Shown: positions 1 to 64,000 of the stretch, one piece after another
How positions within the stretch are numbered: the first letter of the stretch is position 1
Layout: the number at the start of each line of letters is the position of its first letter
Assembly (NCBI RefSeq): GCF_006575665.1
Contig: NZ_CP041253.1
Span: forward strand, 5,149,501-5,213,500
Length of the DNA: 64,000 nucleotides
Source: Echinicola soli
Lineage (GTDB): Bacteria > Bacteroidota > Bacteroidia > Cytophagales > Cyclobacteriaceae
Direction of reading: 5' to 3'
Notes under the pieces: generated by a model
What the model saw: the letters and a program-made list of their open reading frames with translations, nothing else
Databases searched by the model: none
What the model was told of the DNA's origin: nothing
Position numbers and translations under genes: made by a program

Positions 1-1
1 A

Positions 2-2140
2 AAAGCATTAAACATCTTTCATTATGCTTTAAACAACGACGGATATTTAATACTTGGCAAATCGGAAAACATTGGTCAGTTAACCAACCTTTTTTCGAGT
101 TCCAATAAAAAATATAAAATATTTTCACGCAAAACACGCTCAGGATCGCAGCGGCTGCCTGAATTTTCTCCCGAATTGACAAAACAACCGGTTTCTGAAA
201 GAAATACCCCCGTAGCGAATCGAGATTTCATGCAAAAAGATAATTCTAAAAGTCTTGACAAGACCATTGATTCAGTGCTTGTTTCAGAGTTTATGCCTGC
301 AAGTGTTGTGATCGATTATCAACATGAAATTATTCAATTTCGGGGAACAACCGATTTATTTCTTACGCACCCAAAAGGAAAAGCCACGTTTAATATTTTA
401 AAAATGGCACGGCCCGAAATTGGGTTTGAATTGCGCAATGCTATTTCAAAAGTCATTAAATCGAAAGAACGAATTCGCATAGGGGAAATCGAAATGAAAG
501 TAGATTCCAAAATAAGAATTGTGAGTTTTGAAATCGTTCCGCTTGAAATAGAATGGGACGAGCCCTTGCTCCTGATTGTTTTTACCGAACACGAACAAAC
601 CGAAATATATGCCGATCTGGTGAAGAGTGGAAAAAATGATTCTCCAACAAAAGATCGAAGGATACAAAAGTTAGAACGGCAATTGGCAACAGCACATACC
701 GATTCGCTTTTTGCCTCACTTGAGCATGAGGCCTTTGCCGAAGAGTTGCAAAGCGCCAACGAAGAAGTGGTTTCGAGCAACGAAGAACTGCAAACTGTCA
801 ATGAAGAATTAGAAACGTCAAAAGAAGAAATAGAATCTACCAACGAAGAACTAACCACCACCAATCAGGAATTGCAAACGCGCATCGACCTGCTCAATGA
901 ATCGTATGAATATTCCGAGGCCATTGTTTCCACCATGCATGACCCCATGCTTGTTTTAGGGAAAGACTTTCGGGTAAAATCTGCCAACAAAAAATTCTAC
1001 AAAACATTCGGCTTTAACGAAGAACAAACCGAGGGAGTGCCTTTATTTGATTTGGGAAACAAACAATGGGATATTCCCGCACTGCGCGAATTACTTGAAG
1101 ACATTATCCCAAAAAATACGCAAATCTATAATTTCGAAGTAAAACAAACCTTCGCAAGCTTAGGCGAAAAAATAATGTCCCTCAACGCAAGCCGTATTGT
1201 TCAGAAAACACATCGTGAACAACTAATCCTGCTTATCATCTCTGACATTACGGAAGTAAGACGCCTGATCGTAGAAAAAGAACAGAGAGAAAAAAAATTA
1301 CTTAAGAAAGAAATTAGGGAACGAAAAGCCGAAAAATCAAGATTAGAACAAGCCGTTAACAAAAGAACGCAGGAATTAAAAGAAGCCAATGAATCGCTTG
1401 TCAATAAAAACAAAGAACTTAAAGCTTTTACCTATGTTTCAAGCCACGATTTACAAGAGCCGCTTCGCAAATTGCAAACCTTTGCAGGAATTATTTCAGA
1501 AAGAGAAGAACAACATTTATCTGATAAAGGCAAAAATTATTTCCGTCTTATCCAACAGGAAACGGAACGAATGCGGCAACTCATCCAGGATCTACTGGGC
1601 TTCTCAAGTCTCAGTGCCGGCGAGCGAAAATTTAAAACCATTGACCTCAACATCATTATAGATGAAGCAATAGAGGATTTCAAAGAAGCAATTACTGAAA
1701 AAAATGCCATTATAGAATTTAACGAAACCTGCGAGGTCCTTATCATTCCTTTTCAGTTTCGACAGCTAATGCACAACCTTATTGGCAACGCACTCAAGTA
1801 TTCCAATCCGGAAACAACACCTCTTATAAAGATATCGAGCCACATTGTTGCGTATGAAAAACTAGACATTAAGGAACTTCCTCCCCAAAAAGAGTATTGC
1901 CAGATCACCATTAGCGACAACGGGATCGGTTTTGAACAAAAATTTAGCAATAAAATATTTGAAGTATTGCAAAAACTTCATGGTAAAGAGGAATATCCCG
2001 GCACAGGCATCGGTCTTGCTATTGTCAAAAAGATAGTTGACAATCACAATGGCATTATTACTGCAACTAGTGAACTGAATAAAGGAGCTATTTTTACTAT
2101 ATACCTGCCGACCAGTCAGGTATCCATCTTTCACAATTAA
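2..2140 (+). CDS. CheB/CheR-type fusion sensor histidine kinase, 3' part (5' end outside window)
   Basis: The open frame runs in from the left edge. A TTG at 176 could be read as a start, but the upstream codons encode the end of a CheR methyltransferase domain (NDGYLILGKSENIG at about 38-79), so this is the C-terminal part of a CheB-CheR-PAS-kinase fusion. Next comes a long coiled coil rich in SNEELQTVNEELETS-type heptads (about 745-900), typical of this family, then a PAS domain (about 910-1240). The DHp helix carries the phosphoacceptor His in SSHDLQEPLRK (about 1438-1470). The HATPase domain has its N box (LIGNALKYS, about 1780), G1 (DNGIGFE, about 1918) and G2 (GTGIGLA, about 2000). It should autophosphorylate and pass phosphate to the receiver encoded 11 bp downstream. 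The DNA is more AT-rich than most of the window. Confidence 0.9.
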   Translation, partial: KALNIFHYALNNDGYLILGKSENIGQLTNLFSSSNKKYKIFSRKTRSGSQRLPEFSPELTKQPVSERNTPVANRDFMQKDNSKSLDKTIDSVLVSEFMPASVVIDYQHEIIQFRGTTDLFLTHPKGKATFNILKMARPEIGFELRNAISKVIKSKERIRIGEIEMKVDSKIRIVSFEIVPLEIEWDEPLLLIVFTEHEQTEIYADLVKSGKNDSPTKDRRIQKLERQLATAHTDSLFASLEHEAFAEELQSANEEVVSSNEELQTVNEELETSKEEIESTNEELTTTNQELQTRIDLLNESYEYSEAIVSTMHDPMLVLGKDFRVKSANKKFYKTFGFNEEQTEGVPLFDLGNKQWDIPALRELLEDIIPKNTQIYNFEVKQTFASLGEKIMSLNASRIVQKTHREQLILLIISDITEVRRLIVEKEQREKKLLKKEIRERKAEKSRLEQAVNKRTQELKEANESLVNKNKELKAFTYVSSHDLQEPLRKLQTFAGIISEREEQHLSDKGKNYFRLIQQETERMRQLIQDLLGFSSLSAGERKFKTIDLNIIIDEAIEDFKEAITEKNAIIEFNETCEVLIIPFQFRQLMHNLIGNALKYSNPETTPLIKISSHIVAYEKLDIKELPPQKEYCQITISDNGIGFEQKFSNKIFEVLQKLHGKEEYPGTGIGLAIVKKIVDNHNGIITATSELNKGAIFTIYLPTSQVSIFHN

Positions 2141-2151
2141 GATAACCCGCT

Positions 2152-2598
2152 ATGAAAAACACACCACTTCACATTCTACTAGCCGAAGACGATGTAAGCG
2201 ACCGACTTCTTTTCACCGAGGCAATTTCAGAACTAAAGATTAACACCATTGTTGGCACGGTAAATGACGGAATGCAACTCATGGAACGGCTCAAGATGGA
2301 GAGCATTCGTTTACCTGATCTGCTTTTCCTTGATCTTAACATGCCGCGCAAAAATGGATTGGAATGTTTGAAAGAAATCAGAAAAAATGAAAAACTAAAA
2401 CACATTTCCATAGCCATTTATTCAACATCAGACAATGAAAATGACATGGATGAAACATTTCGTAATGGCGCAAACGTGTACATAACCAAACCCAATAATT
2501 TTAATACGCTCAAAGAGGTTTTAGAAAAAGCAATAATGACGACATATCAATATCAAGACGAGTTAATGAAAAGGGAACTTTTTCTATTACGGGTTTAA
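2152..2598 (+). CDS. Single-domain response regulator (CheY/Rcp1-like)
   Basis: This 148-residue protein is one receiver domain with no output domain. The acidic pair is in LLAEDDVSD (residues 9-17), the phosphorylated Asp is D61 in FLDLNMP, the switch Ser/Thr is in the IYSTS stretch (89-93), and the conserved Lys is K113 in ITKPNN. A helix-5 tail follows. The NMPRKNGLE loop is typical of the Rcp1 group that pairs with PAS/phytochrome-type kinases. It starts 11 bp after the kinase stop codon, so the two are almost surely co-transcribed and the kinase is its phosphodonor. The output is probably protein-protein interaction rather than DNA binding. Confidence 0.9.
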   Translation: MKNTPLHILLAEDDVSDRLLFTEAISELKINTIVGTVNDGMQLMERLKMESIRLPDLLFLDLNMPRKNGLECLKEIRKNEKLKHISIAIYSTSDNENDMDETFRNGANVYITKPNNFNTLKEVLEKAIMTTYQYQDELMKRELFLLRV

Positions 2599-2696
2599 TA
2601 AAGGTTAAATGTGACACGACTGCACTGCGGTCATTTGGGAATCCAATACCCGTCTCCCCAACATTGGTCAAAGAACGCCGAATGCACGATGACCAA

Positions 2697-2716
2697 AAAA
2701 GGGGCTTCCCCCTTTT
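2697..2716. terminator. Bidirectional terminator between response regulator and ardC
   Basis: An 8-bp stem, AAAAGGGG (2697-2704) with CCCCTTTT (2709-2716), has a 4-nt loop. On the minus strand it is followed by a run of six Ts, suiting termination of ardC. On the plus strand it is followed by the pyrimidine-rich CCCTTT. Confidence 0.6.
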
Positions 2717-2720
2717 CCCT

Positions 2721-3626
2721 TTAGGCCATTTTCCCGGTCAGGTAATCCACCGCTTTCTGTGCCTTTCCGGCAGCTTCGACCAGTAGCCGTTTGTCGTTTT
2801 TAAGCTGCCCCAGCCAATGTTTTATATAGGCCGAGGAATTCTCCTGTTGGTCCTTCTCCCAGATGCAGCATAGATTGCTCAGGTAGCTGGCTCCCATTTC
2901 AGCGGTCAGCTCTTCCCTGCTATAAGAATTCTTATCCTTACCGGATGTACCCCATAGCTCTTTTCGGTTAAGTCTTTTCTGGTGCCCAGTTCCGTGAACG
3001 ACCTCGTGGTACAAGCACTGGTAATAATGTTTTTCACTTCTGAACAGCTCTTTTGCCGGCATATTGATATAATCCTTTGCCGGATGGTAATAGGCCTGCG
3101 CTTCCCCATGCCTTATCTCAGGAAGGTCCGGGGCATTTCCCAACAGTTCCTCACAGGCCTTTATGGTTTGGAAAGGTGCTTTCTCACCGGATTCCGGCAT
3201 GACCCATTTCACCCCTTCGATATCCTCGATATTGAACACATTGTAATATTTAAGAAATGCCTTTCTGTCAACAGTCCCCTTGGGCAGCTTCCGTGCCTCT
3301 GCCTCGGACAGTTTTTTACCGCTTTCCTTATGGCGGTAGACAACGTTCCAATAGACCACTGGAACCGACTTGGCCCCTTTCCTGATCTTTGCCCCATAAC
3401 CTTCGGCCTGTTTGAAGGTAAGGTAATACGGATAGGCATGGCCACAGCTGAGCAATAACCACAGGTTGATGCCCTTATAGACCTTTCCTGAATGGAAATT
3501 TTTGGGCAGTCCCATCACCGCCCAGGGCTGTTTCCATGGGATAATACCCCTTTCAAGGCTGGCCATGATCCTTTCGTTGACCACCTGGTAAACATCTTTG
3601 CGGGAATTTTTTCTTTGTCGCTTCAT
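2721..3626 (-). CDS. ardC: ArdC-like antirestriction / ssDNA-binding protein with zincin-like domain
   Basis: The 301-residue protein has the ArdC layout. The N-terminal ssDNA-binding domain (about 1-130) has the family signature GIIPWKQPW (28-36) and YKGINLWLL (50-58). The C-terminal metallopeptidase-like domain carries HEVVHGTGH (H207, E208, H211), a zincin-type zinc site. ArdC proteins enter or act early in a recipient and protect incoming conjugative DNA from restriction enzymes. The gene is solitary on the minus strand, ends in a terminator, and is preceded by a roughly 150-bp leader also found before both radC genes of this window. Together these mark it as a leading-region-type gene of a conjugative element. 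Protease activity is not established from the sequence. Confidence 0.88.
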   Translation of the reverse strand: MKRQRKNSRKDVYQVVNERIMASLERGIIPWKQPWAVMGLPKNFHSGKVYKGINLWLLLSCGHAYPYYLTFKQAEGYGAKIRKGAKSVPVVYWNVVYRHKESGKKLSEAEARKLPKGTVDRKAFLKYYNVFNIEDIEGVKWVMPESGEKAPFQTIKACEELLGNAPDLPEIRHGEAQAYYHPAKDYINMPAKELFRSEKHYYQCLYHEVVHGTGHQKRLNRKELWGTSGKDKNSYSREELTAEMGASYLSNLCCIWEKDQQENSSAYIKHWLGQLKNDKRLLVEAAGKAQKAVDYLTGKMA

Positions 3627-3790
3627 AACACAAACGTTTTAGAGTGAATGATTTTAATTATGAAGCTTCCCCAGGCTGCAGGGGACATTAAAGGCAAGGA
3701 GGATCGGAATAAAAAGCGGGGAAAACAGTAATGGCTTTATGCCGAAGTTCCTTGCCCTGTATGGGAACTGGCTGACTAACTTTGCGGGAT
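3627..3790 (-). promoter_or_regulatory. Structured leader of ardC (copy 1 of 3)
   Basis: The region upstream of ardC shares its layout with those before the two radC genes: TTAATTATG near the start codon, CGGAATAAA (3705-3713), a variable loop, TTTATGCCG (3736-3744), and TAACTTTG (3777-3784) about 150 bp from the start codon. CGGAATAAA pairs with TTTATGCCG (one A/G mismatch). Just outside, GGCAAGGA (3693-3700) pairs perfectly with TCCTTGCC (3749-3756). On the plus strand TAACTTTG fits the Bacteroidota -7 consensus TAnnTTTG but points away from ardC. It may be a folded 5' UTR or a hairpin promoter active on single-stranded DNA. Confidence 0.6.
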
Positions 3791-3957
3791 AATTGAATAA
3801 GAACCAACCAAGACCGATTTAATGTTTTTTTTCAATAAATTCAGAAGACCATTAATTTTACGGTGATTAGGAATTAAGATAATTCCGGGAATTTTCGTTA
3901 CCTGAAAACTGTGTTCCACACATGTCCTTTGTAACAAAATCAGATAATCGCCCTCCA

Positions 3958-4215
3958 TCAACTTTCATCAACCACCAAATACTGGCATAAAACAAAGTAG
4001 CTACCTTTTTTTTGGATAATAAACTTAGCCAGTCCCGGACTGTCCATCATCCGTTCGAGTTCGGACTCGACAAGTTCGTCGATCGCTGACTTGATCCTTT
4101 TGTAGTTGTCCATCATCTTCTTTTCCCCCAGCTTTCTGCAGGCAGGTATTTCCCGGTATCCGTCCTTTTCCCTTTTTATCCCGTCATGAAAGTTGATGAT
4201 CTTTACAAGATATTT
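3958..4215 (-). pseudogene. Decayed ORF fragment, family not recognised
   Basis: An open frame of about 85 codons runs from just after a stop at 4216-4218 to a stop at 3958-3960. It has no ATG near its 5' end; the first in-frame ATG is at 4114-4116. The reading is hydrophilic and helical (contains DGYREIPACRKLGEKK and DELVESELERMMDSPG) and looks like the C-terminus of a truncated protein. I do not recognise the family. The rest of the 710-bp gap between ardC and the sigma-factor gene holds the ardC leader and AT-rich DNA with nothing else I can name. Confidence 0.35.
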
Positions 4216-4336
4216 TTAGGACAATAGTGAAGGTTTATCATTCTTAAAAACTTTAAGACCAGGTTACAATTAACAAACAGGTAATGACCGTAAAACAATA
4301 TTTTTTGATTTCCGGGCTAAATTTGGGCCATAACAA

Positions 4337-4903
4337 ATGGAACAGCCCGAAAAAAACATCGATAAACAGTTGGTTTCACTGCTCAAACAGGGAAATCATC
4401 TGGCCTTTCAACAAATCTATGAACGTCATTGGGAGCAGTTGTACCAATCGGTGCATAATGTCCTCCATGACCAAGCCCTGACAGAGGATGTCCTCCATGA
4501 AGTGTTTACCGACCTTTGGTGGAGAAGGGAAAATTGGGAAATCAGGAATTTAAAACAATATTTGGCTAGGGCTGTTCGGAACGGTGCCTTGCTCAAGCTC
4601 CGCAACAATCGCTGGGTCTCCATCTCCCCACAATTTTTAACAGGTCTGTCCACAGAACCCGAAGTGGAGCTGGACCTTGACCACAGGGAACTCTCAACGG
4701 TCATTGAAACGGCCATCAATGACCTTCCCGAACGGTGCAGGATTATTTTTCAGATGAGCCGCTTTGAGCATTATTCCATTCCTGAAATTGCCCAACACTT
4801 CAATATTTCCCACCGTACGGTGGAAAACCAGCTACACCGCGCCCTTAAGTATCTCAAGACCATATTGGGAGCAGTTATATTTCAGTTTATCCTTCCTCTT
4901 TGA
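4337..4903 (+). CDS. ECF sigma factor (FecI-like, Bacteroidota type)
   Basis: The 188-residue protein has sigma region 2 (about 22-90, with YERHWEQLYQ and LTEDVLHEVFTDLW) and region 4 (about 125-180, with LPERCRIIFQMSRFE and ISHRTVENQLHRALK). It should direct RNA polymerase to the SusC/SusD operon downstream when released by its FecR partner. The next gene on the same strand is a FecR, the usual pairing for trans-envelope control of TonB-linked receptors. A TAAATTTG matching the Bacteroidota -7 consensus lies at 4318-4325, only 11 bp before the ATG, so a nearly leaderless mRNA is possible. Confidence 0.92.
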   Translation: MEQPEKNIDKQLVSLLKQGNHLAFQQIYERHWEQLYQSVHNVLHDQALTEDVLHEVFTDLWWRRENWEIRNLKQYLARAVRNGALLKLRNNRWVSISPQFLTGLSTEPEVELDLDHRELSTVIETAINDLPERCRIIFQMSRFEHYSIPEIAQHFNISHRTVENQLHRALKYLKTILGAVIFQFILPL

Positions 4904-5023
4904 GCCTTCCTGTTATATCAAATCATTTCCCCTAGGTTATCAGTTTGTTAAACCCATCCTTTTAAGGGAATTCGCGTGTGCGTATCCTGGAGGTTATGCA
5001 CCTTATCTGTATAACGGAAAAAA

Positions 5024-6148
5024 ATGTCAGAGAAAAAGCTATACCGGTTATTGGATAAAATGGATAAGGGAACTTGCTCGGAAGAGGAAAAACAACTCCT
5101 TTATCGGTTCTACCAAAAATTTCAACATACCAATACCCTGGAATCCTGGACTAATTCCAACGTGGAGGAATCAAAGAAAAGACTTTGGAACCGGATCCAC
5201 GGATCGATTGGCAAACCGCAAAAATCAGGGATACAAAAAGTGGTTTGGAAAAGGATTGTTGTTGCGGCGGCGATGATGGTAGGGATATCACTTCTGGGAC
5301 TTTTTCTGATCCGTACCATGGAACCTGATCCCGCCAGGAAAGACCAAATAACCCTTGAATTACCAGATGGAACGGTAAAGATCCTGAATTCAGGAAAATT
5401 CCAATCAATATATGACCATAAGGGAAATAAAATCGGAAATCAGCTTGGCAACCAAGTGGTCTTCTCCCCTTCTATGGCCATTGATAATGAAGCCTTTCAA
5501 ACCGTTCATGTCCCATACGGTAAGAAATTTGCCATTTCCCTTCCTGATGGTTCCAAGGTCAACTTGAACACGGGTTCCTCATTGACCTTTCCGGTTAACT
5601 TCGTGAAGGGAAATAAAAGACAGGTTTCACTTACCGGCGAGGCCTATTTAAAAGTGGCAAAGGACACTGTTCATCCATTTATACTCACGGCAAACGAATT
5701 ATCAGTAGAAGTTTTGGGCACGGAATTCAATATCCATGCCTACGGTGAGGACCAATTTTCAGAAGTTGTCCTTGTTGAAGGTTCCGTCCAGCTTGCCAGC
5801 ATCGAACATAAAGGGATGGATCCTTCCAGCCTACGCCTGCTGCCGGGCAACAAGGCAAGGTTCCAGCGGAGTACCCATGGGCTTTCGCAAGAATCCGTTT
5901 CCACGGAAATATATACCGCCTGGATGGACGACGAATTGGTATTCCGAAACATGAGCTTTGACAATATCCTTAAAAAACTGGAGCGGCAATATGATGTTGA
6001 GATCACCAACCAAAACCATGCCCTTTCGGAGGAAAAATTCCAGGCAAGTTTTGGAAAAAAGCCCCCCATCGAAACAGTCTTCGAAGAGCTTGGCTTGGTT
6101 TACAACATCAACTATGAAATCAAAGGGAATAAAATAACGATCCATTAA
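5024..6148 (+). CDS. FecR-family anti-sigma factor
   Basis: The 374-residue single-pass inner-membrane protein has a cytoplasmic N-terminus (1-83), one membrane helix (about 84-104, VVAAAMMVGISLLGLFLI), a periplasmic FecR domain (about 160-260, with LPDGSKVNLNTGSSLTFP and LTGEAYLKV), and a C-terminal DUF4974 domain (about 300-374, with FDNILKKLERQYDVEI). FecR proteins hold the ECF sigma factor until the N-terminal domain of the outer-membrane receptor contacts them. The partner sigma gene is 120 bp upstream and the STN-bearing SusC gene 165 bp downstream. A stem-loop lies in that downstream gap. Confidence 0.92.
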   Translation: MSEKKLYRLLDKMDKGTCSEEEKQLLYRFYQKFQHTNTLESWTNSNVEESKKRLWNRIHGSIGKPQKSGIQKVVWKRIVVAAAMMVGISLLGLFLIRTMEPDPARKDQITLELPDGTVKILNSGKFQSIYDHKGNKIGNQLGNQVVFSPSMAIDNEAFQTVHVPYGKKFAISLPDGSKVNLNTGSSLTFPVNFVKGNKRQVSLTGEAYLKVAKDTVHPFILTANELSVEVLGTEFNIHAYGEDQFSEVVLVEGSVQLASIEHKGMDPSSLRLLPGNKARFQRSTHGLSQESVSTEIYTAWMDDELVFRNMSFDNILKKLERQYDVEITNQNHALSEEKFQASFGKKPPIETVFEELGLVYNINYEIKGNKITIH

Positions 6149-6233
6149 CCTTTTAACCAACCTGCCCATGTACTAAAATAGACCTCAACACCTCAAAGAC
6201 CACTTTCCATGCGAGAGTTCGCAGGATAAAAAA

Positions 6234-6259
6234 ACGGAAAATGCAGCCACATTTTCCGT
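6234..6259 (+). promoter_or_regulatory. Stem-loop between fecR and susC
   Basis: The perfect 10-bp stem ACGGAAAATG (6234-6243) / CATTTTCCGT (6250-6259) has a 6-nt loop in the 165-bp fecR-susC gap. No T-run follows, so it is a weak candidate terminator. It may separate low expression of the regulators from high expression of the receptor. Confidence 0.45.
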
Positions 6260-6313
6260 TGGATTAGTGTGGTCAACCTTTACAGATCAATCACAGTTTT
6301 CTAAAACAAAAGT

Positions 6314-9300
6314 ATGAAAAATCTTCTGAACATTTCAAGAAGCAGGCCCCTATTGTCGAGCGTTTGCCTCAGACTAACTTTAGGTAGCCTGATCTTCATG
6401 TCCATGCTTACCACTCTCCAGGCCAGGGAAAAACTGGAAATGAAACAAACCTTGACCTTAAATTTCAAGGAAATCCCCCTCTCCCGGTTCATCGATGAAG
6501 TAGAAAAGTCCTCGGACTACCGGTTCATTTTCAAATTGGATGATGTTGACCTGGACCACTCCTTTGATTTGAAGGTGGTGGAACAGCCTATCGAGACAAT
6601 CTTGGACCTTGCCCTCAGCAACACTGGCCTGGCATATAAGGTCTTGGACTACAGGATCTACCTTACCGTTAAAGATACTGTTTCCCCTTCCAATACGGGA
6701 ATTGCCCCAATAGGTAACCCGGTTACCGTTTCCGGTACGGTAACCGATGAAAATGGCCAGGCCCTTTTCGGGGCAATTGTAGTTGAAAAAGGGACTACCA
6801 ATGGTGTAACCACAAATTACGAGGGGGAGTTCACCTTGAACGTTTCCTCCCCGGAAGTGACCTTGGCCATCAGTTACATCGGCTTTTTGTCACAAGAAAT
6901 CCCGCTAAATGGGAGAAAAACACTAAGGGTAAGCCTGCAGGAGGAAGTTGCCGGCCTGGATGAAGTCGTCGTTACGGCCTTTGGCCTCAAACAGGACAAA
7001 AAGGCACTGGGATACACTTCCCAGGACCTTGATCCGAAAGAGCTCTCCCAATCCAGGGAAACAAATTTTGTCAACGGGCTTTCAGGAAAGGTTGCCGGTG
7101 TCAATATCACCAATAGTCCCTCCGGGATAGGCGGCTCCTCATTGATTACGATCAGGGGGACTTCTTCATTGGACCTGAGCAAGAATTCACCCTTGTTTGT
7201 CGTGGACGGGACTCCTGTCAGCAATGGCTTTTTCTCTCCCCGTGGTGATGGCACCAGGGACGTGGACTACGGCAATGATGCCGGGGAGATCAATCCCCAG
7301 AACATCGCTTCCATCAATGTGCTCAAAGGGCCGGCTGCCGCTGCCCTCTACGGCTCCCGCGCCGCCAACGGTGCCATCATCATCACCACCAAAAAAGGGG
7401 ACACTGACGGATTGCTCAAGGTCAGCCTCAACTCCAGTGTCGGCGTGGAGACCTTGTTGACCATGCCGGAATGGCAAAATGAATATGGACAGGGCAACAA
7501 CCAGGAATTCACCTTTGTGGATGGCTCGGGAAGTGGCACCAATGACGGATTGGACGAAAGCTGGGGCCCCAGGCTGGATGCCGGCCTGATGGTCCCCCAA
7601 TTTGATTCTCCAAGGACTGATGGGACCCGTGGTGGAGACGTGGATGTCAGTAATGCTGATATTGTCCCCACCCCTTGGATATCCCATCCGGACAATGTCA
7701 GGGATTTCTTTCAGACAGGACTGGTGCTGAACAACGGCATAGCAGTATCCAAAGGAGGAAAGTTCGGCAGTTTTAGGTTGGCCTACCAAAACCTGGACCA
7801 AAAGGGCATTGTCCCCTATACGGATCTTAAAAGGAACAACATCAACCTCTCGGCCAGCCTGGACCTGGCAAAAGGATTGAAATTGAACACCCGTATCAAC
7901 TACCTGAAACAGGATAGCGATAACAGGCCATCGGTGAGTTATGGTACCGAGAACATCATGTACCTATGGGTATGGTACGGAAGACAGATCAACACGGCAA
8001 GCCTGAAAAATTACTGGCAGGAAGGATTGGAAGGATCCCAGCAGTTCAACTACAATTACAACTACCATGACAATGCCTATTTCAACGTATATGAAAATAC
8101 CAATACCCAGGACAAGGACAGACTATATGGCAACATCAACCTTTCCTACGATTTTTTGGACCACTTTACGGTCATGCTGCGAACGGGAAGGGATTTTTAC
8201 CGGGACCTGCGTACCAAAAGAAGGGCCTTCAGCACCCAGCGTTTCCCAAGGGGCTATTATAGGGAAGATGATATTTTCTACGAGGAGATCAACACGGACT
8301 TTTTGGTGTCCTACCAAAACTCCTTCAATGGTATTTGGAAAGTAGACCTTTCGGTAGGCGGAAACCGGCTGGACCAACAAAGAACCTATAACCGGACGAT
8401 GGCCGATGAGCTGATCAACCCGGGCGTCTATTCCTTCAACAATGCCCGGTCCCAGTTAAAAGTGGTGGAAAGCGACCAGGACAGGCGCGTAAACAGCCTT
8501 TATGGCTTTGGTAGGTTTTCCTATGATGAAAAACTGTTTTTGGAGCTTTCAGCAAGAAATGATTGGTCGAGCACCTTGCCAAGCAACAACAACTCCTACT
8601 TTTACCCATCCGCGAATTTGAGCATGCTGTTGGACCGATACCTGAAGCTACCGGAGGCCATTTCCTTCGCACAAATCAGGACTGCCTTCGCTGCTGTCGG
8701 CAACGACACGGATCCTTACCGCAACGGTCAACCGGTATACAATAACGGAGGCACCTATGCAGGGTATCCCATACTGAGTGAATCCTCCACCATTACCAAT
8801 GCCAACTTAAAGCCGGAAAATACTTCATCCTTTGAGATAGGTGCGGATATCAGGTTTTTCGATGATGCCCTGGGACTGGATATTGCTGTGTATAAGAACA
8901 TCACCACCAATCAAATCCTAAATGTACCTTCGGATATTGCCAGTGGCTATAGCAACCGTGCCATCAACCTGGGCAAGGTCGAAAACAGGGGCGTCGAACT
9001 GATCTTGAATGCAAGGCCAATTTATAAGCAACATTTCAAATGGAACGTAACGGCCAATTACTCCAGTAACAGGAGCAAGGTAAGTGACCTGAGCGGTATT
9101 GATTATACCATTGTAGAGAACAAGGCCTTTATACAGGCCAGAGAGGGAGGTTCCATCAGTGCCATGTACGGAAGAGGATTCCAACGGGTCGATGACCATT
9201 CCAGCCCATATCATGGCCAGATCATTTACGACTCCAGTGGAGCCCCTCTCCGTACCGATGGCTTGGAATACCAAGGTGACTATGCACCGGATTTTATGCT

Positions 9301-9820
9301 GGGAATCCAAAACCAATTTAGGATCAACAATTTTGATATCGGCTTTTTGTTCGATATCCGCAAGGGGGGAATGATTGTTTCGCGTACCAAGGTGGTCGGC
9401 AGCCTTGCCGGACAGCTAAAGGAAACACTCGTTGGAAGGGAAGAAGGCCTTATTGGTGAAGGAGTAGTGGAAACCTCACCGGGTGTTTATGCGCCCAATG
9501 AAACGAAGGTAAGCGCCAGGACCTATTACCATAACTATTACAAAAGTGATAATGTAGAGGCTTCGAAGTACGATGCGTCCTATATCAAACTTCGGGAAGT
9601 TGGTATTGGCTACACCCTTCCTTCCTCCATCAGTGAGAAATTCTCGCTGGACAATGTAAGGGTTTCCCTGACAGGAAGGAATTTGGCCCTATGGACAGAA
9701 AACCCCCACTTCGACCCGGAAACCCTCTCTGTAGAAGGCGGCACGCTCAATCCGGGATATGAATACATGTCCCTTCCCAGCACAAGGTCCTTCACCGTTA
9801 ATATCAACATCAACTTTTAA
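6314..9820 (+). CDS. SusC/RagA-type TonB-linked outer-membrane protein with STN signalling domain
   Basis: The 1168-residue protein has a signal peptide (1-37, ending TTLQA), a secretin/TonB N-terminal (STN) domain (about 45-112), a carboxypeptidase-regulatory-like domain (about 132-212), a TonB plug (about 215-350, with VVTAFGLKQDKKALGY and FVVDGTPVSNGF), and a 22-strand-type barrel ending in the aromatic NINF. The STN domain identifies it as a signal-transducing receptor that speaks to FecR. With the SusD partner 11 bp downstream it should import a solute too large for porins. The two phosphoesterase genes that follow suggest an organophosphate or phosphorylated oligomer rather than a plain glycan. 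No glycosidase is nearby. Confidence 0.93.
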   Translation: MKNLLNISRSRPLLSSVCLRLTLGSLIFMSMLTTLQAREKLEMKQTLTLNFKEIPLSRFIDEVEKSSDYRFIFKLDDVDLDHSFDLKVVEQPIETILDLALSNTGLAYKVLDYRIYLTVKDTVSPSNTGIAPIGNPVTVSGTVTDENGQALFGAIVVEKGTTNGVTTNYEGEFTLNVSSPEVTLAISYIGFLSQEIPLNGRKTLRVSLQEEVAGLDEVVVTAFGLKQDKKALGYTSQDLDPKELSQSRETNFVNGLSGKVAGVNITNSPSGIGGSSLITIRGTSSLDLSKNSPLFVVDGTPVSNGFFSPRGDGTRDVDYGNDAGEINPQNIASINVLKGPAAAALYGSRAANGAIIITTKKGDTDGLLKVSLNSSVGVETLLTMPEWQNEYGQGNNQEFTFVDGSGSGTNDGLDESWGPRLDAGLMVPQFDSPRTDGTRGGDVDVSNADIVPTPWISHPDNVRDFFQTGLVLNNGIAVSKGGKFGSFRLAYQNLDQKGIVPYTDLKRNNINLSASLDLAKGLKLNTRINYLKQDSDNRPSVSYGTENIMYLWVWYGRQINTASLKNYWQEGLEGSQQFNYNYNYHDNAYFNVYENTNTQDKDRLYGNINLSYDFLDHFTVMLRTGRDFYRDLRTKRRAFSTQRFPRGYYREDDIFYEEINTDFLVSYQNSFNGIWKVDLSVGGNRLDQQRTYNRTMADELINPGVYSFNNARSQLKVVESDQDRRVNSLYGFGRFSYDEKLFLELSARNDWSSTLPSNNNSYFYPSANLSMLLDRYLKLPEAISFAQIRTAFAAVGNDTDPYRNGQPVYNNGGTYAGYPILSESSTITNANLKPENTSSFEIGADIRFFDDALGLDIAVYKNITTNQILNVPSDIASGYSNRAINLGKVENRGVELILNARPIYKQHFKWNVTANYSSNRSKVSDLSGIDYTIVENKAFIQAREGGSISAMYGRGFQRVDDHSSPYHGQIIYDSSGAPLRTDGLEYQGDYAPDFMLGIQNQFRINNFDIGFLFDIRKGGMIVSRTKVVGSLAGQLKETLVGREEGLIGEGVVETSPGVYAPNETKVSARTYYHNYYKSDNVEASKYDASYIKLREVGIGYTLPSSISEKFSLDNVRVSLTGRNLALWTENPHFDPETLSVEGGTLNPGYEYMSLPSTRSFTVNININF

Positions 9821-9831
9821 CCGACACAGAA

Positions 9832-11406
9832 ATGTACCTTAACCGTTTAAATCGCACTTATACTTTGGCCATTTGCCTGCTTGGCATTTCGTGTACTGCA
9901 GACTTTGAAGATATCAACACCGACAGCAAAAGACCGGTGGCCACCACGCCCGACCTGCTCCTTCCGGGGATCATCAAGTCCACGGCCAGTGCCTGGGGGG
10001 CACGTGGCGGAGAAGAGGGACTGGTCGTTACCCAACATGCCGGTGAAATCCAATCCACCAATGATGACACCTACCGGTGGAACCCAAATCCCCAACCCTA
10101 TACCGAAGGGTACAATACCCTTAGGGACGTCTACAACCTTATCGAAGTATCCAAAGATGCCGAGGGACTTTCCGGTTATTATGGAATCGGCCTGGTCCTG
10201 AGATGCTGGAACTACCAATTCATAACAGATACCTATGGGGACATCCCCTATTTGGAAGCAGTCCAGGGGAAGACAGAGGGAAACTTTTTCCCTGCCTTTA
10301 CGCCACAAGCAGAAATTTACCAGGGCATGATCGATGATTTGGTTTTGGCCAACCAGGTCCTGTCCCGCGATGGGATCAGCATTTCCGGGGACATCCTTTA
10401 TGCCGGAGACCTTGAGAAATGGAGGAAATTCACCAATTCCCTAAGGTTAAGGCTATTGATGCGCATTTCCGATGTGGACCCGGAAACTGCCCAAGCAGGT
10501 ATCCGTGAAATCGTGGGCAACCCTGAAAGCTTTCCCGTCTTTGAAAGTAACGAAGATATGGCCACGCTACAACATGATATCGAAAACCCGCCAAGCCGCT
10601 ATACCACCAGGGTCGGTTCCTTTGACTCCTATCGGCTGAGCAGGACATTGGAACAACGGCTAAAGGCCATGACCGACCCCCGTTTAAAGGTGTTCGCCCA
10701 ACCCATCTCCGCCTCGGGTAAAAACATTTATTCCGAAGATTGGGATGATTATGCGGGAATCCAGAATGGGCTTAGCGCCGAAGACTCCGAAGGCTACAGT
10801 CCAACCGGTGATCCGGCAAAATCGGGATCCAATTTCATTTCACGTCTGGGTATTCTCTATGCTTGCCAAGAGTGTAATCCCCTATCCTCGCCCCTGGCCG
10901 CCCAGACGGTAATCATGACTTACTCGGAAGTGGAATTCCTCCTTGCAGAGGCCATCCAGCGGAACATCCTCCCTTCGGGCAATGCCGAGGAACATTACAA
11001 AAATGGTATTAAGGGATCATTTGACTATTATGCTGACAGGACTACCGTTGGCGGTTGGGACGATATCACCAACGCTTTGAAGTCCTTGGATATGGACAAT
11101 TATTTTTCCCAGGAAAATGTTGCTTTTTCAGGTAACCCAACCGGGGATCTTCAGAAAATATACCTGCAAAAGTGGATCTCCCAGTTCTATACAGGCATGG
11201 AGGCGTGGTCGCAATGGAGAAGGACGAGCCAGCCTGAGGTCATACCTGGACCCGACGCGGCCAACGACCAAAAGGTGCCCGTCAGGTTCCTTTTTCCCAA
11301 CGAAATCAAGGCCACCAATAGTCAACATTACGAGAGTGCAGTATTAAATATGGGCGGTGATTACCTTACCACACGTCTGTGGTGGGACATCGCCGATAAC
11401 CAGTGA
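9832..11406 (+). CDS. SusD/RagB-like outer-membrane lipoprotein (SusD-like 2 type)
   Basis: The 524-residue protein has a lipoprotein signal with the lipobox LGISC (Cys21) and then ADFEDINTDSKRP, the typical N-terminus of the SusD_2 group. The body is TPR-like, with conserved stretches such as YGIGLVLRCWNYQFITDTYGDIPY and EVEFLLAEAIQR. It sits on the cell surface as the lid of the SusC barrel and binds the imported ligand. It starts 11 bp after susC, an invariant arrangement. A stem-loop follows, before the phosphatase genes. Confidence 0.93.
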   Translation: MYLNRLNRTYTLAICLLGISCTADFEDINTDSKRPVATTPDLLLPGIIKSTASAWGARGGEEGLVVTQHAGEIQSTNDDTYRWNPNPQPYTEGYNTLRDVYNLIEVSKDAEGLSGYYGIGLVLRCWNYQFITDTYGDIPYLEAVQGKTEGNFFPAFTPQAEIYQGMIDDLVLANQVLSRDGISISGDILYAGDLEKWRKFTNSLRLRLLMRISDVDPETAQAGIREIVGNPESFPVFESNEDMATLQHDIENPPSRYTTRVGSFDSYRLSRTLEQRLKAMTDPRLKVFAQPISASGKNIYSEDWDDYAGIQNGLSAEDSEGYSPTGDPAKSGSNFISRLGILYACQECNPLSSPLAAQTVIMTYSEVEFLLAEAIQRNILPSGNAEEHYKNGIKGSFDYYADRTTVGGWDDITNALKSLDMDNYFSQENVAFSGNPTGDLQKIYLQKWISQFYTGMEAWSQWRRTSQPEVIPGPDAANDQKVPVRFLFPNEIKATNSQHYESAVLNMGGDYLTTRLWWDIADNQ

Positions 11407-11432
11407 TCATTTCAAACAATACTAATTTACAT

Positions 11433-11465
11433 ATGGGCGTAGCAGGTGTTGCTATGCCCATTTTC
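11433..11465 (+). terminator. Stem-loop between susD and phosphatase genes (possible attenuator)
   Basis: The stem ATGGGCGTAGCA (11433-11444) / TGCTATGCCCAT (11450-11461), with one G-T pair and a 5-nt loop, is followed by TTTTCC. It looks like a leaky terminator that would lower expression of the two phosphatase genes relative to susCD, or it may stabilise the susCD mRNA 3' end. Confidence 0.5.
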
Positions 11466-11479
11466 CAACCATTGAACAC

Positions 11480-12799
11480 ATGAAATTACCTTATGTTATT
11501 ATTGCCTTTCTGTTTTGGCTTAGCTACACCGACACCCATGGGCAAGGCAAGGCTCCTGAACACCTCATCCTTACCCCTTATGATGATCCTGCACGTTCCC
11601 AGGCCATCACATGGCGAACCTCAGTTCCCGTTGAAAACCCTGTTGTAGAGATCATCCAGGCCACTGCGGCTCCCTATGATACGGTTGGGCTCAGGTGCAT
11701 CAAAGCCCTCTCCCATCAAGTAGCGGGCAGTGATGGTCAAATGCATTATTACCATTCCGCCGAGATTGACAATCTTTCCCCCGGGGTGCTTTACCGGTAT
11801 CGTGCCGGAACAGCACCTGGTCTTTGGAGCCCTTGGAACCAGTTCCAGACCGTGGTTAAGGATGACCCAACACTTGAGTTCATCTATTTGGGCGATATCC
11901 AGAACGACATCCTTTCCTGGGGAACCCGTACGATATGGGCCGGCCACCGCAAGGCACCAGGTGCAGACTTTATGCTTTTTGCCGGAGATTGTGTGGACAA
12001 CGGCCACAACGACGGACAATGGACAGAGTGGTTTGGGGCACTGGGCAGGGTTGGCGAAACCATGAACATTGTCCCGGTAACCGGCAACCATGAATACGAC
12101 CGCATGGAAGAAGCCAAGGATGAAAAAACCCTGTCCACGTTTTGGCAAGCGCAGTTCGCCCTGCCCGAAAATGGAGTGGGCCATCTTTCAGAAAGTGTTT
12201 ATTTCATTGACTATCCCGCCATGCGGCTGATCGTGCTCAACAGCATGGTCGCCCTGTCTTCAGAAGAGGAGTTGAAGCTACAGACTGAATGGCTTGAAAG
12301 GACACTTGCCGGCAATGACAAAAAGTGGACCGTGGTCACCTTTCACCACCCCCTATTCAGTGCCCGGGACGGAAGGTATGGCGACTATCCAGCCCTTCGG
12401 AAATATTGGAAGCCCTTATTTGAAAAGTACCGTGCTGACCTTGTCCTGACCGGACACGACCATATGTACGGGAGGTCCGCCAATCAAATGGAATCAAAAA
12501 CCCTTGGTGAAAATGAAACAGGCCCTGTTTACGTGGTTTCTGTGGCAGGCCCCAAAATGTATGGACTAAAGGAAGAGAAAAGGTGGATGGACCGGGCAGC
12601 TGTAAATGCGCAGCTGTACCAAATCATTACCATTGACGGGGACAAACTGGCGTACCGTGCCTATACGGCGACCAATAGGCTTTATGATTCCTTTGACCTA
12701 GTAAAACAAGAACAACGGTTCAATCGCATTGATGAGCATATTTCATTTGATTTACCCTCAGAGCACCGCTTTCCCAATGGAAGGTATACCAACAAATAG
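11480..12799 (+). CDS. Purple-acid-phosphatase-like metallophosphoesterase, secreted
   Basis: The 439-residue protein has a signal peptide (about 1-22), an N-terminal fibronectin-III-like purple acid phosphatase domain (about 28-125, with ITWRTSVPVENP), then a calcineurin-like catalytic domain. All five metal-site motifs are visible: GDIQND, AGDCVDNGHND, GNHEYD, FHHPLF and GHDHMYG. It should hydrolyse phosphomonoesters in the periplasm or at the cell surface. It overlaps functionally with the next gene, 17 bp downstream, and resembles the enzyme at 55575-56942 of the second locus, which has the same domain order. The natural substrate cannot be read from sequence. Confidence 0.9.
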   Translation: MKLPYVIIAFLFWLSYTDTHGQGKAPEHLILTPYDDPARSQAITWRTSVPVENPVVEIIQATAAPYDTVGLRCIKALSHQVAGSDGQMHYYHSAEIDNLSPGVLYRYRAGTAPGLWSPWNQFQTVVKDDPTLEFIYLGDIQNDILSWGTRTIWAGHRKAPGADFMLFAGDCVDNGHNDGQWTEWFGALGRVGETMNIVPVTGNHEYDRMEEAKDEKTLSTFWQAQFALPENGVGHLSESVYFIDYPAMRLIVLNSMVALSSEEELKLQTEWLERTLAGNDKKWTVVTFHHPLFSARDGRYGDYPALRKYWKPLFEKYRADLVLTGHDHMYGRSANQMESKTLGENETGPVYVVSVAGPKMYGLKEEKRWMDRAAVNAQLYQIITIDGDKLAYRAYTATNRLYDSFDLVKQEQRFNRIDEHISFDLPSEHRFPNGRYTNK

Positions 12800-12816
12800 C
12801 ATTAAACAACAACGAC

Positions 12817-14409
12817 ATGTATATGATCAAACCAATGATTTGTGCCTTTACATTCTTGATGGTACTGGCAACGCCATTCCCCTTTAAAGCCTATGCGCAG
12901 GATAAGGTGTCCGGCTATGTATTTGAAGACCTGGACCGAAACGGTAAAAGGGGACAAAACGAAAAGGGATTGGCCGCGGTCAGTGTCACCAATGGCCAAG
13001 AAGTTTCGCAAACTGATGAAACCGGAAAATATATACTTCCCGCATCCAATGATATGATCGTATCGGTCATCAAACCCTCAGGATTCGCCGTACCTGTAAA
13101 CGATCATTTCCAACCCCAATTCTATTATATCCATAAACCAGGTGGATCGCCGGAAACCGGTGAAAAGGGTGTTGCCCCCACAGGTGATCTGCCCACATCA
13201 GTGGACTTCCCGCTTATCTCCCAAAAAGAGGAAAGTGATTTTTCGGTATTGGTATTTGGTGATCCTCAGGCAGATGATCTCGTCAATGCCGGTTACTTCG
13301 AAAAGGCCATCGTCGATGAAGTCATTGGCGGAAGGGGAGCTGCTTTTGGTATAAGCTTGGGGGATCTCGGGGCACGCCATTTGTTTCCTAAATACATCGC
13401 AAGCATTGGCAAAATAGGCATCCCTTGGTACAATATATTGGGAAACCATGACATGAATCCTGGCGATACAGATAAGCTGACCGACGAAACCTACGAGGCC
13501 AGTTTTGGTCCTGCCAACTACGCCTTCAATTATGGCAATGCCCATTTTATCGTGCTGGACGATGTCATCTCTCCCGATCCAAATGGAAGAAGAAGCTATA
13601 TCGGAGGATTTCGGGATGACATACTCACCTTTGTCAAAAATGACCTGAAATATGTCCCCAAAGACAAGTTGGTTGTACTGGCCTTTCATATCCCCATCTA
13701 TGAATTTGAAAAGGGGCCCGACCAGTTTATCCAAGGCGATCGTGAAAAGCTTTTTGGGCTGCTCCAAGGGTATGACCATTCGCTTTCCCTTTCCGGACAT
13801 ACCCACTCGGAAAACCATCACTTTTTCACCCCTGAAGAGGGCTGGCCCAATGCAGGTTTTCACCACCATTACAATCCCGGCGCCACCTCTGGCTCAATTT
13901 ATATTGGGCCAAAGGACAGCTATGGCACTCCCTCAAGTATCATGCGCGATGGCACACCAAAAGGATATGCCTTCCTCAACATCACAGCAAATAGCTATAG
14001 CTATGAGTATATGCCATCTGGGAACAATAATTGGAAAATGAGTGTCCATCTTCCCAAAATAGTACCCCAGACCAAAAAATACCGTGGCGAGGTATCGGTC
14101 AATTTCTTTCAGGGCAGCCCAAGGGACAGTATCAAGTACCGGATAGATGAAGGAGAATGGAAAACGCTTGAACGAAGCCCTGAATACGACAAGTTCCTTT
14201 TGGACATCCATTATGAATGGGACCATGCCGAAGAACTTCCCTGGGGGATCAGGCCTTCTACCCCATTGATTTCCTCGCATATCTGGAGGGGAAGAATGCC
14301 GTCTGACCTGCCTTTGGGCGATCATACCTTGGAGGTCATGGCCACCGATTGGCTCGGCAGGACCTATCGTTCTTCCAGGACCTTCAAAATTGTTCCTGAC
14401 CATAAATAA
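12817..14409 (+). CDS. Calcineurin-like phosphoesterase with N- and C-terminal accessory domains
   Basis: The 530-residue secreted protein has a signal peptide (about 1-27), an N-terminal beta-sandwich of the metallophosphoesterase-N type (about 30-95, with FEDLDRNGKRGQNEKGL), a catalytic domain (about 145-360) with FGDPQADD, SLGDLGARH, GNHDMN, AFHIPIY and GHTHSENHHF, and a C-terminal sandwich domain (about 365-525). This three-part layout is common in Bacteroidota and usually lies beside SusC/SusD. It probably acts on a phosphodiester or nucleotide-type substrate with the enzyme 17 bp upstream. It is the last gene of the locus and a strong terminator follows. Confidence 0.88.
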   Translation: MYMIKPMICAFTFLMVLATPFPFKAYAQDKVSGYVFEDLDRNGKRGQNEKGLAAVSVTNGQEVSQTDETGKYILPASNDMIVSVIKPSGFAVPVNDHFQPQFYYIHKPGGSPETGEKGVAPTGDLPTSVDFPLISQKEESDFSVLVFGDPQADDLVNAGYFEKAIVDEVIGGRGAAFGISLGDLGARHLFPKYIASIGKIGIPWYNILGNHDMNPGDTDKLTDETYEASFGPANYAFNYGNAHFIVLDDVISPDPNGRRSYIGGFRDDILTFVKNDLKYVPKDKLVVLAFHIPIYEFEKGPDQFIQGDREKLFGLLQGYDHSLSLSGHTHSENHHFFTPEEGWPNAGFHHHYNPGATSGSIYIGPKDSYGTPSSIMRDGTPKGYAFLNITANSYSYEYMPSGNNNWKMSVHLPKIVPQTKKYRGEVSVNFFQGSPRDSIKYRIDEGEWKTLERSPEYDKFLLDIHYEWDHAEELPWGIRPSTPLISSHIWRGRMPSDLPLGDHTLEVMATDWLGRTYRSSRTFKIVPDHK

Positions 14410-14473
14410 CCGGTTCCTAAGATTGTATCCAAAGGAAATGCGGTAATGGGCTATTATACATTAAGTTTTGTAC

Positions 14474-14507
14474 AAGGGGCAACATCCGTGTATTTGCCCC
14501 TTTTCTT
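14474..14507 (+). terminator. Rho-independent terminator of phosphatase locus 1
   Basis: The 9-bp stem AAGGGGCAA (14474-14482) / TTGCCCCTT (14494-14502) is followed by TTCTTTTTC. It closes the plus-strand locus and lies just beyond the 3' end of the convergent TlpA gene. Confidence 0.75.
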
Positions 14508-14588
14508 TTTCTCAGCAGCCTATTTCCTTCATCGCACCTCGGTTGTTGGGATGTTTTTGAGATCCTCCCCAAAATAAATTTCTACACT

Positions 14589-16073
14589 TTAATTGTCCTT
14601 TAACTGTTTTTCCAACGTTTGAATATCAGAGGGAGGACCCGCATATTTTTCAATCACATTTCCATTCCCGTCAGTCAAAATATGCCAAGGGATTCCAAAA
14701 GTGTCCTTTCCTCTTAAGCGCCTCAAATCTTTATAAAGTTCTTTACTGGCCTTAAGGTGATATCCCTCCAATTGATAATATTTTATCATTTCCTTCCACT
14801 TTTCTACTTTATCATCTTTATCGACAGAAATATAAAGCATAGTGGTATTTTCATTGTTCAATAGATCATATAATCTGCCATTGTGCTTGAATTCCTGTTT
14901 GCACGGCCCACACCACGTGGCCCATATATCAACATAAACTTTTTGGGAATTTATGGATTTCACGGCTTCTTTAAGCGAATTTATATTGTCTGCATCTTCC
15001 AGGATATGGGTATTCTCATTTAACGCTTCATCCTGCTTTCGGTGAAAAGCAATGATGGGTATAATTTCCGATTCTATATAGGGTATATATTCACTGGATT
15101 GATTTTCTTTTTCAAATTGTTCAAAGATCGTAACCAGTTCTTTTTCATAGTTTTTGTTGATTGCTTCCAAATAAATATATGCAGCGCAATAATACTCAAG
15201 TTGCTTTCCGGTCAAATACTTTTTGGCCAAATCAATGTGACGGGTGTGAATCAACCCTTGTTTTCTGGTTTCAGACAACTCCTCAGGTTCCACGTGCCCA
15301 TCAACAAAATCCTTATACCATAGATATGATTTCACGTAATAAAAAAACCATGGTGAACGCATTAAATTTGGATCGGTAACGGGAAATTCTTTAAAAGTGT
15401 CCCCCCATAATCGGGTATATTCCTCTTCGGTTAATATATTTTTATTACGCTCGCTCAATAGATAGTTCATTAAAGCGATACTCGCTCGGGCCCCAGCATA
15501 AAAATAATCCTGATCAGCGATCACCAACTCATGGAATCTTTTTGAGATTATGCCTGCATCCAGTAAACTATCGTACTTTGCAACATTCCTTAATCTGCTT
15601 TTTCCAATGCCCTTCTTAATTTCACCGGGTACGGAATCCTCACTGTAATTCCTGGCTTCCAACTCAAAGTGACCTGACAACATACTTCGGTTGGGATTCT
15701 GATTATATAATTCCTGCCCTTTACTGTTCTTTGATCCAACGGTAAATCGGGTATTTTCCTTCTCCTGCTTGATTTGGACATTATAGTGCATCCCTGGCTC
15801 TGCAATTATGGTTCCATATGGCTTATGGCCATTTGATAATTCTATAAAACTTGCTTTGTCCAGCGATAGGGATATTTTGAAATGACCTAGTGAATCAGGT
15901 TGGACGGAATTCTCAAATCCGAAGTAGGTAATCCCGTTCAAGGGAACAGTGTATTCAATCCTCCCTGGTACGGTACCCGTAATCATTCCCTCTATGGTCA
16001 TTTTTTGGTCATTCTCTTTCTGGCAACTACAGCCCAATAGTATTAGGGATACAAAAATCAGGAATTGTTTCAT
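14589..16073 (-). CDS. TlpA-family thiol-disulfide oxidoreductase with long N-terminal region, lipoprotein
   Basis: The 494-residue protein has a lipoprotein signal (lipobox LLGCSC, about 12-17), a DUF4369-like beta domain (about 25-125), a helical middle region (about 150-340), and a C-terminal thioredoxin fold with WATWCGPCKQEF (active CGPC near residue 388) and the cis-Pro region FGIPWHIL. It is a membrane-anchored periplasmic thiol-disulfide exchanger. It stands alone on the minus strand, convergent with the phosphatase locus. Its client protein is unknown. Two further TlpA-type proteins lie at 26366-27613 and 47921-49270. Confidence 0.88.
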   Translation of the reverse strand: MKQFLIFVSLILLGCSCQKENDQKMTIEGMITGTVPGRIEYTVPLNGITYFGFENSVQPDSLGHFKISLSLDKASFIELSNGHKPYGTIIAEPGMHYNVQIKQEKENTRFTVGSKNSKGQELYNQNPNRSMLSGHFELEARNYSEDSVPGEIKKGIGKSRLRNVAKYDSLLDAGIISKRFHELVIADQDYFYAGARASIALMNYLLSERNKNILTEEEYTRLWGDTFKEFPVTDPNLMRSPWFFYYVKSYLWYKDFVDGHVEPEELSETRKQGLIHTRHIDLAKKYLTGKQLEYYCAAYIYLEAINKNYEKELVTIFEQFEKENQSSEYIPYIESEIIPIIAFHRKQDEALNENTHILEDADNINSLKEAVKSINSQKVYVDIWATWCGPCKQEFKHNGRLYDLLNNENTTMLYISVDKDDKVEKWKEMIKYYQLEGYHLKASKELYKDLRRLRGKDTFGIPWHILTDGNGNVIEKYAGPPSDIQTLEKQLKDN

Positions 16074-16319
16074 AATTTTTAAAGTTCATCCGGCCCTTAC
16101 CAAGTATACAACTTTGCAGATAAGCATTAAAGTCACAGTGATTTTGACCTTTTCTTATAAGTTATCGGCTGACTATCCACTCTAACCTTGTCCTGTCACT
16201 AGCGCTGGGGTTTATGGTCGATTAGTGATCAAGAGCACTATTTGGTAAAACACCTGTCTGTCCAATCCAAGGTAGCAATTTGCAACAAATTAAGAAACTA
16301 AGGTTAGGAAAAGAAAAAA

Positions 16320-16342
16320 CACCTTCAATTCAGTTGAAGGTG
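16320..16342 (-). terminator. Terminator after decayed tra fragment (copy of 28852-28880)
   Basis: The stem CACCTTCAA (16320-16328) / TTGAAGGTG (16334-16342), read on the minus strand, is followed by a T-rich tract. The same hairpin follows the intact DUF3945-like gene at 28852-28880, which shows that the whole 3' end was duplicated. Confidence 0.7.
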
Positions 16343-16350
16343 CTTATCAT

Positions 16351-16790
16351 TTAAAAAACTACAAAATTCCTACATCCTTTCCCCTTTTTTGGTTCCTTAG
16401 GGGTGTTCTTCACCTTTGGGGCCTGTTGCTTTTCTTCCTGCTGGTCCTGCTTCACCTCCTTTCCCTGATCCTTGCCCAATTTAAGGTCATTGGTCTTGAC
16501 CATCTTCATTTCGACATCATAGACATTGACCGATTTGAACTTGGGATTGGCCGAAACGTACATGATCTCTTCTTTGCCGCCCTTTTCCATGGTCACCGGA
16601 TAGACATTGCCTTTTTCGAAGGCCTTGAGCATCCATTCGCTCTTGGTGGGGTCCTGTAGTTCTTTGATGGGCAGTTTGGAAAGTGCTTCCTTGCTGTCAA
16701 AGCCATAGTTCTTTGGGTGCTTTATCTTCTATTTTGGCCATGATCTGTCCATGGCCACGGCCCACTCCGAATCTTTGAAACATTTCGACT
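16351..16790 (-). pseudogene. Fused remnant of traN and the DUF3945-like gene
   Basis: The left part (16351 to about 16717) is about 95% like the 3' end of the gene at 28906-29685 and still gives a 93-codon frame. The right part (about 16717-16775) matches an internal piece of traN (GHGQIMAKIEDKAPKELW here, GHGQIMAKMEDKAPNLLW in the intact gene). The join removes about 1.08 kb relative to the intact pair and puts the two parts in different frames. It is therefore a deletion product of a former second copy of the end of the tra operon. Confidence 0.8.
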
Positions 16791-17119
16791 GTAAACCAAT
16801 GTAAATCAAGGTTTATGAGAGTAATTAGGTGACATTTTTTGCTAACCTTATCTTTCTTACTTATAATTAATATAACCAACTTTTAACCAAGTATTTAAAA
16901 GTTATTTGTAGAAATATATTTTGAACCCTTTAGATTCGATTTGATCGAAAAAAGGGCCCTCAAATGGTAAAATTATTTAAAACACTACAAATCGAAACAT
17001 TATGAAGGTTAGGAACATCATCGGAATCCATTTCATCATTCGCAAGGAAAGAGTAAATCAGGATTGTTTCAGGTTTATTTAAGGAAATTCCTAAATGGCT
17101 CTAGAAGGGAAATATCATT

Positions 17120-17760
17120 AAAAGATCCCCATCCGAAGGAAGGGGATTTGTGATAACCCCTATAAGGGGATAAAACTACCCTTGCCCCCTGAGGAGGCAA
17201 GGGAGACGTTGTCCCCTCTGTTAAACTTTATTTACTTTTCAAACTTCTTTTCTTTCTTCTCCTGATACTCCACATACCGTCTGATCATTCCCGTGTCAAG
17301 GCCTATCGTGTCTACACAATATCCCTTGACCCAAAAGTGATTGCCCCAATAGGGGCGCTGCTTCAACTGCTTAAACCTGCCAAACACCCTTATCGCTGTC
17401 CGACCCTTCAGCATGCCTACTATTTCCGAAATCGACACTTTTGGAGGAGCCTCTATGATCATGTGAACATGATCTTCCTGAACATTAAGCACTTCTATCT
17501 TACAACGCTTTTGTTCACTGAACAGCTGAATACAATTTTCTAGTTCCTCCTTTATTGCTTTCAGCACTTTATACCTATATTTAGGCGTCCATACTAAATG
17601 ATACTTACAATGCCAGATGGCAGGGGATAATTTATTGAATCGACTCATTTGGTTACTTTCTTTTGTTGTGGGGACAACATTTTGAAAGGTAACCAAGGGG
17701 CGGTTTTTAGGCAAACCCGTAAAACGATCTCTGACCACGTTCACAGAACGTGGAGTTCTA
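17120..17760 (-). mobile_element. IS200/IS605-type element with tnpA only
   Basis: A single HUH-transposase gene is flanked by hairpins rather than inverted repeats, as expected for this family. The left window side has three: ATCCCC/GGGGAT (17125-17147), a short CCCC/GGGG pair near 17155-17170, and CCCTTGCC/GGCAAGGG (17179-17203). The right side has CCACGTTC/GAACGTGG (17735-17753). The exact ends are not certain because such elements make no target duplication. No tnpB/RNA-guided nuclease gene is present. Confidence 0.75.
17232..17648 (-). CDS. tnpA: IS200-family transposase TnpA
   Basis: I chose the ATG at 17646-17648 (138 residues, MSRFNKLSP...), the usual length and start for this family. 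A longer frame to 17744 runs into the element's end. Family marks are YHLVWTPKYRYKVL, the HUH motif in EDHVHMIIEAPP, and the catalytic Tyr in IRRYVEYQEKKE. The enzyme cuts and joins single-stranded DNA at hairpin ends and so moves during replication or conjugation. It looks intact. Confidence 0.9.
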   Translation of the reverse strand: MSRFNKLSPAIWHCKYHLVWTPKYRYKVLKAIKEELENCIQLFSEQKRCKIEVLNVQEDHVHMIIEAPPKVSISEIVGMLKGRTAIRVFGRFKQLKQRPYWGNHFWVKGYCVDTIGLDTGMIRRYVEYQEKKEKKFEK

Positions 17761-17941
17761 AGTGTATATTAAAATCCTCGAACAAATACCTTTTGATTGA
17801 CGCTTTTTGTTTTTGTCCATTTCGAATATATTCTACTTCAGCCACCTCAGTGTTGCCATTTAGAATCATAAAGCTGTTCGCCCTTTTTTTGGCCAAATTG
17901 GATCCGGGGATGTAATTTTCCTTTTTGCTAAGTAACCGCAC
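17754..17941 (-). pseudogene. Small ORF cut by the IS200-type element
   Basis: A frame starts at an ATG at 17939-17941 (MRLLSKKENYIPGSN...) and reads sensibly for about 60 codons. It then enters the element's terminal hairpin and stops inside it. This suggests that the transposon landed in a gene and removed its 3' end. I do not recognise the family. The continuation on the other side of the element is not clear. Confidence 0.4.
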
Positions 17942-18023
17942 TATTAAACCCGTGTTGTGTGGTTACGATTTATCAGAAAAATAATAATGGCCTAAAATTA
18001 GTGGGAACCCTTTTTCAACATGT

Positions 18024-18064
18024 AATAACAAACCCCGCATTACAATAATGTGGGGTTTGTTATT
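18024..18064. terminator. Strong bidirectional terminator
   Basis: A 19-bp near-perfect stem runs AATAACAAACCCCGCATTA (18024-18042) / TAATGTGGGGTTTGTTATT (18046-18064) with a 3-nt loop. It lies 270 bp beyond the outer-membrane barrel gene on the minus strand. The roughly 390-bp stretch 17945-18335 otherwise shows no gene I can support. Confidence 0.7.
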
Positions 18065-18335
18065 TTGCATCATAAAGTTCATCTTTTGAAAGAATATTTC
18101 CAGAATTTGTAGGTTATTAATGTGGAAAGGCATTGTGTATAGCTACATCTCCCATAGTATAACCTTTTACTACAAGAAAACCGGAAAACGTTATTTTATC
18201 AAAGAGGAAATCATAAAATGGGTTATTTCCAAATCAGGTCAATCCAAGCTAAAATGAGTGAGATATCACCAAAATGGTCGGCTCAGGGACAGGAAGGGGA
18301 AATTTGAGACTGTCACCTCAACAATCCTTAATTAC

Positions 18336-19049
18336 TTAGAATTTATAGCCAAAAGAAACACCGAGGCCTATATTTTTGAGTTCTTGACCGGTATCGTAGT
18401 CTCCATATTTATATTGGAGGTTAGCCATGCCAAAATCCCCATTAACCTGAACACTATACCGTTCCATGAATTCGTATCCCAGTAGGAAACCTAAACCATA
18501 GTCCCAAGGCTCACCATAGTTATAGGTTCCCATGTCTCCAACTGAACCATCTTTTGTGAAATTCACATCTCCTTGTCGCTGTGCAAGCATTATATCATCA
18601 TAAAGCAAATCCGTTTCACTTTCCCAATTGCCCCCGAGTCCATAACCTATATAAGGCCCTGCTCCCACCAAAAGGCGCCCAGAGCTCCCTATCCTTGGTT
18701 TAAAAACGACATGTACAGGCATCACCAAATAAGATAAATTCACTTTGAACTCACTGTCTTCTCCAGTAACGGCAGACCATACACCTCTTCCTTTGAATCC
18801 TTTCCCTTGGTAAATTAAGGAAGGTTGTAAATAAATATCATTCCAAACCGGTACATCCAGGGTAAGACCAATTTGCATGCGAACAACAGGGTCAGTTTCA
18901 TCTACACTGCCGTCAGCTTGTGTAAACTTCGAATTGGTCATATTCATTCCCGCACGTACTCCCCATTGCACTTGTGCATCACTTAAGGTGGGGAAAAACA
19001 TGGTGAACACAAACAAAGAAAGGTAGGTAAAAAGCCATTTTCTCATCAT
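18336..19049 (-). CDS. Outer-membrane beta-barrel protein (PorT/OmpA-barrel type)
   Basis: The 237-residue protein has a signal peptide (about 1-25, ending LSDAQ), then alternating strands typical of an 8-stranded barrel: VQWGVRAGMNMTNSKF, LQIGLTLDVPVWNDIYLQPSL, LLVGAGPYIGYGLGG, and the final aromatic GVSFGYKF. The length and pattern fit the PorT/OMP_b-brl_2 families. The function is unknown. It is transcribed away from a TetR-type regulator gene 182 bp upstream, and an inverted repeat lies between them, so it is a likely target of that repressor. Confidence 0.8.
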   Translation of the reverse strand: MMRKWLFTYLSLFVFTMFFPTLSDAQVQWGVRAGMNMTNSKFTQADGSVDETDPVVRMQIGLTLDVPVWNDIYLQPSLIYQGKGFKGRGVWSAVTGEDSEFKVNLSYLVMPVHVVFKPRIGSSGRLLVGAGPYIGYGLGGNWESETDLLYDDIMLAQRQGDVNFTKDGSVGDMGTYNYGEPWDYGLGFLLGYEFMERYSVQVNGDFGMANLQYKYGDYDTGQELKNIGLGVSFGYKF

Positions 19050-19149
19050 AGTTAAAATTCTGTGTTGTCATCAAACAAGGATAAAATCCAGTGGTACCAG
19101 CTTAGAATAAAGCCGTTCTCCCTGTAAAAGTAGAGAACATAATCTTTCC

Positions 19150-19181
19150 AAGTGGTGACATAAATGAATTTGTTACCACTT
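19150..19181. promoter_or_regulatory. Inverted-repeat operator candidate for the TetR regulator
   Basis: AAGTGGTGAC (19150-19159) and GTTACCACTT (19172-19181) form a 10-bp inverted repeat with one mismatch and a 12-bp spacer. It lies in the divergent gap, 51 bp before the tetR start. Its size and symmetry fit a TetR dimer site controlling both directions. Confidence 0.55.
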
Positions 19182-19231
19182 AGTGATATAAATAGTATAT
19201 TCATCGCTGACTAACAAAATGAGGAGGTAAA

Positions 19232-19891
19232 ATGGCGAGAAAAATACCAGACGGAGAATTCCGAAACAAAGAACGTACGAAGTTAAAGCTAATAGATGCC
19301 GTGGGTGAGATCATCCGGACGCAAGGGTATACCAAACTGGGAGTAAACAATATTGCCAATACAGCTGGAGTCAGTAAAAAATTGATCTATCGGTATTTCG
19401 AAACTGCAGATAGGCTCATCGAAACCTATGTAAAAAGAAGAGACTATTGGATGGGTTTTGAAAATCGTTCAGAGGAAATGCTGGACCAACATAAGGCTGA
19501 CCATGGCAGGCAACTGCTTGAAAATATGTTAAAAAACCTGTTCGAACACATGTCTGCAGTACCCGAAACCCAAAAGATAATCCTTTGGGAAATTAGCGAA
19601 CATAGTAAGCTGATGCGAGAAATAAGTGAACGCCGGGAAGCCTTCGGAAGCGAAGTATTTAGTATAGCAGATGGGTATTTTAAAGATACCTCTGTCGATA
19701 TTCGAGCAATTACCGGATTGCTGTTGGGAGGTATTTACTATCAGATCCTCCATTCAAATGCTACAGGAGGCAGCTTTTGCGAAATAGAGAATCAAATAGG
19801 GGAACGTAGGGGCCGATTGTTCAACAGCATCGCAAATATTCTAAAATGGTCATATAAAGAGGCTGAGGAACAAAAAAAAGCGAAACAGTAA
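19232..19891 (+). CDS. TetR/AcrR-family transcriptional regulator
   Basis: The 219-residue protein has an N-terminal HTH (about 15-60, with LGVNNIANTAGVSKKLIYRYF) and a variable ligand-binding C-terminal domain. The start has a good Shine-Dalgarno-like GAGGAGG 7 bp upstream. It is divergent from the outer-membrane barrel gene with the palindrome at 19150-19181 between them, so it probably represses itself and that gene. The ligand is unknown. It ends 13 bp before the convergent radC gene. Confidence 0.88.
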   Translation: MARKIPDGEFRNKERTKLKLIDAVGEIIRTQGYTKLGVNNIANTAGVSKKLIYRYFETADRLIETYVKRRDYWMGFENRSEEMLDQHKADHGRQLLENMLKNLFEHMSAVPETQKIILWEISEHSKLMREISERREAFGSEVFSIADGYFKDTSVDIRAITGLLLGGIYYQILHSNATGGSFCEIENQIGERRGRLFNSIANILKWSYKEAEEQKKAKQ

Positions 19892-19904
19892 TAAAAAAAG
19901 GGCC

Positions 19905-20375
19905 CTAAAGCCCTCCCATATCAGCAAAGGAATAATAACCTTCCGCAGTGATGATGATATGGTCCATTACCGGTAAATCCAAAAGTTTGCCCGCCTTGAC
20001 CAATTTTTCTGTAACCTTTACATCACGGTCACTGGGTTTTAAGGTCCCGCCCGGGTGGTTGTGGGCAACCAAAATGGACGATGCGGATGCCTTCATGGCC
20101 GCAGCAAATATCAGTTTCAGGTCTACTACTGTTCCGGATGTACCACCGGATGAGGCATTGACAATTCCCAATACCCTGTTTGCCCGGTTTAGAAGGATCA
20201 CCTTGAACTCCTCAATGAATTCCAGTTTCGACTCGTCCCAGTTTGCCCTCAACACCTTGCTGGCACTTAGGGAAGAGACAATCTGTGGTTTTTCGGAGAC
20301 TTTTGAATTAGGGCGATAGCTTAACGTGATTTCGGCTACTTGGCCGGGAACGGGATTTGTGTTGTTGGTATCCAT
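19905..20375 (-). CDS. radC: RadC-family JAB/MPN-domain protein, copy 1
   Basis: This 156-residue short RadC form is a JAB metalloprotease-like domain without the N-terminal HhH region, as usually found on mobile elements. Metal-site residues are visible: Glu in the EEFKVILLN stretch and HNHPGG...S..D in AHNHPGGTLKPSDRD (about 102-116). The biochemical role of these proteins is unsettled despite the old DNA-repair name. Such genes are common in the leading regions of conjugative elements. The protein is nearly identical to the copy at 23560-24030 and differs at only a few N-terminal residues. It has the same leader as ardC. Confidence 0.88.
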   Translation of the reverse strand: MDTNNTNPVPGQVAEITLSYRPNSKVSEKPQIVSSLSASKVLRANWDESKLEFIEEFKVILLNRANRVLGIVNASSGGTSGTVVDLKLIFAAAMKASASSILVAHNHPGGTLKPSDRDVKVTEKLVKAGKLLDLPVMDHIIITAEGYYSFADMGGL

Positions 20376-20545
20376 AACATTTCATGTTTAAGGTTAGAAA
20401 TTAATTATGGAATCCCTCCAGCTTGAGGGCAAACAAGGCCAAGTGGCAACGGAATAAAGGATGGGCATGATGCGCAGGGATGCGTTTATGCCGTAAGCTC
20501 ATGGACGCCCTGTAGCCCGAAAGCTAACTTTGTGGAGTGATTAAT
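20376..20545 (-). promoter_or_regulatory. Structured leader of radC copy 1 (copy 2 of 3)
   Basis: It shares CGGAATAAA (20450-20458), TTTATGCCG (20485-20493) and TAACTTTG (20525-20532) with the ardC leader, at the same distances from the start codon. The inner stem is conserved. The outer stem is imperfect here, and GGGC/GCCC can pair further out. The loop between the stem halves is unlike the other copies in sequence. Confidence 0.6.
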
Positions 20546-20629
20546 GATTGTAATAAAAAGATTAACGGAATCTAGGTTAGCGGTTTACTTTATCAGCCGA
20601 AGTACCTTTCAAATAGGATACTTATGTTG

Positions 20630-20730
20630 TTATTCAAACAGTTGCTGTAGATATTCATTCAGTTCCTCCTCTTGCAGGTTGTACTGAATTATTTTTCCGT
20701 TGCTGTCGATCAAAAAATTGGAAGGAATTC
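20630..20730 (-). pseudogene. C-terminal scrap of a TlpA-type gene
   Basis: About 100 bp match the 3' end of the TlpA gene at 26366-27613. The reading IPSNFLIDSNGKIIQYNLQ followed by EEELNEYLQQLFE and a stop parallels IPSNFLIDKSGKIVQYNLK there. The match ends abruptly near 20730. Nothing upstream belongs to a gene, so this is a leftover of a lost paralogue. Confidence 0.7.
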
Positions 20731-20807
20731 GCCGGTATTAAAAAAAACAGAGAGGGCAAAGGCTTCGGTTACCCCATTTCCACTTTGCTTTAAGTGGTAA
20801 AAATCAT

Positions 20808-20886
20808 GAAGCCGTTAGGGATAGGAACGGCATCCTCCAAAGGAGATACAGTGGATAGCCCGGACTGAAAGGGCTGGCCCGCGCAT
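20808..20886 (+). ncRNA. Flavo-1-like RNA motif
   Basis: The stretch GATAGGAACGGCATCCT, a small TCC/GGA hairpin, then AGATACAGTGGATAGC and a GCCC...GGGC hairpin agrees with my recollection of the Flavo-1 RNA motif of Bacteroidota (GCGGCATCCTTTT...AAAAGATATAGTGGATAGC). The role of Flavo-1 is unknown. It lies in a gap with no other gene. A covariance-model search would be needed to confirm it. Confidence 0.5.
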
Positions 20887-21020
20887 GCATTTATTCACAT
20901 TCCGCCGATCCATTCGAAAAATCCAAGCTGTCTTTTCATGACTATTGATATGCATGCGTTTCAGGATTTGGGGTATTTTAGTATGTTGCCTACTCAAGCA
21001 AAACAAATAAAGGCTCATAG

Positions 21021-22163
21021 ATGAAAGTAGCTTACCATTTTAGGTGTGGGGATATTGAAGGAAGATACGACGGTGTTTTCTATCACCTTGTTTTTAACTG
21101 CCTTCTCCGGTTAAACGAACCCTTAATTTCTTCCAAGGTACTTATTGGGGATTTGTTGCTCTTTGGTTTTCTTCAAAAGGAAGTTCATCCCCAAAATTTC
21201 TTGAACTACTTATTTCAGGTTCAGGGAGATATTTGGGGGAGGATCCTTGCCGGGAAAGCAAATTATTTTATTGAAGATACGGTGTTTGTCATCTGTTTTG
21301 AAACGATCCCCAAAGAATTCGCCCATAGGCTGCACGAAGCCCTGATTGAAGAATAGCGCTATTTGGGTGCTTTAGAGATCGACTATTCCCTGGAGCTGCA
21401 CTGGTGGTTGTACGGTGAATGTATTGGTACCAGGTTCAGGTTACTGGACAAGGAAATCAATATCCTTATTGACAATAATGAGCCGGAAAGCCTGGACTAT
21501 GTGAGCGATGTCAGCCAACGTTTGGAAAATATCCCCTTTGACAGTATCAATACCGAATATTCCAATTATCGCTACAGCATCTTTGACGATAAGCACCATT
21601 ATGAAAATGCCAGAAGGGCTGCCGAATGGAAACAGGGAACCGACTCTCTTTTTTCAACGATTACCGATGAAATCATCGGCAAACTGACGGATACGGCGCC
21701 GGATTTGACCGATAAGCTCTGGTCGATCCATAAAACCTTTTCGAAAGCCGAAACAGGAGAGGATTATGCCCAGGCGATGACCTCCTGCCGTAGGGTTTTC
21801 GAATATGTTACCGATTGTTTGTTTCCAGCCACTGACGAAATCGTTGATGGGCATTCTTTAAAGAAAGACAAGTATAAGAACCGACTGCTGGAATTTGCCA
21901 AGCGGGAGTTTAAAAGCAAGGTAAATATAGACCTGATCGTAGCCAATATCTCTTCTCTATTTGATGAATGGGAGAAACTATATGCCTTATCCAATAAGGG
22001 GGTTCATGGCGATCCCCATCGGCAGGAGTGCCGGCGTTGTGTTTTACGGACTATATTGCTTTTGGATGACTTGATCTCGATTAAAAGAACCCCTTTTGAG
22101 GTAAACATAAAAGCTGATAAACTCATTGACCATTATAGAAGCAGGAACCCTGGTGATTCGTGA
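21021..22163 (+). pseudogene. Amber-interrupted gene, possible HEPN-like C-terminus
   Basis: Two frames, 21021-21356 (111 codons) and from 21363 on (266 codons, TTG start), are in the same phase and separated only by TAG at 21354-21356. Reading through gives one continuous protein of about 380 residues (ALIEE, stop, RYLGALEIDYSLELHWWLYG). The second part has no credible ribosome-binding site. I do not recognise the family. The C-terminal third (CRRVFEYVTDCLFP and later LSNKGVHGDPH) resembles HEPN-type helical domains of abortive-infection proteins. Its place beside an AbiEii toxin pair fits a defence role, but that is inference. Confidence 0.55.
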
Positions 22164-22239
22164 AATATTCCTGCGATATCCTAGCTGTAACCTGTCCCTT
22201 ATGAATTGATTTAAGCTGCTTTTTGCCCTCCGGTTCCCC

Positions 22240-22893
22240 TCATTCATTTTCTTTAAAAGCTATGATCATTTCTGTAATGTCTTCTTTGATAAACGGCCAA
22301 TATTTGCCCAAGAGACAGATTGGGTCAAAATCCTCATCTGCTACCGAGAAATCTGTGAAGTTATGGAGGATCAGCTCCCTTTCATGAGTGTAGGGGTAAC
22401 GACTTTCGTGCAGTTCCAGCATTTGCTCTATGGAATAGCAGTTGAGCAATTCGTGCAAATCCCAAAAATCCTTTTTGCGTCCCCCTCTCTGGACAACGTC
22501 TAGTTTCATTGCGATAATTTCTTCAATGGTGGCCATTCGAATGGAATCCAATTCCAGTTCGGGCTGAATGAAAGGGTCGGTATAAAATATATCGAGTTTA
22601 AGGGTGTTATCAGGATCCTGCCCTACAATATAGGACTTGCCGAAGGCGGGGATTAATCCCGATAAATGATCGATAAAAGGAAAGTGGTTTTCAAGGTACG
22701 TATGCAGGTTGTCAAAATCTATGGCCCCGTATTCTACATCACTGAACAGGTCAATGTCAACGGATTCCCTGTGTCCGATCTGCAGGCTAAGTGCTGTGCC
22801 CCCAACCAACCGAAACCCGTCAAAAGGTTCAGCGGCCATCAGTTGTTTCAGGCTGTCCAGAAGCAGCTTGTTTACCGTGTTGTAATAGAGCAT
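22240..22893 (-). CDS. AbiEii/AbiGii-type nucleotidyltransferase toxin
   Basis: The 217-residue protein has the minimal nucleotidyltransferase motif FRLVGGTALSLQIGHRES, then VDIDLFSD with the catalytic aspartates, and later LKLDIFYTDPF and AMKLDVVQRGGRKKDFWDLHELL. These are typical of AbiEii (DUF1814), the toxin of type IV toxin-antitoxin/abortive-infection pairs. Such enzymes transfer nucleotides to tRNA or other targets. The start overlaps the stop of the upstream gene as TAATG, so the two are translationally coupled. Confidence 0.85.
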   Translation of the reverse strand: MLYYNTVNKLLLDSLKQLMAAEPFDGFRLVGGTALSLQIGHRESVDIDLFSDVEYGAIDFDNLHTYLENHFPFIDHLSGLIPAFGKSYIVGQDPDNTLKLDIFYTDPFIQPELELDSIRMATIEEIIAMKLDVVQRGGRKKDFWDLHELLNCYSIEQMLELHESRYPYTHERELILHNFTDFSVADEDFDPICLLGKYWPFIKEDITEMIIAFKENE

Positions 22894-23384
22894 TATTTTT
22901 TAACAGTCGTGAGCCTGTAGGGAGCCGAATCCCGGCTATCCAAAACAGCCTGAATCCTATAGGTTCCATAAAACCGGGTGATTTCCTTTTTTTCCGCTTC
23001 ATTGCCCCGTTCAAAAACCCTTTGAATAACCGCCTTACCGTTTTTTTTCCAATCTATTTTTTGGATATCTGTATCCCAGAAAAGCGACTTGCGCAGCATG
23101 GACAGGTTGGGGGTTTTTGAGGGTAATGTGCTTTTCTCTTTTTGGATATCAAAATACGTTTGGAGCACCGCCAGGGTACCTTCTTCCAGTCCCAGCTTGT
23201 CCTCGATTTTCAGAGCCAAGGCAGTGTTCAGGCTTCTCCTGCCTTTGGTGATGGCGTTGAGGGTCTGCGGATATTCATGAATGGACAGGGCAAAGGGACG
23301 TTTTTTTATAGCACGTCTTTTCAGTTCCCGTTCCAGTACAATACCCGGGTGTATGCCTTTGTATTTTTCAATGTAAGCATTCAT
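22893..23384 (-). CDS. HTH-type antitoxin partner of the AbiEii toxin
   Basis: The 163-residue protein has an XRE/HigA-like helix-turn-helix near the N-terminus (IHPGIVLERELKRRAI, then FALSIHEYPQTLNAITKGRRSLNTA) and a basic C-terminal half (about 90-163). It overlaps the toxin start by one base. It is not the classical AbiEi fold (winged helix plus a long C-terminal domain). It belongs to the alternative HTH partner often seen with AbiEii-type toxins in Bacteroidota. It probably represses its own promoter, and the AT-rich DNA upstream (23385-23550) is the likely operator. Confidence 0.75.
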   Translation of the reverse strand: MNAYIEKYKGIHPGIVLERELKRRAIKKRPFALSIHEYPQTLNAITKGRRSLNTALALKIEDKLGLEEGTLAVLQTYFDIQKEKSTLPSKTPNLSMLRKSLFWDTDIQKIDWKKNGKAVIQRVFERGNEAEKKEITRFYGTYRIQAVLDSRDSAPYRLTTVKK

Positions 23385-23559
23385 ACCACAAATATAAGCA
23401 AAATTGTTTATATTTATTATTCTATAAAAGGGTATATAGAATTGATTTTACAACCGAACCTTTTGGATTTTGAGTATATCCGATGTAAAGTAATATTTTA
23501 ACCATTTTTATGAACATATATATGTAAATATTTATAGAATTATTAATAAAAAAAGAACC

Positions 23560-24030
23560 CTAAAGCCCTCCCATGTCAGCAAAGGAATAATAACCTTCGG
23601 CAGTGATGATGATATGGTCCATTACCGGTAAATCCAAAAGTTTGCCTGCTTTGACCAATTTTTCTGTAACCTTTACATCACGGTCACTGGGTTTTAAGGT
23701 CCCGCCCGGGTGGTTGTGGGCAACCAAAATGGACGATGCGGATGCCTTCATGGCCGCTGCAAATATCAGTTTCAGGTCTACTACTGTTCCGGATGTACCA
23801 CCGGATGAGGCATTGACAATTCCCAATACCCTGTTTGCCCGGTTTAGAAGGATCACCTTGAACTCCTCAATGAATTCCAGTTTCGACTCGTCCCAGTTTG
23901 CCCTCAACACCTTGCTGGCACTTAGGGAAGAGACAATCTGTGGTTTTTCGGAGACTTTTGAATTAGGGCGATAGCTTAACGTGATTTCGGCTACTTGGCT
24001 GGGAACGAGACTTTTGTTGTTGGTATCCAT
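23560..24030 (-). CDS. radC: RadC-family JAB/MPN-domain protein, copy 2
   Basis: The 156-residue product is almost identical to the copy at 19905-20375. I see differences only near the N-terminus (NNKSLVPSQ here, NNTNPVPGQ there), while all other base changes are silent. The metal motif AHNHPGGTLKPSD is intact. Its leader folds better than that of copy 1. Silent divergence with a conserved protein suggests that both copies are, or recently were, under selection, or that gene conversion acts between them. Confidence 0.88.
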   Translation of the reverse strand: MDTNNKSLVPSQVAEITLSYRPNSKVSEKPQIVSSLSASKVLRANWDESKLEFIEEFKVILLNRANRVLGIVNASSGGTSGTVVDLKLIFAAAMKASASSILVAHNHPGGTLKPSDRDVKVTEKLVKAGKLLDLPVMDHIIITAEGYYSFADMGGL

Positions 24031-24205
24031 AACATTTCATGTTTAAGGTTAGAAATTAATTATGGAAGCCGCCCAGCTTGAGGGCAACCAAGGCCATGTG
24101 GCAACGGAATAAATGAAGGCACTGTGGAAAGCCCTGTGTTTATGCCGGAATCTCATGGCCGCCCGGCAGCCTGAAAGCTAACTTTGTGGAGTGATTAATG
24201 ATTAA
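24031..24205 (-). promoter_or_regulatory. Structured leader of radC copy 2 (copy 3 of 3)
   Basis: The inner stem CGGAATAAA (24105-24113) / TTTATGCCG (24139-24147) and outer stem GGCCATG (24092-24098) / CATGGCC (24154-24160) are both well formed. The outer stem has a different sequence from that of ardC but the same place and symmetry, which is the compensatory pattern expected of a selected fold. TAACTTTG lies at 24179-24186. Confidence 0.6.
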
Positions 24206-24304
24206 ATCAAAGCCCGTTTTTATAGGATAGTTTTCCCATGATAAACATTGGAAATTGTACTATTGCCAATTATTGGAATAGTATAACTCCTATTTTCTAA
24301 ACTT

Positions 24305-25279
24305 CTACATGACCTTAATGACAATTTTTCCCTGTGTATGACCTGTTTCAATAGCTTCGTGGGCCTTGTGGATCTGATCAAACGGATACACCTCTGAGAC
24401 AAGTGGGGCTAACTCGTTTTTTTGAATTAAACCGACCAACTTCTTTAAAATTTCCCGGTGTCTTCCCGATGATGCTGACATGCCCATATATTCATAACTG
24501 ATGGTCCGGTTGTTCAATAAATTCTCATAACCGGTCAGGGCGTCATAATGAACCGGTAAGATGGTACATATATGGCCTGCCGGGCGAAGGCATCCGAGGG
24601 AACTGACAAAGGTATCGTTGCCCACCGTATCCAGGATCAGGTCAACTCCTTTTTGGCCGGTAATCTCCAGTACCTTTTTGGCTACATTTTCTTCCTTGTA
24701 GTTAATTACATGGTCGGCTTTCAAAACATCCCTGCAATATTGGAGCGACGCTGTACGGCTACTTGTGGTGATCACCCGACTTCCCGTCTTTTTGGCAAGC
24801 TGAATGGCAATATGGCCAACCCCTCCTGCTCCTGCCTGGATGAGTATGGTATGGCTTGGCTTCAATTTTAAGCGGTCAAAAAGTGCCTCGTAGGCAGTAA
24901 TACCAACCAAGGGTATGGCTGCTCCTATTTTGGGATCCAGCTCATCCACTTTCAGGCACATATTGGATTTTATACAGACGTATTCGGCATTTGCCCCGGG
25001 CAAAAAAAGGCTTGGCGATGCGATGATGTTATCTCCGGGGGAAAGGCCGATCACCTGTTGGCCAACGGCAGTCACTTCTCCGAACACATCATATCCCAAA
25101 ATAGCGGGGAAGGATCTTCCGGGATTTGGAATGGTCCTGATCCTACAGTCCGCCGGGTTTACGCTGGTATAATGGACCCTGACCAATACTTCATCTACTT
25201 TGGGGCTTGGCCTGTCCATTTCGATGATTTTAAATACCTCGGACGCTTTTCCCGTTCCCGTAATAACATTTGCTTTCAT
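24305..25279 (-). CDS. Zinc-less MDR-type NADPH:quinone oxidoreductase
   Basis: The 324-residue medium-chain dehydrogenase/reductase has an N-terminal GroES-like domain (about 20-110, with VHYTSVNPADCRIRT and LGYDVFGEVTAVG) and a C-terminal Rossmann domain with the NADPH motif QAGAGGVGHIAIQLAKK (about 148-164). Zinc-ligand cysteines are missing, which fits the quinone oxidoreductase/zeta-crystallin group. It reduces quinones or enones with NADPH. It lies 60 bp downstream of an AraC-type regulator gene on the same strand, which probably controls it. Confidence 0.88.
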   Translation of the reverse strand: MKANVITGTGKASEVFKIIEMDRPSPKVDEVLVRVHYTSVNPADCRIRTIPNPGRSFPAILGYDVFGEVTAVGQQVIGLSPGDNIIASPSLFLPGANAEYVCIKSNMCLKVDELDPKIGAAIPLVGITAYEALFDRLKLKPSHTILIQAGAGGVGHIAIQLAKKTGSRVITTSSRTASLQYCRDVLKADHVINYKEENVAKKVLEITGQKGVDLILDTVGNDTFVSSLGCLRPAGHICTILPVHYDALTGYENLLNNRTISYEYMGMSASSGRHREILKKLVGLIQKNELAPLVSEVYPFDQIHKAHEAIETGHTQGKIVIKVM

Positions 25280-25339
25280 AACTATTGCTTTTGGGACAAA
25301 TGTAGTTTTGACGGGACCTATCCTGTTATCAGATAGGTA

Positions 25340-26218
25340 TTAGGATTTATCCAATCGGTACTTTCTGACTTCCAAGGGACGGAGTCCGAATTTTCTTTTA
25401 AAGGCATTTGAAAAACTACCCGGGCTCTGATATCCGCAACGAAGGGAAATATCCGCTATGGGCTCATTGGTTTCCAGAAGAAGAGCATGGGCTTTCCGCA
25501 AATGATGGTCTGATTGATATTCAAACAGGGTCTTTCCCGTTTCATTTTTAAAGAATTTCTTTAGCTTAAAGGTGTTGATCCCCACTTCTTTTGCCAGGGA
25601 TGCGGTCGTCAGATAAGTATTGGAATTGTCCAGGATGTATTTCACTTGGTGGATTTTGTCCCTTTCCTGACCATCATAACCTGTCCAATATTTTGACCGG
25701 CCGAACAGGTCACAAAAGGAATGGAGTTGTTCGAGCATCATTTTCTCCATATGTAAACTGGACAATGGACTATTGCCCTGCTCATACCGGCTTATTCCGT
25801 TCAGCAATTCAAGATTTTGCGCAGAGAGTGGGAGATCAATGGCCTGCTCTTTAAAAAGTCCACTGTAGATTTGGTTCAGCTCTTCTACCAGGTTTTCTGA
25901 AAAATGCAAGTGGACCAGGTTGAACCTTTCACCTTTCCTAAGGTTTGAAAAGTATGCTTCCCGATTGGCCTTATAGAATAACGCCCTGCCACTTTTAAAG
26001 GAGTATAGATGCTTCTTCTGATGTGTCTCTGAATACCCACTGAGGCATAGGACAAGCTTGTAAAGTGGCTTTTCATAATCAACCCGAAGATGAAGTGCTT
26101 CTTTGGTATGAAACTGAAATGCATGTAGCGATGAACCTGACAAATTGTGGTAGTCCCGTTCTTTATAGAAATAATAGTCAGGTGATTTTTTACTGGTATT
26201 ACTGTTGCTTATTCTCAT
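25340..26218 (-). CDS. AraC-family transcriptional regulator
   Basis: The 292-residue protein has a divergent N-terminal sensor region (about 1-190) and a C-terminal AraC DNA-binding domain with two HTH units (about 195-290). The first reads LTTASLAKEVGINTFKLKKFF, the second PIADISLRCGYQSPGSFSNAF. It precedes the quinone oxidoreductase gene by 60 bp and probably activates it in response to a small molecule, possibly an electrophile. That last point is inference from the neighbour. Confidence 0.88.
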   Translation of the reverse strand: MRISNSNTSKKSPDYYFYKERDYHNLSGSSLHAFQFHTKEALHLRVDYEKPLYKLVLCLSGYSETHQKKHLYSFKSGRALFYKANREAYFSNLRKGERFNLVHLHFSENLVEELNQIYSGLFKEQAIDLPLSAQNLELLNGISRYEQGNSPLSSLHMEKMMLEQLHSFCDLFGRSKYWTGYDGQERDKIHQVKYILDNSNTYLTTASLAKEVGINTFKLKKFFKNETGKTLFEYQSDHHLRKAHALLLETNEPIADISLRCGYQSPGSFSNAFKRKFGLRPLEVRKYRLDKS

Positions 26219-26254
26219 ATATCTCCGTAATCAGTCCAAAACAAATCCTATAAA

Positions 26255-26345
26255 GTCCTGTGAACCGCCATGTCCTACGATGGTGTGGGAAGCGCTCCAT
26301 GGGCTAATGATGCACGATCTTCTACTCGATTTGCAGGAGAACTTT
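26255..26345 (+). mobile_element. Probable 3'-end remnant of a group II intron
   Basis: GTCCTGTGAACCGCC, then ACGATGGTGTGGGAAGCGCTCC and finally TCTACTCGATTTG resemble the domain V-VI end of Bacteroidota group II introns (typically ACGGTGGTGTGAGAGGCGC and CTACTCGATTT). The catalytic hairpin is shortened and no reverse transcriptase is nearby, so it would be dead. The call rests on recalled motifs. Confidence 0.4.
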
Positions 26346-26365
26346 GCTAATGATGTGCTGATGTC

Positions 26366-27613
26366 CTATTCAAGTAATTGTTTTAGATATTTATTAAGTT
26401 CTTCCTCTTTCAGATTGTACTGAACTATTTTACCGCTTTTGTCGATCAAAAAATTGGAAGGAATACCTGAAACATGGTATAGTTTTACTGCTGAATTTTC
26501 AAATCTATTTAGCTCAGAAACATGGATCCACTCCAATCCATCCTTTTCTACGGCCTTTAACCATTTCTCTTTATCCACGTCAAGGGACACCGCCAGGATC
26601 TCAAATCCCTTGTCGTGATATTGTTCATAAGTTTTGACTAAGCCCGGATTAGTCGAACGACATGCACCGCACCAACTTGCCCAGAACTCTAATAACGTTA
26701 CTTTTCCCTTAAATTCTGTAAGAGAAACCGGCTGATCCATTGGACCATTTTGTGTAAAGGCCGGTGCCTGCTTTCCCACCAAACTGACACCAAAAACCTG
26801 GGCATAAGCTGATCTTGCTGATGGCAAAGCTTTAAGACGCTCAGAGAGATTGGTATACAAATCAATAAATTGCTCCATTTCAAACTGGCCTGAATTACTC
26901 CCAACGCGACCAACCGTTCTTGAATTGTTCACCAACTCTATTAAAGAGGCCGGTTCATCAGGATGCTGTTTTACAAAATTGAATACCTGTTCCTGATACA
27001 TTGCCGTAAATCGTGGGTATCTCTTCCTTAGTTTTTCACTATAAATCTTTATTACAGAGTCCTTTACCTGTTTATCAAGATCATCATGAAAGGGAAACTC
27101 GATCCCTGCATGCTCAAGAGACGGCTTCATTTCATCCAATACTTCTTCTTGTAAATTTTTCCCAATACTATTTTTTATTTCCTGTAGTTCGTTGAATTTC
27201 TTTTGATATGGAGATTCGTTGATTACCCGACTATTGTTCAACACACTATCTACAGTAATATAATATTTCCCTGGAACAGCCAACATCGCCATATAATCCG
27301 AATAGGGAATAGCTATATTGGGGTCTTCTTTTAAGGTTTGAGCGGACAGGAAGCTGAACATAATTTTCCTTGGTTCCTCTATCTGAAGGGTCATGGATAG
27401 TTCGTCGTTGTGTATCTCATATTTTTCATGAATGTAATCCCCGCTTACCTTGATTATTCCTCCCTGAGCATCTTTCATGTTTGAAAGATCAAAAATAAGT
27501 TCCATTTCGCCAGACAATGACATGGAATCCATACTCAATTGTTGTTGCCCCATGGACATATTTGCAATAAAGCATAGCGCCAAAAAAAATCCTGATATTG
27601 GTTTTCTTATCAT
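26366..27613 (-). CDS. TlpA-family thioredoxin with DUF4369-like N-terminus
   Basis: I chose the ATG at 27611-27613 (MIRKPISGFFLALCF...), which gives a clean signal peptide ending SMG; the frame extends 18 codons further upstream without one. The 415-residue protein has an N-terminal beta domain (about 25-130), a helical middle, and a C-terminal thioredoxin fold with FWASWCGACRSTNP (CGAC active site near residue 315) and GIPSNFLID. CGAC is a less common redox pair than CGPC. It acts in the periplasm as a thiol-disulfide exchanger, client unknown. A scrap of a paralogue lies at 20630-20730. Confidence 0.87.
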   Translation of the reverse strand: MIRKPISGFFLALCFIANMSMGQQQLSMDSMSLSGEMELIFDLSNMKDAQGGIIKVSGDYIHEKYEIHNDELSMTLQIEEPRKIMFSFLSAQTLKEDPNIAIPYSDYMAMLAVPGKYYITVDSVLNNSRVINESPYQKKFNELQEIKNSIGKNLQEEVLDEMKPSLEHAGIEFPFHDDLDKQVKDSVIKIYSEKLRKRYPRFTAMYQEQVFNFVKQHPDEPASLIELVNNSRTVGRVGSNSGQFEMEQFIDLYTNLSERLKALPSARSAYAQVFGVSLVGKQAPAFTQNGPMDQPVSLTEFKGKVTLLEFWASWCGACRSTNPGLVKTYEQYHDKGFEILAVSLDVDKEKWLKAVEKDGLEWIHVSELNRFENSAVKLYHVSGIPSNFLIDKSGKIVQYNLKEEELNKYLKQLLE

Positions 27614-27916
27614 TTTAATTATATTTCTTTGGTGTATCAAATACCGTATAATTACCTTGGACGACACCCTTCATAAAACTGTTTGATTGCCAATTAGCTG
27701 CACCGAGGTGATTTGAAAACCGTACCGTCACAACCAAATTGTGTTTCCTGCCACATGACTTTTTTAATTTCAAATAGCCAATAACAAAAAGGGAAATAGC
27801 ATTCCCCATAATTATCACATTACTAGCATATTTGTGCTCAACATCACATTCAGATTTACCTGGTATTGGGCTGAGCTGTTCCAGTCGTTAGCTCCCTAAG
27901 TTTTTTCGAAGTAGTA
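27614..27916. other. Intergenic stretch without a recognised feature
   Basis: About 300 bp upstream of the TlpA gene hold only a doubtful 67-codon minus-strand frame with no family resemblance and no ribosome-binding site. The promoter of the TlpA gene should lie here, but I cannot place it. Confidence 0.3.
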
Positions 27917-28315
27917 TTATTGTTTTTCCAGGTCATACTTGTATTGTCCAACACCATTATTGTTAGAAGATATTATTAGCTTTTTCCCATCAAATGTATA
28001 GTCATAAACACCGCTTAGTATTAAGCCCCAGTCAAAGTCAGCTGTCCAATAATTTTCATCATTAAATGTTATTTGATTATTGTCAGAAGAGAATGTCCCT
28101 GAACCACCAGCAGGAATTCTATTTGAGTTTCCAGAACAAGTAAATCTCCCATCCTTCAACTCTAATGTCGTCTGACCAGTTTGTGTCCCCGAGCTATAGG
28201 TAACGGTAAATGTCCCTTTATATATTCCGTCTTTGACATCTATACCATCCACTTGGCAGCCCCATAGAAGGGCCGCTATGGAAATAATTGTGAATATTAA
28301 AATCCTTGATGGCAT
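27917..28315 (-). CDS. Small lipoprotein of unknown function
   Basis: I chose the ATG at 28313-28315 (MPSRILIFTII...), which gives a standard lipoprotein signal with lipobox LLWGC; an earlier in-frame ATG adds ten polar residues. The mature part (about 110 residues) is Gly/Ser/Asn-rich with GIYKGTFTVTYSSG and DGKKLIISSNNNG, suggesting a small beta-barrel or lipocalin-like fold. It stands alone. No function can be assigned. Confidence 0.65.
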   Translation of the reverse strand: MPSRILIFTIISIAALLWGCQVDGIDVKDGIYKGTFTVTYSSGTQTGQTTLELKDGRFTCSGNSNRIPAGGSGTFSSDNNQITFNDENYWTADFDWGLILSGVYDYTFDGKKLIISSNNNGVGQYKYDLEKQ

Positions 28316-28455
28316 AATTCTATTTTTCCAGAAAGCAATGTCCATTTAAAGCAACTATTCATTACACTATATAGCCATTAATCCTAAACCGAAACGAGAG
28401 TTCCCCCTCCTAATTACTTTGAAAGTTTCGTTTTTGGCATTAAGAACTGGATATT

Positions 28456-28653
28456 TCAGTATTTCTTTTTTATCGGGGCAAGTAGCATATAAAAAATCCA
28501 AGCAAACCAAGAAACGAAAACTACTGCCAATATCCATGCTAATTTTTCACTTCCCGTTGTCTTACTAGAGCTGATAATTATTAGAAGCGGTAACAACCAA
28601 ATAAATGCTATCACAACTAATGATAGGAGAATGCTTAAATCCGAACCTTCCAT
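28456..28653 (-). CDS. Small two-helix membrane protein (PLDc_N / superinfection-immunity-like)
   Basis: The 65-residue protein has two hydrophobic helices (about 8-29 and 38-59) split by SSKTTGSEKLAWIL, ending FAWIFYMLLAPIKKKY. The pattern of a second helix with W..Y near a basic tail fits the PLDc_N / superinfection-immunity group of short inner-membrane proteins. In an accessory region it could be an exclusion or immunity factor, but this is only suggestive. Its start codon lies in a gap with no other gene. Confidence 0.55.
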   Translation of the reverse strand: MEGSDLSILLSLVVIAFIWLLPLLIIISSSKTTGSEKLAWILAVVFVSWFAWIFYMLLAPIKKKY

Positions 28654-28851
28654 GTGTCAATTTTTATTAGGATATATTATTTTAAATATTGAGCGAATTC
28701 CTGCCAAATTAAAGACTAGGGGATGCGACATTTGCGACGCGGTAACTGTGTGTTTGCATAGGATAGTAGTATTATTCCGTAAAAAACGGCTATCGCCAAA
28801 TCAAATATAGTAATTTTTACCAAATTCAAGAACCAGGGCCACAGAAACAAA

Positions 28852-28880
28852 AAGCACCTTCAATTCAGTTGAAGGTGCTT
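28852..28880 (-). terminator. Terminator of the tra operon
   Basis: The perfect 12-bp stem AAGCACCTTCAA (28852-28863) / TTGAAGGTGCTT (28869-28880) has a 5-nt loop and, on the minus strand, a following TTTGTTTC tract. It lies 26 bp beyond the last gene of the operon. A copy is at 16320-16342. Confidence 0.8.
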
Positions 28881-28905
28881 ATCATTTAAAAAAACTACGA
28901 AATTC

Positions 28906-29685
28906 CTACATCCTTGCCCCTTTTCCCTTCTTGGGTTCCTTAGGGGTGTTCTTCACCTTTGGGGCCTGTTGCTTTTCTTCCTGCTGGTCCTGCTTTACCT
29001 CCTTTCCCTGATCCTTGCCCAATTTGAGGTCATTGGTCTTGACCATCTTCATTTCGACATCATAGACATTGACCGATTTGAACTTGGGATTGGCCGAAAC
29101 GTACATGATCTCTTCTTTGCCGCCCTTTTCCATGGTCACCGGATAGACATTGCCTTTTTCGAAGGCCTTGAGCATCCATTCGGTCTTGGTGGGATCCTGT
29201 AGTTCTTTGATGGGCAGTTTGGAAAGTGCTTCCTTGCTGTCAAAGCCATAATTCTCATGATAGGACTCGATCTTGAAATTGTTGTTCTTGTCCTTTTCTG
29301 CAAAGTCCAGCTGCATCCAGGCCTGGTAGGGCTCGTTGTCCGCATTGAGCATGCCCTTTTTCACTGCCCTGCCTTCAAGAAGGTTAAAGGCCTCCTTGGC
29401 CGTTACCGATTGGTTGTTGTAGAAGGTGTGCTGCTTGGGGGAAATTTCGGGATTGGGATTTTGCAGGCTCGCATCGTACTTGTTTAGGAAATACCGCTCT
29501 GAGGTATTGGACTTTCTGAAGTGCAGGGAAAAGTCCATTTTCTTGCCTTCTATTTCCATGCTGTGCGGCAATTGGAAAGCCTGGTTGCCTGCCTTGATCT
29601 GCTTTTCCAGTGCTGCGTTCAGGTCGGTATCAAAACCGGTGAACTTTAATTTTTCCTTGAGGTACTCTAAATTTTCCTGGTCCAT
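28906..29685 (-). CDS. DUF3945-like conjugative-element protein
   Basis: The 259-residue soluble protein has the pattern seen in Bacteroidota conjugative elements: an N-terminal helix pair (LEYLKEKLKFTGFDTDLN), a strand-rich core with KSNTSERYFLNKYDASL and AFNLLEGRAVKKG, YHENYGFDSKEALSKLPIKE, and a charged Lys/Gln-rich tail (about 215-259). It starts 3 bp after traN and closes the tra operon where traO would normally follow. Its role in transfer is unknown. Two decayed copies of its 3' end lie at 16351-16790 and 59495-59730. Confidence 0.75.
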   Translation of the reverse strand: MDQENLEYLKEKLKFTGFDTDLNAALEKQIKAGNQAFQLPHSMEIEGKKMDFSLHFRKSNTSERYFLNKYDASLQNPNPEISPKQHTFYNNQSVTAKEAFNLLEGRAVKKGMLNADNEPYQAWMQLDFAEKDKNNNFKIESYHENYGFDSKEALSKLPIKELQDPTKTEWMLKAFEKGNVYPVTMEKGGKEEIMYVSANPKFKSVNVYDVEMKMVKTNDLKLGKDQGKEVKQDQQEEKQQAPKVKNTPKEPKKGKGARM

Positions 29686-29688
29686 GGT

Positions 29689-30564
29689 TTATTCGGTTTC
29701 AGGTTGAACATCGGTCAGGTTTCGTGTTTTCAGGATATCCCTGCCCCTGACCTTTAGGCGAAGGTTCCTGTCTCCGTTTTTCTCTTTGAGCTGTATGACC
29801 AACTGCTTGTTGTCCGAAAGGGTAAATTGTGGAAAGGCCGCCACCAGGACATTACTCCGATGGCCTGCAATGCCTTTTCCGTCCTGCCACTTAAGCAAAA
29901 CCGGATCAAGGAACTCCTCGCGGACTGAGCCATATTTCGCCTGCTTTTTATCGGTAATGGAAAACACCAGATCTTCCGGCTCAAACGCCAACCTGGAGCG
30001 GTTGTCCACGCGGAGCCTAAAGAAGAGCAATCCATCCTTTTGGTAAATCCCCTCCAGTTTGAGCTTCATCCGGTAATCCCGGACCTTCCTGAGAAGGAAC
30101 ACTTCTTCTTCCATCACTGCATTCCCTGCTCTTTCCAGCTTATCTGCTCCCAAGCCAAGGTCCCTTAACCGCATATTTTCCCAGAAAAATAGTTCCTGAC
30201 GGGCAATGTTGATGGAAGAGCGGGCAAGCGATTCATCATAGCTGACCTTGAAATGGTACAGTCGGGCATCGGCGGTGACCACATGGAGGTTGGTGGTGGC
30301 AAAAGAGCGTTTCCCGGCCTTCAGCCACAACAGGTTGGGCGCTTTATCTTCCATTTTGGCCATGATCTGTCCATGTCCACGGTCCACGCTCACCACCTTG
30401 GCCGGGAATACCAGCGCGGTGGTATGGTCCCAGCCAATACTTACCGGATAGGCCGGAAGAATGGCCTCTTTCAAAACGGGAGTGATATTCAGTTGATCCT
30501 GTGCCTTTACCAAACCTGTATGCAGCCATAGCGTAAAGGCGATTGTTCCAATTAATCTTTTCAT
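29689..30564 (-). CDS. traN: Conjugative transposon protein TraN (VirB9-like)
   Basis: The 291-residue protein has a signal peptide (about 1-21, ending VKA), then a beta-rich domain with VSIGWDHTTALVFPAKV and DRGHGQIMAKMEDKAPN, the signature of the TraN/DUF4138 family. It is thought to form the outer-membrane-proximal ring of the Bacteroidota type IV secretion channel, with TraM (VirB10-like) as partner. It lies 3 bp downstream of traM and 3 bp upstream of the DUF3945-like gene. Confidence 0.88.
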   Translation of the reverse strand: MKRLIGTIAFTLWLHTGLVKAQDQLNITPVLKEAILPAYPVSIGWDHTTALVFPAKVVSVDRGHGQIMAKMEDKAPNLLWLKAGKRSFATTNLHVVTADARLYHFKVSYDESLARSSINIARQELFFWENMRLRDLGLGADKLERAGNAVMEEEVFLLRKVRDYRMKLKLEGIYQKDGLLFFRLRVDNRSRLAFEPEDLVFSITDKKQAKYGSVREEFLDPVLLKWQDGKGIAGHRSNVLVAAFPQFTLSDNKQLVIQLKEKNGDRNLRLKVRGRDILKTRNLTDVQPETE

Positions 30565-30567
30565 GTT

Positions 30568-31770
30568 TTAGACGTTTGCGGTGTTGACCAATAAAATGGG
30601 ATGCCCGACCTTGAGGGTAACCTTGACGGCCTTGTTCTTTTTCCTGAAAAGCCCTTTTGCTGCCGACACGCCCGCCGAGGCCATCTGTGTTTCCAGGGTC
30701 ATTCCCGAGGCCATATTGGGCATTCCGGTCACCAGGGCATTGCCTGCCCCTTGCTGTAGTTCCTGCCCAAGGCTTCCGCTGATCGGGATGCCGGGCATGG
30801 CATCGTGGTCATAGGCTTCCAGTGATACCGGCAAAATATGGTTTCCCGACCGCAGGGAGCTGACCGCCAACCGGACACGGTTGCCGTCCAGGGAGGCCTG
30901 GCCGTAAACGATGCTTCCCGGTGGATATTCCATTCCGTTCACCCGTACCTTTTCCAATAATTTCAGTTTGATCCTTCCCTGTCTTTCCAGAACAGTCTCC
31001 TCGGCAATTTCCGCTGCGATGGCGGGCTCCACCGCATGCGCCATCGGTTTGTGTTCCTCCAGGCCATAAAAGGCATTCTGTTCTTCTTCACGGTGAGGGC
31101 CAATTTCCTGTTGGCCCTCCAAATCCCTGTTATGTTCCTTCTCTACGGTAAAACGGGGCCTTTCCAATTGTTTTTCGCGGATGCGGCTTTCCACCCGCCC
31201 GGGGTGCTGGACGTCCAGGATCTTGTCCAGCATTCCTTCAAGCTGCTGCAGTTCGGGATCCGGCCCGCTTGGCTGCATCCGTTCCATCAGGCCTTCCAAC
31301 TGGGCAATATCCCTGGAAAGCTCGGAGGGCACTTTTTGGGAAATGGTTGCCGCCTTTTGCTGTTGTTTTTCCGGCTGCACAACAGCGGTAGGCTGCTTCA
31401 GCTGCCTGTCGAGCAGTTCGAGTTTTTCCATCAGCTCGGACTCGCTCTGCCCAAGGCGCCCAGCCTCGGACAGGGACAGCAATGCCCGGGATTCTTTTGC
31501 CTTTGGCAGTTCCCGGTCCTTGAGGTAGGGATCCATCCGGGCCATTTCCTGTTTGCGGCGGTCGGCCTTGGCTTTCTGTTGGTAAAGTTCCATTTTGCTG
31601 AGCGCCTTTGTTTCCAACTGGGGCCCGGGAAGTTCGGCACGCAAGCGCATGGGTGCTGCATCCTTGTTTGGTGTCCCCTGCCCTGCCCAGGCAAAGGCCA
31701 GGATAAAGGGCAGCACGAACAGTGGCAGGACCAGTAACAGGGTGCGTTGTTGGGTGTTGAATCTTTTCAT
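30568..31770 (-). CDS. traM: Conjugative transposon protein TraM (VirB10-like)
   Basis: I chose the ATG at 31768-31770 (MKRFNTQQRTLLLVLP...), which overlaps the traL stop by 4 bp; the frame extends upstream inside traL. The 400-residue protein has a short cytoplasmic N-terminus, one membrane helix (about 10-30), a long charged periplasmic coiled linker (about 45-240), and a conserved C-terminal domain with EKVRVNGMEYPPGSIVYG and ISGSLGQELQQGAGNALV. This is the VirB10 topology, linking inner- and outer-membrane parts of the channel. It sits between traL and traN as in CTnDOT-like operons. Confidence 0.88.
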   Translation of the reverse strand: MKRFNTQQRTLLLVLPLFVLPFILAFAWAGQGTPNKDAAPMRLRAELPGPQLETKALSKMELYQQKAKADRRKQEMARMDPYLKDRELPKAKESRALLSLSEAGRLGQSESELMEKLELLDRQLKQPTAVVQPEKQQQKAATISQKVPSELSRDIAQLEGLMERMQPSGPDPELQQLEGMLDKILDVQHPGRVESRIREKQLERPRFTVEKEHNRDLEGQQEIGPHREEEQNAFYGLEEHKPMAHAVEPAIAAEIAEETVLERQGRIKLKLLEKVRVNGMEYPPGSIVYGQASLDGNRVRLAVSSLRSGNHILPVSLEAYDHDAMPGIPISGSLGQELQQGAGNALVTGMPNMASGMTLETQMASAGVSAAKGLFRKKNKAVKVTLKVGHPILLVNTANV

Positions 31771-32066
31771 GGTTTTTCTTGGTTTAATTGGTGAACAGTT
31801 GTATCCATCACGGGCCTTGCAGCCTCCGGTGGCATTCCTGCTGAAACGGCAACCGGGGCATGGCCCCACTCCCGGAAAGTCTGCAGGACAATGGTAGCGG
31901 CCCAAAGGGTAAAGAGCAATGCAAACAGCAGGATCCGCTGGTATTTTGACAGCTGACGGTCAAAACGGGACAGTTGGCCGGCAAGGGCTTTCGGTATTGC
32001 CCTTACCGACTCTACCAGCTTTCTTAAGCCTGTACCTGGGCAGGGTTCAGTGATAGGTTGTGTCAT
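31767..32066 (-). CDS. traL: Conjugative transposon protein TraL (DUF3989)
   Basis: The 99-residue protein has one membrane helix (about 45-62, ILLFALLFTLWAATIVL) after a basic amphipathic segment and a short polar tail. Its size, topology and place between traK and traM identify it as TraL. Both ends overlap neighbours by 4 bp (ATGA type), indicating translational coupling. Its exact role in the channel is unknown. Confidence 0.8.
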   Translation of the reverse strand: MTQPITEPCPGTGLRKLVESVRAIPKALAGQLSRFDRQLSKYQRILLFALLFTLWAATIVLQTFREWGHAPVAVSAGMPPEAARPVMDTTVHQLNQEKP

Positions 32067-32680
32067 CTTTTTTCGATTTTAAGGTCCTTGTTTTCCAGTG
32101 TTTCCCATTTCTCTATAAGCAGGCCGTGCGGATTGTGGCGGGACCGGGCCATTTCACGTAGCACACCGGTGGTGACCAGCCTTCTGGTCAGCTTGGAGGT
32201 CGGCCTGGTGATCTCCTGCCTTCCGTAATACCGGAAGCGGTAAGGCCTTTCCTCCATGTCCAGTGCAATGCTGTCGGCATAAATTTCCTGGCTGATGTTG
32301 CCGGTCACCAGCCTGTCGTAATAACCCTGCTCCCGCAGCACCTGGTAGGCATCCTGAACAGCCCCGTCGCCGAGGTACATGGCCTCGGCGAGTCGTTGGC
32401 CGATCAGCTCTTCATCCGGGGAAAGGGTAAAGAAACGCTCATGGAAGCGGATGACATGCTCCCTGGCTTCCACCTTCAGGTTGTCCCTCCTTCCATCGGC
32501 AAAGGCTTCCATTACCTTCCCGTCCAAAAGGATGTACACCCGCTCTGCAGCCTGCTGCTGGAAGCGGTAGGAAAGCAATATTGCTCCAAGGGCCAGCAGT
32601 ACCGCCCCTATGGACAGCACCAGGCTGAAGCGTTTCACATGCTGGAAAGCGGTTTCGATATTGGTAAGGTGTTCGAACAT
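32063..32680 (-). CDS. traK: Conjugative transposon protein TraK (VirB8-like)
   Basis: The 205-residue protein has an N-terminal amphipathic stretch FQHVKRFSLVLS, a single membrane helix (about 18-40), and a periplasmic NTF2-like domain (about 55-190, with REHVIRFHERFFTLSPDEE and GYYDRLVTGNISQ). This is the TraK/VirB8 layout, an assembly platform of the inner-membrane complex. It ends in an ATGA overlap with traL and lies 1 bp after traJ. Confidence 0.88.
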   Translation of the reverse strand: MFEHLTNIETAFQHVKRFSLVLSIGAVLLALGAILLSYRFQQQAAERVYILLDGKVMEAFADGRRDNLKVEAREHVIRFHERFFTLSPDEELIGQRLAEAMYLGDGAVQDAYQVLREQGYYDRLVTGNISQEIYADSIALDMEERPYRFRYYGRQEITRPTSKLTRRLVTTGVLREMARSRHNPHGLLIEKWETLENKDLKIEKR

Positions 32681-32681
32681 A

Positions 32682-33722
32682 TCAGGTAAGGGTTTTGACA
32701 GCCGTTGCAGGTGCCGAGGTCACCATGCTGCTGGTCTTGTGGAGCAGCGTGTCCCTGCCTGCCGCATAGACGATGTAATTGGCCACCGAGGGCACCGTAA
32801 AATAGCCGATGATGGCAATGACCAGGAAGATCAAATAGGCCGTATCGGTGGATGAAAAGAAGGTCTTGCCCTGGTTTTCCACCTGGCCGATATCGATCAG
32901 GATCATGTTCTCCTGGATCTTGCCGATGATGGCCCCGAAGATATTGGCCACCGGAAGCCACATGTACACGTTGATATAGCGGGCTATCCAGGAGTGCAGG
33001 GTTTGCTGGAAGCCATCGAACACCGATATGCCCATCACGATCGGCCCAAGGATGGAAAGGACGATCAAATAGAACACCCTGATGGTGTTGATGCACAGCG
33101 CTGCTGCCTGGTAGAGCACTTCCAGTACCTCGCTCATCCATTTTTTGATCGAGTTGGAGAAATTGAACGAGGCCTTTTCCATGGCAAACTTGATGTCGTT
33201 GCCCAGCCCGTCCCAAAAGCCCTCTTCACTGCCTTCGGGATGGGTGTATTCATACCAGCTCTCCCGGTCACCACTGCCGCTTTCCCCCACGTACATTTCC
33301 CAGTATTCGGTGGACTCCAATGCACGCTGTTTTTCTGCCAGCAGCCTTTCAATGGCCGCATTGGACCCTTCCACCATCTTTCCGGTGGCACCTGCCAATG
33401 GGGAAAGCACACTGTTCATCAAATGGAGCACGGAAGGGAAGAGCATAATGGCCATGCCCAGGGCAAAGGGGCGCAGCAGCGGATAAAAGTCCACCGGCTC
33501 TGCCCTTGCGATATGCCCCCAGACGCGGCTGGCGATATAAAACAGGGCTGCAAACCCGGCAAGGGCCCTGCCTGCCCCGATCAGCTCGGATGCCAGCGGC
33601 ACCATGTCCACATAGAGCCGGTCCAGCACTTCATGGAGCCCTCCTGCCCCGCCGCTTACCCCTTGCCCATGTACTCCAAGGGCAAGCAACAACAGCAATA
33701 ATGTGCATATTCCCTTTTTCAT
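32682..33722 (-). CDS. traJ: Conjugative transposon protein TraJ (VirB6-like)
   Basis: The 346-residue polytopic membrane protein has a signal-like first helix (1-20, ending GVHGQ) and further membrane segments near 45-65, 78-100, 205-235, 250-270 and 293-320, a soluble central part (about 120-200), and the conserved FDGFQQTLHSWIARYINVYMW split by short loops. TraJ is the VirB6-like pore component of the inner membrane. Its start overlaps the upstream traI-like stop by 4 bp. Confidence 0.87.
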   Translation of the reverse strand: MKKGICTLLLLLLALGVHGQGVSGGAGGLHEVLDRLYVDMVPLASELIGAGRALAGFAALFYIASRVWGHIARAEPVDFYPLLRPFALGMAIMLFPSVLHLMNSVLSPLAGATGKMVEGSNAAIERLLAEKQRALESTEYWEMYVGESGSGDRESWYEYTHPEGSEEGFWDGLGNDIKFAMEKASFNFSNSIKKWMSEVLEVLYQAAALCINTIRVFYLIVLSILGPIVMGISVFDGFQQTLHSWIARYINVYMWLPVANIFGAIIGKIQENMILIDIGQVENQGKTFFSSTDTAYLIFLVIAIIGYFTVPSVANYIVYAAGRDTLLHKTSSMVTSAPATAVKTLT

Positions 33723-34348
33723 GGCTGTAGGGATTTGATGGTTTCAAGATTCGCAGAAGCCTGTTTCCGCTGGCGGTTCAGCACCGCCGCCTCGTTATTG
33801 AAGATGCGCACAAACACATAGCGGTCCTTGATCTCATCGAAGATCCGGTCGATGGCCCCCATCCTTTCCTCATCGGTCATCTGCAGCTTCCCGCCGGTGA
33901 CCACCAGCAGCAGCTCTTCGATATTGCGGGCGCTCATGTCCAGCAGGTTGCCATACACCAGGGCCAGGTAGTCAAGCTCTTCACGGTTGAAATTCCCCCT
34001 GGAAATGAACTGCCGGTAGGCCCTGCGGTATTCCTCCAGGATAAGCTGTTGGTAATTGATGATCCCGCCCACTTTATGGTAGCGTTTCACCACCGGGCTG
34101 ACAGTGGAGAGCCCGTCGATAAAAACCTTGTGCAAAGAGAAATTGCCCGAGGCAATGTCCCTTACCGCGTTATAGCCACGGCTCAAAGTCCGGTAGCCCG
34201 TGTACATATCGTCGAGGATCTGCTTGAACTGGTTCAGCTTTTCCACGTTGAGCAGCAGCTGGGCGGATTCGCCCACCTGGGCAACCGCCATCCGTGGCGA
34301 GCCCCACAGGCTGCCCATAAGCAAGAGCATGGTCAAATAGTGTTTCAT
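33719..34348 (-). CDS. TraI-like periplasmic conjugation protein, paralogue 3
   Basis: The 209-residue protein has a signal peptide (about 1-24, ending AVAQ), then an all-helical mature part: LDDMYTGYRTLSRGYNAVRDIASGNFSLH, YRRAYRQFISRGNFN, and EERMGAIDRIFDEIKDRY. The two genes upstream encode proteins of the same design (signal peptide, YxxLxxGxxxV, GxFxLHxxFxxGLxxxSP), so this is one of a tandem family. Such proteins are often labelled TerB-like in databases. It overlaps both neighbours by 4 bp. Confidence 0.75.
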   Translation of the reverse strand: MKHYLTMLLLMGSLWGSPRMAVAQVGESAQLLLNVEKLNQFKQILDDMYTGYRTLSRGYNAVRDIASGNFSLHKVFIDGLSTVSPVVKRYHKVGGIINYQQLILEEYRRAYRQFISRGNFNREELDYLALVYGNLLDMSARNIEELLLVVTGGKLQMTDEERMGAIDRIFDEIKDRYVFVRIFNNEAAVLNRQRKQASANLETIKSLQP

Positions 34349-34992
34349 GGTGTTTTAAGTAAATGTAGTTGCCGAATGGTTTTCAGATCCCCCGCATGCC
34401 AGGCCCGGTGCCGCAACAGCTGGTAGTTTTCCCGGTTAAAGGCACCGACAAAGCGGTCAAGTCCCTGCAGTTGCTGGTAAAGCCGGTCGATAAGTGTTAG
34501 CCGCTCCCCTTCGGAAAGCTCCAGCCCCGGTTGCAGGGCCACCGAAACCAGCTCGTCCAACAGCTCGGATGCGGTCCTCACCGCTTTGTCCATTACCTGC
34601 CCGAGGTATTGTTTTTCGGAAGGCTTCAGCCCGGCCTGGGCGGCAAACAACTTACGGGCCGTTTTGATCCGGTCAAGCAAGCGGAGCTGCAGGGCGATAA
34701 ATTCCGGTACGGCCCTGTAGTTTCTGACAGCAGGACTGATCGAGGCCAGGCCGTTAAGGAAATCCCCGTGAAGGTTGAACTCGCCGTCACGTAGCATCTG
34801 TACCGTATTCCATCCACCACGAAGGGTCTCATAGCCTTTCCGCGCATAGCCGATGTAGAGCTGCAGGCCGGCGATCTGTTTGGCCAAATATGCCTTCTGC
34901 GTCTTTTTCTGCCGGAACCATTCGCTGAAGGTCTGGGCCGGACAGGAAAGGGAGAGCATTACCAGTAAAAACAATAGACTAGTTCTCTTCAT
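34345..34992 (-). CDS. TraI-like periplasmic conjugation protein, paralogue 2
   Basis: The 215-residue protein has a signal peptide (about 1-19, ending CPAQ) and a helical mature domain with LYIGYARKGYETLRGGWN, GEFNLHGDFLNGLASISP and EGERLTLIDRLYQQLQ. It shares the repeat-unit pattern with the proteins encoded on both sides and is most like paralogue 3. It overlaps the upstream gene by 14 bp and the downstream gene by 4 bp. It probably lines the periplasmic part of the secretion channel, as a VirB5-like minor component, though that comparison is structural inference. Confidence 0.72.
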   Translation of the reverse strand: MKRTSLLFLLVMLSLSCPAQTFSEWFRQKKTQKAYLAKQIAGLQLYIGYARKGYETLRGGWNTVQMLRDGEFNLHGDFLNGLASISPAVRNYRAVPEFIALQLRLLDRIKTARKLFAAQAGLKPSEKQYLGQVMDKAVRTASELLDELVSVALQPGLELSEGERLTLIDRLYQQLQGLDRFVGAFNRENYQLLRHRAWHAGDLKTIRQLHLLKTP

Positions 34993-35677
34993 GGTGGATA
35001 TCGGTTAGTGTTTCAATCTCTCCCCTGGCATAGCTGCGCTGCCGTGCGATCAGCAGGTTACGTTCATTGAACCGCATCAGGTCGTTGAGGTTGAAGCGGA
35101 CCTTCTTTTCTGCCCGGTCGATCAGGGCAAGTCGCTCGCCATCGTTCATTTTCAGGTTAAAGGCACTGACCACATCGAGCACCTCTTCCAGGTTGCGCAC
35201 CGAATGGTCGAGAATGCCCAAATACACCTTTTCCATCCACCGCAGCTCTTTGGCCGAGAACTGCCCGCTTGCGGTAATGTGCTGCCAAGCTTTTTGGTAC
35301 TCGCCCACCAGTCGCCCCTGCATTTCGGCAATGTCCCTGACCTTTTGGTACTGGGCAATGGTGCTCTTTACTTTCCAGAGCCCTTCGTAATAGTCCCCGT
35401 AGAGCTGTTTCTGCCGCTCGCCCCACTCGGCGATCTCTTCGAGCTTGAGTTTATTGAGCGCGTTTTCCAACACTTTCTGCGCATTCTGCAGCCATATCGT
35501 ATTGTTCTGCATCCGCTGGATCTTCAGATCGATCGCCACAATGGCCTTTTTTACCCCCTTTCGGATGATTTCCAGGATATAGGCCGGTACTGCCGCCTCC
35601 GAGCGGGGCATTTGCGGGGCCGAAAAGAACAGCAGCCCGGCCAATAATCCTGCTTTCCATACTTTTGAAAACTTCAT
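34979..35677 (-). CDS. traI: Conjugative transposon protein TraI (DUF4141-like), paralogue 1
   Basis: The 232-residue protein has a signal peptide (about 1-28, ending RSEAA), then a long helical domain: KKAIVAIDLKIQRMQNNTIW, LQNAQKVLENALNKLKLEEI, YQKAWQHITASGQFSAKEL and NDGERLALIDRAEKKVRF. The place directly after traG and the QxxNxxWLQNAQK segment mark it as the canonical TraI of CTnDOT-like operons. The following two genes look like shortened derivatives. It overlaps the traG stop by 4 bp. Confidence 0.8.
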   Translation of the reverse strand: MKFSKVWKAGLLAGLLFFSAPQMPRSEAAVPAYILEIIRKGVKKAIVAIDLKIQRMQNNTIWLQNAQKVLENALNKLKLEEIAEWGERQKQLYGDYYEGLWKVKSTIAQYQKVRDIAEMQGRLVGEYQKAWQHITASGQFSAKELRWMEKVYLGILDHSVRNLEEVLDVVSAFNLKMNDGERLALIDRAEKKVRFNLNDLMRFNERNLLIARQRSYARGEIETLTDIHHEEN

Positions 35678-38136
35678 CCCAGCCCTCCTTTCATTTCTGC
35701 GGCCACCGTCGCAATACCCTTTTCCAGGTTCCCGTCAAAGGACTTGGCCCTTTCCTGCACCTTTATTTTTTCCTTTTGCTCGGTGGTATAGGCCAAATAC
35801 TCCTCGGGCGACACTTCGGTGCGGTATACCTTGCCCACTGGGCCAAGGCCGATAAAGACTTCCTTGTACTTCCTGCCCGGCTCGTTGGCCCTATTGATCG
35901 ACATGATCTGCATGGTTTCTTTTTCGGTCAATCCCAACAGCTCCCGGATGCCGTCGAACTTGTTGCGGTATTTGGACTGGTCGAGTAGGATCTTGCAGTC
36001 GGAATTGTTGATGATCGCCTGTTTGATGATGGGACTGGAAATGATGTCCTCTACTTCCTGGGTCACCACCACCGCCTCGCCGAAGAACTTCCGCACCGTC
36101 TTGAAAAGGTAGCGGATGTACTCTGCCATCCCCTCTTTGGCGATGGCCTTCCAGGCCTCTTCGATCAGGATCATCTTGCGCACCCCTTTTAGCTTTCTCA
36201 TCTTGGAAATGAAGATCTCCATGATGATCAGCGTTACCACCGGAAACAGGATGGGATGGTCCTTGATGTTGTCGAGCTCAAAGACAATGAAGCGCTGGCC
36301 GAGCAGGTCGAGGTTCTCTTTGGCATTGAGCAGGTAGTCGAACTCCCCGCCCCTGTAATAGGGACGCAGCACGTACAGGAAGTTGTCGATATCAAAGTCG
36401 CGGTCCTTTACGCCTTGCGCTTCCAGCTGCTGTTTGAACCCTGTTGAACAGAATTTAAAAAAGCTGTCAAAGCAGGGAAAGGTATCCAGCTGCTCATAGT
36501 AGCTGCCAAGGGCATTGGAGATGGCCACGTACTCGCTGCGCGTAAAGGTCTCATCGTCCTTTTTCCACAGGGCCAACAGCAGGGTCTTGATGCTTTCCTT
36601 CTTTTCGGTATCCAACGGCCTTCCGCCCAGGTGGAAGGGGTTGAAGCAGATGGGACGGTCCTCCTCATAGGTAAAGTAATAGCCGCCTGTCAGCTCGCAC
36701 AGCCCGCGGTAGGAATGGCCCACGTCCACGAGCACCACATGGGCGCCCTTGGCATGGTAGCTGCGCACCATATGGTTGGTAAAGAAGCTCTTGCCGCTGC
36801 CCGAGGGGCCGAGGATGAACTTGTTGCGGTTGGTGATCCAGCCCCGCTCCATCGGTCCATCGGAAAGGTCCACGTTGACCGGTTTTCCGGTCTGCCGGTC
36901 GCCCAGCCGCATACCGAATGGTGATGGACTGGTAAGATAGCCCGTTTCCATGTTGAACAGGCAGCTGGCCTGCCGGCCAAAGGTCAGGAAAGTTTCTTCT
37001 ATGGGAAGGGCTGCCGCATTGCCGGGAATCCCCGCCCATAAGAGCTGTGGTGCGGCCAGGCTTTCCTCCTTGGCTACCGCATCGATTTTGGCGAAGGCCG
37101 CCCCTACCTTGTTTCGGATGGATTTGGTTCCTTCCGGATTCTCCGACCAGGTGACCACATTGAAATGTGCCCTTACTGGCCGGCTGCCCTCGGTAATGCT
37201 TTCGTTCAGGTAAGCCTTTATGGCCTCACCGGCATGCTGGTTTTCCCTGGAATAATTGGCCAGGCTCTGCATGCGCAGCGCCCTGCATTCAAGTTGTGCT
37301 GCCACCGCCTGCCGGTTCTCCACGATCACATACTGGTTGTAGACATGGTCGATGTCCAGCAACTGCCCCAATGGGGCGGCCTGGCCAATGGCAAAGGCCT
37401 GCTTGTCGGTGCTGTATTCCTCATGGGAAGCCTGGTCGGACAGCACATTGGGGAGCCTGTCCATTTCCGAAAGGGAAAACACCTGCACCCTGGAAGCGCC
37501 AATCCGCAGTTCCGGCTTAAAGGCAATGTCCTTTATGCGGGGCTTTCCATCACAGGTATCCAAAAACAGGTAGCGTTCCAATATACCTGACCTGTTGGAG
37601 GTGCCCAGGTAGTCCGCCTCCTCCAACCGCCTTATTCCCATCCCGCTGTCGGAGAGCAGTTGGACAAATTGTCCCAGCACGTTTTCAAATTCCTCCAGTC
37701 TTTTGATATCCAATAGCTCCGTGGAAAGAAACCTTGGGGAAAGCAGGTTGGAAGTGGCCAGGTCCGTGGGCCGCTTTCCTTTCCTTGGCAGGGTAAGGAA
37801 CAGGTAGCAGCGGTGTTCGAGGTAGGGGCGTTCATGGAAGAACAGCCCGCTGCTCCTGTCCAGGAATCCCTGGTCTTCCTCCCGGACAAGCCCGTCGAAC
37901 TGTTTTTTTACAAACAGGTCCTGCTTATGGAGCACGCAGCCTTCCGGAAGGAGCCTGATCGCCTTGGCCCAGGTGGACTGCAGGGCAGAATAGCCCAGGC
38001 TGTCAAGGGTAAAGATCTCCGGCAGCTGCACTTCATAACCCGCGGTGATGTCCCCGGCTCCCGAGATCAGGAATCCCCGTTCCAGTTTGCTGATGGGAAA
38101 CCAGTTGTTGATCTCTTTCATATTGGTGCTATCCAT
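35674..38136 (-). CDS. traG: Conjugative transposon ATPase TraG (VirB4-like)
   Basis: I chose the ATG at 38134-38136 (MDSTNMKEINNW...), which overlaps the traF stop by 8 bp. The frame is open to 38175, and a start at 38121 is also possible. The protein of about 820 residues has an N-terminal VirB4 domain (to about 420) and a C-terminal RecA-like ATPase with Walker A ILGPSGSGKSFFTNHMV (about residue 440) and a Walker B region KMILIEEAWKAI followed by VVTQEVEDI. It powers pilus/channel assembly and substrate transfer from the inner membrane. It is the largest and best conserved gene of the operon. Confidence 0.92.
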   Translation of the reverse strand: MDSTNMKEINNWFPISKLERGFLISGAGDITAGYEVQLPEIFTLDSLGYSALQSTWAKAIRLLPEGCVLHKQDLFVKKQFDGLVREEDQGFLDRSSGLFFHERPYLEHRCYLFLTLPRKGKRPTDLATSNLLSPRFLSTELLDIKRLEEFENVLGQFVQLLSDSGMGIRRLEEADYLGTSNRSGILERYLFLDTCDGKPRIKDIAFKPELRIGASRVQVFSLSEMDRLPNVLSDQASHEEYSTDKQAFAIGQAAPLGQLLDIDHVYNQYVIVENRQAVAAQLECRALRMQSLANYSRENQHAGEAIKAYLNESITEGSRPVRAHFNVVTWSENPEGTKSIRNKVGAAFAKIDAVAKEESLAAPQLLWAGIPGNAAALPIEETFLTFGRQASCLFNMETGYLTSPSPFGMRLGDRQTGKPVNVDLSDGPMERGWITNRNKFILGPSGSGKSFFTNHMVRSYHAKGAHVVLVDVGHSYRGLCELTGGYYFTYEEDRPICFNPFHLGGRPLDTEKKESIKTLLLALWKKDDETFTRSEYVAISNALGSYYEQLDTFPCFDSFFKFCSTGFKQQLEAQGVKDRDFDIDNFLYVLRPYYRGGEFDYLLNAKENLDLLGQRFIVFELDNIKDHPILFPVVTLIIMEIFISKMRKLKGVRKMILIEEAWKAIAKEGMAEYIRYLFKTVRKFFGEAVVVTQEVEDIISSPIIKQAIINNSDCKILLDQSKYRNKFDGIRELLGLTEKETMQIMSINRANEPGRKYKEVFIGLGPVGKVYRTEVSPEEYLAYTTEQKEKIKVQERAKSFDGNLEKGIATVAAEMKGGLG

Positions 38137-38455
38137 GTTTTTTACCGTTTTGTTTCCTGATAAATTCCCTGTCACGCACTTTGATCCCTTTGGGCACCTT
38201 GCGGTGGGCCATGCGCTTTTTCAGGCCATGCTCACCGTATTTTCTGTTCATCCTGAATACTCCTTCTACAAGCAGATAGCCCATAAAGCCACAGGCCACC
38301 CCGTTGATCCAAAAAGATATGCCCAGCACATAGCCCGTGGCAAACAACAGCAGCAATACCAACAGGCCAATGCCCAGGTAAAGGATGTACTGCGCCTGCA
38401 GGCCCTTAAAGGAAATCGGCCTGTTGACGCCCTTGTTGAGGGTATAGCGCTTCAT
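38129..38455 (-). CDS. traF: Conjugative transposon protein TraF (DUF4133, VirB3-like)
   Basis: I chose the ATG at 38453-38455 (MKRYTLNKGVNRPI...); an ATG three codons upstream is also possible and would overlap the traE stop. The roughly 108-residue protein opens with the family signature YTLNKGVNRPISFKGLQAQY, has two membrane helices (about 24-46 and 50-68), and a basic tail. TraF is a VirB3-like partner of the TraG ATPase, and its stop overlaps traG. Confidence 0.88.
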   Translation of the reverse strand: MKRYTLNKGVNRPISFKGLQAQYILYLGIGLLVLLLLFATGYVLGISFWINGVACGFMGYLLVEGVFRMNRKYGEHGLKKRMAHRKVPKGIKVRDREFIRKQNGKKHG

Positions 38456-38456
38456 A

Positions 38457-38762
38457 TCAACCAAAGAAGCTGGTGAGTACCGTGGCCACGATGACCAAAA
38501 ACACGCAGCTACCGAACCAGGCGGCGGCCACCTTGCCGGTATCCGGTTCGCCGGAATTCCACTTGTTGAATACTTTTACCGCTCCTATCAGCCCGACGAT
38601 CGCGCCGATGGCATACATCAGGTTGACGCCCGACTGGAAGTAGCTGCGCACCTTGGTGGTGGCCTCCATAATGCCGGCATTGCCGTCCTGGCCGAATACC
38701 GACAGGGAAATCCCTGTCAGCAAGAGGGCCAGCAGCCCTTTACTGAGTTGGTTGTTTGTCAT
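38457..38762 (-). CDS. traE: Conjugative transposon protein TraE (DUF4134, VirB2-like)
   Basis: The 101-residue protein has a signal peptide (about 1-24, ending SVFGQ) and two membrane helices (about 43-62 and 78-99) around KVFNKWNSGEPDTGK, the typical TraE/VirB2-like pilin pattern. It is the first canonical tra gene here and overlaps the unknown membrane-protein gene upstream by 23 bp. Confidence 0.88.
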   Translation of the reverse strand: MTNNQLSKGLLALLLTGISLSVFGQDGNAGIMEATTKVRSYFQSGVNLMYAIGAIVGLIGAVKVFNKWNSGEPDTGKVAAAWFGSCVFLVIVATVLTSFFG

Positions 38763-39102
38763 GTTGTGAAGGTTTAGCGTTTTCCCTTTCCACCACCCGG
38801 CAGAAAGGTGCTTTGGAAAGCATGTCCAAGTGGATATGGGAAGGGATCAGCAGCTTACCGGCCTTGAACCGTGGCCGGTCAAGCCCCGCATGGATACGGG
38901 CGTACTCCCGGAATGCCCGGCAGAGGGTTTCCTCCTGGGAGAGGCCATGGAAAACCTTTTCATTGGCACCTTTGCCCGCCCACCGTTTTCCAAGAAAGTA
39001 GGCAGGACCGAACAACAAGGTCAACACGATACCATAATAAAGCAGTAACAGGCCAACGGTAGCCCACCAGAATTCCGGATTATTTATGATCCATCCTATC
39101 AT
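38740..39102 (-). CDS. Membrane protein of unknown function at the head of the tra operon
   Basis: The 120-residue protein has one N-terminal membrane helix (about 12-36, WWATVGLLLLYYGIVLTLL) and a soluble cytoplasmic part with YARIHAGLDRPRFKAG and a Lys/Gln-rich tail. It overlaps traE by 23 bp, so it is co-expressed with the secretion apparatus. I do not recognise a family. The position matches where other elements carry small accessory proteins such as TraD. Confidence 0.65.
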   Translation of the reverse strand: MIGWIINNPEFWWATVGLLLLYYGIVLTLLFGPAYFLGKRWAGKGANEKVFHGLSQEETLCRAFREYARIHAGLDRPRFKAGKLLIPSHIHLDMLSKAPFCRVVERENAKPSQHDKQPTQ

Positions 39103-39463
39103 ATCCCTTTAGGTTTTGATGATGGGTCAAATCTCAAAAAGGCAGCAATAAAAAATTCACCAGTTGGAGCGGACTCCGGTAAAAAAATAATTTCGCGGTA
39201 CCATTCCCCTCTGATCTTTCCCACGGAAAACAATGGCCACTTTAGCCCTCCCGAAGGCCATGCCCAAGTTCAAACCTGAAGCCCGAATGGCAATGTCACC
39301 CCAGGAAAAAGCGCTATCAACCTTGGCCATTACGGGGAAAAGCCTTCTGGCACTCTGCGGCATTCTGTTTTGCCTGTAAAAAATAAAGCAGTATTACGGT
39401 ATGGTCCAAGGTCCCCAACCCTGCCGGCTCAACTCCTTAAACCCACGTGTTGCCAAAAAAATC
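39103..39463. other. Gap between tra operon and rteC
   Basis: The 360 bp hold the expected tra promoter region. A 68-codon minus-strand frame (39157-39363, containing SAFSWGDIAIRASGLNLG) is present, but it has no convincing start signal or family, so I do not call it a gene. No TAnnTTTG box stood out. Confidence 0.3.
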
Positions 39464-40303
39464 CTAAAGCCCTTCGCTTTCCAGTATATAATCCTCCAGC
39501 TTCTCCTTTAGGATGTCCAGGAACAGCGTCCTTCCCTTTTTACGGATCCTTATTTCCTGAAACCGCTTATAAATATCCCCCGTATCGCCACCGAGCAGTT
39601 GTCCCATTACCTTTGCCACTTCCCTGATCTCTGCCTGCCCATGATTGAGCACTCCTGCCACTTTAAGGGCATAGACAAGTTCTACCAACTGGTTTTTCTT
39701 CCCCGTCCATTTGAGCGTCTCCGGCGTTTGTGCTGTGGCCACCGCCCCTTCAAGGGATTGGATGGCTGCATTGATATAGGTGTTAATTCTGATAGCGGCA
39801 AGAATGGTCGACAGGCCCAGGCTGGCCACTGTACAGCAGCGCCTATCGATCGGGGAATGGAAAGCCTTTGACACCAAAAAGTCTGTCCGGCCGGCACGCA
39901 AAAAGTAATGCTCGTCGAGATGGCTTTTATCCAATACGAAATAATGGTGCAGGTCACGGTTTCGATCCAAAAACGCCTGGAGTTTTTGCTGTTCTTTCCG
40001 AAGATACTGGACCTGGATGCTTTTATGGGAAGTCGGTCGGGCCGATTCCAGGTTGAACAGTTCTGCATAATAGATGGACTCGGAATGGAAATCCGGCTTT
40101 ATCCGTTTAAAAAAATGTATTTCCTCAGCTTCATTACTAAACTCATATTCAGCAAGGACCAAATCAAGTTCCTCCAGGGCCTTTTCCGCCTTTTTGTGTG
40201 CTGCCTCCAATTGGAACAAACGGTTCTCTCCAAAGATATTTACCTGCGATAGCTCCCTGCTCAGGCGGTCCCTGAGCTTATGGGCTAAATTCTGAATTTC
40301 CAT
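39464..40303 (-). CDS. rteC: RteC-family regulator
   Basis: The 279-residue protein has the RteC domain pattern: EIHFFKRIKPDFHSESIYY (about 61-79), then LDRNRDLHHYFVLDKSHLDEHYF, and late TGKKNQLVELVYALKVAGVL and a C-terminal RKKGRTLFLDILKEKL. In CTnDOT, RteC activates the excision operon after induction, so this protein probably controls excision or transfer of the element here. It lies 4 bp downstream of the CRP-like regulator gene, so the two regulators form one operon upstream of tra. Confidence 0.88.
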   Translation of the reverse strand: MEIQNLAHKLRDRLSRELSQVNIFGENRLFQLEAAHKKAEKALEELDLVLAEYEFSNEAEEIHFFKRIKPDFHSESIYYAELFNLESARPTSHKSIQVQYLRKEQQKLQAFLDRNRDLHHYFVLDKSHLDEHYFLRAGRTDFLVSKAFHSPIDRRCCTVASLGLSTILAAIRINTYINAAIQSLEGAVATAQTPETLKWTGKKNQLVELVYALKVAGVLNHGQAEIREVAKVMGQLLGGDTGDIYKRFQEIRIRKKGRTLFLDILKEKLEDYILESEGL

Positions 40304-40307
40304 GATA

Positions 40308-41837
40308 TTAGTTGGTTTTCCTTATGTTCATCAAAATTGTCCTGTACCAGGTCTCCCATGCGGCAACCTGTCCCTCTACCAATGCAATAAATTCCAACAG
40401 CTCTCCTTCTATTGGGATTTCCTTCCCGGACAGGAACTGTTCCCTGTGGGCGTACATGCGCTCCTTTTCCTGCATGTAACCTGAAACCAATTCGGTAACC
40501 ACCATTTCACTGTCCTTGCCTTCCACCCTACTTTTCAGGTATACCAGGTTATGGGGAAGATCCCCAAAAATCACTGTGTCCACCGCCAATATTTCATTGG
40601 ACAACAGGACCAGTCTGCTGCCCATTTCCATATATGTCTCCAAAAAACCTGCATAGGCCTTCAGTTCCTGCCAAAGCCCATGATAGACGATCTTTAACAG
40701 CTGCATGCACAGCTTTCCTTCCGAGAACCGTTGGCGTTGCCGTTCATACTTCCTTAATTCCGATTCCGTGGCAATGGGATAATGGATAAATTGCCAATCC
40801 CTCCCGGCAACATAGGCACCTATTAGTACCGACAGCAATTTAGCTCCTGCTGCATCCATGGAAATTTCATCGTACAGGTCCTTTATTGCTGTAACATAAG
40901 CCTGTCCCCGTATGGGCACATCCCCCTGTTTTTGGGTCTGTAAACCGGGATCCAGCCAGATTTTTATATCTTTCCAATATTTGGACCGCTCCCTTTCCGG
41001 TATCTGGTACATAAAAACATCAATGGCCGTAAGCAGGGAGATTACCCTACCTGCCCAGGCCACCAAATCTTCGTTTCCAAGGGGATATAGACGGCCCACC
41101 AAAAATTCCATTTCCATTTCTCCAAGGGTCTTGGCTGTCGCAGTGCTCAATGGTACAAAAAAGTAGGTACGCCAGGCATCCAGCGAACCTTTGATGAATT
41201 CCCGCTCGCGATGATTCCGTAAGGGGAATCCCTTATAAAAAACGATAGCTGACCGGGCTGGTGTCCTTTCCTCGGATTCGGTCATGATCCTTGCCATTGT
41301 CCTGACAGAGATATCCAGCAGTTGTGCCAGCTGCTTCTGGGTAAGGTTTCCCACCTCACCTTCTAACTTCCCCCTGACCATCGGCCATGCCAATTTATAG
41401 GGGAGCCCATCGATTTCCGTCCAAAACTCTTCCCAACTTTCTGTATGGCCAACCACCCTATCATATAATATTTTAAAATCATCAAAACGGGGAAGGATCA
41501 TCTCCAAATTTTCCCTTGAGCAACAGGCCACCTTGCATGGCTGCAGGGCGACCACTTCGTGGTTGCTGTCCATCTTTTTTTCAAAACTGGCCAGGTCCAT
41601 GGCAAAATATTGTGGAGGGTATACACGGCGTAGCCTGCCGTTAAGGGTAATGCCCGCCAACCCGTCCATGATAAAACACACTTCGTTTTCTTCCCTGCCC
41701 CTTCTTCTGATCACTTCATGTTTACGATAGGTGAAAAATTTAATCCTGTGCTCAACGGATTCATAATCCTTCATATCCACCTTGTAAAAATTGTCCAGCA
41801 GCTTTTTCAGTTTTTCAAGATCCGATAACTTTTTCAT
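40308..41837 (-). CDS. CRP-like sensor / HTH regulator with large helical C-terminal domain (terpene-synthase-like?)
   Basis: I chose the ATG at 41835-41837 (MKKLSDLEKLKKLL..., after an AAAAAAAGAAACT ribosome site); the frame extends 15 codons further. The protein has 509 residues. The N-terminus (about 20-130) looks like a cyclic-nucleotide-binding fold (FFTYRKHEVIRRRGREENEV). It is followed by an HTH (about 165-185, LTQKQLAQLLDISVRTMARI). The remaining 310 residues are all helical. Several spots match the terpene-synthase layout: YPLGNEDLVAWAGRV (252-266), AIDVFMYQIPE where DDxxD is expected, SNEILAVDT where the NSE motif is expected, GDLPHNLVYLKS (about 425), and GQVAAWETWYRT near the end. 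The metal-binding acids are missing, so any such domain would be non-catalytic. It forms an operon with rteC. Confidence 0.7.
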   Translation of the reverse strand: MKKLSDLEKLKKLLDNFYKVDMKDYESVEHRIKFFTYRKHEVIRRRGREENEVCFIMDGLAGITLNGRLRRVYPPQYFAMDLASFEKKMDSNHEVVALQPCKVACCSRENLEMILPRFDDFKILYDRVVGHTESWEEFWTEIDGLPYKLAWPMVRGKLEGEVGNLTQKQLAQLLDISVRTMARIMTESEERTPARSAIVFYKGFPLRNHREREFIKGSLDAWRTYFFVPLSTATAKTLGEMEMEFLVGRLYPLGNEDLVAWAGRVISLLTAIDVFMYQIPERERSKYWKDIKIWLDPGLQTQKQGDVPIRGQAYVTAIKDLYDEISMDAAGAKLLSVLIGAYVAGRDWQFIHYPIATESELRKYERQRQRFSEGKLCMQLLKIVYHGLWQELKAYAGFLETYMEMGSRLVLLSNEILAVDTVIFGDLPHNLVYLKSRVEGKDSEMVVTELVSGYMQEKERMYAHREQFLSGKEIPIEGELLEFIALVEGQVAAWETWYRTILMNIRKTN

Positions 41838-42025
41838 AGTTTCTTTTTTTAAGATTAAAAAACCAATAGTTAGGCATGGCAAAAATCAAAATCCTCATGA
41901 AAAAAAGGCAAATAACCACACATTAAAACAATGGTTTTCAATAAATTATAAAAACAAGCTACAAACAGTTCAAAAAACAAGTCAAGTTTTATAAAGAAAT
42001 TTTTCTATTTACACCCCAAAAACAA

Positions 42026-42117
42026 GACATTTTCGCATCCAAAGTATGACATTTTCCTACTAACGGTACTTCCTATTGTTATTTTCTATATTATCATCGA
42101 ATTTGTATCAATGATAA
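42026..42117. promoter_or_regulatory. Candidate operators in the divergent gap
   Basis: Between the CRP-like regulator and the MauE-like gene lie a direct repeat GACATTTTC (42026-42034 and 42048-42056, 22 bp apart, two helix turns) and an inverted repeat TTATCAT (42091-42097) / ATGATAA (42111-42117), the latter spanning the MauE start codon. They are plausible binding sites for the divergent regulator. Confidence 0.4.
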
Positions 42118-42542
42118 CAATAGCAACAAATTTTAAAGACCCAATATATCAAATGGCAGCAATCCTTTACCTGTCCCTTTGGACATTTACAGGTATGGAA
42201 AAGCTTATGGATTACGATACCTACCTTGGAGAAATCAGGAACCAGGTTTTTCCCCTGGCATGGGCAGAACGGCTTGCTCCGACTGTCCTGATAGTGGAAT
42301 TGCTATTGGCTGTACTACTTTTATACAAGAAAACCAGGAAAACGGCCCTGTTGCTTTCCACACTGTTGATGACCGCTTTTACTACCTATATCGGCCTTGT
42401 CTGGATGGGTGCATTTCCAAGGGTCCCCTTCTCGTGTGCGGGATTTCTGGAGACCATGGGCTGGACTGGTCATTTTCTATTCAACACGGGCTTTGTCATA
42501 TTGGGAATAATGGGCCTGATGGGGCCACAAAAAACAACATAG
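42111..42542 (+). CDS. MauE/DoxX-like four-helix membrane protein
   Basis: The 143-residue protein has four membrane helices (about 14-32, 52-72, 78-98 and 118-138), opening with MAAILYLSLWTFTGMEKLMDY, as in the MauE/DoxX redox-associated family. MauE proteins help form disulfide bonds in periplasmic partners. Only one conserved-looking Cys is visible (PFSCAGF, about 108). The next gene encodes a small secreted protein with a Cys pair, and a TlpA and SusC/SusD lie nearby, so it may supply electrons or oxidising power for that set. Confidence 0.75.
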   Translation: MITIATNFKDPIYQMAAILYLSLWTFTGMEKLMDYDTYLGEIRNQVFPLAWAERLAPTVLIVELLLAVLLLYKKTRKTALLLSTLLMTAFTTYIGLVWMGAFPRVPFSCAGFLETMGWTGHFLFNTGFVILGIMGLMGPQKTT

Positions 42543-42708
42543 AAAAAAACAACAATGACTGCCCAATCTCATGGGAGAATGGTATTAGGTGAGATTGACC
42601 TTTTTTCCCAGGCGGTAAATGGAGGAAGCCGAAAATCCTGAAGAGAGTAGGCAACTTAACCACAAAACGTTTATGGGATTTTGATGGTCAAAAATCCCGA
42701 TTTCAATC

Positions 42709-42981
42709 ATGAAAAAACTATTGAAAAATATGCCGCTGATGGCTTTTGTGCTGGCAGCTGCCAGTGCCCTGGCCTTTAACCTTCCCGCTGAAGAAGTCCA
42801 AGGGACCAAAGAGGCGTTAATAGATCCATCCAATAACGAGTGGACAGACATCACTGGGCAAATGCAGGGTATCCACTACAATTGTGACGAGGAAGTGGAA
42901 ACGGACTGTACCCGTGAACTGGATCAGTTCGGTGAAGAGCTCCCCGATACCCGTGTGGAAGGTGAATACCAACCACTTTAG
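42709..42981 (+). CDS. DUF6520-like small secreted protein with a Cys pair
   Basis: The 90-residue protein has a signal-peptide-like N-terminus (MKKLLKNMPLMAFVLAAASA, processed near LAFN) and a short acidic mature part with two cysteines, C59 and C67, in YNCDEEVETDCTRE. Length and opening fit the DUF6520 family of Bacteroidota, which is usually found beside MauE, SusC/SusD and TlpA genes. The mature peptide has one possible disulfide. A bidirectional terminator follows. Function is unknown. Confidence 0.7.
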   Translation: MKKLLKNMPLMAFVLAAASALAFNLPAEEVQGTKEALIDPSNNEWTDITGQMQGIHYNCDEEVETDCTRELDQFGEELPDTRVEGEYQPL

Positions 42982-43008
42982 GATTAGGGAGATTATTCAT
43001 CAAATAAA

Positions 43009-43038
43009 AAAGGCCAGGGAGCAAGATCCCTGGCCTTT
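43009..43038. terminator. Bidirectional terminator between convergent genes
   Basis: A perfect 12-bp stem, AAAGGCCAGGGA (43009-43020) / TCCCTGGCCTTT (43027-43038), has a 6-nt loop and T-rich tracts on both sides. It serves the DUF6520-like gene on the plus strand and the SusD gene (3' end at 43042) on the minus strand. Confidence 0.85.
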
Positions 43039-43041
43039 CAT

Positions 43042-44397
43042 TTATCTTGGATTTTGTGGAATTCCATTCAATTGGATTTCATCCAAAGGTATTGGAAAAG
43101 CATATTTTGCATCACCAGGCTTCAATTGGTAGGTAAGATCCCCAAGTTGCCGGACAATCGTTTTTTCATAGCTACTTCCAGTAAGTCGTCTGAGATCTTC
43201 CCATCGAAGCCCCCTGAACACCAGTTCCTTTCTTCTTTCCTGCAGGATTTTCCCCAATAATTCCTCTCCGGAAAGCCCCGAAACTTCTTCGAATAGTCCA
43301 TCCTCATACCGATGCTCCAGGAGCAAGTTCAGACATCTTAAGGCCAAGGCATCATCCCCTAACCTTACTGCCGCTTCCGCCCTGGAAAGCAACAGTTCAT
43401 CCGTTGCTATTCCATCAAACTGATAGAGGTTCCCCATATAAGTCCCCTTAAATTTGACAAGCCCTTCTTCATTTGGGGATGTAAAAAACAAATCCTTTCT
43501 CAGATCTCCCGAGCCATATTCCCCATACAGTTCCGGAACAATAAAAGCATCGGAGGTATAGGCCACTGAACCGGAAGAAAAGTAGCTACAATAAATTATT
43601 TCTTTGTTGAGTCCAGAAAACCCAAATGGCCCACTGGCGTTCAAGGTAGAATAGTCCATCAGCTCTGCTTGAAGGTCAAGGGCCTTCCCCGTATACTCCA
43701 ACACTTTTTCATAGTCTCCCATGGTAAGGTACACCCTGGAAAGCAATCCATATGCGGCTTGTCGGGAAGGCCTGGTCGTTACAGGCACCTTGTCAGGCAG
43801 ATAGGGAATCGAATTCTCCAAATCCTGCAGGACTTGCCCATAGCTTTGTGAAATACTTGCTCTTCCAACCAGCTTGTTGACATCGGCTTCCAGTTTGATC
43901 GGAATACCGAAATCTTCTGGTGCGATATGGTACGGCATGGTAAATATCTTGAGCAAATTGTAGAATGCACTGGCCCTGTATACGAGCGCACGGCCATATA
44001 TCTGGTTCCATTGCAATTCATCCTTATCTACTCTTATCTTATCGAGTTGCTCAAGGGCTACATTGGCATAGAAAACCTGTTGGTACAGGTTGTTCCATGC
44101 AACCGAACGGCCAGAAGGGAAAATCTCCTCATTCCAAACATGGGCATTACGTGCAGTCTCGTTCCAGCTCTCCCATTCAGCGGTGGTGATCATATAGTCA
44201 TCAGAGGCGATTTCCCCCAAATCAGCATTCCTGTTCATAACGTAGTCATTATCGAATAAAGCCTGGATATCTTCCAGGTTATCGGGAACAACCAGGCCCG
44301 TATTCGGTTTTTCATCCAGAAAACTGTCACAGGCCGTCAATAGGTGTACAATACTAATTATCATGACGGTGATTAAATGATAAAAGATCTTTTTCAT
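43042..44397 (-). CDS. SusD/RagB-like lipoprotein of the TlpA-linked locus
   Basis: The 451-residue protein has a lipoprotein signal with lipobox LLTAC (Cys23), then DSFLDEKPNTGLVVP, the usual SusD_3-type start. TPR-like repeats follow (YGRALVYRASAFYNLLKI, LLSRVYLTMGDYEKVLEY), and the C-terminus has QERRKELVFRGLRWEDLRRL. It caps the SusC barrel encoded 280 bp upstream on the minus strand. The substrate is unknown; the surrounding redox genes suggest a peptide or a thiol-containing ligand. The 280-bp gap (44398-44677) shows nothing else I can name. Confidence 0.92.
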   Translation of the reverse strand: MKKIFYHLITVMIISIVHLLTACDSFLDEKPNTGLVVPDNLEDIQALFDNDYVMNRNADLGEIASDDYMITTAEWESWNETARNAHVWNEEIFPSGRSVAWNNLYQQVFYANVALEQLDKIRVDKDELQWNQIYGRALVYRASAFYNLLKIFTMPYHIAPEDFGIPIKLEADVNKLVGRASISQSYGQVLQDLENSIPYLPDKVPVTTRPSRQAAYGLLSRVYLTMGDYEKVLEYTGKALDLQAELMDYSTLNASGPFGFSGLNKEIIYCSYFSSGSVAYTSDAFIVPELYGEYGSGDLRKDLFFTSPNEEGLVKFKGTYMGNLYQFDGIATDELLLSRAEAAVRLGDDALALRCLNLLLEHRYEDGLFEEVSGLSGEELLGKILQERRKELVFRGLRWEDLRRLTGSSYEKTIVRQLGDLTYQLKPGDAKYAFPIPLDEIQLNGIPQNPR

Positions 44398-44677
44398 GGA
44401 ATATTATATTTTTATGGTCAAAAGAATAAAGTCCCGGTTTCCCGTCTGGAAACTTGTCCCGCTTATGGTATTAATGTATGGTTTACATATGAAGAAAGTA
44501 GCGGTAAGGGACTTAATGAATTGGGTCACCATGGTGGAAAAAGGACCGACCATTTATTCGGTGCTTTCCCAAATGCCAAAAGCAGCCGCTGCCCACTCTT
44601 CCCCTTAATGCGAACAGGTAGATTTTTATTTAATGTTAAACATATAAATAGATGGGCAGGGCTGCTTAATTGTGGTT

Positions 44678-47600
44678 TCATAGCTCCATTCGGATCCCTA
44701 GGGCGATACTTCCCAAAGGTTTTGCATTCCTGAAATCAGGATCCAGGGGATCATCCTTGGCAGCCTTCCAGATGATGCCCAGATTATTGGCATACATATA
44801 GATTTCTGCTTGTCCAATGGGAATTCCAGAAAATCTCTTTCCGTACAGGCTATATCCCAAACGTACATCCTGTAACCTAACATGGTCTCCCCGTTCCACT
44901 AATATGGACGAATAGCTGTAGAAATTATCACGATTGACATCCATTCGATCAGGAAGGGATGGCACATGGGTAAACCTTTCATCTCCCGGCTTCTTCCATC
45001 TCTGGGCAAAATCGCCGTGGCCTCCCTGACCTGATAAAACCGTTTCATAACGCAAACTTTCTTTTCTGTAGTAGTACCCCAAACGATAACTGATATTTAA
45101 TGAAAGGTTAAAACCCTTCCAGCTGAAGTTGTTTCTGATCGCACCAAAATGACTTGGGCGGGAAGGACCATGGTAGGTCAGGCTCTCTGGACTTGCCTCG
45201 GTGATGATACTTCGATAATCGGTTGACGGTTCACCATCCACAAATCCCATCGGGTCTCCTGTTTGGGGGTCGAGTCCCGCCCATTCATAGCTATAGATAG
45301 CATAAAGGGGTCTTCCGCTCAGGGGAATAGGGGCATCCTGCTGGCTTCCCATCCCTCGTGACAAATATTGGTTGACCGGACCTTCCAGTTCGTAGTTACC
45401 TACCTCCTCTTTTACCCAAGAGTGGAAATTATTGACGCTCCATTTCACTCCTTTATCCAACACCTGCGTAGAAAAGCTGGCATCTATTCCGTGTGTCCTT
45501 GTATCTGCAGTATTTCCCCGAAATTCATCAATACCAGTACTTGGGGGATATGGAATATCGCCGATCAGGTCAAGTCCATGTTTAATATAGTATTCAATAC
45601 TGCCCGAAAACCGATCGTTTCTAGTTGCCCAGTCAAGGCCAGTATTAACTATTTTTATGCGCTCCCACCTTAATGATGGGTTTGGAGGATTGACAATAAT
45701 TGCTGTAGGTAGCCCAGTGATAGTACTATTGTTCCTTCTTAAGGCTGTAGTGTATGCCGATATCCCTTTGTCAATATTTCCATTGTACCCATAGGAAAAC
45801 CGTAGTTTGACGTAGGGAAGCCAATTGGCTGCAGGATAAAATTCCTCCTCGCTAACGGTCCATGCAAAACCAGTGGACCAAAGTGGTACTCCTTTTTGAT
45901 TGGCATCCACTCCAAATAGGTTGGATGCATCCTTTCGAGCACTGGCAGAGAGGGTATATTTTTTACGGTAGGTATACGCCGAGTTGAGGTAATAACTAAC
46001 AAATCGGTCTGCGGTCCCACCTATATTGTCCAGGTTGGGAATGCGAAGGCGGGCCGAAGGGTAATAGTATACTGGATACGGGGTAACATAATCCATTTGT
46101 GCTATACTGCCTACCCTTTCGTTATATCCATAGAAGCGGTTTCCCATGGACCTACTTTTTTGGGATTTGATCTCTGCTCCGGCGATACTCGTCCATTCTC
46201 CATTTTCCCACTTGGCAGCATAACTTATCTGCGCCCTACCATGGTGGGAATCTGCCGACATTTGCGAGCGGTCAAGTATACCACCAAGAGGGATAATCCT
46301 TGTCAATTGCCCAGACTCCGCCACTTGTGTATACTGATTGATCAGGTCCCTGGCAAAATAGCTATCTGCAGAATAATGTTGTGTCACCTCCTGCTGATTA
46401 CTCCAGTATTGATACGACAGCCCCACTTTCAGTCCTTTTAAAGGACTGTAATCCAATCCTGCGTTCAGCCTGATATCGCTTCCCGTTAGGGTATTGGTAC
46501 GCTCCGACACATCCTCCAAGGGAACATAGGTCCAGTCCAACAGCCCTTCATCATGTGCAGTTTCCAAAAAACCCATCCTGTAATCCCTGATTATAGGCAC
46601 AGGATTACCATTACCATCCCTGAAGCGGGTATAAGGTGGCAACACATCGTTTGCAGTTTGTTTGATATCCCCATAGGCCAATCCATTCCGGTCATTTTTG
46701 GATTTAACATAGTATATACCGGTATTCAGTTGAAGTTTACCCCCTGCCATATCAAGGTGGTGCTTTCCGCCAATGGTCATTCGCTCCAGCCCTTCCCCTA
46801 CATTGCGTTCCAGATTCCGGTCCCACCCTGCAGACAGGTAATAGTCCTGGGATGCATCCCCGCCCGAGATGTTCAGGGCATATTGCTGATTGACCGGCCT
46901 TCGGTAAAATTCTCTCAGGAAATCCTCTCGAACATCCTGCTGGCGAAAGTCCTCGATAATTAAACCGGCCTCTTCAGGGCTGATTGCCCCATCCCTCTCC
47001 GCAATCAAGGTTTCGACCACAGGGCTGAGGGCGGTCTTTCTTGCTGTATTCTCCTTGGAGACATAGAATCCTTTCTCAAAAAGATACTGCTCCATATCAA
47101 TAAAATCCCCAACCTCCATGATTGGAAGGTAATAGGGATCAAACCTTTCCCCAATGGTCACATTGCTGTTTAACGACACCTTCATTTCCCCACCCATTTT
47201 TCCACTTTTGGTAGTAATGACGATAACTCCATTTCCGGCCCTCACCCCCCATATGGATGCTGCAGCAGCATCACGTAAAACATTGATGGTTGCCACGTCA
47301 TTGGGATTGATTGATTCAATTGGACCATCATAAGGGAAACCATCGACCACAATTAGGGGCTGCGTATTGGAAAAGAGGGTACTCCTGCCCCTTATGGATA
47401 TTGCATCGGAGTCCGGACCTGTCCGGTTAAAGACCAATCCTGGAGTTACATCAGCCAGCCGGTCCAGCACTCCGGTATTGACAGGCCTGTTCACAAGGGC
47501 GCTGTCCAATTGGACAAAGGAGCCAGTGGCCCTTTCTTTTGCTACCTGTTGGTATCCCGTTGAAACCACCTCAACCGCATCCATATCCAGGCCGTCAGGT

Positions 47601-47905
47601 TCCAGGATAAATTTCAGCTGCCCAGGAAAGGGAAAGGTGATCTTTTTAACCTGCTCAACGTACCCTAGATAACTCACCGAAAGTTGATGATCCCCCGGGG
47701 CCAGGCCAAGACTGAACTCACCCTTTTCATCTGTTACGGTTCCTTTATTACTCCCAACGATCTGGACTGTCGCCCCGAAAAGGGGTGTTCCTTGAGCATC
47801 GATTACACTCCCGGTTAGGGTTTCCTGCGCTATAGCCCCGGAAGCCCAAAGGAAAAGATGGGCAAATAGTATATATCTCTTCATATTATTGGTTTTTTCT
47901 TTCAT
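44678..47905 (-). CDS. SusC/RagA-type TonB-linked outer-membrane protein, no STN domain
   Basis: The 1075-residue protein has a signal peptide (best start perhaps the internal MKRYILF, seven codons in), a carboxypeptidase-regulatory-like domain (about 28-105), a plug with VEVVSTGYQQVAKERATG and LIVVDGFPYDGPIES (about 110-240), and a 22-strand barrel ending IALGIRMEL. It lacks the STN signalling domain present in the receptor at 6314-9820, so it is not directly coupled to an ECF sigma/FecR pair. It lies 15 bp downstream of a TlpA gene on the same strand, so TlpA, SusC and SusD form one operon. Confidence 0.93.
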   Translation of the reverse strand: MKEKTNNMKRYILFAHLFLWASGAIAQETLTGSVIDAQGTPLFGATVQIVGSNKGTVTDEKGEFSLGLAPGDHQLSVSYLGYVEQVKKITFPFPGQLKFILEPDGLDMDAVEVVSTGYQQVAKERATGSFVQLDSALVNRPVNTGVLDRLADVTPGLVFNRTGPDSDAISIRGRSTLFSNTQPLIVVDGFPYDGPIESINPNDVATINVLRDAAAASIWGVRAGNGVIVITTKSGKMGGEMKVSLNSNVTIGERFDPYYLPIMEVGDFIDMEQYLFEKGFYVSKENTARKTALSPVVETLIAERDGAISPEEAGLIIEDFRQQDVREDFLREFYRRPVNQQYALNISGGDASQDYYLSAGWDRNLERNVGEGLERMTIGGKHHLDMAGGKLQLNTGIYYVKSKNDRNGLAYGDIKQTANDVLPPYTRFRDGNGNPVPIIRDYRMGFLETAHDEGLLDWTYVPLEDVSERTNTLTGSDIRLNAGLDYSPLKGLKVGLSYQYWSNQQEVTQHYSADSYFARDLINQYTQVAESGQLTRIIPLGGILDRSQMSADSHHGRAQISYAAKWENGEWTSIAGAEIKSQKSRSMGNRFYGYNERVGSIAQMDYVTPYPVYYYPSARLRIPNLDNIGGTADRFVSYYLNSAYTYRKKYTLSASARKDASNLFGVDANQKGVPLWSTGFAWTVSEEEFYPAANWLPYVKLRFSYGYNGNIDKGISAYTTALRRNNSTITGLPTAIIVNPPNPSLRWERIKIVNTGLDWATRNDRFSGSIEYYIKHGLDLIGDIPYPPSTGIDEFRGNTADTRTHGIDASFSTQVLDKGVKWSVNNFHSWVKEEVGNYELEGPVNQYLSRGMGSQQDAPIPLSGRPLYAIYSYEWAGLDPQTGDPMGFVDGEPSTDYRSIITEASPESLTYHGPSRPSHFGAIRNNFSWKGFNLSLNISYRLGYYYRKESLRYETVLSGQGGHGDFAQRWKKPGDERFTHVPSLPDRMDVNRDNFYSYSSILVERGDHVRLQDVRLGYSLYGKRFSGIPIGQAEIYMYANNLGIIWKAAKDDPLDPDFRNAKPLGSIALGIRMEL

Positions 47906-47920
47906 TTATCATTTTGGTCC

Positions 47921-49270
47921 CTACTCCCTTTCGGAGTCCCTGATGACCAATATATCGATGGGCATTTCCTTTTTGACGAGGTCCAGTCCAAAAGGCCGAA
48001 GGCTTTTTCTGATTTCACCAACATCGCTCATTTTGCCCTCTAGTAGGATGTCCACTGGATAATCCATTCCAGTGGCATCGACCACAGGGAGTTTCAAATG
48101 CTGCAGGTAATACCTCCAGTAATAGGCCAACAGGGATATCTTCTTATTTTTAAGGGATGCTCCTACATAGTCCATATCACTGTAAGGTTTCCCTCCCTTG
48201 GTCTCCAATCCGATGCTGTCATCTGTTCGCACCAGGGCCAACACTTCTGTTTTACGCTCTTCGATGGTGGCTTTATATTGTGGAAACATCCGTTTCAGGT
48301 CCTCTTTCATGATATCATACTCCTGCCCCGGATATTTGGGGGACACCAGCAGTTCGTAACAGAACCTGTTTTCCAACTTCCACTCATCATAATCATCCTC
48401 TGAAAGGCTATGACGAAGTTTCCCTGGGTCATCCACCTCCAAAACTCTCCTGTTGCGGTTAAATTCCACCTTACCGGCTCCATAAGCCAAACCAAAAAAA
48501 GTAGGTATCCTGGAATTGGTCAGGAAGATCCGCATCCGACTCCTGTCAGGTTTTCCTGAAACCTTGTACATGGCCGGCATGTCCTCGATGTATGGAAGAA
48601 AAACAGATTGCAGTAGGATTTCCTTATCCTCGTCAAAGCCCCGGTTTCCCATGAGCAAAAGTTCGTTCCGGTCGAACAGGGCTTTGGGCGGAGCTTTGAT
48701 TTCCACCAATTTCTCTCCCTCCAAAACCCGCTGGATGGAGTCCTTTACAATTGCTTCTTTTCCAGTAAAGGCAAGCACCACTCCTTCTCCATTTATCCAC
48801 ACGTAATGGGGAAGGGTCCTGTGTGGAAACAACTTCCTTAGCTGTTCGTCCGATACGGCCATGGGCATGGATATTCCCTTCAGGTAATCCAATCGGGAAA
48901 ACAATTTTTCCACCTCCTCTTTGTCCTGATAGGTTACCGGTAGTATGGCAACCTGTTCCATTTCCCGGTCAAGGGCCGCTATTTCCGGCATTCCTTTCAC
49001 ACAAGGGGCGCACCAAGTTGCCCAAAAGTCAAGGATCAATAACTTCCCTTTGTAATCCGATATCTTCACCTCTCCCTCTGGATGGTTGATGACATTAGCA
49101 ACGGTTAGGTCTGGCATCCTGTCTCCTATTTTCAGATCCTGTATTACCCGAGAAGTAGAATCCATCTTTTTCCCAAGCGAAAGGCTACCAGCTTCTTGTA
49201 GTTGTGCATAGGCAACCTTTCCAACCAGGCATAGGTATACCAGTAAACATAAGCATGTATTTTTTTTCAT
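47921..49270 (-). CDS. TlpA-family thioredoxin, first gene of SusCD operon
   Basis: The 449-residue protein has a signal peptide (about 1-22, ending AYAQ), a thioredoxin domain near the N-terminus with DFWATWCAPCVKGMPE (CAPC at 87-90) and TLPHYVWINGEGV, then a C-terminal extension of about 250 residues of unknown fold. This is the reverse of the domain order of the other two TlpA proteins in the window. Genes of this type are commonly found directly before susC in Bacteroidota. It probably reduces or isomerises a ligand or a component of the SusCD complex. Confidence 0.88.
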   Translation of the reverse strand: MKKNTCLCLLVYLCLVGKVAYAQLQEAGSLSLGKKMDSTSRVIQDLKIGDRMPDLTVANVINHPEGEVKISDYKGKLLILDFWATWCAPCVKGMPEIAALDREMEQVAILPVTYQDKEEVEKLFSRLDYLKGISMPMAVSDEQLRKLFPHRTLPHYVWINGEGVVLAFTGKEAIVKDSIQRVLEGEKLVEIKAPPKALFDRNELLLMGNRGFDEDKEILLQSVFLPYIEDMPAMYKVSGKPDRSRMRIFLTNSRIPTFFGLAYGAGKVEFNRNRRVLEVDDPGKLRHSLSEDDYDEWKLENRFCYELLVSPKYPGQEYDIMKEDLKRMFPQYKATIEERKTEVLALVRTDDSIGLETKGGKPYSDMDYVGASLKNKKISLLAYYWRYYLQHLKLPVVDATGMDYPVDILLEGKMSDVGEIRKSLRPFGLDLVKKEMPIDILVIRDSERE

Positions 49271-50119
49271 GTTTTATTAGAGTTGTGTAGAAAGTACCTT
49301 CAACCTCCTTGAAATCAATCAAGTGGATCCAATCTCTATTCTCCTCCATTGTTCCATTGATGGAGAAAATTCATGAGGAGATATCCGACCTACATCAAAT
49401 AAAATTCTCCCCTGATTTTTATAGGGATTCAACTTTCTACATGAATAAGAAATTAATTAAATACTACTGCTCTCCTTCCGGTATCCCGGGCAACCGGAAA
49501 AATCGCTAGCAATGCGTAGCCACACATAGATGGCCAAAAATCACTTGCCGAAAAGCAGACAAGGAATAGGCAGGAAAATGGGGCAAGCCGACAGCAGGCA
49601 AAAACGCCCATTATTAATAGGTTATATTGGATTCTTTGGTTTTCGACGGAAAACTATATCATAATTTGTAATCCTTCCTTGGGTTTGAAATAATGTCCCA
49701 GTAGTTATATGGATTGACAATTTTTCAAGAATATAGAAGGGATCAATTTTTATTTTTAGATATGTCCTAGAAAAATTGTCCATAATGTCCAACTATCATT
49801 ATGAGCCAATTAAACAAATAAGGGTAGACATCTCCTTTCTTTGTTTATTGCCGCATGGTCTGACAAAACCACTACCTCTTTCGAAATAGTCCCGAACAAT
49901 AGACATAAGGAGTGCCCACCCTATATTTTTGCAAATATAAGAATGTGGGGCAACTCACTTACGCTCGCTCAGGATTAAACTGTCAGGTTTTGCGGCGAGG
50001 CTCGTTAAATCACCTTAATTCAATTCTAAATCAATATTTTTTATCAATTGCAATATACAAAAAAATACCAGTTACGCTATACCGTAACACATTTAATTTT
50101 ACATTTTTTTTCTTCCACC
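49271..50119. other. Long AT-rich gap
   Basis: The roughly 850 bp upstream of the TlpA-SusCD operon hold that operon's promoter region and the 5' region of the HTH gene. The stretch 49600-50100 is AT-rich, and the short open frames in it have no family resemblance or ribosome site. I found no clear repeat, transposon end or RNA motif. Confidence 0.3.
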
Positions 50120-50455
50120 ATGGAAAAGGAAGAATTTGACATAATCAAGATAAAACTAAGCCTTATAGTTTACAACTGTCTGTATAGCAATAAATTGCTT
50201 TTCAGAACAGATAGAGATCTTGCTGTTCATAACGAAAGTTCGTTGGCAAGTGAATTGGGAGTAAGAAAAGCAACTGTAACAGACTTACTTTACTGTAAAT
50301 CTCTTCCAAGTACTAAAACTATCTTTCTAATTTTAAACGCTTTCAAAATTAGTTTTTCTGACTTTGCCAAGATGTTTGACAAAATTAATGACAAGGAAGC
50401 TATTGATCATATCAAGAATATATCCCACAAAATGGATGTGCTCAAAAACCTCTAA
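50120..50455 (+). CDS. Small XRE-like HTH protein
   Basis: I chose the ATG at 50120 (MEKEEFDIIKIKL...) over an upstream one whose extra residues look like untranslated AT-rich DNA. The 111-residue protein has a helix-turn-helix (about 43-95, with SSLASELGVRKATVTDLLYCKSLP and TIFLILNAF split by a loop) like XRE proteins. The gene lies between the TlpA-SusCD operon and the second ECF sigma gene, and it could regulate either. It stands alone and no ligand domain is present. Confidence 0.6.
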   Translation: MEKEEFDIIKIKLSLIVYNCLYSNKLLFRTDRDLAVHNESSLASELGVRKATVTDLLYCKSLPSTKTIFLILNAFKISFSDFAKMFDKINDKEAIDHIKNISHKMDVLKNL

Positions 50456-50777
50456 TCCCCACCTACCTCTCAGTCTACTTATTACCTTAGAACTCCTATG
50501 GGAGAACCCCACTGTTCTTTTACACCAAGTCCCCTATGTACGGGGCGCTTCTCTCCTGTTGGTCAGTTCTTCATCTGTTTGAACAAGTAGCACTTAGCCC
50601 CCCTTTCAGTGCTGCCTACAGAATATGACCGCAGAACTAGGACTTTTCAATGGTAAAATAGAATGTGAACTCTCCCCCTTTAGCAGTCCCTGGTATATTT
50701 TTAATAAATTCTTAATCACCTTAAACCGCTATTTTTTAAAATTATCAGCTTTATTTGGTGGAATAAAGCACCCACCC

Positions 50778-51347
50778 ATGCCACTAGAAAAGTATTCCGA
50801 CCAGGACCTGCTACTGCTTATAAAGGAGGGCAATACCTCAGCTTTTGACGAGCTGTTCATCAGGCATTGGGAAACGTTGTACTTAAAATCGTTCAGTTTA
50901 CTGCGCGACCCTGCGACCTGTGAGGACATTGTTCAGGATGTTTTTTTAAAAATCTGGCAAAACCGGAATGCCATCCAGATCAGTCATTTCAACAGTTACC
51001 TACAAGCTAGTGCCCGCAACGCTGCCTTTAAGGTACTTGCCAAACAAAAACTGGAGACGCGGCACCTCAACACCATTTCGACATTGGAATTGCTTTACCA
51101 TGCAGAAGATGAGATGGATGCCAATGAGCTGGAAAGCCAAATCATGGCCTCCCTGGAGCACCTTCCCGAAAGGTGCCGAGAGGTATTTGTGCTCAGCAGG
51201 TTCAAAAATATGTCCAATAGTGAAATTGCAAAAAGACTGATGCTCAGCAACCGGACGGTTGAAAACCAACTGTACCGGGCCATCAAGCACCTGCGCGAAG
51301 TCCTTCCCTACCTTTTGTGCTGGCACATCACCAATGGATGGCATTAA
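50778..51347 (+). CDS. ECF sigma factor of phosphatase locus 2
   Basis: I chose the ATG at 50778 (MPLEKYSDQDLLLLIKEG...); the frame extends 51 codons further but the extra sequence is unlike sigma factors. The 189-residue protein has region 2 (FDELFIRHWETLYL, CEDIVQDVFLKIW) and region 4 (LPERCREVFVLSRFK, LSNRTVENQLYRAIKHL). It is a paralogue of the sigma factor at 4337-4903 and is followed by its own FecR gene. It should drive the TonB receptor and phosphatase genes downstream. Confidence 0.9.
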   Translation: MPLEKYSDQDLLLLIKEGNTSAFDELFIRHWETLYLKSFSLLRDPATCEDIVQDVFLKIWQNRNAIQISHFNSYLQASARNAAFKVLAKQKLETRHLNTISTLELLYHAEDEMDANELESQIMASLEHLPERCREVFVLSRFKNMSNSEIAKRLMLSNRTVENQLYRAIKHLREVLPYLLCWHITNGWH

Positions 51348-51444
51348 GCAAAGGTTACCAACGTTAAACAATCATTAAATCCACTTTTTACCATGAGTGC
51401 TTTGCCTGTGAAACCGGTCTATATAGGTGAACAGGGTAAGTACC

Positions 51445-52398
51445 ATGAAAAGCCAAGAACAGCAATTATTCGAAAAGTACCTGAAAGGAAAGTTATCTGA
51501 AAACCAGAAAAAACTGGTAGAGGAATTCTATGAAATGGAATCCCGGCGGACCACCGAGTGGGACTCCCTTCTTATGGGAAAAAAGGAGGAGGTCAAAAAA
51601 AGGATAAAACCACGGCTTATTTCCAGCAGAACCACACGCCGTTTTCCCGTAGCCAATTTAGCTGCTGCACTGTTGTTGGCATTGGCCGTTTCCTATATTT
51701 TCCATGCCTCCCTGCACAAAAGCCCTTCCCTGGAGATGATAGAGAAAAGCACTGCCTATGGACAGACTTCCACCATCCAGTTGGAGGATGGCTCCACCAT
51801 TTGGCTTAATGCAGGAAGTACGGTAAGCTATCCCAAGCATTTCCCTTCCGAATCACGCCAGGTCACCCTGACCGGGGAAGCCTTTTTCGAAGTCCACCCT
51901 GATGCTTCACGCCCCTTCGAAGTCATTACCCCGGCGATGACCACGACCGTGCTGGGCACTTCCTTCAACGTATCTGCCTACCAAAAGGAACCTACGGCCA
52001 TAACGGTCTCCTCTGGAAAAGTCCTGGTACAGCAAAACACGGTCACCGCATCTTCACCGCTTAGGGGTGAATTGATCCTTTATCCAAACCAGCAGGCATT
52101 CTTGGCAGAAAGGAATTCCACTTTGGTCAAATCATCGGTAGATGCTGAAAAATACAGTTCCTGGAGGAATGGAGAGTATTACCTGGACCAAATGACCATG
52201 GGAACACTTGCCGGGGTCCTGGAAAGAAAATTCGGCGTAAGGTTCATCTTCCATGACGATCAGCTCAAGGACTGCCAATTGTCCGGCAGGGTGAAAAAAC
52301 AGTCCCTTTCAGCGCTTATGGAACTACTGGCCACGACACTGGCCATCAACTATAAAATTCAAGGAAAAAAAGTACATGTATATGGCCATAATTGCTAA
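51445..52398 (+). CDS. FecR-family anti-sigma factor of locus 2
   Basis: I chose the ATG at 51445 (MKSQEQQLFEKYLKG...) rather than a GTG six codons earlier. The 317-residue protein has a cytoplasmic N-terminus (about 1-68), a membrane helix (about 69-87, LAAALLLALAVSYIF), a FecR domain (about 100-215, with LEDGSTIWLNAGSTVSYP and LTGEAFFEV), and a C-terminal DUF4974 part (about 245-317). It has the same layout as the FecR at 5024-6148 and is the presumed partner of the sigma factor 97 bp upstream and of the STN receptor downstream. Confidence 0.9.
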   Translation: MKSQEQQLFEKYLKGKLSENQKKLVEEFYEMESRRTTEWDSLLMGKKEEVKKRIKPRLISSRTTRRFPVANLAAALLLALAVSYIFHASLHKSPSLEMIEKSTAYGQTSTIQLEDGSTIWLNAGSTVSYPKHFPSESRQVTLTGEAFFEVHPDASRPFEVITPAMTTTVLGTSFNVSAYQKEPTAITVSSGKVLVQQNTVTASSPLRGELILYPNQQAFLAERNSTLVKSSVDAEKYSSWRNGEYYLDQMTMGTLAGVLERKFGVRFIFHDDQLKDCQLSGRVKKQSLSALMELLATTLAINYKIQGKKVHVYGHNC

Positions 52399-52439
52399 TC
52401 CTAAAAAACCATCGCCTATGTAACAGCCTCAACAAAAGA

Positions 52440-52470
52440 GTGCCGGACGTGTTTGCACCACATCCGGCAC
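52440..52470 (+). promoter_or_regulatory. Stem-loop between fecR and TonB receptor gene, locus 2
   Basis: The stem GTGCCGGA (52440-52447) / TCCGGCAC (52463-52470) has a 15-nt loop in the 130-bp fecR-receptor gap. It occupies the same position as the hairpin at 6234-6259 in locus 1 but has a different sequence. The T-run is weak, so its role as terminator or mRNA processing site is uncertain. Confidence 0.45.
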
Positions 52471-52528
52471 CTGGCTTTGTTCAAAGCAACCGTTTCAAAT
52501 CGTTCCAATTTAAAACTGAGTCAAAATT

Positions 52529-55500
52529 ATGAAATTAATTACAAAAAAGAGCATCCCCATCATACTTGGAACAATGTTTTTGTTCCTCTGCATACCATTT
52601 ATTTCGCAGGCCAGGTATAATGGGCTTTTAAACAAAGAAATTTCTATTACGGTAGCCAACCGGCCGTTGCGTATGGTCCTGGAAAAAATCGATGAAGATT
52701 ACCAGATCGGCTTTATTTACAACAACCAATTGCCCGGGCTAAAAAACGACGTCTCCCTTTCGGCCTCAAAGCTTCCCCTGTCAAACATCCTTGACAGGCT
52801 GCTGCTTCCCAACGGCCTGGATTACAAAGTCGTTTCCGGCCAGGTTGCGGTGATCCAGTTTAAAAAAGCAACCGATATCCCTACTGCCACCGGAAGCCTG
52901 AGTGGAACGGTAACAGGACTTCCTGACAACATGCCCCTTCCCTATGCCACGGTCCACTTTACAGGCTCCGATAAATATACCCTGACCGACGAACAGGGAA
53001 AGTTCTACTTCCCTGCGGTCCCTGCAGGTCCACAAACACTTTTGGTCAGCTACATGGGATATGAGCCCCTTGAAAAAAAGGTCGATATTTCACCGGGCAG
53101 GACTGCAGTGTTAAAGATTGAAATGGCCTCCACGGTCAGCGAACTGGAAGGGGTGACCATTACCGGTATCAGACGGGGGGAGGTAAAGGCACTCAACAGC
53201 ATGAAAAATGCCGAGAATATCAAATATGTGATGTCCCAGGAGCAGATCGAGCGCTTTCCCGACCTTACCGTCAGCGAATCCCTTCAACGGGTTCCAGGCG
53301 TTGCGGTAGGCTACAGCTATGGCATCCCGCGGGACATCATCATCCGGGGCCTGAGCCAGGACCTCAGTTCCATGACCCTAAACGGCACACGTTTGCCTTC
53401 TACCGGTGCCGGGGGCAGGGACACCGACCTGAACGGCATCCTTGCCAATTCAATCGAGAGCATTGAGGTCATCAAGACGCTTACTCCCGACCGTGATGCC
53501 GACGGCACGGGAGGTGCAGTCAATATCATCACCAAGTCCCCTGCAAAGGACGAAAAGCTGTTCGATGCCAAACTGGCCGGCGGATATAATGGACTGGTAA
53601 ACAAGGCCACTTACGATGCAGGCTTGACCTTTGGTGAGCGAAAAGAAAAGACCAGCTATATCATCGGTGCAAGTTATGCGCGCAACTGGCGGGGCGAAGA
53701 CCGTGTCGAAAAGGATTATAACACCTATACGGTTAACGGGGAAGAATCCACCTACCTGAGCAACCTCGACCTTGATGGCTATGAGATCAAACGGGACAAC
53801 CTGGCCATCAACGGCGAGTTCAAATATTACCCCAATGATAGGTCTGAGCTCTACCTCCGTGGTTCCTACAACCTGTACTATGAAATCCAAAACCGCCTTG
53901 AACGCATCTTCAATATCGGGGAGTACACCAGTGCTGACCAGGTGGAAGACCTTCGCATTACCCAATCGGGCAATTGGAGGGATTACCACAAGAACCTTTT
54001 GCAGGCATCACTGGGGGGAAAAAGCTATATCGGTGATATGAAGCTGAATTATGACCTTACCCTGTCCCTGGGGAAATACGACCAGCCTATCTACTACAGT
54101 GCTGCTTTTGAACGCAACGGTCTCTCTGCTGGCCTGAACCTACAGAATCCGATAACCCCGCAATTTGAGTTCGGCGAGGCGGATCCCTATGATCCAGGCG
54201 AGTTCACTACCAGCAGGTACATCAACCGCCATGACAAATCCCTGGACCGGGACGGTCAGCTTACCCTAAACATCAACAAACCCTACCAATTGGGAAGGCA
54301 CAAAGGGAATGTAAAATTCGGTGGACGTGGAAAGCTCAAATACAATGACCGGTCAAGAAACTATTTTCTCCATGACCTGGACGAAGGAAATTTTGTCCTT
54401 AGCGACTATCTTTCCGATTATACCAAGGAGGACCATTACCAGGGGGCCTACAACATGGGACGTTTTCCCGAAGCAGAGGCCATGGAGGAATATTATAACC
54501 AGCACCCCGAATTGTTCAGTGACAACGAAACCTATACCCGACAAAACACGGATCCCGATTCCTTTGAGGGGACCGAATACCTCGCCGCCGCTTATGCCAT
54601 GACCGAACTGAACATCGACCAGCTCCAGGTCATCACCGGGATCCGTTATGAAAAAACCGGATTTGACTACCAGGGCAACCGGGTGAACTTTGACGACCAG
54701 GGTAACTATGTGAGCACTTCTCCTGCATCGACCGACCGGACGTTCGACGGTTGGTTCCCATCGATCAACCTCCGCTATGCCATTGGTGACAGGACCAATA
54801 TCAGGGGAGCGGTAACAAGGTCCCTTTCCCGTCCCAGTTATTATGATCTGGTCCCCTGGGAAGAAGTGGAAACCCGGAGGAGCCGTGTCAAAATGGGCAA
54901 TCCCGACCTGACCCAGTCGACTGCTGTCAATTACGACATTCTCTTTGAACACTACTTCAAATCGGTGGGCATCTTGTCAGGGGGCGTGTTTTTAAAGAAC
55001 ATCAACGATTATATCTACGAAAGCTCCTACGTCCAGGAGGGCGGCACATATGACGGCTACACGGTCAACCAGACGGTCAACGGGGCCAATGCGGTTGCCA
55101 GGGGCTTTGAGCTTGCCTGGCAGCAGCAGCTTACCTTCCTCCCGGGAGTCTGGAACGGACTGGGCGTATATGCCAACTACACTTATGTAAACAGTGAATT
55201 TGAAATTCCAGGAGCACAGTCGACCAGGACGGTAAAACTTCCCGAAATGCGGCCGCATGTGGGCAATGTCTCCATTTCCTATGAAAAATTTGGTTTTTCC
55301 GGTAGGCTATCCATGTACTTCTACGGTACTTTTAATGCCGAGCTGGCAGAAAATCCTGAAAATGACCTACAGGAAAAGGGTAGAAAGCAACTGGATTTCT
55401 CTGCTTCCCAACAGTTGACCGAACGGTTGAGCCTTTTTATAGGGGTCAATAACCTTACCAATGAACCCATTTCGGATATCTATCGGGACGGGCGGCCCCA

Positions 55501-55558
55501 AAACGATGCTGTTTACGGTAGATGGGGACAAGTGGGCCTGAGATTTAAAACCTACTGA
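52529..55558 (+). CDS. STN-domain TonB-dependent receptor of phosphatase locus 2 (no SusD partner)
   Basis: The 1009-residue protein has a signal peptide (about 1-29), an STN domain (about 36-113), a carboxypeptidase-regulatory-like domain (about 124-205), a plug (about 210-345, with RFPDLTVSESLQRVPGVAVG and DIIIRGLSQDL) and a barrel ending VGLRFKTY. The plug motif and tail place it in the TonB-Xanth-Caul-like receptor group rather than SusC, and no susD follows. The STN domain links it to the FecR/ECF pair upstream. It probably imports a small organic phosphate or its product, given the phosphatase gene 16 bp downstream. Confidence 0.92.
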   Translation: MKLITKKSIPIILGTMFLFLCIPFISQARYNGLLNKEISITVANRPLRMVLEKIDEDYQIGFIYNNQLPGLKNDVSLSASKLPLSNILDRLLLPNGLDYKVVSGQVAVIQFKKATDIPTATGSLSGTVTGLPDNMPLPYATVHFTGSDKYTLTDEQGKFYFPAVPAGPQTLLVSYMGYEPLEKKVDISPGRTAVLKIEMASTVSELEGVTITGIRRGEVKALNSMKNAENIKYVMSQEQIERFPDLTVSESLQRVPGVAVGYSYGIPRDIIIRGLSQDLSSMTLNGTRLPSTGAGGRDTDLNGILANSIESIEVIKTLTPDRDADGTGGAVNIITKSPAKDEKLFDAKLAGGYNGLVNKATYDAGLTFGERKEKTSYIIGASYARNWRGEDRVEKDYNTYTVNGEESTYLSNLDLDGYEIKRDNLAINGEFKYYPNDRSELYLRGSYNLYYEIQNRLERIFNIGEYTSADQVEDLRITQSGNWRDYHKNLLQASLGGKSYIGDMKLNYDLTLSLGKYDQPIYYSAAFERNGLSAGLNLQNPITPQFEFGEADPYDPGEFTTSRYINRHDKSLDRDGQLTLNINKPYQLGRHKGNVKFGGRGKLKYNDRSRNYFLHDLDEGNFVLSDYLSDYTKEDHYQGAYNMGRFPEAEAMEEYYNQHPELFSDNETYTRQNTDPDSFEGTEYLAAAYAMTELNIDQLQVITGIRYEKTGFDYQGNRVNFDDQGNYVSTSPASTDRTFDGWFPSINLRYAIGDRTNIRGAVTRSLSRPSYYDLVPWEEVETRRSRVKMGNPDLTQSTAVNYDILFEHYFKSVGILSGGVFLKNINDYIYESSYVQEGGTYDGYTVNQTVNGANAVARGFELAWQQQLTFLPGVWNGLGVYANYTYVNSEFEIPGAQSTRTVKLPEMRPHVGNVSISYEKFGFSGRLSMYFYGTFNAELAENPENDLQEKGRKQLDFSASQQLTERLSLFIGVNNLTNEPISDIYRDGRPQNDAVYGRWGQVGLRFKTY

Positions 55559-55574
55559 TCAATATATTTATAAA

Positions 55575-56942
55575 ATGACCATGAAATTAACTTCACTACT
55601 TTCCATCCTAGCCCTTTTTATGGGCCTTGGGCAATTATCTGCCCAGGATTTTGCCCCGGGTCCCTTTCCCGACCGGATTGTACTGACCTGGAACGGCGAT
55701 CCCCGGTATACTCAGGCGGTTTCCTGGCGGACAAGCACCCAGATCAAACAGGGTACCGCACAGATCACCGTGGCACCGGACTCTCCCCATCTGGAATCCT
55801 CGGCAAAAAGCCATCATGCCACAGTGGAGTCCTTGATCCAGGAAGGTGACAGCTCACTTTACCATACCGTTTCCTTCGAAAACCTGAAACCGGGAACGCT
55901 GTATGCCTACCGGGTAGGTTCAGAAGACCATTGGAGCGAGTGGTTCCATTTCAAAACAGCACCGGAGGCTCCAGAGGAATTTTCCTTCATCTATTTTGGT
56001 GATGCCCAGAACGACCTCAAATCCCGCTGGTCCAGGGTGATCAGGCAAGCCTATAGCTCCATGTCCGATGCGGCGTTCATGCTCCATGCAGGTGATTTGA
56101 TCAACCGGACGCATGCCGATGCCGAATGGGGCGAATGGAACCATGCCGGTGGCTTTATCCACGCGATGATCCCCAGTATTCCTACTCCGGGAAACCACGA
56201 ATATGACCGGGACCAACAAGAGCGGCTCGAGCTCGATATCCATTGGAGAAAACAGTTCAACCTTCCCCTCAACGGCCCAAAGGGCTTCGAGGAAACGGTG
56301 TATTATACCGACTACGGCAATGCCCGGATCATATCGCTCAATTCCCAGGAAATCGTGCTGAACGACAGCTCCCGGACCAGGCAACAGGAATGGCTGGAGA
56401 AGGTACTGCAGGAAAACACGCAGGACTGGACCATCATTACCTTCCACCATCCCATTTACTCATCCAGTTCGGGAAGGGACAACAAGGAATTCAGAGAGGC
56501 CTTCCAGCCGTTGTTCGAAGCTTATGGGGTGGACCTTGTGCTGCAGGGGCATGACCATACCTATGGACGGGGACACAACCTATCCACCGGAGTTTCCGGT
56601 AAGTCCGGGAAGGGAAAAGGACCGGTATATGTGGTCTCTGTCAGCGGTCCAAAAATGTACGAGCTGACCACCGATAAGTGGATGGACCGTGCCGCTTCTG
56701 AAACCCAACTGTACCAGTTCATTACCATCAAGGACAATAAGCTGACCTACCGTACCCATACGGCCACCGGAAAGCTTTATGACGCCTTTTATCTTGTCAA
56801 GGACCATGAGGGGAACAACTCGTTTACCGATGAAGCGGCAACGGCCATTGAGCAGCGTACTGACCTCCCCCCGCGCAAGTTAAGGGAAAAGACACCAGAG
56901 GAACTGCAGGAATATGAAAAGGTTTATCCCAAAAAGCAATAG
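55575..56942 (+). CDS. Purple-acid-phosphatase-like metallophosphoesterase, locus 2
   Basis: The 455-residue protein has a signal peptide (about 1-23, ending LSAQ), an N-terminal FN3-like domain (about 30-130, with VSWRTSTQIKQG), and a calcineurin-type catalytic domain with FGDAQND, HAGDLINRTHADAEW, GNHEYDR, FHHPIY and GHDHTYGRG. All metal ligands are present. It differs from the locus 1 enzyme at the second motif (GDLIN against GDCVD) and has a longer charged tail (about 415-455). It is secreted and should release phosphate outside or in the periplasm. It lies 16 bp after the receptor gene. Confidence 0.9.
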   Translation: MTMKLTSLLSILALFMGLGQLSAQDFAPGPFPDRIVLTWNGDPRYTQAVSWRTSTQIKQGTAQITVAPDSPHLESSAKSHHATVESLIQEGDSSLYHTVSFENLKPGTLYAYRVGSEDHWSEWFHFKTAPEAPEEFSFIYFGDAQNDLKSRWSRVIRQAYSSMSDAAFMLHAGDLINRTHADAEWGEWNHAGGFIHAMIPSIPTPGNHEYDRDQQERLELDIHWRKQFNLPLNGPKGFEETVYYTDYGNARIISLNSQEIVLNDSSRTRQQEWLEKVLQENTQDWTIITFHHPIYSSSSGRDNKEFREAFQPLFEAYGVDLVLQGHDHTYGRGHNLSTGVSGKSGKGKGPVYVVSVSGPKMYELTTDKWMDRAASETQLYQFITIKDNKLTYRTHTATGKLYDAFYLVKDHEGNNSFTDEAATAIEQRTDLPPRKLREKTPEELQEYEKVYPKKQ

Positions 56943-56974
56943 GAGGACCCCATAGTATAAGACTGCCCATTCTA

Positions 56975-57021
56975 GACCAGCCAAGTTATAGTATAAATCC
57001 ACCTTGGCTGGTCTTTTTTTT
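56975..57021 (+). terminator. Terminator of phosphatase locus 2
   Basis: An 11-bp stem, GACCAGCCAAG (56975-56985) / CTTGGCTGGTC (57003-57013), is followed by TTTTTTTT. The loop of 17 nt is long, but the stem and T-run are strong. Confidence 0.8.
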
Positions 57022-57208
57022 AATGCCATTGGGAGGCATATGTAACGTTTCAGTCCCTTCCCAGGGAATTGATACATTGCCCTAAGCCCGTGAAATCATT
57101 TTTAGGTGTTATTGGTTTTTTTCACCAAAGTATATAAAATCCCTTTTGTAATGCAGATCAGTGAAATTATTCCTGAAGGATCATTGTTAAACCATAAAGA
57201 CAAAAAGC

Positions 57209-57607
57209 ATGAAATTTCACACTAGAAAATGGATCAAACCAGAAGACCTCAATGCCAATAATTCCTTATTTGGAGGACGCCTATTGGCATGGATAGACGA
57301 AGAGGCCGCCTTATACGCCATTATTCAATTGGAAAACAAACACGTGGTGACCAAATATATTTCCTCGATCAATTTTATGTCCTCCGCCCGTCTCAACGAT
57401 ATTGTGGAAATCGGCATAGCCCCGGTAAAATTTGGAAAGACCTCGCTCACGTTGAAATGTGAGGTAAGAAACAAGATGACCAGGGAGACCATCATCACCA
57501 TTGATGAAATCATCATGGTCAACCTGGGCGAAGATGGCCAACCAAAGGCCCATGGGAAGCATCAGGTCGAATATGTAAAAGACCGACTCGAGGCAAAACC
57601 AAGATAA
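57209..57607 (+). CDS. Acyl-CoA thioesterase (hotdog fold, YciA/BACH type)
   Basis: The 132-residue protein is a single hotdog domain with NANNSLFGGRLLAWIDEEAA (about 13-32, the family's active-site region with the Asp), then SSINFMSSARLNDIVEIGI and TRETIITIDEIIMVNL. It cleaves acyl-CoA to free acid and CoA, probably as a hexamer. It stands alone after the phosphatase locus, separated by a terminator. The substrate chain length is not evident. Confidence 0.88.
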   Translation: MKFHTRKWIKPEDLNANNSLFGGRLLAWIDEEAALYAIIQLENKHVVTKYISSINFMSSARLNDIVEIGIAPVKFGKTSLTLKCEVRNKMTRETIITIDEIIMVNLGEDGQPKAHGKHQVEYVKDRLEAKPR

Positions 57608-57839
57608 TTCTTCCATTGCTGGGACATACGCAAAACAGCTTACCTCCTCTAATGGAGGATATCTTGAGCGGTTACTTTTAAAGCTCAAACGGCCAAAAAT
57701 ACAAACGGGGGGAAATGCATCCCCCTAATTTAAACCAATTTCCCGGCAACAACCCGTCCAACATCGTATGATGCTTTCTCCACGGTTGGGCCGGCTTGTT
57801 CCAGCCGTTGGAATGCTTTGTTATTAATAACCGGCCTTT

Positions 57840-58352
57840 TTATTTCAAATATAATTTCATCATAATATCTGTCTGCTCATCATCGCCAAGTTTGAAAATA
57901 TGTTTGTCAAAGGGCACGAATCCATTTTTCTCATAAAACCGGATTGCACGCAGGTTACGTTCCCAAACGCCTAACCAAACATAATCCACATCATTGGCTT
58001 TGGCCAATTCAATTGCTTTATTATAAAGGAGCTGTCCAATTTTTTGTCCATGAAAATCATTTAGTACATAAATCCGTTCTAATTCAAGTGCGTTCTTATC
58101 CTTTATTTCTGTTTGTGACTGCCCCGTATTTACTTTTAAATATCCGATTGTTTCTCCCTCATTTTCGGCAAAGTGAAATTCCGCATTTGGGTCTGTCAAT
58201 TCTGATGTTAATTTTTCTGTCGAAAACCCGTTTTCCAAATAAACGGTCATATCTTCTTGGCTGTTATCTGAAGAAAACGTCTCATAGAAAGTCCGTTTTC
58301 CGATTTCCTTTAACCTCTCAATGTCCTGAATATTTGCTTTTCTAATTTTCAT
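57840..58352 (-). CDS. GNAT-family N-acetyltransferase
   Basis: The 170-residue protein has an N-terminal MKIRKANIQDIERLKEIGKR, motif A with LERIYVLNDFHGQKIGQLLY (acetyl-CoA loop QxxGxx, about 90-110), and motif B with WLGVWERNLRAIRFYEKNGF. It transfers an acetyl group from acetyl-CoA. The substrate is unknown. It stands alone on the minus strand, and its codon use and AT content are typical of flavobacterial-type cargo. Confidence 0.85.
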   Translation of the reverse strand: MKIRKANIQDIERLKEIGKRTFYETFSSDNSQEDMTVYLENGFSTEKLTSELTDPNAEFHFAENEGETIGYLKVNTGQSQTEIKDKNALELERIYVLNDFHGQKIGQLLYNKAIELAKANDVDYVWLGVWERNLRAIRFYEKNGFVPFDKHIFKLGDDEQTDIMMKLYLK

Positions 58353-58599
58353 GTATGGTTGGTGTCGTTTTTTTAGTTCTTACCTGACTGTCGCACAATT
58401 GGCCAGTGGGGGTACCGGTGCGCATTCCTGTCCATTGTGAATGAAGTTGGCAACAAATCGAAGGCCTTACTGCCAGTCGTTCAGACGTCATATCATATCC
58501 TATATGCCTGGTATGATCCCCTAATGGGTGAATATAGGTCAAAAAAACGACCGTCCAAACGAATGCCCGGGTATGGAGCAGAATCAAAAAAGGAGGGTG

Positions 58600-58730
58600 G
58601 GCTGTAGCCCAAAGCCCAACTCTTGGAACGGATTACCATGTCACACTTGAAAAGAAAAGGCTAAGCTGGTAAGAATAGCACGTACGGTGGTATAAGGAAC
58701 GCCCCCTGGGCCTATCCCCCGCAACCGTCT
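58600..58730 (+). mobile_element. Possible group II intron 3'-end remnant
   Basis: GCACGTACGGTGGTATAAGGAACGCCCCC near 58677-58707 resembles a domain V/VI segment of group II introns (GCACGTACGGTGGTGTGAGAGGCGC in intact relatives, as I recall them). The rest of 58353-58600 is non-coding and otherwise featureless. No reverse transcriptase frame remains. Confidence 0.35.
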
Positions 58731-58734
58731 TTGA

Positions 58735-59316
58735 TCAGGCTTTGTTTTTATATTCATGAATTATTTCATCGTCCCATACTTGGGCTTCAATATATTTATC
58801 ATACTTTAATCTTTCTTCTGCCAGACACTTTTCATCCGATGGAATTCCGTATTCATTTATAAGTTCATTCATTTGGTCCAACAAAAAAATTTGTCCGTTA
58901 CAAGCTTTTCTATATGTGACAAGTTTTGGCTCATCAAAAAACTGAAACGACACCATACTATCAGGGTAAGTAAAGCTTATGTGCTCAGGTTTAAAGGCAG
59001 TTAAAGGAATTTTCACGACCCCTGGGTTTACATACCAGGATTTTGCCCAGTCACATTCTCCCAAAGTAAAATAGAAAGGGTCATTTCTATTGGGTTTTCC
59101 TCCTTTTGAGATGAATTGTTCCTTAATTCTCTTTTCTAACGCCAACCTTAATTCAATATAATTCCCCGGTCTCTTACTATTCCATCCTTCCGAGATTTGA
59201 TGTTGGATTCTCTTGGCTTCTTGATAGCCATATTCAGTAATATTCCGGAATGGTCCATTGTCGAGTTCGTAATAATGGAATACGAATTTCGGTATCGTTA
59301 TATTTTTTTTCAACAA
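58735..59316 (-). CDS. Hypothetical protein, 193 residues
   Basis: The protein is soluble with no signal peptide, starts MLKKNITIPKFVFHYYELD, and contains a well-formed central region (GECDWAKSWYVNPGVVKIPL) and a charged C-terminus. The composition is that of a real protein. I do not recognise a family. The AT-rich DNA and the neighbouring intron and tra remnants suggest acquired cargo. Confidence 0.6.
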   Translation of the reverse strand: MLKKNITIPKFVFHYYELDNGPFRNITEYGYQEAKRIQHQISEGWNSKRPGNYIELRLALEKRIKEQFISKGGKPNRNDPFYFTLGECDWAKSWYVNPGVVKIPLTAFKPEHISFTYPDSMVSFQFFDEPKLVTYRKACNGQIFLLDQMNELINEYGIPSDEKCLAEERLKYDKYIEAQVWDDEIIHEYKNKA

Positions 59317-59494
59317 AGCCTAACATTTAAATAGAAGAGCCAGATGGCTTTAATTTACCATGTTTTACCCGTTACCACAAATAATGGAGCTGTATAAATC
59401 ATTAAGCAATATTGTATATGCCAGTTAATGATGGAAAAAGCAACTCCAATCCCCATGGAGAAGTCTATCAGCTATAGCATCAGCGGTGCCCACA

Positions 59495-59730
59495 TGGGCG
59501 CTCTTTTTTGGCTTCTTTAGGAGAGTTTTCACTTTCCGGGGCCTGTTGTCTTTTCCTGCTGCTCATACTTCGCCTCATTTCCCTGTCCCATGCCCGGTTT
59601 GAGCTCATGGGTCTTGACCATGTTCATTTCGGCACCATAGGGTGACCAGTAGTAGGCATTTGATCCCTCCTTATTTGCCTTGGATTTCCATGCTTTGCGG
59701 CAATTGGACCTCCATTTATCAGCAATCATA
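59495..59730 (-). pseudogene. Third, decayed copy of the DUF3945-like gene end
   Basis: Readings such as EMNMVKTHELKPGMGQGNEA, together with GPGK near the end, match the C-terminal region of the protein at 28906-29685 (EMKMVKTNDLKLGKDQGKEV). A further piece (ISMLCGNW-type reading on the other strand near 59690) matches sequence 400 bp upstream in the intact gene, so an internal deletion joined them. It is more diverged than the copy at 16351-16790. Confidence 0.7.
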
Positions 59731-59822
59731 TAACACTCCATGTATACAATTTGGATATTTATGGCAAATAATTGGTATATGTAAAATAGTTTTGGCAGAT
59801 TAAAATAACTGAACTGCAAACC

Positions 59823-62800
59823 ATGTCAACATCCTCACCTGAACCCAAAAAGCCCGACCAGGTTATTTTTGACCAATCTCCATTTCCTATGTGGATCTAC
59901 GACCTTGACACCTACAAGTTTTTGGCTGTCAACAAGGAGGCCACCATCCATTATGGATACAGCGAGAACGAATTTTTGAACATGACACTCCGGGATATCC
60001 GGCCAACTGAGGATATCGAACTGTTGGAAGAGGCGGTTACCGCCGCACGAAAGCGAAGCAAATTCCTTAAGGGAAACCTGTTCAGGCACCAAAAAAAAGA
60101 TGGGACGATCATTCAGGTAAAGATCAAAAGTAATCCCATCCACTACCATGGTAAACATGCTGAAATCGTATCGGCCATAGACCTAACGGAAACTTACCAA
60201 CAGCAGCAACATATCGAAAAGCAAAAAAGGTATTTAGTCGCCATCGGGGAATTCCAGGAAATCCTCCTTAAATCAAAGGACTGGCCCAATGCCCTGAAAA
60301 AGTGTTTTGAGGTTATCGGAGAGCTGTTAGGGCCCGACAGGCTTTACTTTTTCCCCTTGGAAGGAACCAGGGTCCTTATGGATGGGCCCGTCTCCTGGCC
60401 GTTCGGCAAGACATCGCCCCAAGAGGTGCGGGTTCCTTCCCGCCTTGTTCATTTGCCCCGATGTAAGAAACTCCTGGAGAAAGGCAAACCTTTTAGCACA
60501 ACCATCTCCCAACTTTCCGATCCAGGCTTAAGATCAGTTCTGGCGAGGCAGGGTATTAAATCGATCTTTCTATTGCCAGTAATGATGGACAATGAACCAG
60601 TTGGAACAATAGGAGTCGAGGGCCACAAGGAAGAAAAGCAATGGCAGGATCTGGATCTGCACCTATTGAACAGTCTGTCCAGCAACCTATCCTATGCCAT
60701 CAAAGAAGAGGCCTCATATAAAAAGCTGGAAGAAAGTGAAACCAAGTTCCGGTCATTGGTCCAAAACGGCACGGATTTGATTGCCCTGATTGATGGGAAC
60801 GGCAATTATAAGTATGTGGCACCGACCAGTACAAAAATATTGGGAAGGGCTCCCGAATCGTTCATGGGGAAAAATGCGTTCGAATTTATTTTCCCGGATG
60901 ATATCACAAGGGTAACAGAACAGTTAAAAGCCCTTGAACATACCGATCATGTTTCTGTGGATCCCTACCGCTTTGCCGACGCCCAGGGAAACTGGGCCTG
61001 GCTACACACCGAACTGTCCAACCACTTAAACGATCCATCCATAAACGGCATCATCGCCAACACCCAGGTGGTAACCGAACAGATGGAAAAAAGAATGACC
61101 AGTGATATGGTCGCCTCCATGACCAATGCCATTGGACATCCCGGCGCCCTTAACAAAGGGATTTCGCGGGCGCTGGCAAAGGTGATCCAACTACCGGATA
61201 TCGACTACTGTGAAACCTGGCTCATTTCAAAGGATAGGCTTCACCTGAACTTGGTTTCAAAATGCCATACGGTTCCCGGGTATGCCAAGCTTTACAAAGA
61301 AAGCAGGCTGGACAGCCTCGCCTTCGGCGAGGGACTCCCCGGCACCTGCTGGGCAGCCAACGCCACCAAGGTATGGGATAACCTCCCTCAGGAGCCCGTA
61401 TTGATCAGGAAAAAACAAATTGCGCAGACAGCTTTACAATCCGCATTCTCCATCCCTATTTCTTATAATAATAATTTGCTAGGTGTCTTCCTCGGATTTT
61501 CAACAAAAAAAGCAGCATTGCTGAAAAGCCAAATACGGTTGTTAAAAGCTGTATTTGAGCCAATCGGGGCTGTTATCCAACAAAAATTAATAGAGGAGGA
61601 ATATAAAAGTTTTTTTGATTTGTCTCCGGGGCCCTTATGTGTCATTGGCTTTGATGGGCTTATAAAAAAATACAACAAGGCATTGCTACGGTTGTTGGGG
61701 TACAGCAAAAAGGAATTATTACAGGAACCCCTACTGGGCTTTGTATATAAAAATGATAATGGCCTCTCCCTTGAAAAGATGACCGCTTTCCTTGGGGGGA
61801 AAACCAACTATCCCCTGGAAGCCAAACTCCTGACCAAAACCGGTAGGGTAAGGACCTTGATCTGGAAAGGAAAGCCCATCCCGGAATCCAAAATCATCAT
61901 CGCGGTGGCCAAGGACATTACCGAACAGAAAAATGCCGAGAATGACCTCACAGAGGCCTATACTAAATTAAAAACGGCCCAAAAAATCGGGAAACTTGGA
62001 TATTGGAGCAGGGACTTTGGTGCTGACGTCTCTGAATGGAGTGAGGAGACCTATAAAATATATGGGTATAGCCCCAAGGATTTTAAGCCTACCATGGAAA
62101 ACCTGATCAAAACATTCCATCCCGAGGACAGGTATTTGCTCGAACATGATCCCACCAAAAGCCTCAAGCCAGGTAAGGTAACCCGCTTTCAACACCGCAT
62201 AATCAATGGAAAGGGAAAAGTAAAGTGGGTGCAACAGGAATTAAGGCTGGTTTCAAACAGGGAAGGAAAGCCTGTCCGCATCGAAGGTGCCATCCGGGAC
62301 ATTACCGAACAAAAGGAACATGAACAAAAGCTCTCTATCAGCAACAACCGCTTCAAATTGGCCATGAAGGTCAGCAATGAAATGATCTGGGAGCTGGACC
62401 ATTCAACCGGCAGTATCATCCGGGGAACAAGGTTTGGAAAGGATGTTGGCTATAAGGAAACCGAGTCCTTCTCCAAGAAGAACTCCTGGTTTCAGAAGGT
62501 CCATCCCGAAGATTCAGAAAGTGTCTGGCAATCCTTCCAGCGTTCCCTGCAAAACAAAACCTCCAAATCATGGAAAAGGGAGTACAGGTTGCTTTTGGAA
62601 GACGACAGGATTGTCTATGTGGTAGACAGGTGTTTGATATTGAGAAATGAAACCGGAAGTCCGGTCCGCTCGGTAGGCTCGGTCCTTGATGTGACCTTTT
62701 CCCGCAAGCAACTTGCGAGAATACAACAACAAAACAAAAACCTACGGGAAATCGCATGGTTACAGTCCCACCAGATCAGGGCTCCCCTTTCCAGAATTAT

Positions 62801-62954
62801 GGGCTTGATATCCATATCGAAGGAAGCTGACACAAATGATGGTTCCCTGGAACAGATTCTGGAATGGATAGACAGTTCCTGTAAGGAACTTGACAAAGTC
62901 GTCCATGAGATCACCGAAAGGACATTTGATAACCCCGATGACAATAACACCTAG
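59823..62954 (+). CDS. Multi-PAS/GAF signalling protein ending in a DHp-like helix, no ATPase domain
   Basis: The 1043-residue cytoplasmic protein has no membrane helices. Domains in order: PAS (about 14-140), GAF (about 145-300), PAS (about 305-425), GAF (about 435-595), then three more PAS domains (about 600-720, 725-850, 855-980), with several ITEQK joints typical of PAS S-boxes. The last 60 residues (LQSHQIRAPLSRIMGLISIS) look like the DHp H-box of a histidine kinase with its His, but the protein stops 50 residues later, before any HATPase domain. It may be a phosphotransfer scaffold or a kinase that needs a separate ATPase subunit. The neighbour downstream is a DUF7793-like protein. Confidence 0.85.
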   Translation: MSTSSPEPKKPDQVIFDQSPFPMWIYDLDTYKFLAVNKEATIHYGYSENEFLNMTLRDIRPTEDIELLEEAVTAARKRSKFLKGNLFRHQKKDGTIIQVKIKSNPIHYHGKHAEIVSAIDLTETYQQQQHIEKQKRYLVAIGEFQEILLKSKDWPNALKKCFEVIGELLGPDRLYFFPLEGTRVLMDGPVSWPFGKTSPQEVRVPSRLVHLPRCKKLLEKGKPFSTTISQLSDPGLRSVLARQGIKSIFLLPVMMDNEPVGTIGVEGHKEEKQWQDLDLHLLNSLSSNLSYAIKEEASYKKLEESETKFRSLVQNGTDLIALIDGNGNYKYVAPTSTKILGRAPESFMGKNAFEFIFPDDITRVTEQLKALEHTDHVSVDPYRFADAQGNWAWLHTELSNHLNDPSINGIIANTQVVTEQMEKRMTSDMVASMTNAIGHPGALNKGISRALAKVIQLPDIDYCETWLISKDRLHLNLVSKCHTVPGYAKLYKESRLDSLAFGEGLPGTCWAANATKVWDNLPQEPVLIRKKQIAQTALQSAFSIPISYNNNLLGVFLGFSTKKAALLKSQIRLLKAVFEPIGAVIQQKLIEEEYKSFFDLSPGPLCVIGFDGLIKKYNKALLRLLGYSKKELLQEPLLGFVYKNDNGLSLEKMTAFLGGKTNYPLEAKLLTKTGRVRTLIWKGKPIPESKIIIAVAKDITEQKNAENDLTEAYTKLKTAQKIGKLGYWSRDFGADVSEWSEETYKIYGYSPKDFKPTMENLIKTFHPEDRYLLEHDPTKSLKPGKVTRFQHRIINGKGKVKWVQQELRLVSNREGKPVRIEGAIRDITEQKEHEQKLSISNNRFKLAMKVSNEMIWELDHSTGSIIRGTRFGKDVGYKETESFSKKNSWFQKVHPEDSESVWQSFQRSLQNKTSKSWKREYRLLLEDDRIVYVVDRCLILRNETGSPVRSVGSVLDVTFSRKQLARIQQQNKNLREIAWLQSHQIRAPLSRIMGLISISKEADTNDGSLEQILEWIDSSCKELDKVVHEITERTFDNPDDNNT

Positions 62955-63237
62955 ACCGTTTCCGGTTGGGGCAGTTTAAGGGTCTAAGCATCTCCAGGTG
63001 ATCGGTTATTTTCCAATAACCATTAATATAAATAAAATACTTAAAAATGTATTTTATTTACGTTTTCATATATTTCAAACTTTACATTTTTAATACTATT
63101 TTCGATTTACTTATTATCTTTGACACCAAATAGGTAAATCGTTACCTGTTCCCACAACAATAACCTTTCATTATATAAATTAATCAATACAAATAATGAT
63201 AATTTGTATAATTTAGGAATATTATCACGAACAGCAC

Positions 63238-63630
63238 ATGGAATATATTAAAACCAGGACCCAGGAATTCAAACTTTTAGAGAACGGGATTATTGTTTGC
63301 AAGGTCCTTCCCAATAAATTTCTAGAACTGGAAGATGGCCAGGAAAACCTACAGGCAGTAACCACATTGGCAGATGGAAAGCGGGCAGCGCTATTGGTTG
63401 ATATCAGTATGGCCAAAGGCATTTCAAAGGAGTGCAGGGAACTGTTTGGCAGTGAACAGTGTGCAAAAATCCAGTATGCAGTGGGCATCGTGGCCAAATC
63501 GCAGATGGCAAACCTTATTGGAAATTTCTTTTTGGGATTCAACAGGCCCTTGTTTCCTACCCGCTTGTTTACAGAATGCTCAAAGGCCATGGAATGGTTG
63601 AAAACGATTAATAATGAAGAGAAAAAGTGA
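63238..63630 (+). CDS. DUF7793/STAS-like small protein
   Basis: The 130-residue protein with LLVDISMAKGISKECRELF and SQMANLIGNFFLGFNRPLFP fits the SpoIIAA/STAS-like DUF7793 pattern of Bacteroidota proteins that lie beside PAS signalling genes. The phosphorylatable Ser position is not certain. The 280-bp AT-rich gap before it (62955-63237) probably holds its promoter. Confidence 0.7.
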   Translation: MEYIKTRTQEFKLLENGIIVCKVLPNKFLELEDGQENLQAVTTLADGKRAALLVDISMAKGISKECRELFGSEQCAKIQYAVGIVAKSQMANLIGNFFLGFNRPLFPTRLFTECSKAMEWLKTINNEEKK

Positions 63631-63817
63631 AGGCAATACCCATTATGGTAATGCCCACACCATACCACCTTATCCATCCGTTGAAAAAACTGAAAGCTTC
63701 GATTTCCCCTTTAACTTGAATGCCATCATTTCGGATGTCTTATTGAATGTATTGACTAGCCGACTGAAAGTGCTGGAAGAAACAGATGAATTTAAAGGTT
63801 CTCGGAAATATTTTTAG
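63614..63817 (+). CDS. Possible small overlapping gene
   Basis: A 67-codon frame starts inside the end of the preceding gene (17-bp overlap, ATGAAGAGAAAAAGTGA) and contains SFDFPFNLNAIISDVLLN and KVLEETDEFKGSRKYF. The overlap and plausible composition suggest translational coupling, but there is no family match. The last 180 bp of the window show nothing further. Confidence 0.3.
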   Translation: MKRKSEGNTHYGNAHTIPPYPSVEKTESFDFPFNLNAIISDVLLNVLTSRLKVLEETDEFKGSRKYF

Positions 63818-64000
63818 TCAGCGTCATAAATCTCACTTTTTCACCTGTCAACCTGAGTTTGATTTTAAAATAGGACTATTTGATCATTTTAAAAGGATTG
63901 GTACTTGATGGCTGTTTTTTCTGGAAGAAAGAGTAAGCAACCTAGCCGGAGATCATTCATCTTCAAGAGGCCGCTTTCAGTCCAGTCTGAAATGCTTCAT

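Follow-up and report, generated by a model that had tools for sequence, protein, structure and literature searches.

Covarying hairpin leaders of ardC and radC genes in Bacteroidota mobile elements as probable single-strand-DNA promoters

In Frpo1 and Frpo2 of plasmid F and in the promoters of ColIb-P9, the transferred strand folds into a hairpin that restores promoter boxes ahead of leading-region genes such as ssb and anti-restriction genes, as described in the available sections of three reports (PMC9849209, PMC11541004, PMC8708921). Within the portions of the literature available, single-strand promoters are those of the E. coli plasmids F and ColIb-P9. According to the accessible part of a large survey, new ones were sought with E. 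coli −35/−10 words in four islands and with BLAST; a family based on TAnnTTTG would therefore escape it (PMC11541004). TAnnTTTG with free nn is the −7 element of Bacteroidota primary-sigma promoters, where it is accompanied by a loose −33 TTTG (available text of PMC2483708 and PMC7366714).

We analyzed 64,000 nt of Echinicola soli NZ_CP041253.1 (GCF_006575665.1; 5,149,501-5,213,500, forward strand), hereafter the window. Four words are common to the leaders of ardC and two radC genes, and all were found on the + strand where a preliminary description of the sequence had placed them: TTAATTATG at 3654-3662, 20401-20409, and 24056-24064 (leaders 1, 2, and 3), CGGAATAAA and TTTATGCCG bounding the core stem, and TAACTTTG. 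The combined pattern matches at exactly these three places in the 64 kb and never in 100 dinucleotide shuffles; the common leader is real and far above chance. The genes behind the leaders, as described earlier, encode ArdC (PF08401, PF18818) and two RadC-type JAB proteins (PF04002) according to Pfam. The features of the window are the following.

2721-3626, − strand: ardC, ArdC N-terminal and MPTase-PolyVal domains (PF08401 9.4e-27, PF18818 2.8e-32), behind hairpin 1
3654-3800, + strand (folding strand): hairpin 1, approximate whole extent, from the TTAATTATG side to the ATAATTG side
3705-3744, + strand: hairpin 1 core stem CGGAATAAA/TTTATGCCG with the fixed A.G mismatch (covariance model E 7.0e-13, G000:C1:5153190-5153259)
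3752-3754, + strand: candidate −33 element, TTG within the outer-stem CCTTG, 22 nt ahead of the −7 box (sequence read)
3777-3784, + strand: candidate −7 box TAACTTTG of the putative single-strand promoter of ardC (sequence, family statistics)
19905-20375, − strand: radC copy 1, RadC-like JAB (PF04002 1.5e-34), behind hairpin 2
20400-20545, + strand: hairpin 2, whole extent, ATTAAT at both ends (fold z −1.76 on the + strand)
20450-20493, + strand: hairpin 2 core stem (model E 5.1e-12)
20525-20532, + strand: candidate −7 box TAACTTTG for radC copy 1 (sequence)
23560-24030, − strand: radC copy 2 (PF04002 1.4e-34), behind hairpin 3
24055-24199, + strand: hairpin 3, whole extent, ATTAAT at both ends (sequence)
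24105-24147, + strand: hairpin 3 core stem (model E 9.2e-15)
24179-24186, + strand: candidate −7 box TAACTTTG for radC copy 2 (sequence)
29689-38762, − strand: CTnDOT-type transfer genes DUF4138, TraM, TraJ, TraG/VirB4 (35674-38175), and DUF4134 (Pfam)
39464-40303, − strand: rteC (PF09357 3e-66)

The transfer genes, ardC, and both radC genes of the window all lie on one strand (−). TraG/VirB4, TraM, TraJ, and RteC are shared with CTnDOT-type integrative conjugative elements, for which our literature search, within the portions of text it returned, found no report of a single-strand promoter; nor did it return an earlier description of the leader family. The flanking outer stem that had been noted for two copies is present in both, as GGCAAGGA/TCCTTGCC before ardC (3693-3700/3749-3756) and as GGCCATG/CATGGCC before radC copy 2 (24092-24098/24154-24160); at the corresponding place of radC copy 1, pairing is partial. 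In both radC copies the −33 place holds CATG instead of TTG, and the helix beside the −7 box is weak in copies of the hairpin 1 kind (the similar L003 scores 3). The A/G mismatch said to be fixed in CGGAATAAA/TTTATGCCG is kept in all eight leader copies of the same genome, found in a search that left both positions free, and also, among the matches listed, in the family matches judged real by eye. The enclosed loop does not vary as freely as had been thought, since its ends are common to related copies.

With a covariance model, the leader element was detected in 28 of 295 sampled genomes of the class and in 32 of 395 of the phylum, the second sample overlapping the first. Genus names in the record titles, available for 80 of the 119 stretches of the contig scan, place the hosts in Flavobacteriia, Sphingobacteriia, Chitinophagia, and Cytophagia; the records titled as other phyla mostly fail an outer-stem test, with two MAGs noted as passing it, one titled Chlorobiota (L042) and one “Proteobacteria” (L087). 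This test removed 63 of 181 pattern matches, several of which look real (e.g., L027 and L164), and kept 118 copies, 76 of them non-redundant. A false match at recA of a Clostridia MAG (L107) is, like L088, still counted in the 118- and 76-copy box statistics and in the downstream-gene scan. Both are out of the promoter-pair, box-helix, and fold analyses (L088 was dropped at an earlier step), and both were left in an alternative selection by internal-loop letters. Downstream proteins were found for 59 of the 76 copies, and the core lies 56 to 78 nt from 37 of the 59 assigned ATGs. The 53 proteins scanned include RadC (24), ArdC-N (4), DUF6943 (4), DUF932 (3), ParB (3), SSB (1), and DNA methylase (1), a gene set that, judged by its content, appears to be of the establishment/anti-defence kind. 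Some elements carry several copies, at gene starts (L044, L177, and L181).

Other searches delimit the family. Rfam returned no family at the motif in the window (standard search) or in five loci at E up to 5, and the window leader used as a DNA query against plasmids gave unrelated short matches only. Of two replicons picked for their genes, plasmid NZ_CP092416.1 has no motif, and NZ_CP110138.1 has only a weak palindromic match in the 40.9 of 100.9 kb searched. The Aquimarina plasmid NZ_CP053591.1 carries a BLAST copy with the outer parts kept and the core replaced; its single covariance-model match (E 0.26) lies at another place, and bare boxes before 47 of its forward genes show little contrast (11 antisense, 8 sense).

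The preliminary description had proposed collecting such leaders, building a covariance model, and examining covariation; done by counts and permutations in place of R-scape, this gave a positive outcome. The covariation speaks for a long hairpin of the antisense strand. In copies selected partly by the outer stem itself, 131 of its cells are changed on both sides compared to 37.3 in shuffles, a value reached in 0 of 500. When copies were selected by three internal-loop letters, arms formed 5.80 of 7 pairs with their own partner and 3.85 with swapped partners (maximum of 10,000, 4.36). Thirty-nine of 74 non-redundant copies (exact or near box) have a helix abutting the box and terminating at template-arm index 27-30; its own score is 5.15 versus 2.20 after swapping (maximum of 10,000, 3.0). 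Among the 28 short-arm copies 15 score at least 5, as do 7 of the 11 with a long arm. Exact boxes combined with the internal-loop selection give 4.93 versus 2.24 (n = 30; maximum 3.17), and the helix beyond the box gives 7.1 versus 4.7 (maximum of 5,000, 5.7). In boxed copies two covarying helices flank an internal loop that holds the box, and the first of them ends at a fixed template-arm distance even in copies whose other arm is about 11 to 24 nt longer. RNAalifold on 31 long leaders recovered the core and outer stem only; the box-side helices emerged only in the anchored comparison. One leader set, also used for the extents of hairpins 1 and 2, consisted of two window copies and 29 of the 36 boxed leaders.

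When the 39 copies were folded as DNA, the antisense strand had the lower energy in 38, a preference that partly reflects composition because antisense shuffles fold better, too. The mean z was −3.38 for the antisense and −2.71 for the gene strand, with the gene strand ahead in some copies (L063, −9.07 versus −8.71; L019, −7.96 versus −7.04). The unpaired fraction was 0.70 for the box versus 0.24 for the 8 nt before it. Folded singly as + strand, the ardC leader is only modestly stable (z −1.17), and that of radC copy 2 no more so than its shuffles (z −0.07); since window copies fold weakly to modestly alone, the case rests on the family. Wobble pairs were also tried as a strand indicator and dropped, the asymmetry (22 G.T versus 14 A.C) being not significant (p 0.24).

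In Bacteroidota primary-sigma promoters, TTG or TTTG is expected about 19 to 21 bp before the −7 box; the template-arm distance in the leaders is about 19. Of 118 copies, 49 have an antisense TAnnTTTG within the 90 nt that lie past the core (mean of shuffles 8.5, maximum 17), 31 of the boxes at 30 to 33 nt and 16 at 44 to 55 nt from the core. Among non-redundant copies the exact box, with variable nn, is found in 30 of 76 (shuffles 5.5, maximum 13) and is absent from this 90-nt window in 46; a clear box is missing in about half of the copies. The antisense pair TTG-N17-24-TAnnTTTG occurs in 15 of 74 copies versus 0.42 expected (maximum 3). Boxes directed toward the gene were found in 3 of 118 copies. 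On the sense strand, TAnnTTTG is absent from the 60 nt that follow the motif (0 of 74 copies versus 2.6 expected), as is TTG-N17-23-TAnnTTTG from positions −300 to −40 (0 of 72). Sense boxes at −110 to −60 (4 of 73; 2.2 expected) make a distant ordinary promoter possible in single cases. The earlier reading that TAACTTTG fits the −7 box and points away from the genes is right about direction, but instead of an objection it turns out to be the best point in favor of a single-strand promoter: the 3′ arm of the folded transferred strand is non-template, and therefore the outward box, once folded, turns round the hairpin base into the gene.

The orientation of copies was compared with that of transfer genes in 29 genomes chosen for holding the motif. 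The comparison used 99 of the 107 matches to the motif, 31 of the 36 rows for VirB4, and 44 of the 45 for relaxases; the eight motif matches left out come from genomes with no relaxase or VirB4 match, and the other dropped rows are fragments or fall below the cut-off. Relative to the nearest relaxase within 30 kb, 31 copies lie on the same strand and 2 on the opposite one; VirB4 orientation has 4 exceptions in 25. An oriT-like word with an inverted repeat was found upstream of MobC in 17 of 25 regions, with the cut likely on the folding strand; neither of the conserved AGCAAG words, derived from shared 9-mers, occurs in the other 8. Searching the same regions with the IncP nick word gave scattered matches only. 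In E. soli the relaxase lies 34 kb outside the window, and a search near 5.248 Mb of this genome found no oriT word of the AGCAAG type. The oriT-like words upstream of MobC suggest transfer of the folding strand. In L226 the motif and ardC (PF08401 2e-28) form the first large gene past the oriT-like site, on the leading side, with a box off consensus (TAAATTG). Of the 31 co-oriented copies, 22 lie downstream of the relaxase and 9 upstream; with F-like polarity, copies just downstream enter last.

Taken together, several computed results make it probable that the leader represents a new family of single-strand-DNA promoters, Frpo-like and built for the Bacteroidota primary sigma factor: a covarying hairpin, a box in part of the copies, a fixed geometry, the kinds of genes that follow, and co-orientation with relaxases. 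The Bacteroidota analogue of Frpo/ssi promoters proposed earlier is supported by the covariation, antisense box, and fixed geometry, and by relaxase co-orientation. When an element enters a recipient, the transferred strand (presumably + in the window) would fold into a long hairpin, in whose stem both the −33 region and a spacer of about 19 bp would be double-stranded, with the −7 box TAnnTTTG already open in the internal loop. We infer that RNA polymerase would bind there, start so as to transcribe round the hairpin base, and thereby express ardC or radC immediately, with the transferred strand as template and ahead of second-strand synthesis. In double-stranded DNA the hairpin would be absent and no gene-facing consensus promoter was found; the genes would therefore be silent or driven by other promoters or read-through.

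Compared by description, the leaders appear to resemble Frpo1, Frpo2, and the ColIb-P9 promoters in that a hairpin rebuilds promoter boxes (for the boxed copies, about half); the transferred strand may likewise serve as template. Unlike Frpo, they use TTG and TAnnTTTG, have a conserved CGGAATAAA/TTTATGCCG core with an A.G mismatch and an internal loop, hold the box in that loop, and reside in integrative elements. They share the −7 consensus, free nn, and loose −33 of known Bacteroidota promoters, but those are ordinary double-stranded promoters, whereas the leader box would serve its gene only after the strand folds.

A folded single strand also recruits polymerase at the M13 complementary origin and at the sso of rolling-circle plasmids. 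Leaders acting as sso/ssi-type origins, where polymerase mainly primes the second strand and expression is secondary, would need the same structure and strand; the title of Masai and Arai's work on Frpo reportedly names both promoter and priming functions, and a priming role better suits the copies that enter toward the end of transfer. We nevertheless regard this as unlikely: M13-type origins prime DNA synthesis, whereas the leader copies stand close before the start codons of establishment genes, and a pure priming site needs no gene. A structured 5′ UTR controlling translation or attenuation of ardC and radC, one of two alternatives raised earlier, fares worse and seems improbable. The leader does lie upstream on the gene's own strand, which also folds better than its shuffles; covariation by itself does not distinguish RNA from DNA, and the Rfam result bears on known families only. 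On the other hand, a sense consensus promoter was found neither before nor inside the leader, and a 5′ UTR leaves unexplained the opposite-strand TAnnTTTG with free nn and the fixed box-to-stem distance along one arm only. The conserved internal loop reads G.T, A.A, and often A.G on the antisense strand, compared to A.C, T.T, and C.T on the gene strand.

The other alternative raised earlier, an ordinary outward promoter in double-stranded DNA giving an antisense or divergent RNA, draws on the −33/−7 spacing of about 20, which suits such a promoter on that strand, and on the divergent ORFs that two of the three leaders of the window have on their outward side, at 4337 (a sigma-factor gene) and at 21021. 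By a simple ORF rule applied to 56 copies (18 more were too near a contig end), the outward neighbor runs in the same direction in 35 and divergently in 15, with none found in 6, so that the RNA would run antisense into its neighbor in 35 of 50 classifiable copies; it also gives no reason for helices on either side of the box or for the constant template-arm distance. We consider it very improbable. Just as little weight falls on a site at which an element protein binds or recombines the DNA, or on another control sequence of establishment genes. The leader is an imperfect palindrome within mobile elements, and the pLS20 family has conserved sequences before establishment operons that its authors, in the available text, judged not to be single-strand promoters (PMC8708921). 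The same text cites the nicked strand as well as the lack of a promoter in the fold (PMC8708921), whereas here a candidate promoter lies in the fold and the strand fits; the presence of several copies per element at gene starts also argues against such a site.

A putative second family, with little but the box in common with the CGGAATAAA/TTTATGCCG family, stands before radC and a DNA methylase gene on a Flagellimonas plasmid. We lean slightly toward the broader view that hairpin promoters with a pre-opened −7 box switch on entry genes of Bacteroidota conjugative elements as a class, several sequence-unrelated families sharing the geometry. The covariance model would offer a tool for finding entry genes and hence new anti-defence genes, and the leader would be a natural pre-melted promoter for work on the unusual Bacteroidota sigma factor. 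If confirmed, the single-strand promoter would explain how anti-restriction and repair genes of integrative elements come to be expressed upon arrival, in a phylum that is widespread.

Base-by-base inspection of the three leaders, those of ardC and two radC genes, confirmed the position of all four words that the preliminary description had reported as common to them. Their joint pattern has three matches within the window and none in 100 shuffles. As had also been described, these leaders precede ardC and two radC genes; the latter encode RadC-type JAB proteins. A CTnDOT-type integrative conjugative element lies partly inside the window, and its transfer genes and rteC are on the same strand as these three genes. 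The two radC genes, 3.7 kb apart, encode proteins identical at 152 of 156 residues, and the loops of their hairpins have diverged far more than that. These genes and some other features of the window are as follows:

19905-20375 and 23560-24030: the two radC genes
22240-23384 (−): between the two radC copies, AbiEii-type nucleotidyltransferase adjoining a DUF6922 protein, a likely type IV toxin-antitoxin pair
17232-17744 (−): gene of an IS200-type Y1 transposase, a family that acts on hairpins
42619-42653 (+): DUF805b RNA (Rfam RF02914, 48.5 bits), flanked by a MauE-like gene and the SusD/TonB genes

A search in which the mismatch positions could be any base returned 8 copies in the Echinicola soli genome and matches in 31 of 148 genomes of the family, some of them chance matches in which the A/G mismatch is missing. 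The fixed core was found in at least 119 stretches when one genome per species was scanned. From all fetched loci, 181 distinct matches were read; the outer stem was paired in 118, and 76 of these were less than 80% alike. Among them are copies from Winogradskyella, Tenacibaculum, Galbibacter, Arthrospiribacter, Algoriphagus, Pedobacter, Segetibacter, Ginsengibacter and Prolixibacteraceae. Under strict filters, genomes with a match to a covariance model built from 74 copies numbered 28 in a class sample of 295 and 32 in a phylum sample of 395; the two samples overlap and both include E. soli. One fetched locus (L007, 1857-1920, +) also has a match to the Flavo-1 RNA family, at 33.6 bits below the gathering threshold of 42. 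When 53 downstream proteins were scanned, they comprised RadC (24), ArdC-N (4), DUF6943 (4), DUF932 (3), ParB (3), SSB (1) and DNA methylase (1), as well as RecA and a GMC oxidoreductase from loci that were later dropped; the remainder had no family match. A divergent copy has kept the outer arms and the box region but carries a different, longer loop instead of the CGG core:

NZ_CP053591.1 59524-59728: copy L265, before a DEAD/DEAH helicase gene

The core reads CAAAAG-GAAA-CGG-A-ATAAA-loop-TTTAT-G-CCG-TAGT-CTTTTG on the strand opposite the genes. Its inner stem is invariant, but this is fixed by the search word itself. Covariation among further leaders, which the preliminary description had named as a check, is present in the outer stem: one pair, for example, is GC in 35 copies, AU in 33 and GU in 5, and doubly changed cells number 131 compared to 37 in shuffles. 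That stem had contributed to the choice of copies, so the test was run again with selection by three internal-loop letters only, and the outcome was the same. The internal loop on the opposite strand consists of G.T (58 of 74 copies), A.G (35 of 74, the rest mixed) and A.A (68 of 74), and the mismatch is A.G; on the gene strand, the same positions are A.C, C.T, T.T and C.T. Mismatches of the G.T, A.G and A.A types are better tolerated than A.C, C.T and T.T. In 38 of 39 copies, computed DNA folding energy favoured the opposite strand, a preference that partly reflects composition, as shuffles lean likewise; outer-stem G.T versus A.C counts do not decide between the strands.

TAnnTTTG, which passages of two papers give as the −7 consensus of Bacteroidota (PMC2483708, PMC7366714), occurs beyond the stem on the opposite strand in 49 of 118 copies, compared to 8.5 expected (30 of 76 versus 5.5 in the non-redundant set). 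Its two n positions vary freely (GT, GA, TT, GG and others, in gene-strand letters), and TTG precedes it by 17 to 24 nt in 15 of 74 copies (0.42 expected). Gene-facing boxes were not enriched in the same stretch (3 of 118) or at −110 to −60 (4 of 73, 2.2 expected), and the first 60 nt beyond the motif had none in any of 74 copies.

Copies with an exact or near box, 39 of the 74 non-redundant ones, were used to assess the geometry around it. In these, a helix lies flush against the box, and its partner on the other arm ends 27 to 30 nt from the core. The flush-helix score was 5.15 for own partners and 2.20 for swapped ones, the best of 10,000 permutations reaching 3.0, while the sequences themselves differ widely (GGGCGGCA/TGCCGCCC, AGCAGGCGG/CCGCCTGCT and GTCTTTGTAC/GTCCAAAGAC, for example). 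Scores of at least 5 were obtained for 15 of 28 short-arm copies, in which the box is 27 to 35 nt from the core, and for 7 of 11 long-arm copies, in which it is 42 to 55 nt away, most clearly at 44 to 49, with the surplus nucleotides there bulging out on one side. A further helix beyond the box, also specific for its own partner, has 9 to 12 perfect pairs in six loci (L019, L093, L080, L042, L065 and L121). Long-arm copies fold as DNA into near-continuous hairpins that are open at the box (z down to −8.7, in L063); for several short-arm copies, the advantage over shuffles is slight. Because the partner end is fixed on the template arm, the duplex distance from the TTG of the stem to the box is ~19 bp there, independent of the length of the other arm. 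This constancy would be explained most simply if a −33/−7 pair were presented to the polymerase in the folded single strand. Four long-arm copies (L063, L080, L093 and L098) have a G-rich bulge, very roughly 12 to 20 nt, on the non-template arm, possibly an extra signal.

In double-stranded DNA, the box is directed away from the gene, a difficulty that the preliminary description had already pointed out. Once the transferred strand is folded, its 3′ arm would be the non-template and its 5′ arm, adjoining the gene, the template, so that transcription would exit the hairpin into the gene. The same model has been set out for leading-region genes of F (PMC9849209). Of the neighbours on the outward side, 35 were co-directional and 15 divergent; no neighbour was found for 6 copies, and another 18 copies lay too near a contig end.

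Is the folding strand the one transferred? In 29 genomes holding the motif, 31 copies shared the strand of the nearest relaxase within 30 kb and 2 were on the opposite strand (21 and 4 for VirB4). The words GCAAGATG and GCAAGCCA, usually with an inverted repeat, occur in 12 and 5 of 25 regions upstream of MobC, respectively; 8 of the 25 have neither. A second conserved word, CGGAACTCG, is found in 11 regions, near the MobC start or between it and the oriT-like word. Representative features are:

L226, L235, L238-L240, L242, L244-L246 and other loci: oriT-like word AGCAAGATGTA with inverted repeat, upstream of MobC
L226, in order: motif 8579 (with a −7 box off consensus), ardC 8693-9601, oriT-like word 10317, MobC, relaxase

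On the bottom strand, the oriT-like word reads repeat-TA-CATCTTG-CT, similar to the nick word of MOBP relaxases. Some regions that keep the word (L227, L246) have a degenerate far arm in the repeat, which suggests that the bottom strand is likely the one cut. The region upstream of MobC would then enter first, and the folding strand would likely be the transferred strand. On the complete Aquimarina plasmid NZ_CP053591.1, a similar word precedes MobC, and 46 of 56 genes listed upstream of MobC, including ssb, run towards it. Of the 31 co-oriented copies, 22 are downstream of the relaxase, which counts against a simple leading-region story.

The core motif is absent from the Flagellimonas plasmid NZ_CP092416.1, which also has an annotated erm(F). 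Two other repeats are found there:

44454-44546 and 45353-45445: 93-nt repeat, directly before radC and methylase genes
46306-46605 and 47968-48267: 300-nt repeat, 98% alike, before ssb and parB

The antisense strand of the 93-nt repeat folds into a hairpin with a 6×6 internal loop (ACCTTT or AACTTT of TACCTTTG/TAACTTTG) that contains its TAnnTTTG; z values are −2.8 and −1.8, compared to −1.8 and −0.6 on the gene strand. The sole match in other plasmid records is an identical copy in Arenibacter. This repeat is a candidate second family of single-strand promoters. The ssb copy of the 300-nt repeat folds strongly (z −6.6), and the pair is reminiscent of the two copies of Frpo, the single-strand promoter of F, which are 92% alike according to a passage of PMC9849209.

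Overall, covariation, the box on the opposite strand and the fixed geometry support and extend, at the level of sequence, the single-strand promoter interpretation first proposed for the window. A search of open-access full text, with subscription papers and preprints outside its scope, returned no description of such a promoter in Bacteroidota. The partly compositional strand preference in folding energy and the L226 box lower our confidence slightly. The motif is quite probably a new, phylum-wide family of candidate single-strand promoters, which would be of a known kind but with another sigma consensus and a −7 box that is already open.
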